Below are positions 1-64,000 of a DNA stretch of 64,000 nt, piece by piece. Origin of the DNA: Comamonadaceae bacterium (GTDB lineage Bacteria > Pseudomonadota > Gammaproteobacteria > Burkholderiales > Burkholderiaceae_C); the NCBI GenBank assembly GCA_027486495.1, contig JAIXOZ010000078.1, positions 62,001 through 126,000 on the forward strand. Direction: 5' to 3'. Position numbers and translations under genes: made by a program. Position 1 is the stretch's first letter. Every line of letters begins with the position of its first letter. The notes beneath the pieces were generated by a model. That model did not search any database. It saw only the letters and a list, made by a program, of their open reading frames with translations, and was not told the DNA's origin.

Positions 1-125
1 GCCCGTGCACCCGTGCTCGGGTCAGGGGCTGCCCCCGCATGCAAGGCCAAAGTGTCAAAACCGGGATCGCTGTATCCAGCCATGAAAGTCTCCGAAAAAA
101 GAAAAGTCCAGCGTGTGTGAATCGC

Positions 126-154
126 TGTCCACAGCGTACATTGTGGGCTATATT
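126..154 (+). promoter_or_regulatory. possible sigma70 promoter of the CBS-domain gene
   Basis: A TATATT hexamer at 149-154 lies about 40 bases before the start codon. The best -35 match at 17-base spacing is TGTCCA at 126-131, only three of six consensus bases. The rest of 1-194 shows no convincing gene. Weak call, based only on sequence match and position. Confidence 0.2.
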
Positions 155-194
155 CATTCTTCACAAGTCACACATTGGCCAGAGGAGAGACACC

Positions 195-653
195 ATGAAA
201 GTCAGCGATATTTTGCGCGTCAAGGGCAGTACTTTGTTCACGGTCAAGCCCGATGAGCTGCTGGCCAGTGCCTTGAATGCCATGGCGGAAAAAGACATTG
301 GTTCTTTGGTGGTCATGTCCCATGGCCAGCTGGCGGGCATGCTGACTTTCCGCGAGGTGATTCAGCAAGTGGTCAAAAACGGTGGTCAAGTGGGCCAGAC
401 CACGGTGCTTGAAGCCATGGACATCCAGCCGATGACCTGCAGCAGTGACACGGATCTGGATGAGGTGCGCCGCATCATGCTGGAGCGTCATGCCCGTTAC
501 ATGCCCATCATGGATGGGAAGACCTTGATGGGCGTGATCAGTTTTTACGATGTGGCCAAAGCCGTGGTGGACAGCCAGGACTTCGAAAACAAGATGCTCA
601 AGGCCTACATCCGGGACTGGCCTGACCAAGAAGGCGTTGCGGCCAAAAACTGA
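195..653 (+). CDS. two-CBS-domain protein
   Basis: A 152-residue protein made almost entirely of a tandem CBS (Bateman) pair: first domain about residues 1-65 (MKVSDILR... to REVIQQVV), second about 75-140 (VLEAMDIQP... to SFYDVAKAV). CBS pairs bind adenine nucleotides such as AMP, ATP or S-adenosylmethionine and act as energy sensors or regulatory subunits. No catalytic domain is attached, so this is a stand-alone cytoplasmic sensor of unknown partner. The ATG at 195 was chosen because GAGGAGAGA lies just upstream as ribosome binding site; an in-frame ATG at 39 would add 52 residues with no family resemblance. It appears to be monocistronic, with a hairpin and T-run following it. The family call is firm; the role is not known. 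Confidence 0.9.
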   Translation: MKVSDILRVKGSTLFTVKPDELLASALNAMAEKDIGSLVVMSHGQLAGMLTFREVIQQVVKNGGQVGQTTVLEAMDIQPMTCSSDTDLDEVRRIMLERHARYMPIMDGKTLMGVISFYDVAKAVVDSQDFENKMLKAYIRDWPDQEGVAAKN

Positions 654-729
654 TGGAGCACCCAATTGTCTTCAGGGGTGTGCAAAGCAGGGGATTGTGT
701 TTTGCTTTCTGTGGCTTCCGACCCTTCTA

Positions 730-760
730 CCTGCTCTCGTAAAGATTGCAGGTTTTTTTT
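730..760 (+). terminator. possible rho-independent terminator after the CBS gene
   Basis: CCTGC at 730-734 pairs with GCAGG at 748-752, and the loop can pair further (TCT with AGA). Eight T residues follow at 753-760. The stem is short, so the call is moderate; the position between the CBS gene and the secretion operon fits. Confidence 0.4.
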
Positions 761-820
761 ATTTTCTTGCGTATTCTCGTGCAATAATATTTGAGTACTA
801 AATTAATAAAAACATGGAAA
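761..820 (+). promoter_or_regulatory. AT-rich leader and possible promoter of the type I secretion operon
   Basis: The stretch is markedly richer in A+T than its surroundings and holds TAATAT at 785-790, a good -10 match. No good -35 is seen (TTTTCT at 17-base spacing). Transcription starting near 797 would favour translation from ATG 821 or 836 over the TTG at 791. Confidence 0.25.
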
Positions 821-2083
821 ATGTTTTTAACTCAAATGGAAAATCACAAATTTTGGCGCGCCAGTTGGGTATTTGCGGCCCTCGTGGCGGGCACTCCTTG
901 GCTTTCATTCGCCACGGAGTTGCGCTTGGCCGATGCCCTCAACCTGTCGGGGACCCATCATCCGAGTGTCAAAGCCAAACAGGCAGAAGTGCAGTCTGCA
1001 CAAGCTGATTTGGAAACGGCCAAGTGGTCGCGCTTTCCCACTTTGAGCACCGAAGCCACGGCCTCTGGTGGACGACCACAAGCCGCCTTGCTGATACAGC
1101 AGCCGCTTTGGGCGGGTGGCAAAATTGATGCGCAAAACCGTTTGGCCCAAGCCCAACTGACGCTGGCCGAAGCAGGCCTGCATGAAACACGCTCCAGCCT
1201 GATGCAGCAAGCAGGACAGCAGTTTTTCGAAGTGCTGCGCTGGAGCCAGCGCCTGAACGTGGCTCGCAAAACCGAAGACGAACACCGCAAGCTGCTGGAG
1301 TTGATCCAGCGCCGCGTGGTGGCCGAGATCAGCCCCTTGACCGATCAGGTTCTGGCCTCAGCACGGTTTCAGCAAGCTGTGTCAGAGCGCATCCAATTTG
1401 GCCGCTCATTACAGACCGCGCAGTTGGCATTGCAGCAGTTGGTAGGTGAGCCCCACACGGGTCTGAAAGCTCCCAAGCTCTTGGTCCTTCCCAAGCAGGA
1501 TGAAGTCATGGCCATCGAGGCGAGCAAAAACCACTCAGCCGAATTGCGGCGCTGGCGCACCCAGCAAGATGTGGCGCAAGCGCAAATCGACATGGCCCAA
1601 GCGGGTTTGTTCCCCACCTTGGCCTTGGCCCATCGTCACAACTTGGGTGGCTCTGACAATGCCACCGTGCCCAATCGCACTTATTTGTCGATGCAGTTCA
1701 CGCCCGGCCCGGGGTTTTCGGCCAGTAGCGCGGCTGCAGCCGCCCGATCGCGTTTGGAAAACAGCCAGCAAAACACCGTGGCTTTTGAGCGGCAATTGGA
1801 GCAGCAAGTGCGCACAGCCTTGGCCGATCTGGATGCGCTGACACAACAAGTGGAGCCTGCGCGCTTGCTGGTCACAGCCACAGAAGACGTGGTGGCCTCT
1901 TATCTAAGGCAGTACCAAATTGGTAAGAAAAACTGGCTCGACGTCCTCAATGCTTTGCGCGAAAGTGCCCAAGCCACTTACAGCGCAGTCGATGTGGCGC
2001 TGAACACCCAGTCACTGCAGTTGCGCTTGATGCTGCTGACCGGTCCCATGAACGCCCAAGCACTGAGTCAGATCCATGATTGA
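821..2083 (+). CDS. TolC-family outer-membrane channel of type I secretion system
   Basis: About 420 residues of outer-membrane efflux protein (OEP/TolC family). It would trimerise into the outer-membrane duct through which a type I exporter delivers its substrate to the outside. An N-terminal signal peptide is visible (hydrophobic VFAALVAG followed by LSFA before TELRLADAL). The rest consists of the usual two long helical repeats with A/Q-rich heptads and the family's NPxV-like start (HHPSVKAKQAEVQSAQAD). The start is uncertain: TTG 791, ATG 821 and ATG 836 are in frame, and none has a strong ribosome binding site. The stop overlaps the next start (ATG at 2076) by 8 bases, so it is coupled to the ABC exporter. 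No secreted substrate gene is adjacent. Confidence 0.85.
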   Translation: MFLTQMENHKFWRASWVFAALVAGTPWLSFATELRLADALNLSGTHHPSVKAKQAEVQSAQADLETAKWSRFPTLSTEATASGGRPQAALLIQQPLWAGGKIDAQNRLAQAQLTLAEAGLHETRSSLMQQAGQQFFEVLRWSQRLNVARKTEDEHRKLLELIQRRVVAEISPLTDQVLASARFQQAVSERIQFGRSLQTAQLALQQLVGEPHTGLKAPKLLVLPKQDEVMAIEASKNHSAELRRWRTQQDVAQAQIDMAQAGLFPTLALAHRHNLGGSDNATVPNRTYLSMQFTPGPGFSASSAAAAARSRLENSQQNTVAFERQLEQQVRTALADLDALTQQVEPARLLVTATEDVVASYLRQYQIGKKNWLDVLNALRESAQATYSAVDVALNTQSLQLRLMLLTGPMNAQALSQIHD

Positions 2084-4256
2084 GCAGGACAGCGAATCCA
2101 CCTTGATGCTGGACCGCAATTTGGCGGTGGTCTTGTCGCGTTTGGCAGGACTTTTGGGCCAGGCCGTGCCTGCGCACCGTTTTGGCATGATGTCGCGCAC
2201 CACCGATGGCCTGATGGTTGACCACCTCAGCCGCGAAGAGCGCCTCAAAGCCTGGTGGCTGGGACGCTTTCCCACGGCACATATTCACGAGCTGGAAGTA
2301 AAGAACCTCAAGCCGTCCGATTTCCCGCTGCTTTGGGTGGGCTCCGAGGGCGAGCAGGTCTTGCTGGTGCGCGGCGGCTCCGGCCGTCACCGCCTCACTT
2401 GTCAGGACCCGGAGGGCAACCCTTGCGTGTTGCCCATGAGCGATGCGCGACAGGGCCGCTTGTTGAAGCTGAGCATCACACCCGCCCGCCCGGGGGACTC
2501 TGGGCACCACGCCTTGAGCGCGACCGACTGGTTTGCCTCCTCGATTCGGCGCTACCGCTCGGTGTTCCTCGAGGCTGTGGTGGCCACCTGCGTGATCAGC
2601 ATGGTGGGGCTGGTGGCCGCTTTGTACTCGATGCAGGTCTACGACCGGGTGATCCCGACCAAGGGCTATTCCACCTTGTGGGTGTTGACCATTGGCGTGG
2701 TCATTGCCATCCTGATGGAGTTGCTGCTTAAACAGGTGCGGGCTTTCATGGTGGACAGAGCCTGCAAAGCGATTGACCAGGAGTTGTCGGCGGTGTTTTT
2801 CGGTAAGGCGCTGGACATCCGAATGGACGCGCGACCGAACACCGTGGGCACGTTTGCCTCACAAATTCGGCATTTTGAATCGGTGCGAAATTTCCTGACG
2901 TCTTCGAGCCTGTTCATTCTGGCCGACTTGCCCTTTGCCTTGTTGTTTGTGGGCGTGATTGCCATCATTGCTGGGCCTGTGGCCCTGGTGCCCTTGGTGG
3001 CCGTGCCCTTGGCGGTATTGGCAGGCATGGCCTTTCGCGGCTCGATCGAAAAGTACACCGGCCTGCACATGAAGGAGTCGAACGAGAAGAATGGCGTGCT
3101 GATCGAGGCCATCGACGGCATCGAATCGGTCAAGGCCGCCAATGCCGAGTGGAAGATGCTGGAGCGCTGGCGCAGCATGACCTCGACCATGGCCGACAGC
3201 GAGCTGAAAATGCGCCAGTTGTCGACCTTGTCGAGCAACCTGACGCAAACCATCCAGCAGCTGAGCTACGCGGGCATGATCGCCGCTGGTGCCTATGCCA
3301 TCAATGCCGGGCACCTGACCATGGGCGGTTTGATTGCTTGCTCCATCATCTCGGGGCGTGCCTTGACGCCTGTGGCTCAGCTGCCTGGTCTGATCGTGCA
3401 GTGGCAGCATGCCAAGATCGCACTGCAATCGCTCAACGGCATCATGGCGATGCCCAGTGAGCGCGAGCACAGCGAGCGCCTGGTGGTGCCCGAGTTGTGC
3501 CGTGGTGAGATTCGTCTGAACAAAGCTCACTTTTCCTATGCCAAGGACCTGCCCGGTCTTGAGGTGCCTCAGTTGATTGTTGCACCGGGTGAGCGCATCG
3601 CCATCCTTGGATCTGTGGGTTCGGGCAAGACCACCTTGATCAAGTTGCTGTCGGGCTTGTTCAAGCCCACATCGGGTCAGGTTTACCTCGACCAAGTAGA
3701 CATGGTGCACCTGGCACCCGAATTTGTGCGCGAGCATGTGGGTTATCTGCCGCAGGATGTGCGCCTGTTCAACGGCTCATTGCGGCATAACTTGACCTTG
3801 GGCTTGCCCCTTCCAAGCGACAGCCAAATTTTGAAAGCTGCGGCCATGACCGGGCTTGATCAAGTGATTCAAAACCACCCCCAAGGCCTAGAGCTGAGCA
3901 TTGCCGAAGGCGGGCGCGGTCTGTCGGGTGGGCAGCGCCAGTTGGTCGGCCTGACCCGCATGCTCTTGGCCACGCCCAAAGTCTTGCTGCTCGATGAGCC
4001 CACTGCGTCCATGGATGCCAAACTTGAAAACCGCGTGATGCAACACCTGTTTGAAAACATGCCCACCGAATCGTCGATCATCGTGGTCACCCATAAGCCG
4101 TCGGTTTTGTCTTATGTGAGCCGTATTGTGGTCGTCGACAAAGGCCGGGTGGTGCTCGATGGGCCGCGTGACGAGGTCCTTAGCCGCTTGCGCCAATCCA
4201 GTGCCAGCGTCCAGACGGCTTCACCTTCGTCAGGTGCTGCAGGAGCATTGGCATGA
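2076..4256 (+). CDS. type I secretion ABC transporter (LapB/HlyB-like permease-ATPase)
   Basis: A 726-residue inner-membrane exporter. Residues about 1-130 look like a C39-type domain without the catalytic Cys motif, that is, the non-proteolytic docking domain found in RTX/adhesin exporters. Residues about 165-450 form the ABC transmembrane domain, with several hydrophobic helices. The C-terminal ATPase has Walker A GSVGSGKT (about 512-519), signature LSGGQRQ (about 616-622), Walker B LLLDEP (about 637-642) and an H-loop VTHK. It would use ATP to pump an unfolded protein with a C-terminal signal through the fusion protein and TolC channel. The length matches the family. Start ATG 2076 lies inside the end of the TolC gene and the stop overlaps the next start by 4 bases. 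Confidence 0.93.
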   Translation: MIEQDSESTLMLDRNLAVVLSRLAGLLGQAVPAHRFGMMSRTTDGLMVDHLSREERLKAWWLGRFPTAHIHELEVKNLKPSDFPLLWVGSEGEQVLLVRGGSGRHRLTCQDPEGNPCVLPMSDARQGRLLKLSITPARPGDSGHHALSATDWFASSIRRYRSVFLEAVVATCVISMVGLVAALYSMQVYDRVIPTKGYSTLWVLTIGVVIAILMELLLKQVRAFMVDRACKAIDQELSAVFFGKALDIRMDARPNTVGTFASQIRHFESVRNFLTSSSLFILADLPFALLFVGVIAIIAGPVALVPLVAVPLAVLAGMAFRGSIEKYTGLHMKESNEKNGVLIEAIDGIESVKAANAEWKMLERWRSMTSTMADSELKMRQLSTLSSNLTQTIQQLSYAGMIAAGAYAINAGHLTMGGLIACSIISGRALTPVAQLPGLIVQWQHAKIALQSLNGIMAMPSEREHSERLVVPELCRGEIRLNKAHFSYAKDLPGLEVPQLIVAPGERIAILGSVGSGKTTLIKLLSGLFKPTSGQVYLDQVDMVHLAPEFVREHVGYLPQDVRLFNGSLRHNLTLGLPLPSDSQILKAAAMTGLDQVIQNHPQGLELSIAEGGRGLSGGQRQLVGLTRMLLATPKVLLLDEPTASMDAKLENRVMQHLFENMPTESSIIVVTHKPSVLSYVSRIVVVDKGRVVLDGPRDEVLSRLRQSSASVQTASPSSGAAGALA

Positions 4257-5455
4257 AAATTTTCTGGTTTTTGGGTCCCTCTGACCCCGACCATCAACGC
4301 GAGGACCTGAGAGGCGTGCTGCGTGGTTCGCGCTGGGCGCTGTGGTCCTTGTTGCTCACTTGTGTGGTGTTTTTTACTTGGGCCTATTTTGCTGAAATTG
4401 ACCAGATCACCCGTGCACCGGGCTCGGTGATCTCCAGTGCGCGTTCGCAAATCATCCAGTCCCAGGACGGCGGCGTGATCGAGGAGTTGATGGTCCGGGA
4501 GGGCGATGTCGTGCAGCGCGATCAGGTGCTGGTCAAGATCGATGGCACGCGCCAGCAGTCCAGTTTCCTGGAGACCCGCGCCAAAGCGGCAGGCCTGGCC
4601 ATCACGGTGGCCCGCTTACAAGCCGAGGTGCTGGGGCGTAAGCCTAATTTTCCACCCGAGGCCAAGGCCTACCCCGAGTTCCGCGACACGCAGACCATGC
4701 TGTTCACGAAGCGGCAATCGGCCATCAAGGATGAGCTGCAGTCGTATGAAAACATCAAGACCATCGTGCAAAAAGAGCTGAACATGACGCGGCCCTTGCT
4801 CAAAACCGGCGATGTGAGCGCCACCGAGGTGTTGCGACTGGAGCGGCAAATTGCCGACACGCAGGCCCAGATCACCAACCGCAAAAACAAGTATTTTCAG
4901 GACACGCAGGCTGAGCTGAGCAAGGCCCTTGAGGACTTGGCGGGGGTGGAGCAGATCATGGCCCAGCGCAAAAGCCAGCTCACGCAGACCGAGTTGCGAG
5001 CCCCCTTGCACGGCATTGTGAAGAACGTGCGGGTGACCACCCGTGGCGGGGTGATTCGACCTGGGGAAGAGGTCATGCAGATCGTGCCTTTGGAGGAAGA
5101 TCTGGTGATCGAGGCCAAGGTCAGCCCGGCCGACATCGCCTTCATCAAAACCGGCATGAAAGCCACGGTCAAGATCGACGCTTACGACTACACCATCTAC
5201 GGTGACCTGAGTGGCACTTTGTCCTACATCAGCGCTGACACCTTGTCGGAAAATCTTCAACAAGGCGAGCAGCCTTATTACCGGGTGCAGGTCAAGACCG
5301 ACGGGCGCAAGTTCAGTGGTCGTCCCGACCAAAAGCTCGACATTCAGCCAGGCATGACCAGCATGGTCGAGATCAAAACCGGCTCCAACACGGTGCTCAA
5401 ATACCTGTCCAAGCCTGTGATCAAAACCTTGAACCAATCATTGGGCGAGCGCTGA
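4253..5455 (+). CDS. HlyD-family membrane fusion protein of type I secretion system
   Basis: A 400-residue periplasmic adaptor with one N-terminal membrane helix (about residues 25-45, WALWSLLLTCVVFFTWAYF). A lipoyl half-motif follows, then a long coiled-coil hairpin (LQSYENIKTIVQ to TQTELRAP) and a beta-barrel domain. The signature LRAPLHGIVKN after the hairpin and PGEEVMQIVP are typical of HlyD/LapC proteins. It bridges the ABC exporter to the TolC channel. The start overlaps the ABC stop (ATGA). It completes a three-gene TolC–ABC–HlyD set. No substrate follows; the next gene is aroC. The giant repeat protein at 26.3 kb is the only evident RTX-type cargo candidate in the window. Confidence 0.93.
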   Translation: MKIFWFLGPSDPDHQREDLRGVLRGSRWALWSLLLTCVVFFTWAYFAEIDQITRAPGSVISSARSQIIQSQDGGVIEELMVREGDVVQRDQVLVKIDGTRQQSSFLETRAKAAGLAITVARLQAEVLGRKPNFPPEAKAYPEFRDTQTMLFTKRQSAIKDELQSYENIKTIVQKELNMTRPLLKTGDVSATEVLRLERQIADTQAQITNRKNKYFQDTQAELSKALEDLAGVEQIMAQRKSQLTQTELRAPLHGIVKNVRVTTRGGVIRPGEEVMQIVPLEEDLVIEAKVSPADIAFIKTGMKATVKIDAYDYTIYGDLSGTLSYISADTLSENLQQGEQPYYRVQVKTDGRKFSGRPDQKLDIQPGMTSMVEIKTGSNTVLKYLSKPVIKTLNQSLGER

Positions 5456-5502
5456 TTCGGCAAGTCAGCCCGATACGCCCAACCGAAGGTGGCGGGCTCT
5501 GG

Positions 5503-5508
5503 GATAAT
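5503..5508 (+). promoter_or_regulatory. -10-like element immediately before aroC
   Basis: GATAAT lies only 8 bases before the aroC start codon. If it is used, the transcript would be leaderless or nearly so. No strong -35 is visible at 17-base spacing. Confidence 0.3.
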
Positions 5509-5516
5509 GTTCACCC

Positions 5517-6614
5517 ATGAGCGGCAATACCTTCGGACAACTTTTTTCGGTCACCAACTTTGGTGAATCCCACGGCCCGGCCATTGGCTGCGTGATCGAC
5601 GGCTGCCCTCCGGGCATGCCCTTGAGCGAGGCGGACATTCAGCCAGACTTGGACCGCCGCCGCCCGGGCACCAGCAAATTCGTCACTCAGCGCAACGAGC
5701 CTGATGCGGTGCAAATTCTCTCGGGCGTGTACCAGGGCCTAACCACCGGCACCCCGATTTGCCTGCTGATCCAGAACACCGACCAGCGCAGCAAGGACTA
5801 TGGCGACATCCTGCAGACTTTCCGTCCAGGCCATGCCGACTACACCTATTGGCGCAAATACGGTTTGCGTGACCCAAGGGGGGGCGGGCGTTCGTCGGCG
5901 CGTTTGACGGCGCCCATGGTGGCCGCAGGTGCGGTAGCCAAGAAGTGGCTCAAGGAAAATTTCGGCACCACCTTTGTCGGCTGCATGTCCCAAATTGGCG
6001 ATGTGCCGATTGGCTTTGAGAGCTGGGACCATGTGCCGAACAACCCGTTTTTTGCCCCAATCGCTGATGTGTCGGCGCTCGAGGACTACATGGGTGCCCT
6101 GCGCAAGTCGGGCGACTCGTGTGGTGCGCGTTTGCGTGTTGTCGCGCGGGGCGTGCCCGTGGGTCTGGGCCAGCCGCTGTTTGACAAGATCGACGCCGAT
6201 ATCGCCTACGCCATGATGGGCATCAATGCGGTCAAGGGTGTGGAAATCGGCGCTGGTTTTGGGTGCGTCACGCAAAAGGGCAGCACCGCTGGTGACTCGC
6301 TCACGCCAGAGGGTTTTGTGGGCAACAACGCGGGCGGCGTACTGGGCGGTATCAGCACGGGGCAAGACATCGAAGTGTCCATCGCCGTCAAGCCCACCAG
6401 CTCGATTTTGATCGCTCGCGATTCGATCGACTCTGCGGGGCAGCCCACCGAGGTCATCACCAAAGGCCGCCACGACCCGTGTGTGGGCATCCGCGCCACA
6501 CCGATTGCCGAGGCCATGCTGGCCCTGGTGGTCATGGAACACGCCTTGCAACACCGCGCCCAATGCGGTGATGTGACGCACGACTTTGCGCCCATTGCTG
6601 CTGCCAAGTCTTAA
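5517..6614 (+). CDS. aroC: chorismate synthase
   Basis: A 365-residue cytoplasmic enzyme that converts 5-enolpyruvylshikimate-3-phosphate to chorismate using reduced FMN, the last step of the shikimate pathway to aromatic amino acids and folate. All family signatures are visible: the N-terminal [18 protein letters not shown], the central [12 protein letters not shown]...RGGGRSSAR segment, and the C-terminal [17 protein letters not shown]. The length is standard. It starts 61 bases after the secretion operon with its own -10-like element and is followed 3 bases later by an MFS gene, so the two are probably co-transcribed. Confidence 0.98.
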
Positions 6615-6617
6615 GGC

Positions 6618-7799
6618 ATGACGCCACGCCGTCAGCTCATGCCCTTTGCCGCGCTGTCGGCCAGTTACTTCGCGCACATCGGGTTTTTTAACCCCTATTT
6701 ACCGCTGTGGTTGCAAGACATGGGCCTGAGCTTGCTGACCATCAGCGTGCTCACGGCCGTTCAGGCCACAACGCGATTGTTTGCCCCTTATGCCTGGGGC
6801 GCCATCAGCGACCGCACGGGTGAGCGGGTCAAGCTGCTGCGCATCGGTGCCGGGGTGGCATTTGCCACGGCCTGTTTGCTCTTTTGGGATTGGGGGCCAC
6901 TGGGTCTGGGGCTGGTGCTGCTGCTCATGTTCACCCACACCAGCGCCATGATGCCCATGAGCGAGGCGGCCATGGCGCATCTCGTGAGCCAGAACGGCGC
7001 TTTCGACACCAAGCGTTACGGCCGGGTGCGGCTGTGGGGGTCTATGGGTTTTTTGGTCACGGTGTTTGTGGCCGGGGCCTGGTTCGAGACCTTTGGCATG
7101 AAGCATTTTCCCGGCTGGACCGTGTTCAGCCTGGGTGCGGTGCTGCTGAGTGTGTGGTGGATGCCCGATATCAAGGAGTCTGCCCACCAGGTTCGCGAGC
7201 ATGTGTCGGTCATGCCGGTGCTGAGACAAAAGCTGGTGCAGTGGTTTTTTGCGTCCACTTTTTTTCATGTGCTCTCGCACATTGGCATTTACGTATTCTT
7301 TTCTCTTTACCTGGACTCTTTGGGTTACAGCAAAACCATGATCGGCGTGCTGTGGGCGCTGTCGGTGGCGGTGGAGGTGCTGTGGTTTTTTACCCAGTCG
7401 CGCTGGCTGCCGCGCGTGCCCTTGACCGGCTGGCTGGTGGCTTGCTCAGCGGTGATGCTGCTGCGCATGGGGATGACGGCCGCTTGGGCCGATGTGCTGT
7501 GGGTCTTGCTTTTGGCGCAAACGCTGCACGCCATCACCTTTGCCACGCACCACACGGTGTGCATCGCCTTGATCTCTGAACATTTTGCGGGCCGCTTGCG
7601 CGGACGCGGGCAAGCGTTGTACACCGTGGTGGCCTATGGTTTTCCGGGCGTAATTGGCGCTTTGCTGGGCGGTTTGATCAGTGAGCGTTGGGGCTTGCAA
7701 AGCGTGTTTGTGGCCAGCATGTTGACCAGCGTGGTCGCCACGGCTTCGGCATTCAAGGTCTGGCGTTTGCAACACCCCAAACCTAAGCAGTCCGGCTGA
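6618..7799 (+). CDS. MFS transporter (MFS_1-like/HcaT type)
   Basis: A 393-residue permease with about twelve hydrophobic helices. The N-terminus (SASYFAHIGFFNPYLPLWLQ) and the loop WGAISDRTGER, the family's loop 2-3 motif, match the MFS_1-like group that includes the phenylpropionate permease HcaT and nucleoside-type transporters. The loop GRVRLWGSMGF also fits. The substrate cannot be told. It starts 3 bases after the aroC stop and is probably translated from the same mRNA. Nothing suggests truncation. Confidence 0.88.
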   Translation: MTPRRQLMPFAALSASYFAHIGFFNPYLPLWLQDMGLSLLTISVLTAVQATTRLFAPYAWGAISDRTGERVKLLRIGAGVAFATACLLFWDWGPLGLGLVLLLMFTHTSAMMPMSEAAMAHLVSQNGAFDTKRYGRVRLWGSMGFLVTVFVAGAWFETFGMKHFPGWTVFSLGAVLLSVWWMPDIKESAHQVREHVSVMPVLRQKLVQWFFASTFFHVLSHIGIYVFFSLYLDSLGYSKTMIGVLWALSVAVEVLWFFTQSRWLPRVPLTGWLVACSAVMLLRMGMTAAWADVLWVLLLAQTLHAITFATHHTVCIALISEHFAGRLRGRGQALYTVVAYGFPGVIGALLGGLISERWGLQSVFVASMLTSVVATASAFKVWRLQHPKPKQSG

Positions 7800-7900
7800 G
7801 TTGCCCAGGCAGTTGCCAGCCCACTTGGAACTTGGGTCCGGTTTTTCCCCGCCCCTTCTTGACATAACCACCTTTTCCATTCTTGACGCGATCTCACCCT

Positions 7901-8776
7901 ATGTCCGCAGCCGACTTGCCTGATTTTTTCCCCCCTGAACTGGCATTGGCGCTTGCCGGGGCCGAGCGCTACGAGACGACATGCGCATCGGCTCAAATGG
8001 TTTGGCACGTTTGGGGCGCAGTCGCAGCGCCAACGCTCGTCTTGCTGCATGGTGGCAGCGGCAGTTGGACGCATTGGCTGCGCTGCATTGCGCCGCTGCG
8101 CGATTCGGGCTGGCGCGTTCTGGTGCCCGACTTGCCGGGTTTTGGCGATTCGGACTTGCCTGAGGGCTGCACCGATGTGGACGACTTGCCCCCACATATG
8201 CATGCAGGCCTGCAGCAATTGCAAGCTGCTGGGTTGTGCGCGGGACCGGTGAGTGTGGCGGGGTTTTCTTTTGGGGCCATGGCTGGGGCCTTGTGGTTGA
8301 CCGCGCACCCGCAAGACGCTGTGCAATTGGTGTTGGTGGGTGCGCCCGGCATGGGCATGACGGTGCCAGATCGCATCCCGCTCAAGGGCTGGCGGCATTT
8401 GCCCACGCCCGAGGCGCAAGAGGCGGTGCACCGCCACAACCTGATGGCCCTGATGCTGCATGCGCCTCTTGCGCTGGACGATTTGGCGCTGCGACTGCAC
8501 GCGGCCAATGTGCAGCGCGACCGCATGCCGCGCAGGCGGCTGTCATCGACCGACATCCTGGCGCGTGCTTTGCCGCAGCTGCCTGTTCGGGTCAGCGCTA
8601 TTTTTGGTGAACACGACGCCCTGTACCGGGGGCGTTTGTCGCAGCTGTCCACCGCCATGCCAACGCTGGCCCGTCAATGGGGGCGCTGGCAGGTGGTGCC
8701 AGGGGCAGGGCATTGGGCACAGTTCGAGGCAGCGGAAGTTTTCCTCACCGCTTTGCAAGATGTGCTCAGAGTTTGA
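7901..8776 (+). CDS. alpha/beta-hydrolase fold protein
   Basis: A 291-residue alpha/beta hydrolase. It shows the oxyanion loop LLHGGSGSW, the strand VPDLPGFGDSD, the nucleophile elbow GFSFGAMAG (Ser in G-x-S-x-G), an acidic residue in FGEHDALY and a late histidine in PGAGHWAQFE, so the catalytic triad is complete. It is likely an esterase, lipase or C-C hydrolase; the substrate is unknown. ATG 7901 was chosen over an upstream TTG at 7883 because it begins a typical hydrophilic N-terminus. It stands alone between the MFS gene and a convergent minus-strand operon. Confidence 0.88.
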   Translation: MSAADLPDFFPPELALALAGAERYETTCASAQMVWHVWGAVAAPTLVLLHGGSGSWTHWLRCIAPLRDSGWRVLVPDLPGFGDSDLPEGCTDVDDLPPHMHAGLQQLQAAGLCAGPVSVAGFSFGAMAGALWLTAHPQDAVQLVLVGAPGMGMTVPDRIPLKGWRHLPTPEAQEAVHRHNLMALMLHAPLALDDLALRLHAANVQRDRMPRRRLSSTDILARALPQLPVRVSAIFGEHDALYRGRLSQLSTAMPTLARQWGRWQVVPGAGHWAQFEAAEVFLTALQDVLRV

Positions 8777-8785
8777 TTGCCGGCT

Positions 8786-9170
8786 TCAATCCAGCACCAT
8801 GTGTGCAACAACCAGGGCCAAAAATACGGCGAATGCCATTTGCAATTTGCGTTTGTCCATGCGTTGGGTCAATGGAGACCCTCCGTTGTCAAACAGGATA
8901 CTGACCAGACTGATGCCCGCAAAAAAGCAGGCCAGTGGAGAGAGACCCAGGCTGCGGAACTTTGGGGTCGCTCAGTCCCAGTCCAACCGCGCCGATCAAG
9001 GCCATGGAGATGGCCACTGAAGAGCTGGCCACCACGGCTTGTCGCATGTCCACACCGCGCAGCACCAGAAAAGGCACGGTCATGGTGCCTGCGCTGGCAA
9101 CCAGTTTGCCAGCCAGATCGCCGTGACCGAGCCCAGGCTCACGGCCAAGGCCAGCCAATGTCGGCGAACA
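8786..9170 (-). pseudogene. frameshifted, truncated TauE/SafE (TSUP) exporter remnant
   Basis: On the minus strand three frames together spell the C-terminal part of a sulfite-exporter TauE/SafE protein. One block is LVASAGTMTVPFLVLRG...RQAVVASSSVAISM. A second, in another frame, is SPLACFFAGISLVSILFDN, then QRMDKRKLQMAFAVFLALVVAHM ending at the TGA complementary to 8786-8788. A third, upstream frame carries a hydrophobic segment (WLALAVSLGSVTAIWLA). Frame changes fall near 9115-9130 and 8955-8975. The N-terminal half is missing, cut off by the end of the flavin reductase gene. TSUP proteins are about 250 residues; roughly 130 remain. It lies downstream of an SsuD-like monooxygenase, where a sulfite exporter would make sense. 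A sequencing error could explain one frameshift, but not the missing half. Confidence 0.75.
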
Positions 9171-9185
9171 ACAAGCACCGTGGCA

Positions 9186-9716
9186 TCAGGCGGGCAGGGC
9201 CTCCAATTGACCAAATCGGCTGCGCCAAAAGGCCAGGGCCTGCACATCGTCGCGCCAGCCAAAGTTCTGCACTTGACCCATCACGATGTGGTGGTCGCCT
9301 GCGTCCACCAGTTGGTACAACTGGCAATCGAACCAGGCCAAGGCTTGTGTCAATCGTTGGCGTTGGCTGACTTGGCGTTGCACCGGCACACCGGAAAAGC
9401 GTGCGACCATGTCGCCCGTTGCAAATTGCCTTGCCACGGCTTCTTGCTCTTGCGACAACACGCTCACTGTGAAACCGCCGGATTGCGTGAATGCGGGCAG
9501 GCTGCTGGCGGCTTTGCGGATGCTCCACAGGACCAGGCGCGGCTCCAAAGAGACCGAAGAAAAGGAATTGCAGGTCATGCCCCAGTCTTGGTCTTGCCAG
9601 CGTGTGGTGACCACCGTCACACCGGTGGCAAAGCAGGACAAGGCTTTGCGGTATTCGGCCGGATCGGACAAGGGGGCTTGAGCGGCGGCAGACATGGCAT
9701 CGGGCATGTGGCGCAT
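9186..9716 (-). CDS. flavin reductase domain protein (HpaC/NtaB type)
   Basis: About 176 residues of the flavin-reductase-like FMN-binding fold. The core YRKALSCFATGVTVVTT, the segment MTCNSFSSVSLEPRLVLWSI, and later FTVSVLSQEQEAVARQFA are typical of the small reductase components that supply free FMNH2 to a two-component monooxygenase. The most likely partner is the flavin-dependent monooxygenase two genes upstream in the same operon. Start choice is uncertain: ATG at 9716, 9707 or 9695 all precede the conserved core, while a longer in-frame version to 9893 would run into the aldo/keto reductase gene. The stop is followed directly by the TSUP remnant. Confidence 0.88.
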   Translation of the reverse strand: MRHMPDAMSAAAQAPLSDPAEYRKALSCFATGVTVVTTRWQDQDWGMTCNSFSSVSLEPRLVLWSIRKAASSLPAFTQSGGFTVSVLSQEQEAVARQFATGDMVARFSGVPVQRQVSQRQRLTQALAWFDCQLYQLVDAGDHHIVMGQVQNFGWRDDVQALAFWRSRFGQLEALPA

Positions 9717-9810
9717 GGGAACTTTCAAACAGTCGAGGGCAAATCTGGGCGGGAGAAGGCGCTGAGCCTGCGCCCTCACCTCAACAGGTAGGCGGGCAGG
9801 CAGGGGGTGA

Positions 9811-10737
9811 TCAGGGGACGTTGTGGCCGTTGGCCAGTTCGTACAGTTCGAACCAGGTCTGGCGGTCCATGGGGATGCGTGCGGCATCAGCAAAGCGCTG
9901 GATGCGTTCTATCTGGTTGGTGCCCATGACAGGCAAGACGTCTACGGGGTGGTGCATCAGCCAGGCCATGGCCACAGCGGTGGTGTCGCTGCCCGATGCC
10001 AGCGCCAGCTTGGCCAGTGCGGGGGCCAAGCGTGCGGCGGCCGTGCCTGCGGTGTGCGCTTGGGCGTGCAGCCGACCGCCACCCAAGGGCGACCAAGCCA
10101 TCACGGGCATGCGGTGTTGTTGCGCATGGGCCATCTGGCCATTGATGAAAGGCGCCGTATTCAAGAGGCTCAGCTCGATCTGGTTGGTTTGAAGTTTGTG
10201 CTTCATGAACGACTGCAACAAATCCACATCCCAGGGCATGAAGTTCGACACACCCACGCCGCGCAGCTTGCCGCTGTCGATCAGGCCGTCCAGACAGGCG
10301 CCCAGGGCTTGTGCGTCCATCAGCGGGTCGGGGCGGTGGATCAAGAGCAGGTCGATCACGTCCACGCCGATGCGGCTGAGCGAGCGCTCGACGCTGGCAG
10401 TGACATGGGCGGGGCTCGTGTCGTAATGCTTGACGCGGGTGCCCGGCCACTTGTTCGACAGCAGCATGATGTCGGTCTTGGTGACGATCTCAATCTGGTC
10501 TTTCAGGCTGGGGCGGGCTTTGATGGCCTCTCCAAACAATGCCTCGCAGCTGTAATTGCCGTAGATGTCGGCATGGTCAAAGGTGGTGATGCCTTGTGCC
10601 AGACAGGCGTCAATGCGCGCCAGGTTGGCCTGGACCGAATGATCGGTGGCCTCGGACAGACGCCACACGCCATAGGCCATGCGGCTGAGGCTGCGGCCGT
10701 TGGGCAGCGTGATGCGACCAATTTGGTTTGAACTCAT
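9811..10737 (-). CDS. aldo/keto reductase (YdhF-like)
   Basis: A 308-residue NADPH-dependent oxidoreductase of the AKR superfamily with a (beta/alpha)8 barrel. The catalytic tetrad is visible: Asp and Tyr in FDHADIYGNY, Lys in IVTKTDI, His in LLLIHRPDPL. The C-terminal VMGTNQIERI matches the cofactor loop, and similarity is closest to the YdhF group. The substrate is unknown; in this context it may reduce an aldehyde released by the monooxygenase upstream. The start ATG overlaps the monooxygenase stop by four bases (ATGA at 10734-10737), so translation is coupled. Confidence 0.92.
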   Translation of the reverse strand: MSSNQIGRITLPNGRSLSRMAYGVWRLSEATDHSVQANLARIDACLAQGITTFDHADIYGNYSCEALFGEAIKARPSLKDQIEIVTKTDIMLLSNKWPGTRVKHYDTSPAHVTASVERSLSRIGVDVIDLLLIHRPDPLMDAQALGACLDGLIDSGKLRGVGVSNFMPWDVDLLQSFMKHKLQTNQIELSLLNTAPFINGQMAHAQQHRMPVMAWSPLGGGRLHAQAHTAGTAAARLAPALAKLALASGSDTTAVAMAWLMHHPVDVLPVMGTNQIERIQRFADAARIPMDRQTWFELYELANGHNVP

Positions 10738-11891
10738 TTGCGAACTCCTGTGCCCAGGGGTGTGGGCGGTGTTTGGGCCGGAACACGGCCATATTCTTGG
10801 GCAAGGGACACGGTTTTGAGCTGCGGCAGCACTTTGGTGCCGAAGATCTCGCATTCTTGCAGGTGCGGATAGCCGGAAAAAATGAAGGCCCGAATGCCCA
10901 TTTTTTGATAAGCCTCGATTTCTGACAGCACTTGGTCGACGCTGCCCACCAAAGCGGCGCCGCAGCCACTGCGCGCACGGCCCACGCCGGTCCACAGGTG
11001 CGGCTCGATGTAGCCTTCGTCGTCAGCTCGGTCGCGGTTGGCGCTTTGCAGCGACACCCCCAGGCTGGTGGCGTCCAAAGCCCGCTGGCGGATTTCGCGG
11101 CCCTTGTCATCGTCCAACTTCGACACCAGCTCGGCCGCATATTCACGCGCCTCGGCCTGTGTGTCGCGAACGATCATGTGCACCCGCAGGCCGTAATCGA
11201 GCAAGCGGCCGTGCTTTTCGGCTTGGGCATGCACATCGCGCATGCGCTGGGCCAGCATGTCCTTGGGCTCGGGCCACATCAAATAAGTGTCGCAATGAGC
11301 GCCGCACAGGGCCAGCGCGTCGGGGCTGTAGCCACCGAAATACAGCAAAGGGCCGCCGTTGGTTTGGTAGGGCCGCACGGGGTCAGTGGTCAGGCCTTTG
11401 AGCTGGTAGATCTCGCCGTCGTAGTTGATTTCGTCTTGCGTCCAGGCTTGCTTGAGGATTTCGACCACCTCCCAAGATCGGCGGTAGCGGTAAGCGCTGT
11501 CTTCTTGCTGACCTGGGAAATCTGAGGAAATGACGTTCAGCGTGAGGCGGCCCTCCAGAATGTGGTCGAGTGTGGCCACGGTGCGCGCCAGCATGGCCGG
11601 GTGCGTTTCGCCGCAGCGGATGGCTGCCAGCAGGTTCATGTTTTTGGTTTTGGGGGCCACGGCAGCGGCAAAGGTCAAAGTATCTTGTCCGACTTGGTAG
11701 GATGACGGGCACAGAATGTTGCGGTAACCGAGTTGGTCTGCGCGCTCGACAATGCGGCTGGTGTTGGCCCAGTTGCTGCGCAAATCACCTTCGGGCACGC
11801 CCAGGTGGCGAAAATCGTCGGAACACAAAGGGGCGAACCAGGCCACCTCGGCACCCTGGACGTCTTCACCTTTGATGGGAACAATGCTCAT
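10734..11891 (-). CDS. LLM-class flavin-dependent monooxygenase (SsuD-like)
   Basis: A 385-residue luciferase-like monooxygenase close to the alkanesulfonate monooxygenase group. Supporting features are EVAWFAPLCSDD at the N-terminus, ERADQLGYRNILCPSSY, RCGETHPAMLARTVATLD, the segment RLTLNVISSDFPGQQ and PLLYFGGYSPDA. Such enzymes use FMNH2 from a partner reductase and O2 to oxidise sulfonates, nitrogenous compounds or alkanes; the flavin reductase in the operon would be the partner. A good ribosome binding site (TGAGGA on the minus strand) precedes ATG 11891. It is the first gene of the operon, divergent from a GntR regulator. The exact substrate is not shown, but a TauE/SafE remnant downstream hints at sulfite release. 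Confidence 0.9.
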   Translation of the reverse strand: MSIVPIKGEDVQGAEVAWFAPLCSDDFRHLGVPEGDLRSNWANTSRIVERADQLGYRNILCPSSYQVGQDTLTFAAAVAPKTKNMNLLAAIRCGETHPAMLARTVATLDHILEGRLTLNVISSDFPGQQEDSAYRYRRSWEVVEILKQAWTQDEINYDGEIYQLKGLTTDPVRPYQTNGGPLLYFGGYSPDALALCGAHCDTYLMWPEPKDMLAQRMRDVHAQAEKHGRLLDYGLRVHMIVRDTQAEAREYAAELVSKLDDDKGREIRQRALDATSLGVSLQSANRDRADDEGYIEPHLWTGVGRARSGCGAALVGSVDQVLSEIEAYQKMGIRAFIFSGYPHLQECEIFGTKVLPQLKTVSLAQEYGRVPAQTPPTPLGTGVRK

Positions 11892-11901
11892 GTCGAAATC
11901 C

Positions 11902-11914
11902 TCACTGAAAGTGA
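11902..11914. promoter_or_regulatory. possible operator between monooxygenase operon and GntR gene
   Basis: TCACT-GAA-AGTGA is a perfect inverted repeat in the 89-base divergent intergenic region, next to the monooxygenase ribosome binding site. The region also holds two TTGAC copies 10 bases apart (11931 and 11941) and an AT-rich ATGATATATGAAT stretch suited to a -10 box. The neighbouring GntR protein is the obvious candidate to bind here. This is inference from position and symmetry only. Confidence 0.35.
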
Positions 11915-11980
11915 ATGAATGATATATGAATTGACCTGTGTTGACATTCGGGTTTCCCAGAGTTGTGGGGTGAATGGCCC

Positions 11981-12697
11981 ATGAAAACCGCAGCGGCTGC
12001 CAAACCTTTGCCCGTTTACTTGCAGATTGCGGAATTGCTGGCCCGGCAAATCAAGGCCGGTTATTGGCACAGCGGGGAGCGTTTGCCCACCGAGGCCGAA
12101 TTGGCCCAACGCCTGTCGGTGGCGGTGGGCACCTTGCGAAAATCGTTGGCTTTGCTGGAGTCGCAAGGCGTGCTCGAACGCATCCAGGGCTCGGGCACCT
12201 ATGTGCGTCAAACCCGGGGTATGGCGCAGATTTACGAGCTGTTCCGACTCGAGTTGACCGATGGCCCGGGCTTGCCCACCGCCCATATTTTGGACCTGAG
12301 CCCGCAGGCTTTGCCTGCCAAGTGGCCAGCACTGGTGGCGCCGGGCGGCGCTTGCTGGCGGGTGCGTCGCATGCGGTTTTTGAGTGGCCAGCCGGTCGCG
12401 CTCGAGGAAATATGGTTTCCGGCAAACGCTTGCCTCCAACTGAGTCTGCAGGAGTTGGGCGATTCCATGTACTTGTTTTACCAGCAACGCCTGGGGGTTT
12501 GGATTGCCCGGGTGGAAGACCAGATCAGCGCTGCCGCTGCGCCCGACTGGGCGGCTAGGCCGCTGGGTTTATCGCCGGGCGACTGCAGCGGTTACATCGA
12601 ACGCGTGTCATGGACGGCCTCAAACCAGTTGGTTGAGTTTTCCAAAACCTGGTTTGATCCGGCGGTGTGCCGCTACAGCTCGCGCATGAGCCAATGA
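11981..12697 (+). CDS. GntR-family (HutC/UTRA) transcriptional regulator
   Basis: A 238-residue regulator. Residues about 10-75 form the GntR winged helix (LPVYLQIAELLARQIKAG, LPTEAELAQRLSV, LRKSLALLESQGVLERIQGSGTYV). The rest is a UTRA ligand-binding domain (ending in YIERVSWTASNQLVEFSKTWF...CRYSSRM). HutC-type repressors sense a small effector and usually control the adjacent catabolic operon, here the divergent monooxygenase operon. ATG 11981 was chosen over the in-frame TTG at 11963 because GGGGTG lies 8 bases upstream of it. Confidence 0.92.
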   Translation: MKTAAAAKPLPVYLQIAELLARQIKAGYWHSGERLPTEAELAQRLSVAVGTLRKSLALLESQGVLERIQGSGTYVRQTRGMAQIYELFRLELTDGPGLPTAHILDLSPQALPAKWPALVAPGGACWRVRRMRFLSGQPVALEEIWFPANACLQLSLQELGDSMYLFYQQRLGVWIARVEDQISAAAAPDWAARPLGLSPGDCSGYIERVSWTASNQLVEFSKTWFDPAVCRYSSRMSQ

Positions 12698-12717
12698 GGG
12701 GCTGATTGCGGTCCAAG

Positions 12718-12740
12718 GCAGCCGTTTTAAAGCGGGCTGC
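12718..12740. repeat. inverted repeat between convergent GntR and response-regulator genes
   Basis: GCAGCC at 12718-12723 pairs perfectly with GGCTGC at 12735-12740 across an 11-base AT-rich loop. It lies between two genes that end toward each other, so it may stop transcription, but no T-run follows on either strand. The A-run at 12849-12858 is a T-run for the minus strand without a stem. Apart from these, 12698-12868 shows nothing recognisable. Confidence 0.3.
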
Positions 12741-12868
12741 TGGGCCATCGGCTTGGGCCAAAAAGGTTCAGGCTTGCGTCCCGCATCAACCGGCTCACTT
12801 TGAGCGTGTTCCGGATGTCCTCATACCGAGCCCATGCGTCGCTCGCTGAAAAAAAAAGACCCCACCCC

Positions 12869-13564
12869 TCACACCATCTGCACCGGCGCCGTGAAGGCAT
12901 AGCCCAGTTTGTGCACGGTTTCCATGGGCAGATCGAAGCCCAGAACGTCGTTGGCTTTGTTGCGCAGGCGGCGAACCAGAATTTCCATGCGCCGGAAATC
13001 GTAGCTCTCCGGGTCGTGGCCCAGGCAGGTGACCAGTTCGTTGCGCGAGACGGCCTGGCCGGGCGTTTGCGCCAGGCGGCTGAGCAGCACGCTTTCGGAA
13101 TGCGTCAGCTTGATCGCCTGGCCTTGGGGCGACTCCAGCGTCCACTGCAATTTGTGCAAAGTCCACAGCGCTTGAGAATTGGCCCGGATGCGGCGCACCA
13201 GGTTTTGCACCAGCGAAGACAACTCTTCAAGCTGGATGGGCTTGACCAGATAAACATCGGCGCCAGCCCGAATGCCTTCGATGCGTTGATTGCTGTCACC
13301 ACGGGCTGTGGTGATGATGACGCCCTTGTCCTGCATGAGTGGGCGTTGTTTGAGCCATTCCAGCCCATCGCCATCGGGCAAACCCAAGTCGAGCACCAAA
13401 ATTTCATAGGGATGGGTTCTCATCCATTCCTGTGCTGCGCGCAGGCTGCTCACGCCATCCGCAATATTGCCTTCCATATTGAGGTAAGTGACCATGGCTT
13501 CTTGCAGGTCGGCTTCATCTTCCAGGACCAAAACCCGGGGTGGGGCGGCGCTCGGTGTTCTCAT
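12869..13564 (-). CDS. OmpR/PhoB-type response regulator
   Basis: A 231-residue two-component regulator. The receiver domain (about residues 10-120) has the acidic pair in VLEDEADL, the phospho-acceptor Asp in ILVLDLGLPDGDG, a Thr in IITTARG and the Lys in YLVKPIQ. The C-terminal half is a winged-helix DNA-binding domain (LTHSESVLLSRLAQTPGQAVSRNEL, RRMEILVRRLRNKAN, ETVHKLGYAF). The start at 13564 overlaps the stop of the histidine kinase gene by four bases, so the two are translationally coupled and form a pair. Being divergent from the giant-protein operon, it is the best candidate for its regulator. Confidence 0.93.
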   Translation of the reverse strand: MRTPSAAPPRVLVLEDEADLQEAMVTYLNMEGNIADGVSSLRAAQEWMRTHPYEILVLDLGLPDGDGLEWLKQRPLMQDKGVIITTARGDSNQRIEGIRAGADVYLVKPIQLEELSSLVQNLVRRIRANSQALWTLHKLQWTLESPQGQAIKLTHSESVLLSRLAQTPGQAVSRNELVTCLGHDPESYDFRRMEILVRRLRNKANDVLGFDLPMETVHKLGYAFTAPVQMV

Positions 13565-15585
13565 GTTTGTGCTGCGTTTTGGGGTTGACTGGGCAGCCAG
13601 ATGCAAAAGCAGCTGCCCACCCCGATGTTACTCACCAATTCCAGCTGCCCCTGATGCATATCGACGATGCGACGCACAAAAGCCAGGCCCAGGCCCATGC
13701 CCCGGACATGGCCTTCGGGGGCAATGCGGAAATAGTCTTCAAAGATCGATGACTGGTGTTCCAGCTCAATGCCGCAGCCGTGGTCCGTGACGGCAATCCC
13801 GATCATCGCGTCTTGGGTGCGCACGTCGATGTGGATCTGCGAGCCTGGCGCAGAATAGTTGCAGGCGTTGTCGATCAGGTTGATCAGCGCAATCTCCAGC
13901 AAGTTGTCGTCGCCACAGATTTCGCCAGGGTCCGTGGTCATGTGCAATGTCAGCTGGTGGTTGGCATGGTAGGACATCTGCGAATCGATCAATTCGCGTA
14001 ACCAGGCGGCCAATGGCATGGGCTGCATCCGGAAGTCCTGCAAAGACTTGTTCAACCGGTCACTGCGCAGCCATTTTTCAAACATGGACAGCAGCCTTTG
14101 CGTAGCGCTGGCGATCACATCCAGCCGCTTGGTCAGGTTGAGCGTGCCCAAGTCGGCTTCTCTGCGCATGAGACTGATCTGGCTCTCCACAATGCCCAAG
14201 GGATTGCGGAACTCATGCGAGATCAGGGCACCAAAACGCACATATTGCGTCAGCGTTTGTTTTTCATTGTTCAGCGACTGTTCCAGCTCGAGGGTGCGTT
14301 GCTGCACCGCCATTTCCAGCCGCTCTTCGGACAGTCGCAAGCTCTCCAGCATGCGCTGGTGGCTGGTCAAGGCCATGGCTTGTGCGTTTTCACGTTCCTG
14401 CCGCTCGGTGTGGATCAAGTCGGCCAAGGACAGCGCCAGCAACAGCATTTCGGCGGCCGATGAAATTTGCAGGCTGTAGGCTGTGTAGCCGTTGGTGGGC
14501 AGCCAAGCGAAGCCCCTGAACGCGGCCACAAAACCCCCGATCCATAAAACCCCCCACGCCAGCAAGAAGAACCGGGCTGCCTTGTAGCCTTGGCGCCAGG
14601 CTCGCCAAGCCATGGTCAACACTGTCAGACCTGCCGGGATGCAGAACAGTGAATAAATCACCACCACGGCTTGCCGGTCCAGATCCAGCCACAGTGAAGC
14701 CATCAGCCAAGTGCTGATGCCGAAAAAAACAGCGGCTGCCCATTCGTTGAATCGGGCCATCCTCGAAGTCTCTCGCCGCATTTGCAAAAAGCGGTTGGTG
14801 AACAAAAGTCCAAAACCGATGGCCAGGTTGAAAAAAAAGCTTTGGGCAATCGGCTCGAACGCCTCCCATTCACGCCACACAAACAGATGGCCCAGACCGT
14901 TGCCCGCGAGCATGCCCATGCCGATGTGGCCGACAAAGAGTGAATAAAACAAAAACCGGGCATCCCTGAGCGAGACGGCCAAAAAAAGGTTGTAAATCAG
15001 CAGCGCGATGAGCCCACCGAAATAAAGCGCCTGCAAGATGAACTGCTTTTGACTCTGGTTGCCAAACGCATCGGGTTGCCAGACCTGCAAGGGAATGGTG
15101 GTGCTGTGACTGGTCTTCACTCGCAGCACAAAGGTCTTGTCTTCGGTGCTCAGGTCCAGCGGCATCAAATGAAAGCGGTGAAAGTAGGGCGCATTGCTCG
15201 CAGGCCGTGTGGTGCCCAGATGCAGCACTTTTTGGCCCGGCGCATAAAAATCAATTTCATCCAGCAGTAAAAAAGGAATTTCCAGCAGCCACCGCTCAGG
15301 CGCTTGGTCAGTGCGCTTGAGTTTGATTTTCAGCCAATAAGCCGATTTGGAATATCCGAAATTGATGTCGCCCTGTTGGGTCGGCCAAGCCTGAAATCGC
15401 GAGGCGACATCTGCCCGATCAAGGTCTGAATATTGAAGCTGCCCGGATGCGTCTTCCAGAAACTGAACGCTGTCCATTGGCTTGATCTGTGGGGTGCCCA
15501 TGTCCAGTGTTGCCGCACCACTGGTGTGGATGCCGACAAACCACGCAAAAATTGTAATTATCAAATTAAGAATAAGATTTTTCAT
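13561..15585 (-). CDS. 7TM-DISM sensor histidine kinase
   Basis: About 674 residues. A signal peptide (NLILNLIITIFAWFVG) is followed by a periplasmic 7TMR-DISMED2 sensor domain (about 30-180), seven membrane helices of the 7TMR-DISM type (about 185-395), a short coiled coil and the kinase core. The H-box is FGALISHEFRNPLG, the N-box DNACNYSAPGS, with G-boxes DHGCGI and GMGLGLAFV. DISM receptors are thought to sense carbohydrates or other small extracellular ligands. An in-frame TTG at 15630 would add 15 residues; ATG 15585 starts directly at a normal signal peptide and is preferred. It is the membrane partner of the response regulator immediately downstream. Confidence 0.92.
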   Translation of the reverse strand: MKNLILNLIITIFAWFVGIHTSGAATLDMGTPQIKPMDSVQFLEDASGQLQYSDLDRADVASRFQAWPTQQGDINFGYSKSAYWLKIKLKRTDQAPERWLLEIPFLLLDEIDFYAPGQKVLHLGTTRPASNAPYFHRFHLMPLDLSTEDKTFVLRVKTSHSTTIPLQVWQPDAFGNQSQKQFILQALYFGGLIALLIYNLFLAVSLRDARFLFYSLFVGHIGMGMLAGNGLGHLFVWREWEAFEPIAQSFFFNLAIGFGLLFTNRFLQMRRETSRMARFNEWAAAVFFGISTWLMASLWLDLDRQAVVVIYSLFCIPAGLTVLTMAWRAWRQGYKAARFFLLAWGVLWIGGFVAAFRGFAWLPTNGYTAYSLQISSAAEMLLLALSLADLIHTERQERENAQAMALTSHQRMLESLRLSEERLEMAVQQRTLELEQSLNNEKQTLTQYVRFGALISHEFRNPLGIVESQISLMRREADLGTLNLTKRLDVIASATQRLLSMFEKWLRSDRLNKSLQDFRMQPMPLAAWLRELIDSQMSYHANHQLTLHMTTDPGEICGDDNLLEIALINLIDNACNYSAPGSQIHIDVRTQDAMIGIAVTDHGCGIELEHQSSIFEDYFRIAPEGHVRGMGLGLAFVRRIVDMHQGQLELVSNIGVGSCFCIWLPSQPQNAAQT

Positions 15586-15632
15586 TTTGGTATTTTTTTG
15601 CTGGTTACTTTGGAATAAATTATGTTTCAAAA

Positions 15633-15655
15633 TGTCAAAAATGTCGTATTTGACA
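15633..15655. promoter_or_regulatory. operator-like inverted repeat TGTCAAA-N9-TTTGACA
   Basis: TGTCAAA at 15633-15639 and TTTGACA at 15649-15655 are perfect inverted copies. Related TGTCG[TA]A half-sites follow at 15642 and 15663. The cluster sits about 50 bases upstream of the kinase start, in the 341-base region between the two-component genes and the divergent sapC operon. It is a plausible binding site for the OmpR-type regulator; nothing in the sequence proves which protein binds. Confidence 0.45.
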
Positions 15656-15819
15656 GTTTTTTTGTCGAAATCGTGCGGTAGACGCTGTTCCCACCACTTC
15701 GTACCATGCGCTTCAAGCAGCGGGCCAGGGGGGCCTTGCTGGGGCCTGTTTCATGGCCAATCGCTTGAAAACGCAGCGAAATGCGCATCAAAAAATTGGA
15801 AGGTGTACAGGCTTTGATT

Positions 15820-15849
15820 ATTCACCCCAAGTTGTCAGTCGGGGTGAAT
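15820..15849. repeat. 9-bp inverted repeat in the leader of the sapC operon
   Basis: ATTCACCCC at 15820-15828 is perfectly complementary to GGGGTGAAT at 15841-15849 with a 12-base loop. It is 78 bases upstream of the sapC start codon. No T-run follows on either strand, so it is more likely an operator or an mRNA hairpin than a terminator. The rest of 15586-15926 holds no convincing gene. A GATTAT/TTATTC stretch near 15816-15823, with TTGGAA at about 15796, is a weak promoter candidate. Confidence 0.4.
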
Positions 15850-15926
15850 TGGGGGGCTGATCGGTGTGAATGCCACGCTGCTCAGGCCAGTGATTCCAGT
15901 TGGATATTTTTAAAAAGGACTCAATC

Positions 15927-16673
15927 ATGTTTGAGCAAGTTGTTCCCGTGAATAAAGAGCGCCATGCCGGTAAAAAAGTCCGCATGAGCAATGATTTTGG
16001 CTTCGCCTCGAAGTTCCATGTCGCCTACATCACCCTGCATGAATTTGCACGGGCTGCGTCCATCTACCCGGTGGTGTTCCTGGAAGACCAAGCCAACGAC
16101 GAATTCCGTCCCGTTGTTCTGATGGGCCTGGACGCCGGTGAGAACCTGTTTGTCAACGCCCAGGGCGAGTGGTCGGCCTCCTACATTCCGGCCATCATCC
16201 GCCGCTACCCCTTTGCGCTGACCAAGGCGCCCGAGGCAGATCGCTTCATCGTTTGTGTGGACGAAGCCAGTGAACTGCTCAGCGACACCGAGGGCGCGGC
16301 CATGTTTGACGAACAAGGCAACCCCACGCAGGTCATTGAAAACGTCAAGCGTTATCTGGGTGAATTGCAGCAAATGGACCAGATGACCCATGAGTTCGGC
16401 AAGTTCCTGGTGCAAAACAACCTGTTGACCCCCCTGAACATGCGCGTCAATGCCGCAGACCAAGTGCGCAACATCACCGGTTGCTACGTGATCAACGAAG
16501 AGCGACTGAACAACTTCAGCGATGCCAAGTTCCTGGAAGTGCGCCAAAAAGGCTACCTGCCCGCGATCTTTGCGCACCTGATCTCGCTGTCGCAGATCGA
16601 GCGCCTGGCCAGCATGAAAAAGCCGGGTGCCAACGCCTCAACGCCTGCGCCTTCGACCGAAACCTTGCAGTAA
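15927..16673 (+). CDS. SapC-family protein
   Basis: A 248-residue protein of the SapC family, named after a gene in the Campylobacter fetus S-layer locus. Supporting features are the N-terminal FEQVVPVNKERHAGKKVR, HVAYITLHEFARAASIYPVVFLED, the segment ASYIPAIIRRYPFAL and FGKFLVQNNLLTPL. No signal peptide or membrane helix is visible, so it is probably cytoplasmic. Its biochemical role is unknown; family members are often found beside surface-protein export genes, as here. ATG 15927 is preceded by AAGGA at 15915-15919, which decides it over the TTG at 15900. It is the first gene of the operon that ends in the giant protein gene. The C-terminal tail is Pro/Thr-rich (about 230-248). Confidence 0.9.
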   Translation: MFEQVVPVNKERHAGKKVRMSNDFGFASKFHVAYITLHEFARAASIYPVVFLEDQANDEFRPVVLMGLDAGENLFVNAQGEWSASYIPAIIRRYPFALTKAPEADRFIVCVDEASELLSDTEGAAMFDEQGNPTQVIENVKRYLGELQQMDQMTHEFGKFLVQNNLLTPLNMRVNAADQVRNITGCYVINEERLNNFSDAKFLEVRQKGYLPAIFAHLISLSQIERLASMKKPGANASTPAPSTETLQ

Positions 16674-16692
16674 ACCCGATGCACCCCTCTCA

Positions 16693-16709
16693 GGCACATC
16701 CGGTGTGCC
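16693..16709 (+). repeat. small hairpin in the sapC–tolC intergenic gap
   Basis: GGCACA-TCCGG-TGTGCC forms a perfect 6-bp stem with a 5-base loop in the 110-base gap after sapC. No T-run follows, so it is not a standard terminator. It could be an mRNA processing or stability element that separates sapC expression from the export genes. Confidence 0.3.
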
Positions 16710-16783
16710 CGGGTGGGGTTGGCATGACAGCGCCAGCGTCTTTTGAAGCCGCTGGTTTTTGCAATCGTACTTGCGTGATTGGC

Positions 16784-18364
16784 ATGAAACACACCTCCAC
16801 AACCCCAAGCGCCTTGATCCGCGTGACCTTGACCGCTGCTGTGTGCGCACTGGCCTGCCAAAGCTTTGCGCAGTCGACCCCCGCTGCGCTGGAAAAAAAT
16901 ACTCAGGCGCCAGCCGCTTTGGCTGCTCAAAAGCAGCCGCTCAGCCTCAAGGCCTTGGTGGAGAAACTGCGGGCATCGAACAAGACCATCCGATCCAAGC
17001 AGGCCGAAGGGGACATCGCGGCCACCGGCATTGACCGTGCCGCCTCGGCATTTCAGCCCCTGGCCAACCTGTCGGCCGCCCAGGGCAAAAGCCTCACCAA
17101 GAACACCTTTGAAGAATCCATCATTCGTCAAGGCACGCTCGGCGTGTATGACCGCCAAGGCAAAGACTACTCGGTGGGTGTGTCGAAGTTGCTGGCCGCC
17201 ACCGGTGCCAAGCTGGAAGTCAAAAGCACGCTCTCCAGATTCCTGACCAACATTCCCGACTTAAACCGCCCTGAAGGTGCCTACGACAACCGCAGCAACC
17301 TGGGCTTTTCGATCACCCAACCGCTGGCGCGCGATGCCGGGCCGGCCGTCACCACCGCCCGCCTGCAAGTGGCCACATTGGACGCCACAGCGGCTGACCA
17401 TGCCACCCGCGACACCGAAACCAGCGTCGTGGCCGAGGCCATCATGGCCTACCACGAGATGGTTTTTGCCCAGCACCGCGTGCAAGCCGCTCAGGAAAAA
17501 ATCCGCAACGGCCAGCGTTTGCTGGTGGAAGCCCAGGCCATCAACCGCAATGGCCGTTTGCCCGACTCGGATGTTTGGGAAGTCGAGAACGCCCTGAACC
17601 GCTTCAAGGCCGGTTTGAGCGAAGCCCTGCAAGTCGAGCGCGAAAAAACCAACCGCGTGCGCACCATGCTGCTGAGCGTGGCCGCCGACAGCCCCCAGGG
17701 TCTGGTGGCGGTGGACGCATTGCCAGCGGTGGCCGACAAAGTCTTGAGCGCCGACGAAAGCCTGCGCACCGCCATGGCGCGCCGCGACGATTACCTGATG
17801 CGCAAAGTGCAAGCCGAGCGCGAAGGCGTGCAATTGGCCTACACCCAAAACCAGACCTTGCCGCGCGTCGATCTGGTGGCCTCCTACGGTATGAATGGCC
17901 TGGAATACGCTTTGAGTCGGGCCTACAGCGTGTCCCGCATGTCGGACTACCCGACTTGGTCGGTCGGTTTGCAGGTGTCCATTCCGCTGGGCCGCAACAT
18001 GCAAGCGCAGTCCGACTTGAAGGCCGCCTTGATTCGCCGTGAGGACGCCTTGCTGGGCCTGAAGTCGGTGGAGGTGCAAATTTCCAACGACATCGACACC
18101 ACCTTGTCGATGCGCAGCTCGGCGGTGGAACGCTGGGACCTGTGGAAGCAGGTTCATGCCCGAGAAAAGCAGCAGCTGGAGCTGGAACGCCGCAAATTCA
18201 CGGCCGGGCGCAGTGACACGCGTGAAGTGCTGCTGCGCGAAGAGCGTGTGATCAATGCCCAGTTGACCGTTTACGAACAACAAATGGCCGTGGCCCGTGC
18301 CGAAGTGCTGCTGGATGCCGCACAGGGCACCTTGCTGGACAGTTTTGCCGATCCGAAAAAGTGA
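16784..18364 (+). CDS. TolC-family outer-membrane channel of the giant-protein export cluster
   Basis: A 526-residue outer-membrane efflux protein, longer than the TolC-like protein at 0.8 kb and not closely similar to it by eye. A signal peptide is clear (LIRVTLTAAVCALACQSFAQ). Mature features are the start LSLKALVEKLRASNKTIRSKQAE, the strand GFSITQPLARDAG, the helix around RVQAAQEKIRNGQRLLVEAQ and the second repeat ending GRSDTREVLLREERVINAQLTVYEQQ. It would form the outer-membrane exit duct. ATG 16784 is chosen because it starts the signal peptide; the same frame is open far upstream without meaning. The next gene (HlyD-like) begins 13 bases after its stop. Confidence 0.88.
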   Translation: MKHTSTTPSALIRVTLTAAVCALACQSFAQSTPAALEKNTQAPAALAAQKQPLSLKALVEKLRASNKTIRSKQAEGDIAATGIDRAASAFQPLANLSAAQGKSLTKNTFEESIIRQGTLGVYDRQGKDYSVGVSKLLAATGAKLEVKSTLSRFLTNIPDLNRPEGAYDNRSNLGFSITQPLARDAGPAVTTARLQVATLDATAADHATRDTETSVVAEAIMAYHEMVFAQHRVQAAQEKIRNGQRLLVEAQAINRNGRLPDSDVWEVENALNRFKAGLSEALQVEREKTNRVRTMLLSVAADSPQGLVAVDALPAVADKVLSADESLRTAMARRDDYLMRKVQAEREGVQLAYTQNQTLPRVDLVASYGMNGLEYALSRAYSVSRMSDYPTWSVGLQVSIPLGRNMQAQSDLKAALIRREDALLGLKSVEVQISNDIDTTLSMRSSAVERWDLWKQVHAREKQQLELERRKFTAGRSDTREVLLREERVINAQLTVYEQQMAVARAEVLLDAAQGTLLDSFADPKK

Positions 18365-18377
18365 TTTGAAGGTGTGT

Positions 18378-19235
18378 ATGTTGTTGTTTGCAGGTTTGGA
18401 TCGAGTCAGATGCCATGTGCGCTGTGCCCTGTGGCGGGCCTGTTTGCGCGGCCTGTTGTGGGCCGCAGGGGCTGTGCTGGCCCTGCCCAGCGTGGCCCAA
18501 GTCAGTGCGCCAGGCGTGACCCAAGCCTTGAAAGAAACCAAACTCAGCTTCACGGTGGCGGGCCGCATTGACGGTGTGCAGGTCAAAGAAGGCCAGAGCG
18601 TGCAAAAAGGCCAGATCCTGCTGTATCTGGACAAGACCGCCGAAGAGCTGGAAGTCAAGCGCAGACGTCTGCTTTTGCAGGACATGTCGCGCCTGAACGA
18701 ATTGCGTGAAAAGGAAAAAGTGCTGAGCGAACAGGTCAGCTCGCTCAAGTCCTTGCTGGCCTCGGGCGGCGTCTCGCGCAAGCAGGCCGAAGACGAAGAG
18801 TTGGCCTTGGGCGCCGTTTCTTCTGAGCGCAAGGCCTTGGAGAGCACCAAGCAGCGTGAACAAGTCGAGCTGAGCCTGGCCATCGAGGCCCATGACCGCA
18901 GGCATTTGCGAGCCCCCATCTCTGGCATCGTCACCAAACTGGTGCCCCGCCCGGGTGAGAGCATTGGCGCCCATGAGCCCATGGTGCATGTGGTCAACGT
19001 CAGCCGGGTGCGGTTTCTGGGCAATGTGCAGTCCCAAAACAGCGCAGCCTTGAAAGTGGGCCACAAAGTCACCATCAAGTTGGGCCTGGACGCCAGCGCG
19101 CAAAGCCGCGAGGCGCGCATTGTTTTTGTCTCGCCCGTCACCGATCCGGCCAGTGGTCTGGTGGAAGTGATCGCCGAGTTTGACAACAAAGACGGCTCCG
19201 TGCGCCCCGGCATCACCGGCCGCATGGTGTTTTGA
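18378..19235 (+). CDS. HlyD/RND-type periplasmic adaptor
   Basis: A 285-residue periplasmic adaptor. An N-terminal signal or anchor (LRGLLWAAGAVLALPSVAQ) is followed by a biotinyl-lipoyl half-motif (VAGRIDGVQVKEGQSVQKGQILLYLD), a helical hairpin (about 90-180) and the second half-motif LRAPISGIVTKLVPRPGESIG. The beta-barrel is short, and the C-terminus (VRPGITGRMVF) is typical of efflux adaptors. GAAGG five bases upstream supports ATG 18378. It is the first of three HlyD-like proteins in a row, and together with the TolC protein before it suggests an envelope-spanning conduit. Confidence 0.88.
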   Translation: MLLFAGLDRVRCHVRCALWRACLRGLLWAAGAVLALPSVAQVSAPGVTQALKETKLSFTVAGRIDGVQVKEGQSVQKGQILLYLDKTAEELEVKRRRLLLQDMSRLNELREKEKVLSEQVSSLKSLLASGGVSRKQAEDEELALGAVSSERKALESTKQREQVELSLAIEAHDRRHLRAPISGIVTKLVPRPGESIGAHEPMVHVVNVSRVRFLGNVQSQNSAALKVGHKVTIKLGLDASAQSREARIVFVSPVTDPASGLVEVIAEFDNKDGSVRPGITGRMVF

Positions 19236-19246
19236 GTCGGCTGCCC

Positions 19247-21196
19247 ATGACCCTTGATGCCGTGATGATCCGCGCCAATTCAGCCACCCAGGCCAGTGCC
19301 CGGCTGGCTGCACTGGCGCAATTTGACGGCACCGTGGAGGCCTTTTGGCCCTTGTACCTGCAGACCGTGGCACAAGCCCTGACGGCCCGTCGCGTGCTGC
19401 TCTTGACCTCGGCCGTGGGCCGCCCTTGGCAGGCCCGTGCCCAGTGGCCCGCGCAAGGCGCAGACGCTCCGGGAGACGCCGACTGGACCTTGCATCTGGT
19501 GGAGCAGGTCAAGGACGGTCTGCCCCATGCCCAATGCAACGAGTCCGATGCGCTGGCGCTTGTCATGATGGCGCCGTCCGATCCGGGCACGCCGGTGTTT
19601 GCGGTGGTGGCGCTGGACGTGGACACCAGCGAGTGGGAAGAAGACGGCCTGTGCGCCTGGGCGGCACTGGCTGCACCCATTCCCGCCTTGTTTGGTGTGC
19701 AAAGCCAGTCGCGTGCGCAGGCGCTGGCGACTCAAAAGGCTTTGCAGACCGCCGCCGCTCCTGCACCCGGTGCGGCCATTACGGCCCTTGCGGCCGAATC
19801 AGGGGAGCCTGCACACAGCAGCGCCGACGTGCAGGGCCGTGCAGAGCGCTTGCACGACATCTTGCGCCTGAGCATTGCGCTCAGCCAGGAGTCGCGCTTC
19901 ATGCCGCTGGCCATGGCCTTGTGCAATGAACTGGCCCTGCGTTTTGACTGCACCCGCGTGTCCTTGGGCTGGGTGGATGGCCATTACGTGCGCTTGGTGG
20001 CCGTGAGCCATGTTGAAAATTTCGATGCCAAGTCCTCCGCTTCGCGTGCGCTGGAAGCGGCCATGGAAGAAGCACTCGAGCAAGACCGTGTGCTGCTGTA
20101 CCCCGCGCCGCAAGACCAGGGGCAGGTCCTGCGTGCGCACCAAGCCTATGCCGACGCGCTGGCCGTGCCTTACCTGAGCACTGTGCCTTTGACACGGGGT
20201 GAAACCGTGGACGCGGTGCTTTGTCTGGAGGGCCAAAGCGCCTCGCTCAGTGAATCGCAGCTGTGGGAGTTGCGTTTGATGGGCGAATCGGTTTCGCGCT
20301 GGTTGGTCACACTGCATGCGCAAGACCGCTGGTTTGGTGCACGCTGGTGGCATGCGCTGGCCCAGCAAGCCCGCACATTTTTGCAACCCAAGCACAGCGC
20401 CCTCAAGCTCGCAGGCGTGACGGCGGTGGTGCTGCTGTGTGTGCTGTTCATGTTGCCCTGGGCTTACCGGGTCGATGCCAGCCTGGCCATTCGCAGCCAG
20501 GATTTGCTCTTCATGCCCGCGCCGTTTGACGGCTATTTGCGCAAGGTGCACGTCAACGTCGGCGATCAGGTGGCCTCGGGCGATATTCTGGTCGAGCTGG
20601 ACACCCGCGACCTGAGCCTGGAGGCCGCGATGGCAGAAGCCGAGCTGGCGCGCCACGCCCGCGAATCGGAAAAAGCCATGGCCGCCCAGCAACTGGCGGA
20701 CATGCAGATTGCCGCGGCTCGCCAGCAGCAATCGGTGGCGCGACTGGACTTGATCCGTTACCAGCTGGGCAACGCGCAGGTGCGTGCGCCCTATGCTGGG
20801 GTGGTCATCGAAGGCGACCTCAAAAAGAACCTGGGCGCGCCGGTGCGCAAGGGTGATTTGCTGCTGAAACTGGCCCAGACCACGCAAAGCTATGTCGAGC
20901 TGGAAATCGATCAGATTTACATCCACGAGGTGCGGGTCGGCAGCCAAGGCGAATTTGCCCTGGTTGGACGGCCGCAAGAGCGCTACGGCATCACGCTCAC
21001 GCGCATCGACCCGGCCGCGACCCACCGCGATGGCCGCACCTTCTATCTGGCACGCGCCCAGGTGGCAGGTGGCCTCAAGCCCGATTGGCGCCCCGGCATG
21101 GGCGGCACCGCCAAGCTGGAGGCCGGTGACCGCAGCCTGATCTGGGTGATGACGCAACGCACGGTGCGCTTCTTGCGGGAGTTCTTCTGGTTATGA
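19247..21196 (+). CDS. GAF–transmembrane–HlyD fusion protein
   Basis: About 649 residues with an unusual order: a cytoplasmic N-terminal half containing a GAF-like sensor domain (about 200-365, around RLHDILRLSIALSQ, LRFDCTRVSLGWVDG, LSTVPLTRGETVDAVLCLE), then one membrane helix (about 385-405, TAVVLLCVLFMLPWAY). A periplasmic HlyD-like adaptor follows, with lipoyl half-motifs FDGYLRKVHVNVGDQVASGDILVELD and VRAPYAGVVIEGDL. The layout suggests that a cytoplasmic signal could be coupled to the export conduit. ATG 19247 was preferred, but an in-frame TTG at 19232 overlapping the previous stop is possible. The stop overlaps the next start by four bases (ATGA). Confidence 0.85.
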   Translation: MTLDAVMIRANSATQASARLAALAQFDGTVEAFWPLYLQTVAQALTARRVLLLTSAVGRPWQARAQWPAQGADAPGDADWTLHLVEQVKDGLPHAQCNESDALALVMMAPSDPGTPVFAVVALDVDTSEWEEDGLCAWAALAAPIPALFGVQSQSRAQALATQKALQTAAAPAPGAAITALAAESGEPAHSSADVQGRAERLHDILRLSIALSQESRFMPLAMALCNELALRFDCTRVSLGWVDGHYVRLVAVSHVENFDAKSSASRALEAAMEEALEQDRVLLYPAPQDQGQVLRAHQAYADALAVPYLSTVPLTRGETVDAVLCLEGQSASLSESQLWELRLMGESVSRWLVTLHAQDRWFGARWWHALAQQARTFLQPKHSALKLAGVTAVVLLCVLFMLPWAYRVDASLAIRSQDLLFMPAPFDGYLRKVHVNVGDQVASGDILVELDTRDLSLEAAMAEAELARHARESEKAMAAQQLADMQIAAARQQQSVARLDLIRYQLGNAQVRAPYAGVVIEGDLKKNLGAPVRKGDLLLKLAQTTQSYVELEIDQIYIHEVRVGSQGEFALVGRPQERYGITLTRIDPAATHRDGRTFYLARAQVAGGLKPDWRPGMGGTAKLEAGDRSLIWVMTQRTVRFLREFFWL

Positions 21197-23379
21197 GTCT
21201 TGAAGAGGCCAGTGGCAAGACCTTCAGCGACGCTTGGCATCGGGTCTCGGGCGTGCGCGCGCACCTGCGCACCAGCGTGGCTTCCCATCGGCAAACTTTT
21301 GGTGGCCAGCCCTGGGTGGTGTTGCGCGACAAATTCAGCAACGAATGGTTTCGCGTCTCACCCGATGCCTTTGCATTTTTGTGTCGCCTGACCGATGGCC
21401 GCACCGTGGACGAGGCCTGGAACGACTGCCTGGCGCACGACGCGCACCGTGCGCTCACCCAGGAAGAAGTTGTGCAGCTGTTGGGGCAGCTCAATTTGTC
21501 GAACCTGCTGCAATACGACCGGGGCGATTCGCAGGCGAGTTTGTTTGAGCGCTTTTCCAAGCGCAAAAAACGCGAGATGTGGGCGCTGTTGATGGGTTTT
21601 CTGTCCATCAAGGTGCCCCTGTTTGACCCGGACCGCCTGCTGGCTTGGGCCATGCCCGCGATCCGCGTGGTCTACAGCCGTTGGGGCTTTGTGGTGTATG
21701 CCGCCTTGCTGTTCATGGGCGCCAAGGCCTTGATGGAAGAGTCCGATCACCTGTTTGACCAATCGGCCGGTCTGCTGGCGCCTTCGAACCTGGGGCTGCT
21801 GTATGTGGGCTTTTTGTTGTCCAAGGTGCTGCACGAAATCAGCCATGCCGCGGTGTGCAAGTTGTTCGGCGGCGAGGTCCACAAGATCGGCGTGATGCTG
21901 CTCTTTTTTGCGCCCATACCCTATGTGGACGCAACCGCCGCCTGGGGTTTTCGCAGCCGCCGACAAAGGGTGCTGGTGGGGGCTTCTGGGGTGGTGGCCG
22001 AGCTGGCCCTGGCCGCCTGCGCCGCCATGCTGTGGGCCAACACGGCGCCCGGCACGCTCAATGCGCTGGCCTACGACATCATGTTTGTGGCCAGTGTTTC
22101 GTCTGTGTTCTTCAACCTGAACCCCTTGCTGCGCTTTGACGGTTACCACATCCTGGTGGATCTGGTGGACATACCCAACCTGTACCAGCGCTCGCGCGAG
22201 CAAATGCGTTACCTGGCCGAGCGCTACATCCTGCGCCTGACCAACGCCCAACCGTCGGCGCGCACGGGACGCGAAGCCATTTTTTTGCCGCTGTACGGCG
22301 TGTCCAGCATCTTGTACTGGCTGCTGCTCATGTCCACGATCATCTTCTTCATCGCGGGTGAGTACCTGGATCTGGGCGTTCTTCTGGCGGTGGTGCTGTT
22401 TTTCACTGCGGCGGTGATGCCTTTGTACAAATTCATCAAGTATTTGCACAGCAACCCGCAGCTCGGTTACCAACGGGGCCAGGCGGTGGCGATTTCGGCC
22501 GGGCTGTCTGTGCTGGTGCTGGGGACTTTGGGGGCGGTGCCCGTGCCTGACCAGATCCGCGTGACAGGCGTGGTCGAAGCGGTCCAATCGCGCCAGTTGC
22601 ACACCGAAACCGAAGGGTTCATGACCGAACTGTTGGCTCGGCCAGGTGCCGTGGTGCAAGCGGGGCAGCCCCTGGTGCGCCTGCGCCACCCCGAGCTGGC
22701 CTTTGACATTCGGGCTGCCCAAATGCAGCGCGACCAGATCCTGTCGCAGGAAATCCAGGCCATCTCCAGGCACTCGACCGATTTGAGCGCGATCGAGCAG
22801 CAATTGCACGCGGTGGAGCAAACCCTGGCCGATCTGCATTACCGGCAAGCGGCGCAGCTGATCCGTGCACCGATCACCGGCATCTGGAGCGCCAGTGAGC
22901 TGGACGCCAGTCACGGCCAATGGATGGCCCGAGGCGCGGCCGTGGGCACCATCGTCAACGAAGACCGCTGGCGTTTTGTGGCGGTCTTGCCGCAAGTGGC
23001 CAGCCATGTCTTTGATGACCGCATTGCCCGCACCGAGGTGCGCCTGCGCGGGCAAGAGGGCATCAACATCCCGGTGGCCGCCACCTCGGTCATGCCCTTT
23101 GAACAGGGCCAGTTGCCCTCCAAGGCCCTGGGCATGGCCGGTGGGGGCGATTTGGCCGTGTCCCCATCGGACCCCCATGGTTTGACGGCGGCAGAGCCGT
23201 TTTTCCGCATCGAGTCGAGCTTCAAATCCGAAGCCAAAGCCGACGGTAGTGACAGTGATTTGCCCCACTTCGTTCATGGCCGCATTGGCACCATGCGCAT
23301 CACGCTGTCCAACCGCCCCTTGCTGGTGCAGTGGGAGCGCAAGCTGCGCCAGTTCTTCCAGAGGAAGTTCCGCGTATGA
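21193..23379 (+). CDS. PqqD–M50 metallopeptidase–HlyD fusion protein
   Basis: A 728-residue polytopic membrane protein. Residues about 35-110 resemble a PqqD-type peptide-binding domain (WVVLRDKFSNEWFRVSPDAFAFL...LTDGRTVDEAW). Residues about 160-440 are a site-2-protease-like M50 domain with the zinc motif HEISH (214-218) and a second motif NPLLRFDGYH (310-319) supplying the metal-binding Asp, among six or so hydrophobic helices. The C-terminal third is a HlyD-like periplasmic adaptor with lipoyl half-motifs (MTELLARPGAVVQAGQPLVRLRHPE, LIRAPITGIWSA). All catalytic residues are present, so it may be an active intramembrane peptidase or use the fold as a scaffold. It overlaps both neighbours by four bases. 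Its place beside a giant LEPR-XLL-like protein suggests a role in that protein's export or signal removal (inference). Confidence 0.87.
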   Translation: MSLEEASGKTFSDAWHRVSGVRAHLRTSVASHRQTFGGQPWVVLRDKFSNEWFRVSPDAFAFLCRLTDGRTVDEAWNDCLAHDAHRALTQEEVVQLLGQLNLSNLLQYDRGDSQASLFERFSKRKKREMWALLMGFLSIKVPLFDPDRLLAWAMPAIRVVYSRWGFVVYAALLFMGAKALMEESDHLFDQSAGLLAPSNLGLLYVGFLLSKVLHEISHAAVCKLFGGEVHKIGVMLLFFAPIPYVDATAAWGFRSRRQRVLVGASGVVAELALAACAAMLWANTAPGTLNALAYDIMFVASVSSVFFNLNPLLRFDGYHILVDLVDIPNLYQRSREQMRYLAERYILRLTNAQPSARTGREAIFLPLYGVSSILYWLLLMSTIIFFIAGEYLDLGVLLAVVLFFTAAVMPLYKFIKYLHSNPQLGYQRGQAVAISAGLSVLVLGTLGAVPVPDQIRVTGVVEAVQSRQLHTETEGFMTELLARPGAVVQAGQPLVRLRHPELAFDIRAAQMQRDQILSQEIQAISRHSTDLSAIEQQLHAVEQTLADLHYRQAAQLIRAPITGIWSASELDASHGQWMARGAAVGTIVNEDRWRFVAVLPQVASHVFDDRIARTEVRLRGQEGINIPVAATSVMPFEQGQLPSKALGMAGGGDLAVSPSDPHGLTAAEPFFRIESSFKSEAKADGSDSDLPHFVHGRIGTMRITLSNRPLLVQWERKLRQFFQRKFRV

Positions 23380-25460
23380 ACATGGCGGCACTGCCTGGCA
23401 CTTTGTTGCCCCAGTCAGCGGCCCACTGGGCTGACCGGGCCCCGGTGCTGGCGCGGGCCTGTTCGCTCGCGCCCATGGAGAAGCTGCCCGAAGGACTGGA
23501 TGCCTTTTTTCATGGCCTGCAAGGGCATTGGCTGCGCTGGCGCAGTGCCCAACTGCCCCTGGCACAACAGGCCCAGGCCGCGCTCAAGGCCTGCAACGCG
23601 CTGGACGATGCGTCGCCGCAAGACCTGCACGCCCGCGTGCAGCAGGCAGGCGTTTGCATGCGCCTGGACCCGCAGCAGGCCAAAGGGCAGCTGATGGCGG
23701 TGCTGGCCACGATTGGCCAAGTCGCCTGGCGTGAGCTGGGCCTGAAGCCCTATGCCGTTCAGTTCATGGGGGCCATGGCCATTCACCGTGGTTTGCTCGC
23801 CGAGATGGCCACCGGCGAGGGCAAAACCCTCACGGTGGGCATGGCCGGTGTGCTGGCGGGTTTGAGCGGGCGGGCCTGCCATGTGATCACGGCCAACGAT
23901 TACCTGGCCCAACGCGACGCTGAAAAACTCGCGCCCCTCTACCGGGGCTGCGGCCTGACGGTGGCCTCGGTCTTTGGTGAATTGGAGGCTCAGGATCGGC
24001 CCCTCCGCTATGCGGCCGATGTGGTGTACCTGACCGCCAAAGAGTTGCTGGCCGATCACCTCAAGGACCAACTCGGGCCGGGCACACCAGAGCACCTGAA
24101 CCAGCAGGCCTTTGGGCACTGGTTGCATGCCGAGCGGCTTGCCGCTGCGGACGGCCGTTTTTTGGTGCGCGGCTTGAACACGGCCATCGTGGACGAGGCC
24201 GACAGCATCCTGATCGACGAAGCCGTCACGCCGCTGATTTTGTCGGCACCCCGTGCCAGCAGCGGTTTGTCCGAGGCGGTCTTGCTGGTGTCTGCTTTGG
24301 CCGACACGCTGCAAGAGGGCTCGGATTACAGTGTCACGCTCCAAAACCAGAGCATCACCCTCTTGCCACCAGCCCGTGAACGCTTGGCTGGCCAGGCCGA
24401 GCCATTGGCCGATCTGTGGCGTCCAGCGCCCCGGCGTGAGGAACTCTTGCGTCAGGCCCTGATGGTGCGCCACTTTCACAAGCCCGGTCAGCACTATGTG
24501 GTGCAAGACGGTGAGGTGGTTTTGCTCGACGAGTTCACAGGCCGCATGACGCCCGGGCGCACCCTGACGGCCGGTCTGCACCAGGCCATCGAGGCGCGTG
24601 AAGGCCTGACCATCACCGCCCCCAACGAGTCGCTGGCGCAGATGAGTTTTCAGGCTTTTTTCCGCTGCTTTCGCAAGCTGTCGGGCAGCACAGGCACCGC
24701 CTGGGAAGCGGCCAGCGAGCTGTGGCGTGTCTACGGCTTGCAGGTGGTGCGCATTCCCACGCACCGCCCGCGCCAAACGATTTACCACGCACCTGTGCTG
24801 GTCGAGCAGTCTGCCCACAAGTGGGCCGCTGTGGTGCAGGAAGTGCTGGCCGAACGTGCCAAGGGCAGGCCGGTGCTGGTCGGGGTGCGCAGCATCACGA
24901 GCAGCCAGCTTTTGGCCGAGCATTTGCAAGCCGCCCAGTGTCCCGTCAGCGTGCTCAATGCCCTGGCCCACGCCCAGGAAGCGGACATCGTGGCCCAGGC
25001 CGGAGCGCCAGGCCGGGTCACGATTGCCACCAACATGGCCGGTCGCGGCACCGACATTGGCCTGGGCGAGGGCGTGGCCGAGGCTGGTGGCCTGCATGTC
25101 ATCGTGGCCGAAAGCAACGACTCGGCGCGCATTGACCGGCAATTGGCAGGGCGCTGCGGCCGCCAGGGCGACCCGGGCAGCGTGTCGGTGTATCTGTGTC
25201 TGGCTGACGAATTGGTGCAGCGCCTGATGTCCCAAGGTCTGCGGCGTCTGGTGTTGGCTGTGTCCAGCCGTGGGGGGGCAGGTCGTCAGCCGTCGGCTCG
25301 CCCGTCACCCAGCAGCCGGGTGGCGGCGTGGGCATTTCGCAGGGTTCAAAAGCGCGCCGAGCGCCAAGCCTTTTTGCGCCGCTGGTCCGTGCTGCGCTCT
25401 GACGACTGGATGGCCTCGGCCTTGCCCTTTGGCGGTCGCCGCAAAGGAGGCCCGGCATGA
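23376..25460 (+). CDS. short SecA-like ATPase
   Basis: A 694-residue SecA-type motor. Visible are LGLKPYAVQFMGAMAIHRG (about 121-139), Walker A ATGEGKT (145-151), VITANDYLAQRDAE, the DEAD box (273-276, VDEADSILIDEA), VDGE-type VVLLDEFTGRMTPGR, SGSTGTAWEAASE, TNMAGRGTDIG (about 552-562) and QLAGRCGRQGDPGS. Housekeeping SecA is about 900 residues. Here only about 90 Arg-rich residues follow the last ATPase motif, so the helical scaffold, two-helix finger and zinc tail are missing, and the region between DEAD box and second motor domain is short. It therefore cannot be the general SecA and is probably a dedicated variant for this cluster. GAGGAAG precedes ATG 23376, which overlaps the M50 stop. 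Confidence 0.9.
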   Translation: MNMAALPGTLLPQSAAHWADRAPVLARACSLAPMEKLPEGLDAFFHGLQGHWLRWRSAQLPLAQQAQAALKACNALDDASPQDLHARVQQAGVCMRLDPQQAKGQLMAVLATIGQVAWRELGLKPYAVQFMGAMAIHRGLLAEMATGEGKTLTVGMAGVLAGLSGRACHVITANDYLAQRDAEKLAPLYRGCGLTVASVFGELEAQDRPLRYAADVVYLTAKELLADHLKDQLGPGTPEHLNQQAFGHWLHAERLAAADGRFLVRGLNTAIVDEADSILIDEAVTPLILSAPRASSGLSEAVLLVSALADTLQEGSDYSVTLQNQSITLLPPARERLAGQAEPLADLWRPAPRREELLRQALMVRHFHKPGQHYVVQDGEVVLLDEFTGRMTPGRTLTAGLHQAIEAREGLTITAPNESLAQMSFQAFFRCFRKLSGSTGTAWEAASELWRVYGLQVVRIPTHRPRQTIYHAPVLVEQSAHKWAAVVQEVLAERAKGRPVLVGVRSITSSQLLAEHLQAAQCPVSVLNALAHAQEADIVAQAGAPGRVTIATNMAGRGTDIGLGEGVAEAGGLHVIVAESNDSARIDRQLAGRCGRQGDPGSVSVYLCLADELVQRLMSQGLRRLVLAVSSRGGAGRQPSARPSPSSRVAAWAFRRVQKRAERQAFLRRWSVLRSDDWMASALPFGGRRKGGPA

Positions 25461-26347
25461 GACCCTACAAGGCTTGGCCCTGGACAGCGAAATCGCCCCA
25501 TGCCCGCCGTTATGGCTCGGCCCTGAACTGCATGCTGCAAGAAAGCCAGGGCCTGACGTCGTCGGGCTGGGAAGTGTCGTGTCGCCTCAGCCCCTCGGGC
25601 GCACGGGCGGACCGCCTGCTGTGGGGCTTTGCCGTAAACGGTGCGGCCCGCTCGCGCATTGCCGGGCTGTCAAAGAGCATCGGAATGCCCGACGCCCTGG
25701 CGCAGTCGTTTGACGCCTATGCCCCCGAGGCCCGGCAAATACTTTTGGCGGCCGACCTGGGGCCGCACGGCGTGGAGCGCCGTGCTTATCTGGAGTTTTC
25801 GGTGCACCAGCGGCCCCCGGCGCAAGGCATCGTGATGCGCGGCTACAAGTGGCGTGTGGATGCCGATGCACGCAGCGCAGACGATGTCTCTACCCGCATC
25901 ACCGATTACCTGCGCATCAAGATCCAGCCCAGCGACTTGCTGTCGTTTTTGCAGACCCTGCCCGGGGTGCCCGAGGTGGCGCACCCGGCCTATGCGGTGG
26001 CCGACTTTGCCGTGCGCGAGGCTTTGGCGCAGCGCCCGGACTGGAACGGATTTGAATATTGGGCCGTGACCGAACAGGCCTCTGACAGAGGGTCTTGCTG
26101 CGTGCGCTTGCACGACAGCGGCTTGCACATGGGCGTTCTTTGGCCCGTCGTTGCGCCACTTTTGGGCACCTGGTCACTCGACTGTGCTGCCCACGAATTG
26201 TTGTTTTCAAAAATGGGTCATCGGCCCCTTGGATGGATCGCAGCCGGCGTAGACGCCCGGGGCGAACCTTTCGTGACTTTTTATTGTGATGCCGGACGCG
26301 ATGACGCCCGGCAAGCGCTTGCCGCAGGAGGCTTCCATGAGTCGTGA
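25457..26347 (+). CDS. protein of unknown family in the export operon
   Basis: A 296-residue protein that I do not recognise. It has no signal peptide and no membrane helix, so it is probably cytoplasmic. It contains an alternating hydrophobic/charged pattern suggesting a mixed alpha/beta fold (for example QILLAADLGPHGVERRAYLE and ITDYLRIKIQPSDLLSFL) and a few cysteines (a CC pair near residue 214). Its start overlaps the SecA-like stop by four bases and its end overlaps the start of the giant gene by 11 bases. It is thus translated between the motor and the cargo; a chaperone, targeting factor or modifying enzyme for the giant protein would fit, but nothing in the sequence proves it. Confidence 0.75.
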   Translation: MRPYKAWPWTAKSPHARRYGSALNCMLQESQGLTSSGWEVSCRLSPSGARADRLLWGFAVNGAARSRIAGLSKSIGMPDALAQSFDAYAPEARQILLAADLGPHGVERRAYLEFSVHQRPPAQGIVMRGYKWRVDADARSADDVSTRITDYLRIKIQPSDLLSFLQTLPGVPEVAHPAYAVADFAVREALAQRPDWNGFEYWAVTEQASDRGSCCVRLHDSGLHMGVLWPVVAPLLGTWSLDCAAHELLFSKMGHRPLGWIAAGVDARGEPFVTFYCDAGRDDARQALAAGGFHES

Positions 26348-26444
26348 CAAATCTAAAAATCTTTCCAAGCCCCCATTCGCCCTGAAGAAAAACAGGGTCC
26401 AGCTTGAAAAGCTCGAAGAACGGGTGCTGCTGTCGGCTGAGCCG
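26337..26444 (+). other. N-terminal LEPR-XLL-like motif of the giant protein
   Basis: Residues 1-36 begin with a Lys-rich, signal-peptide-free stretch and end in LEKLEERVLLSAEP. The LEPR-XLL consensus is LEPR-x-LLSA[DE]P; here Pro is replaced by Glu (LEER). The motif marks the N-terminus of giant proteins in several phyla. It may be a recognition or processing site for the M50/SecA-like machinery upstream (inference). Confidence 0.7.
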
Positions 26445-29400
26445 CTGCTGCAACTGAACAAGACCGTCACGCCGGTCACGGCCGACAACGTGTTGCTGGA
26501 CCTGCGTTCTGGCCATGCCGTAGACAGCCAGCGCGACACCCTGATGTCTGCCGATGCCCTGTCTGCCCAGATCATCGATTTGAGCAAAGGCATTGACCAA
26601 AATGCCGCTTTGCTCTCTTGGGAATCCAGTGGCCTCATGACTCTGGGGCAAGGCGTGAATGGCCTGATGCTGGACCTGGGCGCGGGCAGCGACACCGTGC
26701 GCTTGAGCAGCCTGGAAGATGGGCGCATCCAGGTCACCAGCGACAGCCTGTATGACCTGGTGTTCGCCAAGCCGGTGAACTTCTTCGGCATCCGCGGTGG
26801 CTCGGGTGTGGACCGGGTGATTTTTGACAACACCAACCTTGGCGGTGCTGGCCTGAGTGTGGACGCCGAAAGCATCGTGGTGTCCGAAGGCAAAACCGTC
26901 ACCGCCGGGCGCGACGTGATGTTCTTGGCCATGGCCAGCATCACCCTGACGCCCAGCGTCTCAACCGACGAAAGCGTCACCAGCTTGGTGGATGTGCAAG
27001 GTGCGCTGGTGACCAAAGGTTTGGTCACCTTGTCTGCGCGTTCAGCGGTGGACATGCAAAGCGTGTTCAATGGCAGCACGGCCAATTTGTCCTTGAGTGC
27101 GACCGCCAAAGCGGATGCGCGTGTGGGCAAAGAAGGCTCTGTCAGCGCCGCTGGCTTGCAGGTGATTGCCACCACCGACATGCGTCTGGTGGCCGAACTC
27201 TCGGGCGTGAGCAATGGTTTGCTGGCCTTGAGCGCCACACAAAGCAGCCACGCCGCCTTGCTGGGCAATGCCCAAGTGGTCATTGCTGCCCGCAGCGGCG
27301 ACACCTCACCCCAGGTGCTGGTCGAAGCCAGTGGCCTGACGCAGATGCGGGGTGTGGTGGGCATGTCCGGCAACTCGGTCGAGGACACGATAGATCCCAC
27401 CCAGGTGAAGGGCACGATCAAGCTGGACCGTTCGGTGCTGGCCGATGTGGGTGACGGCACGGGCTCTGTGGTGGTGCGTGCGGCCGAAGGCCAAGCTGCG
27501 CCCAGCTTGAGCGTGAGCGCCTATACCGGTGACCGCGCCAGTGGCGGGGTCTATGGCCAGATGGTGGCCTCACCCTATGGCGCACAGGCCAACACGATCA
27601 AGAACCGGGTGGGCGTGTCGGTGAACACCCCCAACTCGGACCCTGAAAAGAAAAATGAGGTCAATTTGGACCTGTCCCGCCTTGACCTGATGGCCATGGA
27701 CCGGTCCACCTACACCAGCATTGGGCGCACGGCGCTCAACACCGGTGACACCGCCACCAGCACCTTGCTCAAGTCCGCCAATGTGAACACCTCAGGGGCT
27801 GTGACGGCGGTCGCGCTGGATGCGGCCAGTTTCAGCGCCACAGGCGGTGGCTACAAAGTTGACTTCACGGGGGATGGCACCCTGGGGGTGTCGCAAGCCG
27901 GTAACCTTGTCCTGGCCCAAGTCAGTAGCCAGATCGACAACTCGAACATCGATGCGCCCAATGTGTGGGCCTATGCCAAAGGCGCGCAAATCCTGAACGC
28001 CAAGATCAGCGCCAGTGAACTCGGTCCGATTTCATCGGGGCAGATCAATGAATGGGTGGACGTCAAAGCCCAGCGCGCGTGGAACCAGTTCAATGGCGGC
28101 GTGCAACTCGATATCAACGCCTCGACCTTGACGCTGTCGGGCGGTTTGGCTGCAGGCGCTGCTGCGCAGGCCAAGATCAAGGCCATCGCGCCTGCCGGGG
28201 CCATGCAGGCCAGCGTCTTCACGGGCCTGGACAAACAGGAGTCTTCGTATGCCCGCAACGTGGTGGGCTGGAGTGAGGAAAGCGGCAACACCCTGTCGCT
28301 GTCCAAGCTGGGCGGTGGCGAGTCCTTGGTCGGCACCGTCTATCTGGTACAGGCCAATTTGCGCGACAGCACCGTCACGGCCAAGGATGCTGTTTCGCTG
28401 AACGCCCAATCCAATCTGCAACTCGATGCCCTGACCGGCGCCCTGGTGGCGGGTACCGGCTCCGAAGCCGCAGCGGCCTTGCTGCTCAAAGTGGGGGCCA
28501 CCGGTCTGGTGGCAGGCAACCGCCTTCGATCTGACACCACAGCCCGCATCAGCGACGCCAAAAATGACAAGAAGCTGAAAGCCGGTGGCGCGGTGTCTAT
28601 CACGGCCAGCGATGCCGGCACGGTCAATGCCTCGGTGGGCAGCTTGAGCTATGACCAGACGAGCGCCAGTGGCAGCTTGGTGCTCAACGACCTCACGCGC
28701 ACCTTGTTGGCCAAGATCGACACAACCTCGGTGGATGTTGGATCGCTCCAACTGCAGGCGCTGGACACCGCCACCATCACGGCCAAGAGTGCAGGCACTT
28801 TGGAGGCCGATGGCGAGGAGGTTTTTTCCAGTTGGTCGGCTTTGGCCCATGAGGGCTCGGTCACCACCAACTGGCTCACGGGTTCGGTGCAGGCCCTTGT
28901 GGACAGGGTTCAGCTCAAGGCCTCTGGTGATGTGTCGGTCAAGGCCAGCAGCCATGCCAAACTCACGGCCGACAACAAGCTGGATTATCAAAACGCCAGT
29001 GGCAGTGCGCTGGCCTACAACCGCATCGGCAAAGCCAACAGCGGCGTGCTCAAGGGCTCCCTGGACGATCTGCTCAAAGCCGAAAGCCCGACGGATGGGG
29101 CTTACAAGGTGTCGGCCTTGCTCCAAGACGGCACCATCGAGGTCGGCGGCGCATTGGCTTTGCTGGGCGATTTGTCCATCACGGCCAGCGCCACCAGTGG
29201 CCTGACGAAATCCGAGCTGACCGCGATCCTGGCTCAAAATGCCAGCCAGGCCCAGGCCGAGGCCCGCATCACCATGACGGACAGCAGCACCAGCCACTAT
29301 GTGGGCGGGCAGCTCAGTGTGGATGCCAAAGACGCTTCCAAGTTCACCAGCGCCAGCGTTCTCAGCACGTTGAGCGCCGTGAGCACAGGCGATATGGGCG

Positions 29401-32400
29401 CGCGCAATGAGGTGCGCCACCGGGCCGATGCCAAGCTCAACCAGGTCAGCATCTCGACCGGTGCAGGCGTGCGTGTGCTGGCCGAGAGTTCACAAGCCAT
29501 TGACGCCACCCTCAAAGGCAAAATCAGGGGGGTATTGGGCGCCGGTGGCGATGTCATGGCCCTCAACACCATCTTGGGCGGCACCACGGCCCTGGTGCAA
29601 GGTGGACGCATTGACACGGCCGGTGATGTCGAGGTCAAGGCCAACAACCAAAGCAGCATCAAAGCCGACAACCAGGCCTCGGTCAGTGGTGGCGGCTCCA
29701 AGACCATGGTGCTGGCCTTCAACGTCATGGGCTGGGACGGCATGGCCTTCAACAAGGCCTCACGCAGCGATTACTCCTCGCCCGATCTGGGCACCGAAAA
29801 ATCGCTTGAAACGCTGGCCGGGATCATCAACGCCCCGGTCATGGCCGCCGGCCATCTCACGGTCAAGGCCACCATGCAGGCCGCCCAACTGGCGCGTGTT
29901 GCCGCTGACAACGATGCCGGTTTTTTTGGCGGTGGCGGTTATGTGACGGCCTCGCACCGCATCAGCACCCGCACCGATGCCTGGATCGGCACAGCCGCGC
30001 AGGCCACACCGACGGACGGGCGCACCCAAGTGCTCCATCTGCGGGTGGGGGGCAATCTCACGGTGCAGGCCGATGACAGCTCCAAGATTGACGCCTCGGT
30101 GGACCTGGCCAGCACCGGCGGGTTGGCCGCCGTGGGCGGCACCGTGGTGCGCAACTTCCTGTCGCAAAACGTGAACGCCACGCTCGATGACCTGGACCTG
30201 TCCACCGGCGGCAACGTCACTGTCGATGCGGCCAACGAGGCCAACGTGCGCGCTATCTTGTCCGGGTCTGCCTCCACGGTCAGCGACACCTGGCCCGGGC
30301 TGGGCGGCATCGCGGTCAACAGCCTGATCGCCACCAACGTGATTTTGGGCAAACTCAATGCCACCATCACCGACAGCGATTTAGTCAGTCAGGGCCATTT
30401 GTCCGTGTTGGCCAATAACCGCTCGGCGATTGAATCCGACAACACGGCCAGTGCCAGCGGCAGCCTGGCTTCGGTCGGCGTTTTGTCGGCCTACAACAGC
30501 ATGGGTTGGAAAACGCCCAAACTGTCCGACCTCACCGTGAGCAAACTGCTGAACAACGAAGGCACGCAAGACCCACTCAATGCCCTGGCCCGTATCCGCA
30601 ACACCGCGCTGACGGTCGCCGGTGATGCCACAGTGGACGCGGCCTTGGCGGCCACGCTCAAAGCCCACATTGACAACACCTCCTCGGGCACCATGACCTC
30701 CGCGTCTGTGGGGCTGGTGATGAGCTCCAACTTGGTGGCCAGTTCGGCACAGGCTGACATGCTCGACGCCCGGTCTGCGGTGTCCGGCGTGTTGGGCAAG
30801 GCCAGCGTGGGCGGCGCCCTGAGCATCAACGCCAGCAATGCCCCGAATGTGCAGGCAGAAAGTCTGCTCAAGTCGGGCAGCGGTGACCGCACCAGCGGCG
30901 CCAACAACTCGATCAGCGCCGACTACGGCAGTGGGGACGGCACCCAGAGCATCAAGTTCGGCAACAAAGTGCGCGTGGCCGAAAACCACCGCGAAGGCGG
31001 CGACGGTGGGGCGGTCTACCGATACATGGGCGGCGACACCGTGTCCCTGGATTTGGGCGAGCAAGACTACAGCGACGAAGGTTACTGGATCCAGGAAGAC
31101 CCCTCGGCGATGACCGAAGGTGTGACCGGTTCTTTGTTGGGTTTGGGCAAAGATGCCTTGCAGGTGGTCGACCTGTATTCGCGCTTGACTTCTGACGAAT
31201 CGTGGACGGACATCAAGACCCAGAGCGTGGGCTCCATGGGCAAGGCCGAGGTGCAGACCCTGACCGTGACCCCGGCCGCCACACCCGGCGGTTCATTCAG
31301 TTTGGCGGCAGGCGACGTGGAAACCGGACCGATCGAGTTGCTCCAGCTGGGCAAGCCACAGGCCGAAGTGCAGACCCTGACTTTGGTCAATGTGGCCGAT
31401 GCCGCAGAGTCGACGCTGGAAATTTCTTTGGCAGGCCAAAATACCCAAACCTTGATGCTCGACGACTCGGCGCTGAGCAACGCCATTCAATTGCAAGCCC
31501 TGCTGGAAACGTGGTTTGGCGTGGACAACGTGCAGGTCACGGTGCAAGACAAGCAAGTGGCCGGTTGGGGTTTTGACATCACCCTGACAGGCACCCTGGT
31601 GGGGCAGAACATCGGCCAGATCCAGGCCAAAGTCCTCACCTCCACAGGTGCCAAACATCTGGCCGTGCAAACGGCCACACTGCGTCAGGGCATGGCCGCG
31701 CCCACACGGGCCGATCAGGCTTTGCTGATTCAAGCCGCATTGCGCCAGGCCTTGGCTGAGAACGCTTTGACAGTCACCGCAGGCAGTGGCACCGATCAAA
31801 CCTATACCGTCAACTTTGCCCTTGAGGGCGACCGTGCGCAGCTGCGCGCCATCCATCTGTCCAAGGGCCTGAAGATCGTCAGCGATACGGCACAAGCTGG
31901 ACAAGCCGCGGTGGGCAACATCTATGACGTGGCCTTGAAGGACCAGCAGTCGGACCAGAAGTTTGACCTGCAGTTCAGCTACAAGGGCAAAACCTACACG
32001 GCCAAAGGCATTGTGGCCGAGGCCTCGTCAGCACAACTGCGTGACGCGATTTTGGGTGCCCAGGACGCAGACCTCAAAGCCTTCCGTGCGACCGGTTTGT
32101 CGGTGCTTGTGCAGCAAGTGCCTGCAGCGGGCGGCGGAACGCTGTGGAAAGTCACCTTTGGTCGCGATGCACAAGACCTGACGGCCTCCGATCTGAAGTT
32201 GCGCCGCAACTACCCGTCCTTCATCGGGGACATTGCCAACATGGTCTCCAATGTGTCGCTGTTTGGCGGGGCTTCCTTCGGGGGCCTGGTCTCGCGCAAC
32301 GTGGTCGATGGCCAGGCCGTGGCCCTGCTTCGCAAAGTGGATCTGACAGCGGGCGCCTTGTCGGTGACTGCCACGGACGAATCGGTCATTGAAGCCTACA

Positions 32401-35400
32401 TCGACAGTGTGGCCACCTCCACCGGCAGTTTGATGGGTGGCGGTTTGGCGGCCAATGGCGTGATCGCGTTGAACACGGTCCTGGCGCAAGCGCTGGCCGA
32501 CATCGAGGCCAGCCAGGTGCTGACGCTGAGCGGTGATGTGAAGGTGATCTCCCAGGAAGACGCCACCATCCATGCCATCAACAAGAGCATGACCATGTCG
32601 GAAGGCTCCTCCATTGGCCTGACCATGGCGTTCAACACCGTGGGCTGGAAAGCCGATTCGGTGTGGAATTTGGGCAAGGAAGCCTTTGTGGGCAGCCAGA
32701 TCGGCACCGAAGACCCTTCACGTTCGCGTGCCTCGGTCACCGGCTCCAGCATCGAATCGGCTGGGGCCATCACCATCGATGCGCTCACCACAGCGGGCAT
32801 TGATGCACTGGTCAGCAACAAAACCAGCTCGGCCGATGGCCTGGCGCAGGGTTTGCTGAACCAGAAAAAAATGGAAAAGATCAAGGGCTTCAAGACCGCC
32901 CAGACCCTGAGCAGCATCAAGGTTGGCCTTGGCTTTGTGCTCAGCAGCAACTTGGTCAGCAGCGAATCCAAGGCCTTTGTGGACAGTGGCTCCAGCAAAT
33001 TGGCGGCCAAAGGCGGTGGGCTCAGGGTCAGTGCAGCAGACAAGGCCAGCATTGAGGCCAACGCTGAGATCGTGCCTGAATCCAGCAACACCCTGGGCAG
33101 CAGCGTGGTCAACCTTGCGGCCGATCAGATTGGTGCGTTCAATGTGGCCTTCACCGACCGCTCGGGCACCCAGCTCGTCAATGTCAATCAGGTGGTCCAG
33201 ATTGCGCAGGCGGATTACAAATCCAGCGATATGCCCGAGCTGATGAAGAAAGGTCAGCGGGTGGAGTTGCTGCGCAGTGTGGGCGGCGGCACCTATGGCA
33301 GCAGCTATGAATATCTGGGCACCGAACCCCTTTTGAATGTGGATTTTGAAGCGCAGGACTTCACCGATACCAGCAAGTGGCACAAGGTGCTGGGCCAAGC
33401 AGGTCAGAAGTATCTGCGGATTTGGGGGGGCGTGAGCACACCGATTGACCTTGGCAAGGAGGACTACGAAAACTCTGTCAACTGGATCGCCTGGGATGCC
33501 CAAGGCCTGGCCAAAGCCGGGTTCGAGGTGATGGGCGAGGTGATCGACTCCCTGACCAAATCCAAACTGGGTGGAGGTGATCAAAGTGTGTCCGCCGGTT
33601 TCGGTGGACTGGTGGTGCGCAATGACCTGCGCGGGGTGGTCGATGCCCATCTGGATGCGGTGCAGGCCAGTGCTCAGGGCGACATCATCGTGCGCGCCAG
33701 CGAATCTTCTGTAGTTAGCGCCGAGGACACCAGCAGTGTCACCGCCGGCTCCTTCGGTCTGAACGCCGTGGTGGCCACCAACACCGTGTTGGGCAGTGCC
33801 AAGGCTTGGGTCAAGGGGGGCAGCCTGACCACCACAGGTGGCGGTTCTGTGCGGGTTTCCTCGACCAACGAAGCGGTCATCGATGCGACGGTGACCAGTG
33901 AAGTCTCGGCCACGACCTCGGTCGGTGTGGCCCTGGCGTTCAACACCATTGGCTACAAACCCAACAGTGTCTGGGATTTCATCAAAGACGCTTTCAGCGG
34001 CGGCGACTACACCAGTCCACAAACGCTGCTGACCCAGGCCTGGACCGATGGCACGGCGGTGGATGCCGCAGGGGCCGTCAGTGTCTCGGCCATCTCGTCG
34101 GGCACCGTCAAGGCGGAAATCGCCAACTCCGCCTTGGCCATCAACGCCGAATTCGGCCCGGATGCCAACGAAGACACCGGCAAACCGGGCGAAGCCAACG
34201 CCATCAGCATTTCGGCGGCCCCGGTGGTCGCCATGAACAAGCTCAATGCCGAAACCAAGGCCTACATGGCCAACACCCCGAGCCTCAAGGCGGCGGGTAA
34301 TTTGAGCATCGAGGCCAAAGGCACCACCAGCATCAAGTCCAAGGTCAGTGCCTCTGCCGTTTCGGTGGCGGTGTCCAAAGACGGCAAGGGCGTGTCCATT
34401 TCGGTGGGCTTTGCCATGTCGCGCAACGAGGTGGACAACAGCGTGTTGGCCTACCTGAGTGGTTCTGCCGCGGGAGCGCCCAAGGCCAGCATTGGCGGTG
34501 ATGTCAGCATTTTGGTGGACCGCAGCGCGTCCATCGTGAGCGAAGGCACAGCCACGGCCATTTCGGTGGCCGCCAGCCCCAAGGGCGGGCCTGCCGTCTC
34601 GGGCGGTGCAACCCTGTCGTTCAACCTGATCAACGGCTTGGCCGATGCTTACCTCAGCAACATCGATTTGGAAACTCTGGGGGCTGCAGGCAAAAACGGC
34701 GATGTACGCATCAAGGCGCTCAACGATGCCGAGATCATTGCCCGCGTGCTGACCATCTCAGCGGCCGTCTCGGTGGCGGGCAGTGCCCCAGCGCCTGCGG
34801 TGTCGCTGGGCGTCTCGGTGGCCAAAAACATCATGGGCGCGGATGTCGTGGACACTGCCTACGACTACAAAGCTTCGGCCTACAACAAGGTCAACAAACT
34901 GACTGAACTGGTCAAGGGCAAGAAAGTGCTCAAGGACACCGGTGTGCTGACCCACGAGGTCTATGAGTACCTGGGCGACACCCTGAGCAACAAGGACGGG
35001 ATCGACCTGATCAATCAGAACTACAGCGATGCAGGTGTTTGGCGTGTCCTGAGCTACACCCCTAAAAAGGCATCGACCCGTGCACGCATTGATTCGGCCA
35101 GCGTGAATGCTGCCGGTCTTTTGCAGGTGGATGCCTCGGGTGCCTCCTTCATCGAGGCCAATGTGCGCACCGGCTCGGCGGCCGTGGGGGCTGCGGGTGG
35201 CAACGCCATCTCGGCCAGTGCGGCGGGGGTGTATGCGGAAAACCGCATCAACTCGGGGCTGGAAGCCTTGATCGGTGGCACCGGCACCGCCCGCAAGGTG
35301 CAGGCCGACAGCGTCAGCGTGACGGCCCGCAACCAGGGCTCCATCGACGCCATGGCCGGCGCGGCATCTTTGTCCGCCTCCTTGTCGGGTGGTTCGGCCA

Positions 35401-38400
35401 TTTCGGTCTCCATCGGTTTGTCGCTGGCCTTCAACAGCATCGAGGGCGATGTGCTGGCCAATGTGGGTCTGGTGGACCTGCTGGCGCGCGACGGCAAAGT
35501 CACGGTGGACGCCCGCTCGGGCGGCGTGCAACTGCTCAGCGGCCAATGGAGCGCCCTTCAATCCAAGGGCGTGACAGCCGATGTGCTCAACAGTGCGGCC
35601 AATGCAGGCGCCAAGACTTCTTACACCAGCACATCGGGTCAGTCGCGCTGGGACTATCTGGACTCGGAAGGGCCCACCACGCTTCAAAATGGGGATGCCG
35701 TTCGCGCCGCGTCGGGCAGGATCTATGAGTACTGGGGTGGCAATGACAAAACGCTGAACCTGGGCACCCAAGACTATGTCAACGGTTCTGACTGGTCCGA
35801 GCTTGACTCCAACACCCGAACGCTGCGCGCGGGCTACACCGTGCGTGTGGATGCCATGCACACCGCAGGCGGCCAGGTGGGCAAGGTGTACCGATTCATT
35901 GGCGCTGCCGTGAATCACGGGACAGCCGATGGCAAGGTGATGGTCTCCCAAGATCAGCGTGTCCGGGTGGACAGCAACTTCGAAGACAGCGGCATGCTGG
36001 GCAAGATTTACAAATACATCGGCTCGGGCAATGGGCAACTGATGGATTTGCGCGATGCCGACTTCAAGGACTCCGACCTGTGGGAAGAGGACAAGACTGA
36101 AAAAGAAATCAGCCTCTGGAAAGAAAACTTTGCCAACACCGCCCGCTGGGAGTTGGCCACCGAGTTCACCGATGAGGCCAGTCGGGCCCTGATCAGCAAC
36201 ACCTTGCTGGATCTGGGCTTGAAGCTGTCCAGCATCGAGACCATGCGCCCGGATGCCTTGTACAAGAGCACCGAGGGTCTGAGTTGGGATTACCTGAGCA
36301 GCCAGGCCACGCCCCAGGACGTCGAAGAAGAAGACCAAGTGGGTGTGGTCAGTGGCGCACTGGCAGGCCATGTGTACCGTTACATCAGCACCACCGAGCG
36401 CAAGCTGGACCTGACCAAAGAGGACTTCACCAAGACGGACCGCTGGAAGCGGGTGACGGCTGACAAGACCGAGATGTTCAAGGGCTACACCGTGCAGGTG
36501 GCCGACCAGCACAAGGCCGGGGGCATCGCCGGCATGGTGTACCGCTACCTGGGCAAGAACAAGCTGGAGCTGGACCTGTCCAAGTCCAATTACCTGGACA
36601 CCAAAAACTGGGAAGTGGTCAAGCCGGTGCTCGACATTTCGATGATCGAAGCCGGTCAGCGCTGGATGATCCACGACGGCGCGGGCAGGGCCTACACCCT
36701 GGCCAAAACCGATGATGGCCAGTTCAGCATCACGCGCAACGCCATCAACGCCACCTCGGTGGCGGCTTCTGCGGCCATCAGTTTCGGGGGTGGCAATGCG
36801 GTGGCCGTGTCGGGTGCGGGGGCGGTGGCCATCAACTCGGTCATGGGCTCGACCGATGCCGTGTTGCGCCAAGCCAAAGTGGTGGCCAAGGGCGATGTGG
36901 TGATCCAGGCGCGCAGTGACGCCTCGATTTCTTCGCGCATTGCCGCCCTGTCTGCGGCCATTGCGGCAGGCGGAGGCGCAGCCGGTGTGGGCGCGTCGAT
37001 TGGCGTGTCCGTGGCTCGCAACCTGATCGGCCAAGAAGGTTTTGGTGCGGTGGGTGACGCAGCGATAGCGACCACACGCGCCTTGGTGATCGACTCCAAC
37101 ATCACCTCAGAGGGTGACCTGCAGATGAAAGCGGCGTCACAGCAGACCATCTCGGCGCTGGTGGTGGCCGGGTCTGCGGCTGTGGGGGTGGGCAGCTCCG
37201 CCGGGGTTGCCGCCAGTGGCTCGGGCGTTTGGGCGCAAAACCAGATTGGCATGCGCATTCAGGCCGGTGCTGACACGGAAACGGCGTCGGGCATACGCCC
37301 GAGCCGCATTGCCGTGGACAACGTCAGCATCCTGGCAGACGATGATTCACGCGTTGACGCCCATGCGGGCGCGGCCTCCATTGCCGCCTCGTTTGGCGGC
37401 TCGGCCGGTGTGGCCGTCTCGATTGGTGTGTCTTTGGCACGCAACATCATTGACACCGTGGTACTGGCCAGCTTGCGCGGCGCGCAGCTCGACGCCAAAG
37501 GCACCGTGGACGTCAAAGGCACCTCCAGTGCCACCATCACCGTCAAGGCCTGGGCCGCTTCGGTGGGCGCCGGTTTTGGCGGCGCTGCCGGTGTGGGCGT
37601 CAGTGGCGCAGGTGCGTCTGCCCTGAACGTGATCCTGGGCGACGTGTTCGCCAAGGTGGACGACAGCGCCATCCGCGCTGCCTCCGACGTGAGCGTGAAC
37701 GCGCAGGCCACCAACCGCATCACGGCCTTGATCATTTCTGCCTCGCTGGGCGTAGGCGGGGGCGGCTCGGCCGGTGTGGGGGCCTCGATTGGCGTGGCCT
37801 TGGCACGCAACTACATCGGTTACGACCCCGAAGGTTTTGACGGTGATGTCACCTACACCTCGGGCACCAGCAAACCCACACAGATCAAAAAGGGCGATTT
37901 GATTCGCCTGGCGGCCAACTCCGGACCTCGGGCCAATGAGGTCTATGAATACATCGGCACAGACACCCTGAAGGCCACCACCAAGGACGGCAAGGTGCAA
38001 GAGCTGATCCTGATCCAGGACTATGCCGACACCAAGAAGTGGAAGCAGCGCGTGGGCACTTCGGCCAACCGCATCATCGCCTCGGTCAACAACGCGTCCA
38101 TCACGGCGCTGGACGATGACACGCTGACGCTGGACCTGAGCGTCAAGGCGGACACCGCGCAAACCATTGAATCGCAAATTGTCTCGGGCTCGGTGGCCCT
38201 GGCAGGCGGCGGGGCTGCAGGCGTGGCGTTGAGCGGTGCGGGCGCTGCCGCCAGCAACCAGGTGGGCTCACAGACGCAGGCCGCCATCACCAACACCACC
38301 GGCAAAGGGGTGGATGTGGACGGTGCCATCGTGGTGGACGCGCAAGACCGCTCGACCATCAAGACCACGGTCACCGCCGTTTCGGTGGCGGCTTCTTTTG

Positions 38401-41400
38401 GCGCTGCAGGCGCTTCGGTGGCACTGTCCGTGTCATTGGCCGACAACCAGATCAACAGCACCATCACTGCGCTGGTGGACAAGGCCTTGCTCAAGTCGGC
38501 CGACACCATCACGGTCAACAGCTACGACAAAGCCAAGATCGACTCGTCGTCGACTGCCGTGGCCGTGGCCGTGGCCGTCAGCATTGGCGGCTCGGTCGCT
38601 GGCGGGGGTGCGCATGCCTTCAACACCATCAACACCGTCACCCAATCGCTGATTGACCAAAGTGGCGTGGACAAGTTGAGCACCACCGAGTCGGGCAAAA
38701 CCGAGATCACGGTGGGCAAAACGCTCACCGTCAAAGCGCTGGGCGAGTCCATCTCCAAGGCCGAAGTCAACGCCGCCGCTGCCAGCTTTGGTCTGGTGGC
38801 CGCTGCTGCCGCAGGGACTGCGGCAGAAAACACACTCACGCCCACCGTCAAGGCTTCGGTGCGCAACAGCGAGATCAACGCCAACTTGCTGACGGGCAAG
38901 GTCGACATTTCGGCTACCGCCAACCAGACGGCCGATGCGCGCAGCGCTGCGCTCAGCGTGTCTTCGGGCGCGTCCATGGGCATGTCCTCGGTCAAGGCCC
39001 GGGATGCTGGGGCCGTGATGGCCGAGCTGGGTAACGATGTGAAAGTCATCGCTGCCGTGCTGAACCTCACGGCCAGCGCGCGTGATGAGGTGTTCCAGCG
39101 GTCCAATGCCTCTTCGGGCGGTTTGTTCCTGGGGGCCGCGGGCGCGTACTCCAGCCTGGAGATTGTGGGCACCACGCGTGCAGGCATTGGAGACCGGGCC
39201 GATCTGGCTGTGGGCTTGCTCAACATCTGGTCCACCCGCACGCAAAGCTTTGATGCCACCGCCCTGAACGTGGCCGTGGGCTTGCTGGCCGGCAGTGGCG
39301 CCACCATGGACACTATGCTCACGGGCACCTCGGATGTTGCCATTGGCAACAACGGCAAAATCGTGGCCGGCACGATCACGATCCGGGCCGACAACCAGGC
39401 CGACAAGAACAAGTATTCGGCCAGCAGTGAATCGCTGCGATCGGGCGCAGGCGGTCTGGGCGCTTTGACCTCGCTGGGCATCACGACCGAAATCGGCAGG
39501 AGTGGCCAGAAATACGGCGCTCAGGTCACGATCGGTGATGGCACCGAGATGACGGTGTCCGCCGCACAAGGCAAGACCGGCAACTTCACGGTGGCCACGT
39601 ACACCCAGGCCGACATCACCGACAAAGTGCGCATTGACGCCATCGGCGGGTTGAACCTGTCCAATGCCATCGTCAATCAAACGTCGGAGATGGTCTCGAA
39701 CATCCAGGTGGGCACGGCCAAGCTGCGCAACCTGAGCGGTGACCTGAACCTGTCCACACGCACCGATGCCGACCTGACGGCTGGTGCCAACGTGCTGTCG
39801 GTGTCGATGTATGCCTTGGGCACTTCGCTGTCCACCTCCAAACTGCAGTCGGACAACACCATCCAACTCAATGGCTCGGAACTGTTGGGCAACGAGGTGC
39901 AACTGTATGCCGGGCAAGACCGCGCGCGGGCATCGAACGTGCTGGGCACCACCGCGCAAGCGGACATGACCATGCTGGCCTTGGGCGTGGGTGTGCCCGT
40001 TGCCACCTCGAAAGTCATTGAAAACAACCTGATCGATGTCACCGGCAAGGCCAACATCCGCTCCGTGGGCAATGTGGCCATGCTGGCCGAGCCCGGCGTG
40101 GGCGAGGACAAGCGGGCCACCGCGCAAGGCAAAGCGCTGATTTTCCCGGTGGTTTTCCCTCTGGACTCGGTGCTCCACAAAGATGTGGACAGCAACAACA
40201 AAGTGCGCCTGGGCGATCAGGTCACGGTGGAAGCGGGCATCAATTACAAAACTCTGGTCCAGTTGCTGCCATATGAAGTCAACAACGAGACCAAGCTGCC
40301 ATCTGACCGTGTGGGCACGGACCTGAGCAAGGCCGAAAAACTGGCGCTGGGGCTCGACGAGGCGCAGCAATACCACTACGCCGCGCTGGACCTGGAAGAC
40401 GTGGCCATGTCGGTCAGCTACGGCAACATTGTCGAAGTGGTGCCGGGGGCGTTTGGCAAAGGTGTGGCCGGTCAGGCTTACCGCTTCATCCCCGCAGGTG
40501 GCCCCACCGTGGAAGAAAACCTGGTGTTGGAAAAAGAGGACTACACCGACACCAAACGCTGGGAACTGATCACACCGACCCGCGCCTTGACCGGCAGCGA
40601 GACCGAGCTGACCGTGGCCGCAGGCAACACGGTGCGCACTTCGGATGGCCGTTGGTACCAGCGCATGGGCGCAGGCATCAGTTTTGACCCGCGCATCGCC
40701 ACCTATGCCGAATCCGAAGGCTGGCGTGAGATGGATGTCATGAGCAGCGACAAGGGCAAGGTCTTTGCCATGGCGCTCAGCGACGATTTCTACATCGTCA
40801 AGCCCAAGGACCTGGCCTTGCCCAAGCTGGTCTATGGCAACGTGGCCAACCAGCTGTTTGAAGACCGCGCCAAGGTGCTCGGCTGGATGCAAAGCCATGC
40901 AGGCAATGCCGAGGCGATTGCCCGTTACCAGGCGCTGCTGACCACCATCAATGACCAGATGAGCAAGCTCGGCCTGAGCGAGACCGATGCCGCCACAGGC
41001 GCGGTGTCGGCACGCGACAGCTTTGATGTGCTGACTTTGCGCATGCCTGCCATCCTGGCCTCGGCCGGGCTGATCTCGATCAAGGCCGACACCGCTTCGC
41101 AAGCGGCCATCCAAACCGCCATCGATGCCAAACGCCTGGTGGCGCACGGCGAGGCCAACATCACGGTGGTCAACAAAACCCCGTTTGGTCTGGAGATCAA
41201 CGACATCGGCATCCAGAAAACCGGTGGCACCGAATTGGTGAACGGCCAACGCGTGCTGCTCAACCCGGGCGCTGTCTATTTCAACGCCAAGGCCCTGACG
41301 CCTGAAGATGCCGCGGGCGACAGCGTGATCAGCATCACGCAAGAGGCCTATCCCACAGGCTGGTACACCTCGCTCAAAGATTTCACGCTGCCCAAAGCGC

Positions 41401-44400
41401 CGCAAGACATCAAGGTGGTGGGGCGCATCGTCAACGAAGACGGTTTGCTCAAACTCACCAACCTGAGCGGCAGCATCAACGTGGTGGGCGAATTGCGTGC
41501 TGGCACGATCGAGCTGGCGGCTACGGGCGACTTCAACCTGTCCAGCGACGATTGGTACCACACCGGCCGCGATCCGCGCCAGTACGTGGATTTCAATGCC
41601 GTGTTTGGCCAGAAGGTCTTCAACGACGCCGGACTGCCCAAATCGCTCAGCCTGAACGCCAGCGACGCACGTCTGCAGTCCCTGATGGATTCGATCACCT
41701 CAACGGCCAAGTCCGCCAAAGTCTTTGCAATGGGCGATGTGAACATCAATGCCCGCTATCTGAACATTGACGGCTTGGTGCAAAGCGGGGTCGACAAGAT
41801 CGAGCTGACCATCAGCAAAGACTTCAACCCCACCGAATCGGTGAGCTTCACCGACGCCAAGGGCAACATCCAGAAAGGACTGAGTTTTGGAGAGGGCGGC
41901 TTGGCCTCGGTGACCGGCGCATTTGACTACAGCAGCAAAAAAATCAGCCTGAACCCGATCAAACCGCAAGGCGGCAAGATCAACCTGACGGGCACCATCC
42001 TGAGCACCGGCAATGGTCGCTTGCGCGTGGCCAGCGGCTACACCTCGGTGGTGATCGACAACCAGACCGATTTCGCACTGGAAGTTGACGAGATCGACGT
42101 GTCGCAAAACCGGGTGGGTGTGATCACCATCACCGACAGCAACACGCTGGAGCAAAAGAAATACACCTACCAGGACGGTCAAGTCACCCAGGAAACCCGC
42201 AAGGGTGTGCTCAAGCCCGCCAACGGGGCGGGCACGGTCTCGTCCATCTCTTACACGGCTGTGGGCGATCCGGTGGTGCAGTCCGCCAGCTATGCCCTGA
42301 CCTACCAACCTGCGCTGGGGCGTTACTACGTCTGGACCGAAGGCCAGGCCAAGACCAGCACGCGCTTGCAGGTCTACAAGAAGGAAAGTTTCAACCTGTT
42401 TGGCTTTGACTGGGATGGTCTGGTGCCCGATGAAAAGGCCGACTCGACCACCACGCGCTTCACCGACGGCACGCCTTTGCTGGAGTCTGAGCTGGCCGTC
42501 AATCTCAGCCGCAACGATTATTTGTTTGTGCAGTACGAACAAAAACGCAATGCCGCCGTGGACATGGTCAAGAACAAATCGCAAGTGCGCGATGTGTCCA
42601 ACAACAAGTTGTACCTCTATGTGGGTGACAACGCCGCTGTCAATTTCCCCCTGACCAACTTCAGCGACACCAGCAAGTGGCAAGAGCTCGAAACCCTCCA
42701 GGGTGGCGCCCGCATGCTCGACAGCGAAAGCGTCACGGCCAACCCCTTTGACGCGTCCAAGTGGGTCTACACCTACCAGGCCACAGCCAGCAGCCCCTGG
42801 AAAATGAAAGACGGCACGGTCTGGCTGGCCAAGAAATCACTGGACCATTTCGACAGCACTTACCAGAACGAGGACATCACCATCGACGGCCCGACCACCA
42901 CGGGCGGCGGCTGGCTGCGCAAGAAGACCATCACCACCAAGGTGACCACGGTCACCGGCTTGAAGGACTTCTACACCTACAGCCTCAAGGCCGATCTGCC
43001 GGTCGCGATTGAAACGGCCCAAGGCCCCAGCGATCCGCGCATCAGCATCACCACCGTGGGCAAGATGGTGCTCAAGGGCAGCGTCAACTTTGGCGATGCC
43101 ACGCCGCTGGCGCAGGCCAACGATGACCAGCCAGAACCTTTCACCCCCATCGCCTTGGCCGCCGACGCGATGGAGATGACGGGCAACGTCACCTTCGTGG
43201 GCGCCTTGCCCAGCATCAACGCCAAAGGCAACATCACCCTCACCGTGACCGACCCACGCGGACGCCTGAACGTGCAGTCCACGGGCAACATCACGGTCAA
43301 GGAGATTGCAGGCAAGAACAAGGCCGAAATCAAGATCGGCCAAGTGGTGGCCGCCACCTTCGGCTCAGACAGTCAGGTGCTGACGGCGGGCAACATCACC
43401 ATCAACGCCCTCCATGGCTTGAATGGCTCGACCTTCACCTCGCGGGTTTTTGGTGCCACGGTGCAGCTCGACGGCGGTGCAGGTTCGATCGTTGCCCGCG
43501 TGGACAGTGCCGTCATGGGCAAGGGCGGGCTGGCTGCCCGTGCGCAAGGCAGCATCAGTCTGCAGGAAACGGCGGGCGACATGCGCCTGATCACGCCCGA
43601 TGCCTGGAAAGACGCGAGTGTTTCGATCCTGTCTGTGGGCAATTACGACGTGCAGCTGGAGGCGCGCTATGGCGCCATTCTGGACGCCGCCTATGAGCGC
43701 GGCACCGTGGACCCTGCGGACGTGGCCGCGCAGATGGCCCAGGCCGGTTTCTCCGAAACCGAGCTGGCCAAGGCGGGCTTGCCCACACTCGATCGCATCC
43801 AGGAGCTGGCCAAATACCCCCTGTCTGCCGACCTCATGGCCGCCATTTACCCGCACAACGCCACGTCTGCAGCCGCGACCACTGGCCCTGAGCGGGTGAA
43901 TGTGAAAGGGAAAAACATCACGCTGCTTTCGCAATCCTCGGAAGGCGGCATTGGCCGCTCCACGGACCGCATCACCGTGATCGACCCGGCCCAAATGGAC
44001 AAGCAACCTGCTTACATGCTGGCAGCCATGTCCAAGGCTTCACCGAGCGACATCGTCTCGGTTCAGTACCAGCGCTATGAGTGGACAGGCGAGGAAGGGA
44101 CCTTGGACCTGTCCACCGACGGCATCTTCGCCATCGAGGGCTGGCGTCTGGTGGACGCCTCCGAAATGGCCAAGGGCGATGTGCCCGTGCTGGCTTCGAC
44201 CGATGGTGTGCGCGAAGTGCGCCAGGGTCAGTGGGTGGAAAACCGCCGTGAAGTGCTCAGCCTGGTTTTGCAGGTCTGGGACGACGTGAACATCGACGCC
44301 ACGGGCGTGGTGGCGGTCAACAGTTCGGGCGATGTGGTGCTGGCCACTGCGGGCGATCTGCGTGTGCGCAACGACAACGACTTGCAAGTCAGCGGCATCA

Positions 44401-47400
44401 CCTCGGGTGGCCGCATGCATTTGCAAGCCGCCGGCGCCATCACAGCCCAAGGCGGCGTGGGTGCGACCGGCCTGGCGCTGTTGCGCAGCGCAGGAGACAT
44501 GTGGCTGGTGGCGCAGGGCACCACGGGTGTGTTGGGCGGCAGCATTCAGAGCACCGACGGTGCGCTCACCATCAACCTGGGTGACTATGGGCAAAAACTG
44601 CCTGGCGACGATGGCTGGAACAAAGGCGTTTTGACGGTTCGGGCGGCAGGCGATGTGGTGCTGGCTGAAGTCAGTGGCGATTTGCTGCTCTCCAGTGTGC
44701 AGTCCACGCTGGGCGATGTGCAGTTGACGGCTTTGGACGGCAGCATTTTGGCGTCCGCTCGTGCGCAAGATGCGGGCCAAGTGCACCTTCGCGGCGACAA
44801 GGTCAGCCTGACGGCAGGCACCGCTGGCGATCTGGCCAACCCGCGCAGTTTGGGCACGCTCATGGCGGCGCTGCGCCTGGATGCCAACACCCTGGAGGTC
44901 ACGACCCACACCCGCTTCAGCTCGGCCATCGCGATCCACGATGTGGACGATCTGAGCCTGACGGCACTGGAGGTCAACAGCGATGCCCGCATTTTGCTCA
45001 AGGCCTCAGGCGATCTGACGCTGGACACCGACTTGACCTTGGCGTCGGACCCCTACAGCGTCTTGCGCATGGAGTCGAGCACTGGCGATCTGCACCTCAA
45101 GCGCAGCATTTGGGTGGGCGAGGGCACCTTGCACCTGCAAGCGGCTGGCGACATCGTGCAGGACAGCGGCACGACGATCGAACACCACAGCGGCAACCTG
45201 TTGCTGCAGGCCGGTGGTTCTTTCTTGCAAGCGACCCAAGCCAGCATCGTGCTGGCCGCACGCGAGAACACCGACAAACCAGCGGGCCATTTGCGCCTGC
45301 AGGTGCTCAAGGACATCGTGCTCGAGCGCATTGATGCGGGCGATGGCACCGTGGCCTTGCTGGCCGGTGGCAGTCTCAGCGAGGTGCAGGCCGACGAGGC
45401 CGATGACGTCCTTGCACGCCAGCTCCTGGTGGACGTGGGCGGTGGCGTGGGCCAGATGGGCCGGCGTCAGGACAACCTGGAGATCGGGGTGGATGTGCTG
45501 GCCTTGCGGGCCGTTGCGTCGGTCTCGCTGCAGGCCAGTCGGGCGCTGGCGCTCGGGGCCGTGGACGGGACGTTCAAGTCCGTCGATGACATCGAGACCA
45601 CCGCAGGCGGCAATGCCGTTTTGGGTGGCACTTTGAGCACACAAACAGAAAGACTGGCCGGCTTCACCGTGGGCAGCCAGGCCACTGCGGCCAGTGCCGT
45701 GGTGCGGGTGCTGGTGGGCGGTCTCACGCTGGCCAAGGATGTCAGCATCCACGGCGGCGCGGCCTTGCTGGCTGCCGAGCAGGACGGCGCGAGCCTGAAT
45801 GTGGCCAATGGTGTGTCGGTGCGTTCTTACGGCGGGGCGATGAGCCTGAGCGGTGGCGGCAGCTTCACCTTGGGTGAGGGCAGCACGGTCAACAGCGGCG
45901 GCGGTGACTTGGTCTTCAAAGCGCGCCAGGGCAACCTGAGCATGGCCGCCACGGCCAAGGCCTTGTCCGAAGGCGGCAACATGTTGTTGCTGTCCGAGCA
46001 AGGCGTGCTGGGTGTGACTTTGGGGCAGGTGGACGCCAGCCTCACAGACGGGGCCTTGAAGATCGACGGGTCCATGATCTCGGTGGTGGCGGGTGCCGGT
46101 GGCATCCAAAGTGCAGAGAACTTTGCAACCCTGGCCAGCGATGCCTGGAACCTGACCGGCTCGGCTGTCGAGTTGTCGGCCGTGACCGGCATCGGCGGCA
46201 CAAGCGACGACACAAGCGACGACACCCGTTTGCGCACATCGATTGAGCGCATCAGTGCGACCACCGCAAACGGTGACATCCGTCTGCTGGAAAAAGACGG
46301 TCTGCTGGTGGGCAGCTTGCCACCTGCGGCACTGAACACCGTGAGCCAAACAGGCCTGGTCAGCCGAGGTGTGCTGTTTGAAGGGCCGCGTTCGGGTCTG
46401 CGCAGCGGTGCGGCCGGTGCGGTGTCCATCACGGCACTGCTCGGTCAGATTGAGGTGCAGCAAAACCCCGCCATCCAAAATGGCGCAGGCATTGTGGCCG
46501 GCTCGGGCGGCTTGACGCTGCGCGCCCTGGATGGTGCAACCGGCAACATTCTGATCAACGCCGATGTGCGCACGTCAGGGGCCGGGGTGATCCGCCTGTT
46601 GGCGGGCAAAGACATGGTGCAGGCGGCCAACGCCACGCTCTACAGCGCGGGCGGGGCCGTGGAGGTGACGGCCGCAGGCCGCATCGAGATGGGCCGCATT
46701 GTGGCCGGGCCTTGGGCCAAAAGCCTTGCCGAGCGCCTTGCAGGCGGCACGCCAGTGGCCGCCGGGGCGGTCAGCCTCACCGCGCAGGGCGGTGCCATCA
46801 CGCAGGCGGCAGGCCTGGGCCAAGCGCCGGTCATCGTGGCCGGACACCTCACGCTGAACGCCAAAACGGGCATTGACGCGCTGCGGGTGGCTGCCGATGC
46901 GCTGGACGCCAGCGCCGGTGAGGGTGATCTGAGCTTCACCGACGTGGACGGCTGGGGCCAGACCGCAGGTTTGAGCCTGGGCACGCTGGACGCCTTGATG
47001 GGCGGCATCACGGTGCGAGCCGAAGGCGCATTGGGCGGCCAGGCGAAGCTGAAGGTGGCTGAAGCGAAAACGCTGGAACTGGTCTCGGGCGATGACATCC
47101 ACTTGGCGGCTGACAGCCAGTTGATTGCTGTGGCTGGCCTGGTGGGCGAAATTTCGCTGGTGGCGGGCGGTTTGATCCATGCCGTGGCGCGAGGCTTTTT
47201 GCGCAGCACCGACCGTGCGCGTTCGGGCGCTGTCGTGCTGCCCACCGAGAATGTCACTGCGGTGGACGCAGTCCGGGTCAGCAACGCCTTTGTGGTGGGC
47301 GAAACCAGCCGGACCCTCACCATCGACGGTGACGCGGTCTTGTCTGGGCTGACGGAAAACCTGAGCAGCCTGACTTTGAAAGTGTCGGGCTCGCTGTGGA

Positions 47401-50400
47401 TCACCGGGCCATTGCCTGCGGGTCTGGCCTTGAATCTCGAGGTGGACGGCAACCTGATCTTGGATGCGCGCGACGCCAACGGCGACGCGGTGGCGCTGGA
47501 TCTGGGCAGCAGTGCCTTTGCGGCACAGGTGGGCGGGGACATGGACTTGCGCACCCGCGTGATCACCACGGGGGATGCCCAGATTCGGGTCGGTGGTGAT
47601 TTGCGCGGCCTGGCCGCGCCACGCAGTGTTTGGCAAGCGGCAGACCTGAGCAGCCTGGCTGCTGGGGCGGCCATCACGGCCAATCAACTGACACTGGATG
47701 TGGCAGGTGATATCGCAGCCCAGCCGCTGGCGGGGCTGGATGGCGTGGCCTTTGCACCCCAGGCGGGATTGGCCATCGCGGTGGCGCAGCTTCAGGTCAC
47801 AGGGGGCAGTCAAGTCTGGCTGGACAACCTGAGCACCAAGGCGCTGACGGTCAACGGTCTGGTCGCCGGTGACGGTTCGCAGGCGGGCGACATCGTGCTG
47901 CGCAGCATCGGCTCGGGCCTGACATTGGCTGGCGAAGTGACGGCGGCGGGCGATGCCGGTCGCATCGCGCTGGACATGGCGGGGCAGGGCGGCACGCTGA
48001 CGGTGCAAAACACCTTGCGTGCCCAGTCCGTGGTGATCGACGCCACGGTGGACGTGCAGACTTCTGTCAGCGGCCTGATCGAGTCCGGTCGTCTGGAATT
48101 CCAGACCTTCCTGGGCGCCAATGTGGGCACCGGCACGCTCAACACCTTGTTGATGAAGGCGCTGAACGCTGGCACTGCGGCTGACGTCTCCGGGCGAGTG
48201 GCGGGCAGCTTGTCGCTGCAAGCCCAGTCGGGCGATCTGGGCCTGGGTGGCCTCAGCGTGGGCACCAGCGCCCGCCTGGAAACCCTGGCAGGTCAAATTT
48301 TGGGCCAGGCCTCGGAAGGCTTTGCCGATCTGGTGGCCAGCGATGTGCAGTTCATCACCGTGGGCGGTGGTGTGGGCACCGCAGGTGATGCGCTGGTTTT
48401 GAACAGCGCCACAGGCACCAGTGCTGTGGGCGCTTCGGTGCTCGGAGGCTCCTTGCTTTTGTCGGCCCAATCGAGCTTGGGCTTGAAGTCCACAGGTCTG
48501 AGCGTGGGCGGTGAAGGCGACGTGTTGCTGGCGTCCGATCGCGACGTGCTGGCCGAGCGCCAGGGCAATGCGGTGGCCACGGTCACGGCCCAAGGCGGCC
48601 GTGTCAGCTTGCTGGCCTGGCAAGGTTTTGAGGCGCTGTCGGCCCAGTCCGGCGGTTTGCACCTGGACCGCGTGACGCTCGATGCCCCCTCGGTGGTCAA
48701 CCCCGACGGCACCATCGAGTTGGTCAGCGGCGCGGGCTCGGTGCTGATGGGCGCACCGGTGCGCCTGGATACTTTGGGCAACACGGGTGGCACCGTGCGT
48801 GTGGTGTCGGGCGATGCGATCACGGTGTCCAGCATCACGGCTGGCAACGCCAGCGTGGCCTTGATCGCCCGAGGTGGTTCCATCATCGACGGCGACACCG
48901 TGGACTCCAGCGATGCCGATGTTCAAGCGGGGCAGTTGTTGCTGCAAGCCGCGCAAGACATTGGCGGTGCCGTGCGCTCTGGCGGCATGGCCGTCAGCAG
49001 CGTGGCCGAGGCCATTGAAATATCAGTCAACACCCTGGCCGCCAGCAGCGCGGGCAACATGCGCCTGAATGAGCGCAATAACCTCACGCTGGGCAGCGTC
49101 ACCCTGAGCCTGGCGCGAGCGGGCAGCGCAGTGGCTGCCACCGAATCCACGCTCACCGGCTTGAGCAGCACCGATGGCGGCCACATGGAAGTCACCACCG
49201 GCAGCGCCGATGTGACAGGCACTTTGACCTTGGACGAGGGGGCCATGGTCAAGACCTCGGGCGCGGGCGCTGTGCGCCTGAGTGCCAGCGGCGCAGATGC
49301 GCGCATCGTGCTGCAAGGCAACATCATGGCCGGGCGCGGCGGCATCACGCTGGCGGCCACCAAGACCGTGGACAAAGGGGCTGCGACCGAGCTGGAGGCT
49401 GGGGGAGACATCGTCATCCGTGCGGCCAACGGTCTGCGTCTGGTGGATGCGCTGGGTGAACCCGCAGCGGGAACCTTCGGTCGCAAAGGCGCAACAGGCG
49501 TGTTGCGCATTGAGGGCGATCAGCGCATTGCTGCCAACCAGCACCTGGCTTTGCGCCTGTCGGGTGCCACCGCCAGCCAGATTGACCGGCTGGAAGTCAC
49601 CGGCACCTTGACGATGGACAGCGGCGCCACCCTCGATGTGTCGCTCACTGAGGACTTCTTGCCCCAGCGCCTGCAGCACTTTGCGCTGGTCAAGGCCGGT
49701 GTACTGTCGGGTCAATTCACCCAAGGCACGGGTTTGTTTGGCTTTGGCGACGGCAGCGGTTTGCTGCAGCTGACGCAAGAGGGCTCCAACCTGGTGCTCG
49801 ATGCGGTTCAGCGTCCGCTGGCCGACCAACTGGCCATCCAGGCCCATACCCAGGCTGATACAGACATGCTGGGCATGTTCTTCAACGCCGACTATTTCGG
49901 CAACAGCCGCAGCTACGACGTGGGCATGACGCTTCAGGCGGCCGACTTCCTGACGGTGGATGGTCGATTTGCCCTGCGCAGTTCACTGGAGGAGGTCACC
50001 CTGGCCGACGGCAGTGCGCAAACGCGACGCTGGCTGGTGGGCGGCGCCAATCTGATGGCCTTTGTGGGTCTCAATGGCCCATACCGCTTGGACACCGACC
50101 ATGACGGCCATCTGGACGAAGAAGTCACCAACCCGTTTGCGGCCGGTTTCGAGTTGACCGGTGTGGACATCGGTCTGGCCTTGTACCAGGAAAAAACACC
50201 CACGGGCAGTACTTCGCCGCGTGGTTGGCTGAGCCTGAACGCCACGTCGCAAAGCGCCACCGAATACGGCGTGCCGCTCATGGACTTCCAGGCACGCAAC
50301 ATGGCGGTGGCCATCAACGTGGGCACCGACGGCCAAAACGTGGTCGATCACAGGAACGCCCTGACCATCGAAACCGGTGTGCAGGGCAAGTCGGTCCAGA

Positions 50401-53400
50401 TCAATCACCTGGCCAGCCAGGGTACGCTGGTGCGGGCTTCGGCCGACTTTGAATTCCAGATCGCGGACTTCATCTCGGCCTCCGGCTCCATGGGCATCGA
50501 AAAGTCCACCCGCGATGTGGTGCTGGCCGATGGCACCAAGGTCAAGGCCGACATGTTGTCGCTGGGCGGTCAGAACCTGAACGCTTTTGTGGGCCTCAAT
50601 GGCCCGGCCAACGGCCAATACGACGCGACGAACAACCCCGACGCCATGGGCCTGGCCCTGAGCGATGTGGATTTTGCGCTGGCTTTGTTCTCGCCGCGCG
50701 CTGGACAAACCGTGAGCCCGGACCTGAAATGGTCGGCCCTCAAGGCGACTGCAGGCGCCGTAGAAGTGGTGGGTATCCCCGATGTCACCATCGCAGCCAA
50801 GAACATTGCGCTGTCGCTCAACCTGGTCTCCGGCGTGGCCGAGACGGTTGATGCCGACAAGAAAGTGATCGACTTCGCGGGCGATCGCACGCTGGATGTG
50901 GTGGTCGCAACCGGCCGCACCCAAGCCATTGATCTGGACGGTCGTCTGGGTCAGTACGTGCGCGCCACGGGCGATGTGGACCTGCGTGTGGGTGACTTCT
51001 TTGATGTCAGCGGCTCGCTGGGCTTTGAGCGCCGCGCCCAAGCGGTGACCCTGGCCGACGGCGCCAAGGTGGACACCCAGCTGCTGAGCATTGGTGGCAC
51101 CGGGCTGAACGCTTTTGTGGGCGTGGGGCCTTACCGCGTCGATCTGAACCAGGACGGTTTGGTGAGCGCCGATGAGATCAACCCCGATGCACGCGGCCTG
51201 GCGTTGAGCGATGTGGAGTTTGGTCTGGCTCTGTTCAAGGCCGATGCGGTCACCTCACCCACTTACAAGGACAATAGCTGGATCGCCTTGACGGGCAGTG
51301 TGGGCCGCATCGACATGCCGATTGGCCTGCCCGACGACATCGACCTGGACATCCACTCCTTGGGCATCGACATCAACCTGGCCCAAGGCTTCACCGAGGC
51401 CGAAAGTGCCTCGAAGGTGATCAACTTTGTGCGCCGCGAGGTCACACCTGGCGTGTTCCAGGGCGATGCGGTGCAGATTGCCACCGGCACCGGCCAGTCG
51501 CTGATGCTCACGCATGACGGACGACGCGGCAATTTGGTGCGCGCCTCGGGCGGCATGGACTTGCAGGTGGCCGGGTTCCTGTCGGCCAGCGGCACCATGG
51601 CCATCGAAAAATCCAGCGTCGAGGTGACCCTGGCCGATGGCACCAAGGCCAACATCCAACTGCTGACCATTGGCGGCACCGAGCTCAATGCCTTTGTGGG
51701 CATCAATGGGCCGTACCGCAGCGACACCAACCAGGACGGCACGATCGACCTGAAAGACGACACCAACCCCCAGGCCATGGGCGTGACGGTGACGAATGCC
51801 GAGTTCGGTCTGGCACTGGCCTGGGACAAAGCCAGCAATACCAATTGGGTGGCTTTGCAGGCCACCGCCGATGAGGTGGCGTTGGTGGGCGTCTCGGGCA
51901 TCACGGCCACGGCGCAGCACCTGGATGTGCGCATCAATTTGGTCAATGGCGTGAGCGAGGTGGATGCGCCGAAAAAGGTGCTCGACCTCAAGGCCAAGCC
52001 CCTGACCGTGGCCACCGGCTATGACACGCACATCGATCTGACAATCGACGGCCAAAAGGGCCCATCGATCCGTGCCAGTGGTGACTTTGAGCTGGCCGCT
52101 GCAGGCTTTGTGTATGCCAGCGGTTCGCTGGGTCTCGAAAAATCCACCGGCACGGTGGAGCTGGCCGACAAGAGCACGGTTTTGGTGGATCGTCTGACCT
52201 TGGGGGGCACCGGTCTGACCCTGTTTGCGGGTGTGGGCGGCCCCTACTTTGTGGACAGCAATCTGGACGGCCAGATCAACAGCCTGGACACGCCCAATGC
52301 GTCCGCTGTGGGCTTTGCCATGGAAGGCGGGGAGTTTGCACTGGCCATGTTCTCGGCCCGTGCCGGTCAGCCTGCACGCTTTGGCGGCATGGGCTGGTTT
52401 GCCCTGGAAGCCAGCGCCGACACGGTGGCCTTTGTCGGCACATCGGCCTTGAAGGTGGAAGTCAGTCAGCTGGAGGTGCAGGCCAACCAGGTCTTTGGCG
52501 TGCCCGATGGCACGGACAGCGCCACGCAGGTGCTCAACCTGAAAAAGTCACCGCTGACGGTGGTGACCGGCACCGGCTCCAGCCGTGTGCTGGATGTGGA
52601 CAGCGACAAGGGGCCGCTGCTGCGCGCCTCGGGCGATGTGAAGCTGCAGGTGGGTGATTTCTTCTATGCGGGTGGCTCGCTGGGCTTTGAAAAGTCGGTG
52701 CGCACGCTCAAGCTGGATGACGGCAGTGTGGTCAGCCACGATGTGCTGACCCTGGGGGGTGCCAACTTGCAGGCCTTTGCAGGCCTGAACGGCGGACCGC
52801 TGATCGACAGCAACCTTGACGGCAAGATCGATGCCCTAGACACCCCTGGCGCAGATGCCCTGGGCTTCTCCCTGGCCGATGTGGACTTTGCGCTGATGCT
52901 GGCCGCCGAGCGCGAGATGGTGCGTGAAACCTTGTCGCAAAAGCTCGACTGGCGCGACGTGGCCGTGTCCGAGACGCTGCAGGTGGCCGTGGCCAACCTG
53001 ACGGCTGGCAGCAGCGAAGCGGCTTTGTGGCTGTCCACCGATGGTGGGCAGAACTGGAAAGCCAGCACCACCGCGCCCAAGGGCGTGCGCTTCACCTCGG
53101 TGACCGTGTCAACCGATGGCCAGACGATTGTGGCCACCGTGGACGCCGGTGGCATTCTGCGCTCAAGCGATGGCGGCGCCACCTGGCGCACGGTATCGGC
53201 CTACAACGACCGTTACACCGATGCGGCCCTGGTGAAGGACGAGCTGATCGTCAGCGCAGACATTCGCTCGCCTTTGCGTCAGGACGCTTTCCAATTGGTT
53301 GGCACCTTTGTCGCGGGCAACACCATCACCCTCAGTGGCCTGGCCATAGCGGATGTGGTCTACAAGGTGGTCAGCGATGACCTGACCTCGGACGGCACCT

Positions 53401-56400
53401 CGACCAGCAAAGTCAAGGGCAGCGCCACGCAGGTGCTGGCCAACGTCTCGGCCAAGCTGCGCAAGGCGCTCAATGATGCGGCCGGCAGTGTGGTCACGGC
53501 CACAGGCTCGGGTGCGGTGGTGGTCCTGGCGGCCCGCTCGGACAAGCCCGATGCAGGCTGGACAAGCTTCAAAGCCACAGTGACAGGCAAGGGCGGTGTC
53601 GACTGGGTTCATGTCGCCACTGCCGCGCAGGCCCAGCTGGACATGCTGGCCCTGAGCGGCACCTATGCCGCTGGCGATGTGATCACCCTGACGGGCGTGA
53701 GCACCCGGCCTGTTGTCTACACCGTGGTGGCCAATGACCTCACGGCCAAAGGCAACGGCACCGGTGGCTTGGCCAGCAACGCCCAGATTCAGGCCAATGT
53801 GGCCAACAAGCTGCGGGCCATTTTTGCCGAGCCACAAAAGTGGCAAGACCAGATCACGGCCAAGCAAAGCCAGATGGACGCCTTGAATCGCCAGCTGGGC
53901 GCGCTGAAATCGGTCAACCTGTTCGGCATGAACAATTCGGTGATCAAAGAGCTGACCCAACTGATCGCGCAGCAGCAACTGTTTCTGGATCAACTGAAGG
54001 CCCAGGCGGCGCAGCTGCAGGCAGCTGGCGCAGAGGTGAATCTGGGGGGAGACGGCAACGTGATCAGCTTCACTGGCAAAGTGAAGAACAAAGCCTTCCG
54101 CCTCGACGTGAGCGTGGTGGGGCAGGGCAAGGCAGAGGTCTTGCGGGCCAGCGACCGCGACCTGATGCGCGGCATGCTCAACGGCCAGAGCGCTGCGCCT
54201 GGCAGCTGGAAAGAAGCGACGATGCCCATCGATGCGCGTGACCTGCAGTGGCAGTCATTGGCGGCCTTCGACGCGGGCGGCCGTTTGCTGGCGGCGGCCA
54301 GCACCGGCATTTTCTTGGGTGAAGTCGGCGCGCAGGGCGCCACCAGCTGGGGGCGCCAACACCAGGGCCTGCCCGGCGGTGCGAACTGGGTGGCTGTGGA
54401 TGCCAGCGAACCGCTGGACAGCGTCTCCAACGAATTTGCCCCTGAGACTTCGGTCAAGGGTGCCGTGCTGGTGGCCGCGGCATCGGGCCAAAGGCTGTAT
54501 GTGGCCGATACCCGCCAGGCCGATTGGGGCTGGACGGCCGTGGCCACGCCACGCGCCTGGACAGCGGTGGCCATTTCAGACGATGGCAGCACCATCGCCG
54601 CAGCGGCCAACGGGACCAACGGTGGCATCTGGCTGTCCAACGACCTGGGCGTCACCTGGCGTCAGATCAACAGCTCGTCAGGCATCGACTGGCGTTCGGT
54701 GGCGCTGAACCCCAATGGCACGCAGCTGACGGCTGCTGCCACCGGGCGTGGCCTGTTCACCACGCCGGTGCTCACGCAGGCTCAGGCCATGCCGACCCGT
54801 CTGGCCTTGCAGGCCACGGCAGGCGCCGCCCGCTTTGTGGGCATGCCCTCGGTCACAGCGCAAGTCACTGACGCCAGCGTGCAGATCAATCTGGGCGACG
54901 CGCTCAGTGGCCGTGTGCTGGACTTTGCCAGCACGCCGTTCAACGTGGTCACCGGCACGGGCAGCACCCAGGCGCTGACGCTCAAGGGCGCAGATCACGA
55001 GGTGGTCCGTGTCTGGGCGAATGTGCAACTGGACATCGCCGGGTCGGTGTATGTGGATGGCGCAGCCGCCTTCGAAAAACGCACGGCCGAGGTGCAACTG
55101 GCCGATGGCGCACAGATCGAGGTCGATCAACTGGCCGTGGGCATGAGCCAGGTCAACGCTTTCTTTGGCGTGGGCGGCCCTTACCGGGTCGACACGAATC
55201 AAGACGGCAAGATCGACATGCTGGACACGCTCAACGCCGACGCGGTGGGCCTGTCCCTGACCCAGGCCGATCTGGCGCTGGGCCTGTTCAGTGCGACCAG
55301 CGGGGCCAAGGATGCCGCAGGCAACTTGCTCGGCAACGCGCGCTGGATGGCCTTGTCGGCGCAAGCTGCTGCGGTGGAACTGGTGGGCCTGCCTGAGGTC
55401 ACCCTGGCGGCGACCTCGCTGAACCTGGAACTCAACCAGGTCTACGGTCTGGCCGATGGCCTGGTGGCCGACACCCACGTCATCGACTTCAAGGCCATGC
55501 CTGTGAATGTGCGTGTGGGCACCGATGCCAACAGCTTCAAGAAGCTCGAATTGGATGGCCAGCAGGGCCAGCTCTTGCGCGCCAGCGGCACGGTGGAAGT
55601 GCAGGTGGGCGATGTGGCCACCTTCAGCGGCACGCTGGGTTTTGAAACCGCCCAGCGCACCGTCAGCCTGACCGGTGGAGGCACTGTGGGTACCCGCGCC
55701 CTGGTGATTGGCGGCGTCGATGTCTCTGCGCGTTTGACCACGGGTGCCGACGCGGCAGCTTTGGGCTTCAGTTTGAGTGGACTGGACTTCGGTCTGGTGC
55801 TGGCCAAATCGAATGTGCTCGATGACCACCGCAGCTGGCTGTCGGTCCAGGGCATGGCCGAGTCGATGGCCGTGCTGGGCACGGCGGCTTACGGCGTGGA
55901 TGTGTCCGGTCAGAACCTGCGTCTGGCCTTGAACCTGGGCATGGGCACCAACGCCTCGGGCCAGGCCAACACCAGCACGCTGGACTGGTCCGGCCTGAAA
56001 GCTCTGACGGTCAAATTCGGCACCCAAGTGGCCGCAACCCTGGACTTCAGCGGCGAACGCATCGAAGTCGGTGGCACCCTGTCGCTCAAGGTGGGCAATC
56101 AGCTGACGGCTTCTGGCTCTGCCGTGGTCTCGCGTCAGGACCGCGACATCGTGGTGGGCGGCAAGACGCTGCGCGCCACAGGTTTTGTGGTGGGTGCAAA
56201 TGACTTGACGGCATCCGTCAGCGGCATCAACGTCACGGGTATGGATCTGGCCATGGCCTTGCTGCGTCCGCTCAATGCCGGTGCCGATGACACGCGCACC
56301 TGGCTGGCGGTCAAAGCCCATGTGGACCAGATTGCGCTGGATGCTGCGGATCTGGGCCTGCAAGCACAGGATCTGGTGATCGAGGCCAATGCTTTGAGCC

Positions 56401-59400
56401 TGGAAGCCAATCAGGTCTTTGGCAGCCAGGCAGGCGCGGCTGCGCGTGATGTGCTGGAGTTGGGCACCCCTGAGCAGAAAATCCAGGTGTTGACCGGCAA
56501 GGTCACCCCGGACGGGAACGAGACGATGGCGCTGGACTTTGCCAGCGCAGGCGGTGCCTTCTTGGCCCTGGCCACCGATGCCAACATCAGCATCGGCGCA
56601 TCGGTCCTCTTGCAAGGCACTTTCGGGCTGGCCCGCATGGGCCAACGCAACACCACGCTGGACGACGGCACCCAGCGCATGATGGAGGTGACCGCATTGT
56701 CCGCAAAGGGCGTGACGGCCAGTTTTGGCAGCGACATTGGCACGGACCGCTTCGCGGGTGTGGCGCTGAGCAACGCAGACATCGGTCTGATGGTGCTGGC
56801 TGACTCGGCAGGCGCGGGCGCATTTGTGGGCTTGAAGGCAACGGCTGCAGGCGCTGCCCTGCAAGGTCTGTCGGGCTTGAGCCTCCAAGGTGGCACGCTC
56901 AGCCTGGCGGTCAACACCGGCCCGGGCGCGGGCGATTTGCAAGGCCGTGTGGTGGACTTCACCCAGGGCGACCTGGACGCCGATGGCAAGCTCAATGGCT
57001 CGACAGCCATCCGCCAGCGCGGGGTCACGGTGACCACGCTGGACTTCCAAGAGGCGGAGTTCGCCGCGGCGGGCACCATTTCGGTCGAACTGAAAAACAG
57101 CACCGATGCCTTGGCACCACCGCTGATCTCGGGCACCGGCAGTTTTGCCTTGCGTGTGCGCGAAGGCTCGACGGTGATTGGCGCCTCAGGCATCAACGCC
57201 CTGGTCAAGGTGGGTGATCAGCAGGCGGGCATCCGTGAGGGTGCCTTGATGCTGGTGGTGCAAAACGGTGGTTTTGCCGTGGCTGTCGAGGGCAATGGCC
57301 AGGTGCCTGTGCCCGGTTTGTCGGCCACTTCGGTGTATGGCGACGTGTCGATGGCCTTCAACAACACGGGCGCAGCCATCAACGAGAGCCTGACGGTGGG
57401 CGACAAGACGCTGAATGTCAATTTCTCGGCCGAAGAAGCGGGCCAGAACAAGAACCTGCATTTCTCATTGACGAATCTGGATGTGTCCCTGGGTGGCGGT
57501 CTGGGCAGCGCCTTGCTGGACGTGGCCGGTCAGATGAGCCAGGCGCGGGTCGATCTGCAAAACGGCGAGAAACTGCCCCTGATCGACAAGTCGCTGGACG
57601 ACATCCTGAACCTGTCTCCACTGGTCAGCATGGGCGACTATGTGCAGCAGTACATCAACGGCTACATGGACCCGACCTGGGTGTCCAGCATCGAAGGTTT
57701 GCCTGCCGCCGTGTACGGCGAGCTGGGCGTGCCGACCCTGTCGGGCCTGAAGGCTTATCTGGATTCGAACTGGGCGTCCAAGGCCGGTGTCAGTGCGGGC
57801 CTGAGCTTCAGTCTGGACCAAAACGGTCTGTCTTTGGGCTTTGACGGCCGTGTCAAGCTGGGCACGGACATGCTGCAACTGGACCTGAGTGCAGGCTTGG
57901 CGCAGTACGGTTTGCAGTTTGATGCCACGGCCGATGTGCAGGCCAAAATCGATGCCGAGGTCGACTTCGACCTGGCCATTGATTGGAGGAATGGACTGTC
58001 GGCCCGTTTTGACCTGAACAAGCTGGCCTTCCAGGGCAGCTTGAAAGCCGACAGCCTGGTGCTGGCGGCGCGTCTGGGGCCGCTGGATGTGGGCATTGGC
58101 CGACTGGGCACGGACGGGTATGGCAATGCGTATGAGCAAGGCAGCTTCCAGTTCGATCTGGGCGGCAGTCTGGCCATGAAAGACGGCAAGTTCCACCTCA
58201 CGCCGGGCGAGAACGTGCTGGCCATGAGCTTGCCGATTTATGCCACCTTGGCGGGTGTGGACCTGGCAGGTCAATCAGGTGGGCCGGGCAAGGTCATGGT
58301 GACGGGCAATCCCTTGACCGGTGCTCTGGTGTTCCAGGCCACGGGCCTGGACAAACTGACGAACTTCTCGAAGATCAAGATCGAGGATGTGCTGATGGCC
58401 ATCCCCAATGTGCTGGATTACCTGCAAACCGTGGATGTGTCCCAGCTGGGTCTGGGCAGCCTGCCCTTCATTGAAAAATCACTGGACCAGCTTCTGGACA
58501 TCGCGGGTGCCTTTGAAACAGGCGTGGTCGACAAGATCGACTTCAACCGGCCGATGCAGAAATGGGTGGCGGCCCCCGGGCAAAGCCAGTTGGCCACCGG
58601 CACAGCGGCCATCACCAAGGGCAGCTCGGTGCTCAGCGGTAAGGCCGGGCAGTTTGCTTCGTCTATGAAGGGCTATTTCGTCTCCACGGGCAATCAGGTG
58701 CTGCAGGTCTTGTCGGTGTCCGTGGATGGCGCCAGCATGACCCTGTCGAGCGACTACACCTCGAGCGACACGGCCAGCGCGTACACGGTGCACAAGCGCA
58801 TTGAGCGCATCAGCACTTTGGGTGAGTTTGTGACGGCGATCAACAAGTCCGGCGTGCTGGGCGACAAGAAAGCCAGCTACAACGCAGACACCGGCCATCT
58901 GGTGATCCCCATCAGCGCAAAATTGAAGTTGCCGGAGTTCTCCACGGCCTTGAACCTGAACTTGGCAGCGGGCTCAGATTTGTCGCTGAGCACCGATGCC
59001 ATCGCCTCCGTTGGCGTGGATGTGGGGGTGGACTTCAACCTGGTGCTGATCACCGGCGACCGCTTTGATGTGGCGATTGACCATTTTGTGGCCACAGCGG
59101 GCATCACCGCCGATGTCATCGATTTGCAAGTGCTGGCCAAGCTGGGCTTTGTCACGCTGCAAGCCGGTGGTGTGGGCAGCGGCTCGCAGGTGCACCTGGG
59201 CGCCAAGCTCACGGCCACCCTGGACAGGGCGCCCAACGCCGTGGGCGGCGAGTTCTTCACACGCCAGGAGTTGTACGACACAGGCCCCAAGTGGCTGAAC
59301 TTTGACGTGACGGGCGACGCCTATGCGCGCTTGAAGGGCCTGACGGTCAAGACCGGCGGTGCCAGCATCCATGTGGGCGAGGGGCTCGAGTTGGGCCTGT

Positions 59401-62400
59401 ATGTGCAAAACCTGTTCGACTGGTCGCAGAGCCAGCTGGTGACCGCCAGCCAGTTCGACATCAACAATGCGGCGCAGCGACTCCAATACGGCATTTCGGC
59501 CAACGATGTGGTGATCGTCCTGCCCGATGTGGCCGCCATCACCGATTTGAGCCGCCTGAGCATCCAGGACATCGTGGGCGGCTTGCGTGCCGTGGCCGAT
59601 GTGGTGGACGCTGCCGTGGGCAGCCAGCCTTTCTACACGCAGGAGTTGCCGCTGATCAACCGCTCGATGAGCGACATCCTGAACTTTGGCGACCAGTTGC
59701 TGGCGCGCATTGAAAAGGCGGCGGACACCCCGGCCGCCGCACTGGACGAAGCCGAGAAGATCATTGAAGAGGCTTTGGGCGTTCCTGCAGGTTTGTTTGA
59801 CTTGTCGCTGGATGTGGCCAATCACCGCCTGAACGTCGACTTCACACTGGACCTTCAGTACAGCGATGATTTCAAGATCAACCTGGACCTGGCGACGCTG
59901 GCCTCATTGGCAGGCATCGATTTGCCCAGCGGTTTTGGCAAGTTGTTTGATGCCTCGGGCAAAGCGGCTGGCGTGTTCGCCGTGGGTGCCAGCCTGGTGG
60001 CGCGTGTGGGCATTGCCCTGCCGGGCTCTGCCAGCGGTACGCCGCCCGTGCAGATCATCGACTACGACGAGGCCACCAACACCGGCACGCACCTGGACCT
60101 GACGGCCAGCCTGAACGCGAAGGACCTGGTGATCAAACTCAGCGCGGGCCAAATCCAGTTGGGCGCCTTCAATGGCAAAGTGGTGCTGGACGAAGACGGC
60201 AAGGCCGAGACCGCCGCACCGGCTTTGTTGCGCATAGCGCTGGACAAGGGGCAGCCCAAGGTGATCGCACGCGGTGCTCTGGACATCGATTTGCCGATCA
60301 GCCTGCTGGCCTTGTCGCAGCAAGTGCCGCTGGGCAGTTTGCACATTTACACCGATCCGGCCTTGGGCAACCAAGGCTTGTCGACCCTGCTGGCCCAGTT
60401 GGCAGGGGTCGCCAGCGGCGCTCCGGCCTTGAAGATGGCGTTGCCCGATCTGGCGCGTGCGGTGCCCTCCGGCACTTCGGCGCTGGATGTGCTGTACGAC
60501 CCAAGCCTGCTGCTCAACGGTGTGGACCTGGGTCTGGGCACCGTGCAGGACTTCTTCCAGAACAGCCTGACGGCGGACATTCCGTTCATTGGCACCCATC
60601 TGGCCGATGCCGGTCAGCTCATTGGCAATTTGCGCGGTGGCTTGCTGCAAGACTTGCGCACCAAGCTCGCTGGCCCGGGCAAGCCCGTCGAGTTGGTGCG
60701 CGATTCGCTGTTCAACACCTTCAACAGTCTGGGCATCTTGATGGACTATGACGGCGTGGACGGTCTGACCATCGACGACATTGACGTGGCGTTCTTTGAC
60801 GCCAGCGGTTTGCGGGTGTCGACCTGGAAGCCGGGCATGGTCTTGCCCAAAGCTGGGGTAGACGCCATCCGTTTTGATGCCAATCTGGGCGGGCGCATTC
60901 TGGCACTGGGGGTAGAAATTCCGCTGGACCTGAACATACCGAATCTGTCGCTCAATGTGGACGGCGGTTTTGCACTCAGTGCCGAGTGGCAATACGACTT
61001 CGGCTTTGGCCTGTCGGCCTCCAGTGGCTTTTACATGGTGACCAACTCGGATGCCTTGGACCCCGAACTGAGCCTGGACATCGAAGCCTATCTGGATGGC
61101 AGCCCCACCGACCCGAGCGTCACCTCGCCCTTTGAAGGTCAGGGCAAGCTGATGTTCTTTGAAGCCAGCGTGCAGGACCTTTACAACAGCACCAACTCGC
61201 CTTATCGGGCCAGCGGTTTGAACGGCCGCTTGGGCATTGACCTCAAGGGTGACAAGGCCAACCGCCTGACGCTGGACAGCCTGTTGTCCAGCCCCCTGTC
61301 AGCGGTCAAGGTGGACTTTGGCGTGGGTGCGCACCTGAACCTGGGCATGGCGCTGGCGGTCACGGGCATGCCCAGTTTGAATGCCGACTTCAAGCTCGAC
61401 TGGGATTGGCGTTTGGGCGAGCGTGTGGCTTCCAAGCCGGACATCTCGATCAACAACATCCGCCTGGATTTGCAGTCCACGGTGTTGGATTTCCTGATGC
61501 CGATTGCCAAGCAAGTGGCCACCGTGGTGGAGCCTTTCCGTGATGTGGTCAATGCCCTGACCACCCCGATCACCGGTCTGGATCTGGTGCTCAAGGATGA
61601 TCCGACGCTGCGCGGTGTGATCAACATGGTCTGGAAGATCGCGATGCCCAATGAGCCCGCCATCAACTGGGCCTTCCTGGATGCGGTCAAGTTTGCGCTG
61701 GACATGCCCACCATGCTGCAAAGCCTGATTGGCTTCAGCGCTGGCTTGCCGCTGGGCAGCATCAAGGGCCTGGGCACCAACCGTGTGACGTTCGAGGCGG
61801 CCGAGGCGCTGGATCTGAACCTCTCGGACACCTCGTCCATCATCACGGCCTTCAATGCCAAGATGACGCAGATGAGCAAGGATTCCGCAGGCGGTGCTTC
61901 GGGCAGCCGCTCGGGACTGCAGTTCATGTCGTACATGACGGACATCTCGAACTGGGCGAAGATTTTCAGCGGCGGCAATGCCACGTTGTTCACTTACGAG
62001 CTGCCATACCTGGACTTCAGCCTCTACAACTTCGATGTGTTGCTGGCCAAGCCCAATTTGGCGTTGCTGACGGCGGGTGTGATTCCGATTCCTATCGAAT
62101 TCCCGATTTATGCCTATGGCGGTGTGCGCTTGTTCGCAGACTTCTCCTTCGGCTATGACACCTATGGCATCCAAAAAGCCGTTGCCACAGGCAATGTGCT
62201 CAATGTGCTGGACGGTTTCTATGTCAACGACTGGTCCATGCCGGCGACCAGGAATGGCGTGACCCAGCCGAGCAAGGAAAAGCCGGAAATGATCCTCAGC
62301 GTCGAGATCGGCCTGAAGGCTGGTGTGGGCGTGCCCGGTGTGGCGGTGGGTCTGGGCGCGGGTCTGCAACTCAAGGTGGAGGCCGACCTGAACGACATCA

Positions 62401-64000: not shown

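Follow-up and report, generated by a model that had tools for sequence, protein, structure and literature searches.

A conserved gene cluster with a protease-HlyD fusion and a shortened SecA, a probable exporter of giant LEPR-tagged proteins

Gene cluster and giant gene in the window

The window analysed here is a stretch of 64,000 nucleotides, bases 62001–126000 of a 138533-base contig, from an assembly of 3.78 Mb in 175 contigs that is 95.4% complete. According to its open reading frames, with start codons picked by eye, a cluster of seven genes at 15927–26347 on the + strand runs into a giant gene that begins at 26337. The features are as follows.

15927–16673, + strand: SapC-family protein of 248 aa, a recurrent accessory (PF07277, 3.9e-73)
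16784–18364 (ATG 16784), + strand: TolC-like outer-membrane duct (PF02321 OEP, 8.5e-23)
18378–19235 (ATG 18378), + strand: HlyD-like periplasmic adaptor (PF16576, 4.5e-19; PF13437, 9.5e-17)
19232–21196, + strand: GAF-HlyD fusion (GAF-like N-terminal part, hydrophobic segment, then HlyD)
21193–23379, + strand: RRE(PqqD-like)-M50-HlyD fusion of 728 aa (NF041824 match, 11-member alignment)
21259–21522, + strand: putative RRE/PqqD-like domain, about aa 23–110 of M50-HlyD (structure model, PDB matches)
21832–21846, + strand: HExxH of the M50 site (H214, E215, H218), invariant in 11 of 11 aligned proteins
23376–25460 (ATG 23376), + strand: short SecA-like ATPase (Pfam SecA_DEAD, SecA_PP_bind)
23814–23828, + strand: SecA P-loop GEGKT (alignment of short SecAs)
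25457–26347, + strand: predicted prenyltransferase-like protein, earlier labelled unknown, an optional accessory (structure model)
26337–64000, + strand: first part of the giant cargo gene, which ends at contig base 130852 (open reading frame)
26412–26438, + strand: LEPR-XLL tag LEERVLLSA, aa 26–34 of the giant (NF012209 match)

The SapC and TolC genes are separated by 110 bases and the TolC and HlyD genes by 13 bases, whereas the last five junctions overlap, four of them by 4 bases and the one between the prenyltransferase-like and giant genes by 11. The unbroken run described in the initial annotation is borne out by the gene positions on one strand, although it had counted only four overlapping junctions at the end. 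The ATG of the giant gene is preceded by AGGAGG. Pfam recovers SapC, OEP/TolC, HlyD in three proteins, Peptidase_M50 and the SecA domains (including P-loop_SecA), and these matches, together with family members and the RRE model described below, uphold the labels first given to the SapC, TolC, HlyD, GAF-HlyD, PqqD-M50-HlyD and short SecA genes. Among related loci, OEP is detected in 19 of 25 ORFs picked at the TolC place and HlyD in 18 of 23 picked at the HlyD place, the window's included in both cases. A profile derived from four such SapC proteins finds 15 distinct places in the relatives' loci besides the window's. SapC is an optional extra and perhaps acts in surface attachment.

At 791–5455, a conventional type 1 set (TolC, ABC transporter, HlyD) precedes the cluster on the same strand at a distance of 10.5 kb, and chorismate synthase, an MFS transporter and other genes lie in between. 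No RTX-like substrate gene stands out by eye in the ORFs preceding this set. The first reading had reported no ABC ATPase, which is correct for the seven genes but passed over the upstream set. Just upstream of the cluster, at 13561–15630 on the - strand, lies a gene for a 7TMR-DISM histidine kinase, which could be a regulator of the cluster.

The giant gene is 42.5 kb long and encodes 14171 aa, none of which is a cysteine. Its N-terminus scores 20.2 bits against NF012209, which has a cut-off of 17, and is the one match in the window's genome. The cargo leader has the form (F/L)-E-x-L-E-x-R-x-L-L-S-(A/G)-(D/E). Pfam assigns no family to the first 8000 residues of the giant, and only weak Sortilin/BNR-like matches and one RTX-like stretch to the rest. 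By a simple and crude hydropathy measure the giant has no signal-peptide-like stretch: its peak over 12 residues is 1.01, compared to 2.23 in the window's TolC and 2.07 in its HlyD. Thirty-seven N-termini tagged in the same way (type A) have a median peak of 1.24 and a highest of 1.99, and 17 N-termini from the sister set introduced below have 1.58 and 2.03, respectively. LEPR open frames reach 20466 codons in a sample of 194 genomes centred on Verrucomicrobia, where tagged frames of 18189 to 20466 codons are found at G364:C142, G367:C1 and G505:C29.

Putative leader protease, shortened SecA and prenyltransferase-like protein

Relatives were collected by a contig scan with the M50 alignment, and the best 80 of the 533 obtained are treated here as machine loci. 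In these best 80, both HExxH and NPxxxxDxY are present without exception, and 11 of 11 aligned M50-HlyD proteins have 5–7 hydrophobic segments, as expected of M50/site-2 proteases; no other of the seven proteins in the window has several such segments. The Peptidase_M50 match of the window's protein (1.9e-5, 24.6 bits) is below the Pfam cut-off of 27.2. The closest NCBIfam model of the fusion is that of a RiPP leader protease, the daptide protease NF041824, which matches aa 25–410 at 7.1e-61 with 206 bits, below the model cut-off of 300.

The N-terminal domain of M50-HlyD was modelled from a 45-row alignment with a pLDDT of 84.6. Its six best PDB matches are lasso-peptide B1 chains with leader peptide (6jx3, 5v1u, 5v1v), for which Foldseek reports a probability of 0.95–1.00 and TM-scores of 0.65–0.69 by target length and 0.43–0.46 by query length; the best E value is 0.014 and no match reached 0.001. 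PqqD (PF05402) is detected in 24 of 45 family members, and Pfam finds no PqqD match in the window's own protein. With a model fold of this kind and PF05402 in its relatives, the domain falls into the RRE/PqqD class and seems to be a putative leader-binding RRE. Taken with the M50 and HlyD matches, the model and PqqD hits suggest that a single protein unites domains for leader binding and intramembrane proteolysis with a periplasmic adaptor. The earlier proposal that the M50 fusion recognises or trims the N-terminus of the giant would fit such a predicted domain next to intact protease motifs. The preceding GAF-HlyD protein has one hydrophobic segment, aa 390–408, between its GAF-like part and HlyD. 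GAF is weak in the window's protein (0.021), and PF01590 matches 18 of 25 aligned family members.

In 63 loci a short SecA scores above 550 bits. A profile of ten members aligns to residues 15–612 of the SecA chain 3jv2 and ends there. This span comprises NBD1, the preprotein clamp (PPXD), NBD2 and the first part of the scaffold helix; most of the scaffold is missing, as are the HWD, two-helix finger and C-tail. Ordinary SecA uses the two-helix finger, HWD, scaffold and C-tail at SecYEG. Thus, the short form has NBD1, PPXD and NBD2 with the P-loop and DEAD motifs, but not the SecY-engaging C-terminal part. The median ORF in the 63 loci is 669 aa, compared to 886–997 aa in 19 housekeeping copies. 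All 63 have a P-loop (GEGKT in 59, GEGKS or GSGKS in four) and a DEAD-like motif, and the pattern of the third motif is missing in two, leaving 61; the second-half motifs are degenerate in L043, one of the ten aligned proteins. Conservation of the P-loop and DEAD-like motifs throughout implies that ATP hydrolysis is probably under selection.

In the phylogenetic tree, 61 short SecAs and 19 housekeeping SecAs are placed on opposite sides of one branch with a support of 100. Since the housekeeping sequences all come from the window's order, the tree separates the short form from those proteins and does not bear on its origin. The window's assembly, 95.4% complete, contains one SecY and no SecA besides the short one. 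The missing housekeeping SecA is most likely an assembly gap, because eight other machine genomes, from which it was fetched, have one.

Intact protease motifs and a GAF part that could sense a ligand might also suit a machine that tethers giants at the surface and releases them, with the M50 protein as a regulated sheddase and no role in export. Retention and release under the control of proteases is common among giant adhesins. This alternative, which we regard as very unlikely, leaves both the SecA and the putative leader-binding domain unexplained.

The protein encoded at 25457–26347 was modelled together with five relatives (pLDDT 83.9). Fifty-nine PDB chains match the model at E≤0.001, and the 50 of them that are listed are all prenyltransferases by title, with TM-scores of about 0.4–0.55. 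The fold, known from the predicted model only, is one that we take to be of the ABBA type. Relatives are found in six of 300 genomes of the order, five of which have the machine, whereas in the sixth (G153) the M50 gene is present in pieces; two more are encoded behind the machine SecA in Sulfuritalea loci L143 and L147. The prenyltransferase-like protein is therefore an optional part, and perhaps modifies the cargo. Separately, a relative is located beside an ORF with a radical-SAM-like cysteine motif, recognised by eye, at L207 (1024–2103 and 2156–3097, - strand), a pairing that is another hint of RiPP-like chemistry.

Co-occurrence with LEPR genes and a sister set without SecA

The gene order is well maintained across the machine loci. 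A GAF-HlyD profile match is present in 74 of the 80, directly before M50 in 69 of these 74, and the short SecA in 63, directly behind M50 in 62; all three genes occur in 58. Thirteen of the 17 loci without short SecA end within 3.1 kb behind M50, and four (L095, L121, L134, L148) have none despite room for its full length. A simple motif test covering at most 10 kb detects an ABC-like ORF near only three of the 80 loci. This scarcity bears on the possibility that the giant is exported by conventional type 1 secretion, for instance by the window's TolC-ABC-HlyD set, and that the cluster does something else. Such a set does lie 10.5 kb upstream, and HlyD and TolC are type 1 parts, but the ABC set is separated from the cluster by chorismate synthase, the MFS transporter and other genes, and we consider this explanation highly improbable. 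The analysis instead supports the earlier claim that the cluster is a conserved unit travelling with LEPR-XLL giants.

By eye, a LEPR-type tag near an ORF start is found in 16 of the 80 loci, six times on the opposite strand and once (L090) in an ORF of 455 aa; a wider tag pattern applied to 23 loci without visible tag found nothing. NF012209 matches occur in 39 of 50 machine genomes, chosen by us from the 80 source genomes. In two of the 11 genomes without a match (L099, L126), a tag can be recognised by eye next to the machine. Judging by the labels of the tree, its short SecAs represent 11 phyla, namely Pseudomonadota, Verrucomicrobiota, Planctomycetota, Thermodesulfobacteriota, Nitrospirota, Chlorobiota, Fibrobacterota, Elusimicrobiota, Spirochaetota, Kiritimatiellota and Myxococcota, although many of the sources are MAGs, so misplaced contigs are possible. 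In one MAG, titled Akkermansia muciniphila (L082), the cluster is collinear with that of the window and the M50 protein is 70% identical; being so close, it is probably a misplaced contig.

Co-occurrence was quantified in 300 genomes of the window's order, counting LEPR by NF012209 match (32 genomes), M50-HlyD at ≥450 bits (32) and short SecA at ≥700 bits (31), with bit limits set after gaps had been seen in the score lists; housekeeping SecAs score below 600 bits. LEPR and short SecA are found together in 28 genomes, LEPR only in four (G093, G094, G238, G249), short SecA only in three (G052, G114, G181) and neither in 265. Without the 11 genomes used for model building, the corresponding numbers are 17, 4, 3 and 265. 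M50-HlyD and short SecA coincide in 31 genomes (1 M50-HlyD only, 0 SecA only, 268 neither). The LEPR matches in the four LEPR-only genomes are weak (E 2e-4 to 5e-4); in one genome the matching frame is 23 codons long, and the sister set is present in the remaining three. A second sample consisted of 194 genomes from the phylum of Verrucomicrobia bacterium IMCC26134 (G309), which was the chosen centre and is itself one of the 13 genomes with both genes; one genome has LEPR only, one SecA only and 179 have neither. Fisher tests give p values of 7.6e-32 for the full order sample, 5e-21 for the reduced one and 3e-18 for the second phylum, all of them too strong because related genomes are not independent, but the pattern nonetheless repeats in two phyla. 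The recurrence of the gene set with LEPR genes in the two samples is more than chance. Widespread occurrence of the cluster without a giant gene, which the initial annotation had named as evidence against its proposal, is not what either sample shows.

Strict adjacency is a different matter. The order sample contains 45 machine copies, with two G153 fragments excluded, and for 18 of them a LEPR gene is found at a distance of no more than 15 kb, in all 18 cases on the same strand. The remaining 27 have no LEPR match within that distance, and their LEPR genes are often on other contigs. The idea of a giant next door to every machine was accordingly dropped, leaving co-occurrence together with partial co-location. 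Among the 28 genomes with both, 13 have no LEPR gene within 15 kb of a machine copy, which is partly due to contig ends. As the order has 83 LEPR genes and 45 machine copies, one machine may serve several cargos and act in trans.

The same data argue against the view that the cluster is a RiPP-like cassette for a small peptide and the giant gene merely a frequent neighbour. An RRE-like domain, a daptide-type protease and a prenyltransferase-like protein would all be at home in such a cassette. However, with gaps of 110 and 13 bases and overlaps at the other junctions, no peptide gene fits within the cluster, LEPR giants co-occur even where they are not adjacent, and the prenyltransferase-like protein is found in only six of the 300 genomes. 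We therefore judge this view to be very improbable.

A sister set consists of TolC, HlyD, a relative of GAF-HlyD and M50-HlyD, has neither a SecA nor another ATPase among these four genes, and lies beside giants tagged LEPRxMFDGA (loci L162–L201). It was recovered from 30 lower-scoring M50-HlyD matches (246–347 bits) of the order sample, 25 of which were fetched. None of the 25 loci has a SecA, 23 have the GAF-HlyD relative, and all 25 have HExxH; in six members examined, the second M50 motif is NxxPFMRFDGY with small changes. Pfam confirms TolC in three of three and HlyD in three of three sister ORFs tested, and two GAF-HlyD relatives tested contain HlyD and no GAF. The pattern LE-x-R-x-(L/M/I/V/F)-F-(D/N)-(G/A) has 20 matches in 2.87 Mb of locus sequence, all at sister loci, in 18 distinct clusters and on the same strand, with one tagged frame (G098) closing after 54 codons. 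The tag is thus found in 18 of 25 clusters, or in 15 of 22 as an unbiased count, since three of the 18 had first been fetched via a LEPR match; the other seven are cut off on their upstream side by a contig edge no more than about 8 kb away. Conversely, the type-A tag pattern has 31 matches in loci L042–L201 and none at sister loci. The receptor-protease-adaptor protein therefore exists in two forms with two tags.

Absence of SecA beside tagged giants of the sister set also means that SecA is not part of every version, and the short SecA may have another job. Housekeeping SecA and SecYEG could bring the chain across the inner membrane, with the cluster reading the leader and then taking the chain over, and the short SecA could be a chaperone or clamp for very long chains rather than a motor. 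This would agree with the 0 of 25 sister loci with SecA and with the missing SecY-engaging C-terminal part. Type-A cargos also look longer, with a median of 6789 codons over 83 LEPR matches versus 2025–5446 in eight sister cargos, although the median includes contig-cut frames, a few sister cargos and one frame of 23 codons, and the sister range covers the cargos with a given frame length. Against it stand the lack of a signal-peptide-like stretch in the window's giant, by hydropathy only, and the P-loop and DEAD-like motifs kept in 63 of 63 short SecAs. On balance we find this arrangement possible but rather doubtful.

Proposed mechanism and comparison with known systems

We consider it probable that the cluster is a dedicated exporter for giants with an N-terminal LEPR leader. 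In this scheme, the RRE domain at the cytosolic end of M50-HlyD would quite likely bind the leader, and the intact M50 site may then cut it in the membrane, thereby committing or releasing the chain. Gripping and feeding the chain might be the task of the short SecA, by means of its clamp (PPXD) and its pair of nucleotide-binding domains. As it has no SecY-engaging parts, it would more likely dock on the complex of M50 and GAF-HlyD proteins, or meet SecYEG in another way. From what is known of their families, the HlyD domains and TolC would form the conduit to the surface. We infer both the motor function of the short SecA, which the initial annotation had put in place of an ABC motor, and the path through the inner membrane, and the role of this SecA is the least certain part of the mechanism.

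A broader reading, on which we are almost evenly balanced and lean slightly against, treats the cargos as oversized RiPP-like precursors of about 2000 to more than 20000 residues in at least 11 phyla. An RRE domain on an intramembrane protease would read and remove the LEPR leader. In type A a stripped SecA would move the chain, in the sister type it would move without an ATPase encoded by the set, and HlyD and TolC would carry it out. Each subtype would read its own tag (LEPRxLLSAD or LEPRxMFDGA), and in some lineages a prenyltransferase would modify the cargo.

The problem addressed is how the largest bacterial proteins are exported where they have no Sec signal and no ABC exporter is available. 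The answer offered is testable and combines a short tag with a receptor domain and a candidate motor. The gene set occurs in several named strains that can be cultured, and among the environmental strains with a machine locus are Zoogloea ramigera NBRC 15342 and Marinobacterium mangrovicola DSM 27697. If this answer is true, a SecA would operate without the regions considered to couple it to SecYEG, and leader-peptide recognition, as in RiPPs, would be linked to protein secretion.

We know of no secretion system of such make-up. Among the papers listed from the open literature, none is on the gene set by title and start of abstract; the retrieved passages of PMC3482391 are unrelated to the gene set, and the words SecA and HlyD are absent from a Vibrio paper. 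The novelty lies in the combination, since the parts belong to known families and the tag has already been named by NCBI.

The exporters of SiiE, LapA and BapA are type 1 secretion systems (ABC-HlyD-TolC), in which the cargo has a C-terminal secretion signal. The cluster resembles them in its HlyD-type adaptors, TolC-type duct and very large cargo, but there is no ABC motor among the seven genes. It also departs from type 1 in that two of its three HlyD proteins are fusions (with GAF and with RRE-M50), the ATPase is SecA-like and the conserved tag is N-terminal. Accessory Sec (SecA2-SecY2-Asp), which belongs to Gram-positive bacteria, similarly devotes a SecA paralogue to a giant surface protein. 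Unlike in accessory Sec, the window's assembly has a single SecY, the short SecA goes no further than the first part of the scaffold helix, and the partners are HlyD, TolC and M50. With the leader proteases of daptides (NF041824) and epipeptides (YydH/LiaK, NF058609), M50-HlyD shares the M50-type protease family, and the daptide model covers its N-terminal domain as well; however, M50-HlyD scores below both cut-offs, is fused to HlyD and is tied to proteins of thousands of residues. The 25457–26347 protein shares a predicted fold with the ABBA prenyltransferases TleC, KgpF, LimF and PagF, but with 8–14% identity and TM-scores of about 0.4–0.55 when aligned by structure, and its gene lies between secA and the giant gene. 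Finally, the window's giant is above the cut-off for the LEPR-XLL proteins of NF012209 (NCBIfam LEPR-8K). That model names the tag only, and the present analysis adds to it the putative exporter gene set and the second tag form, LEPRxMFDGA.
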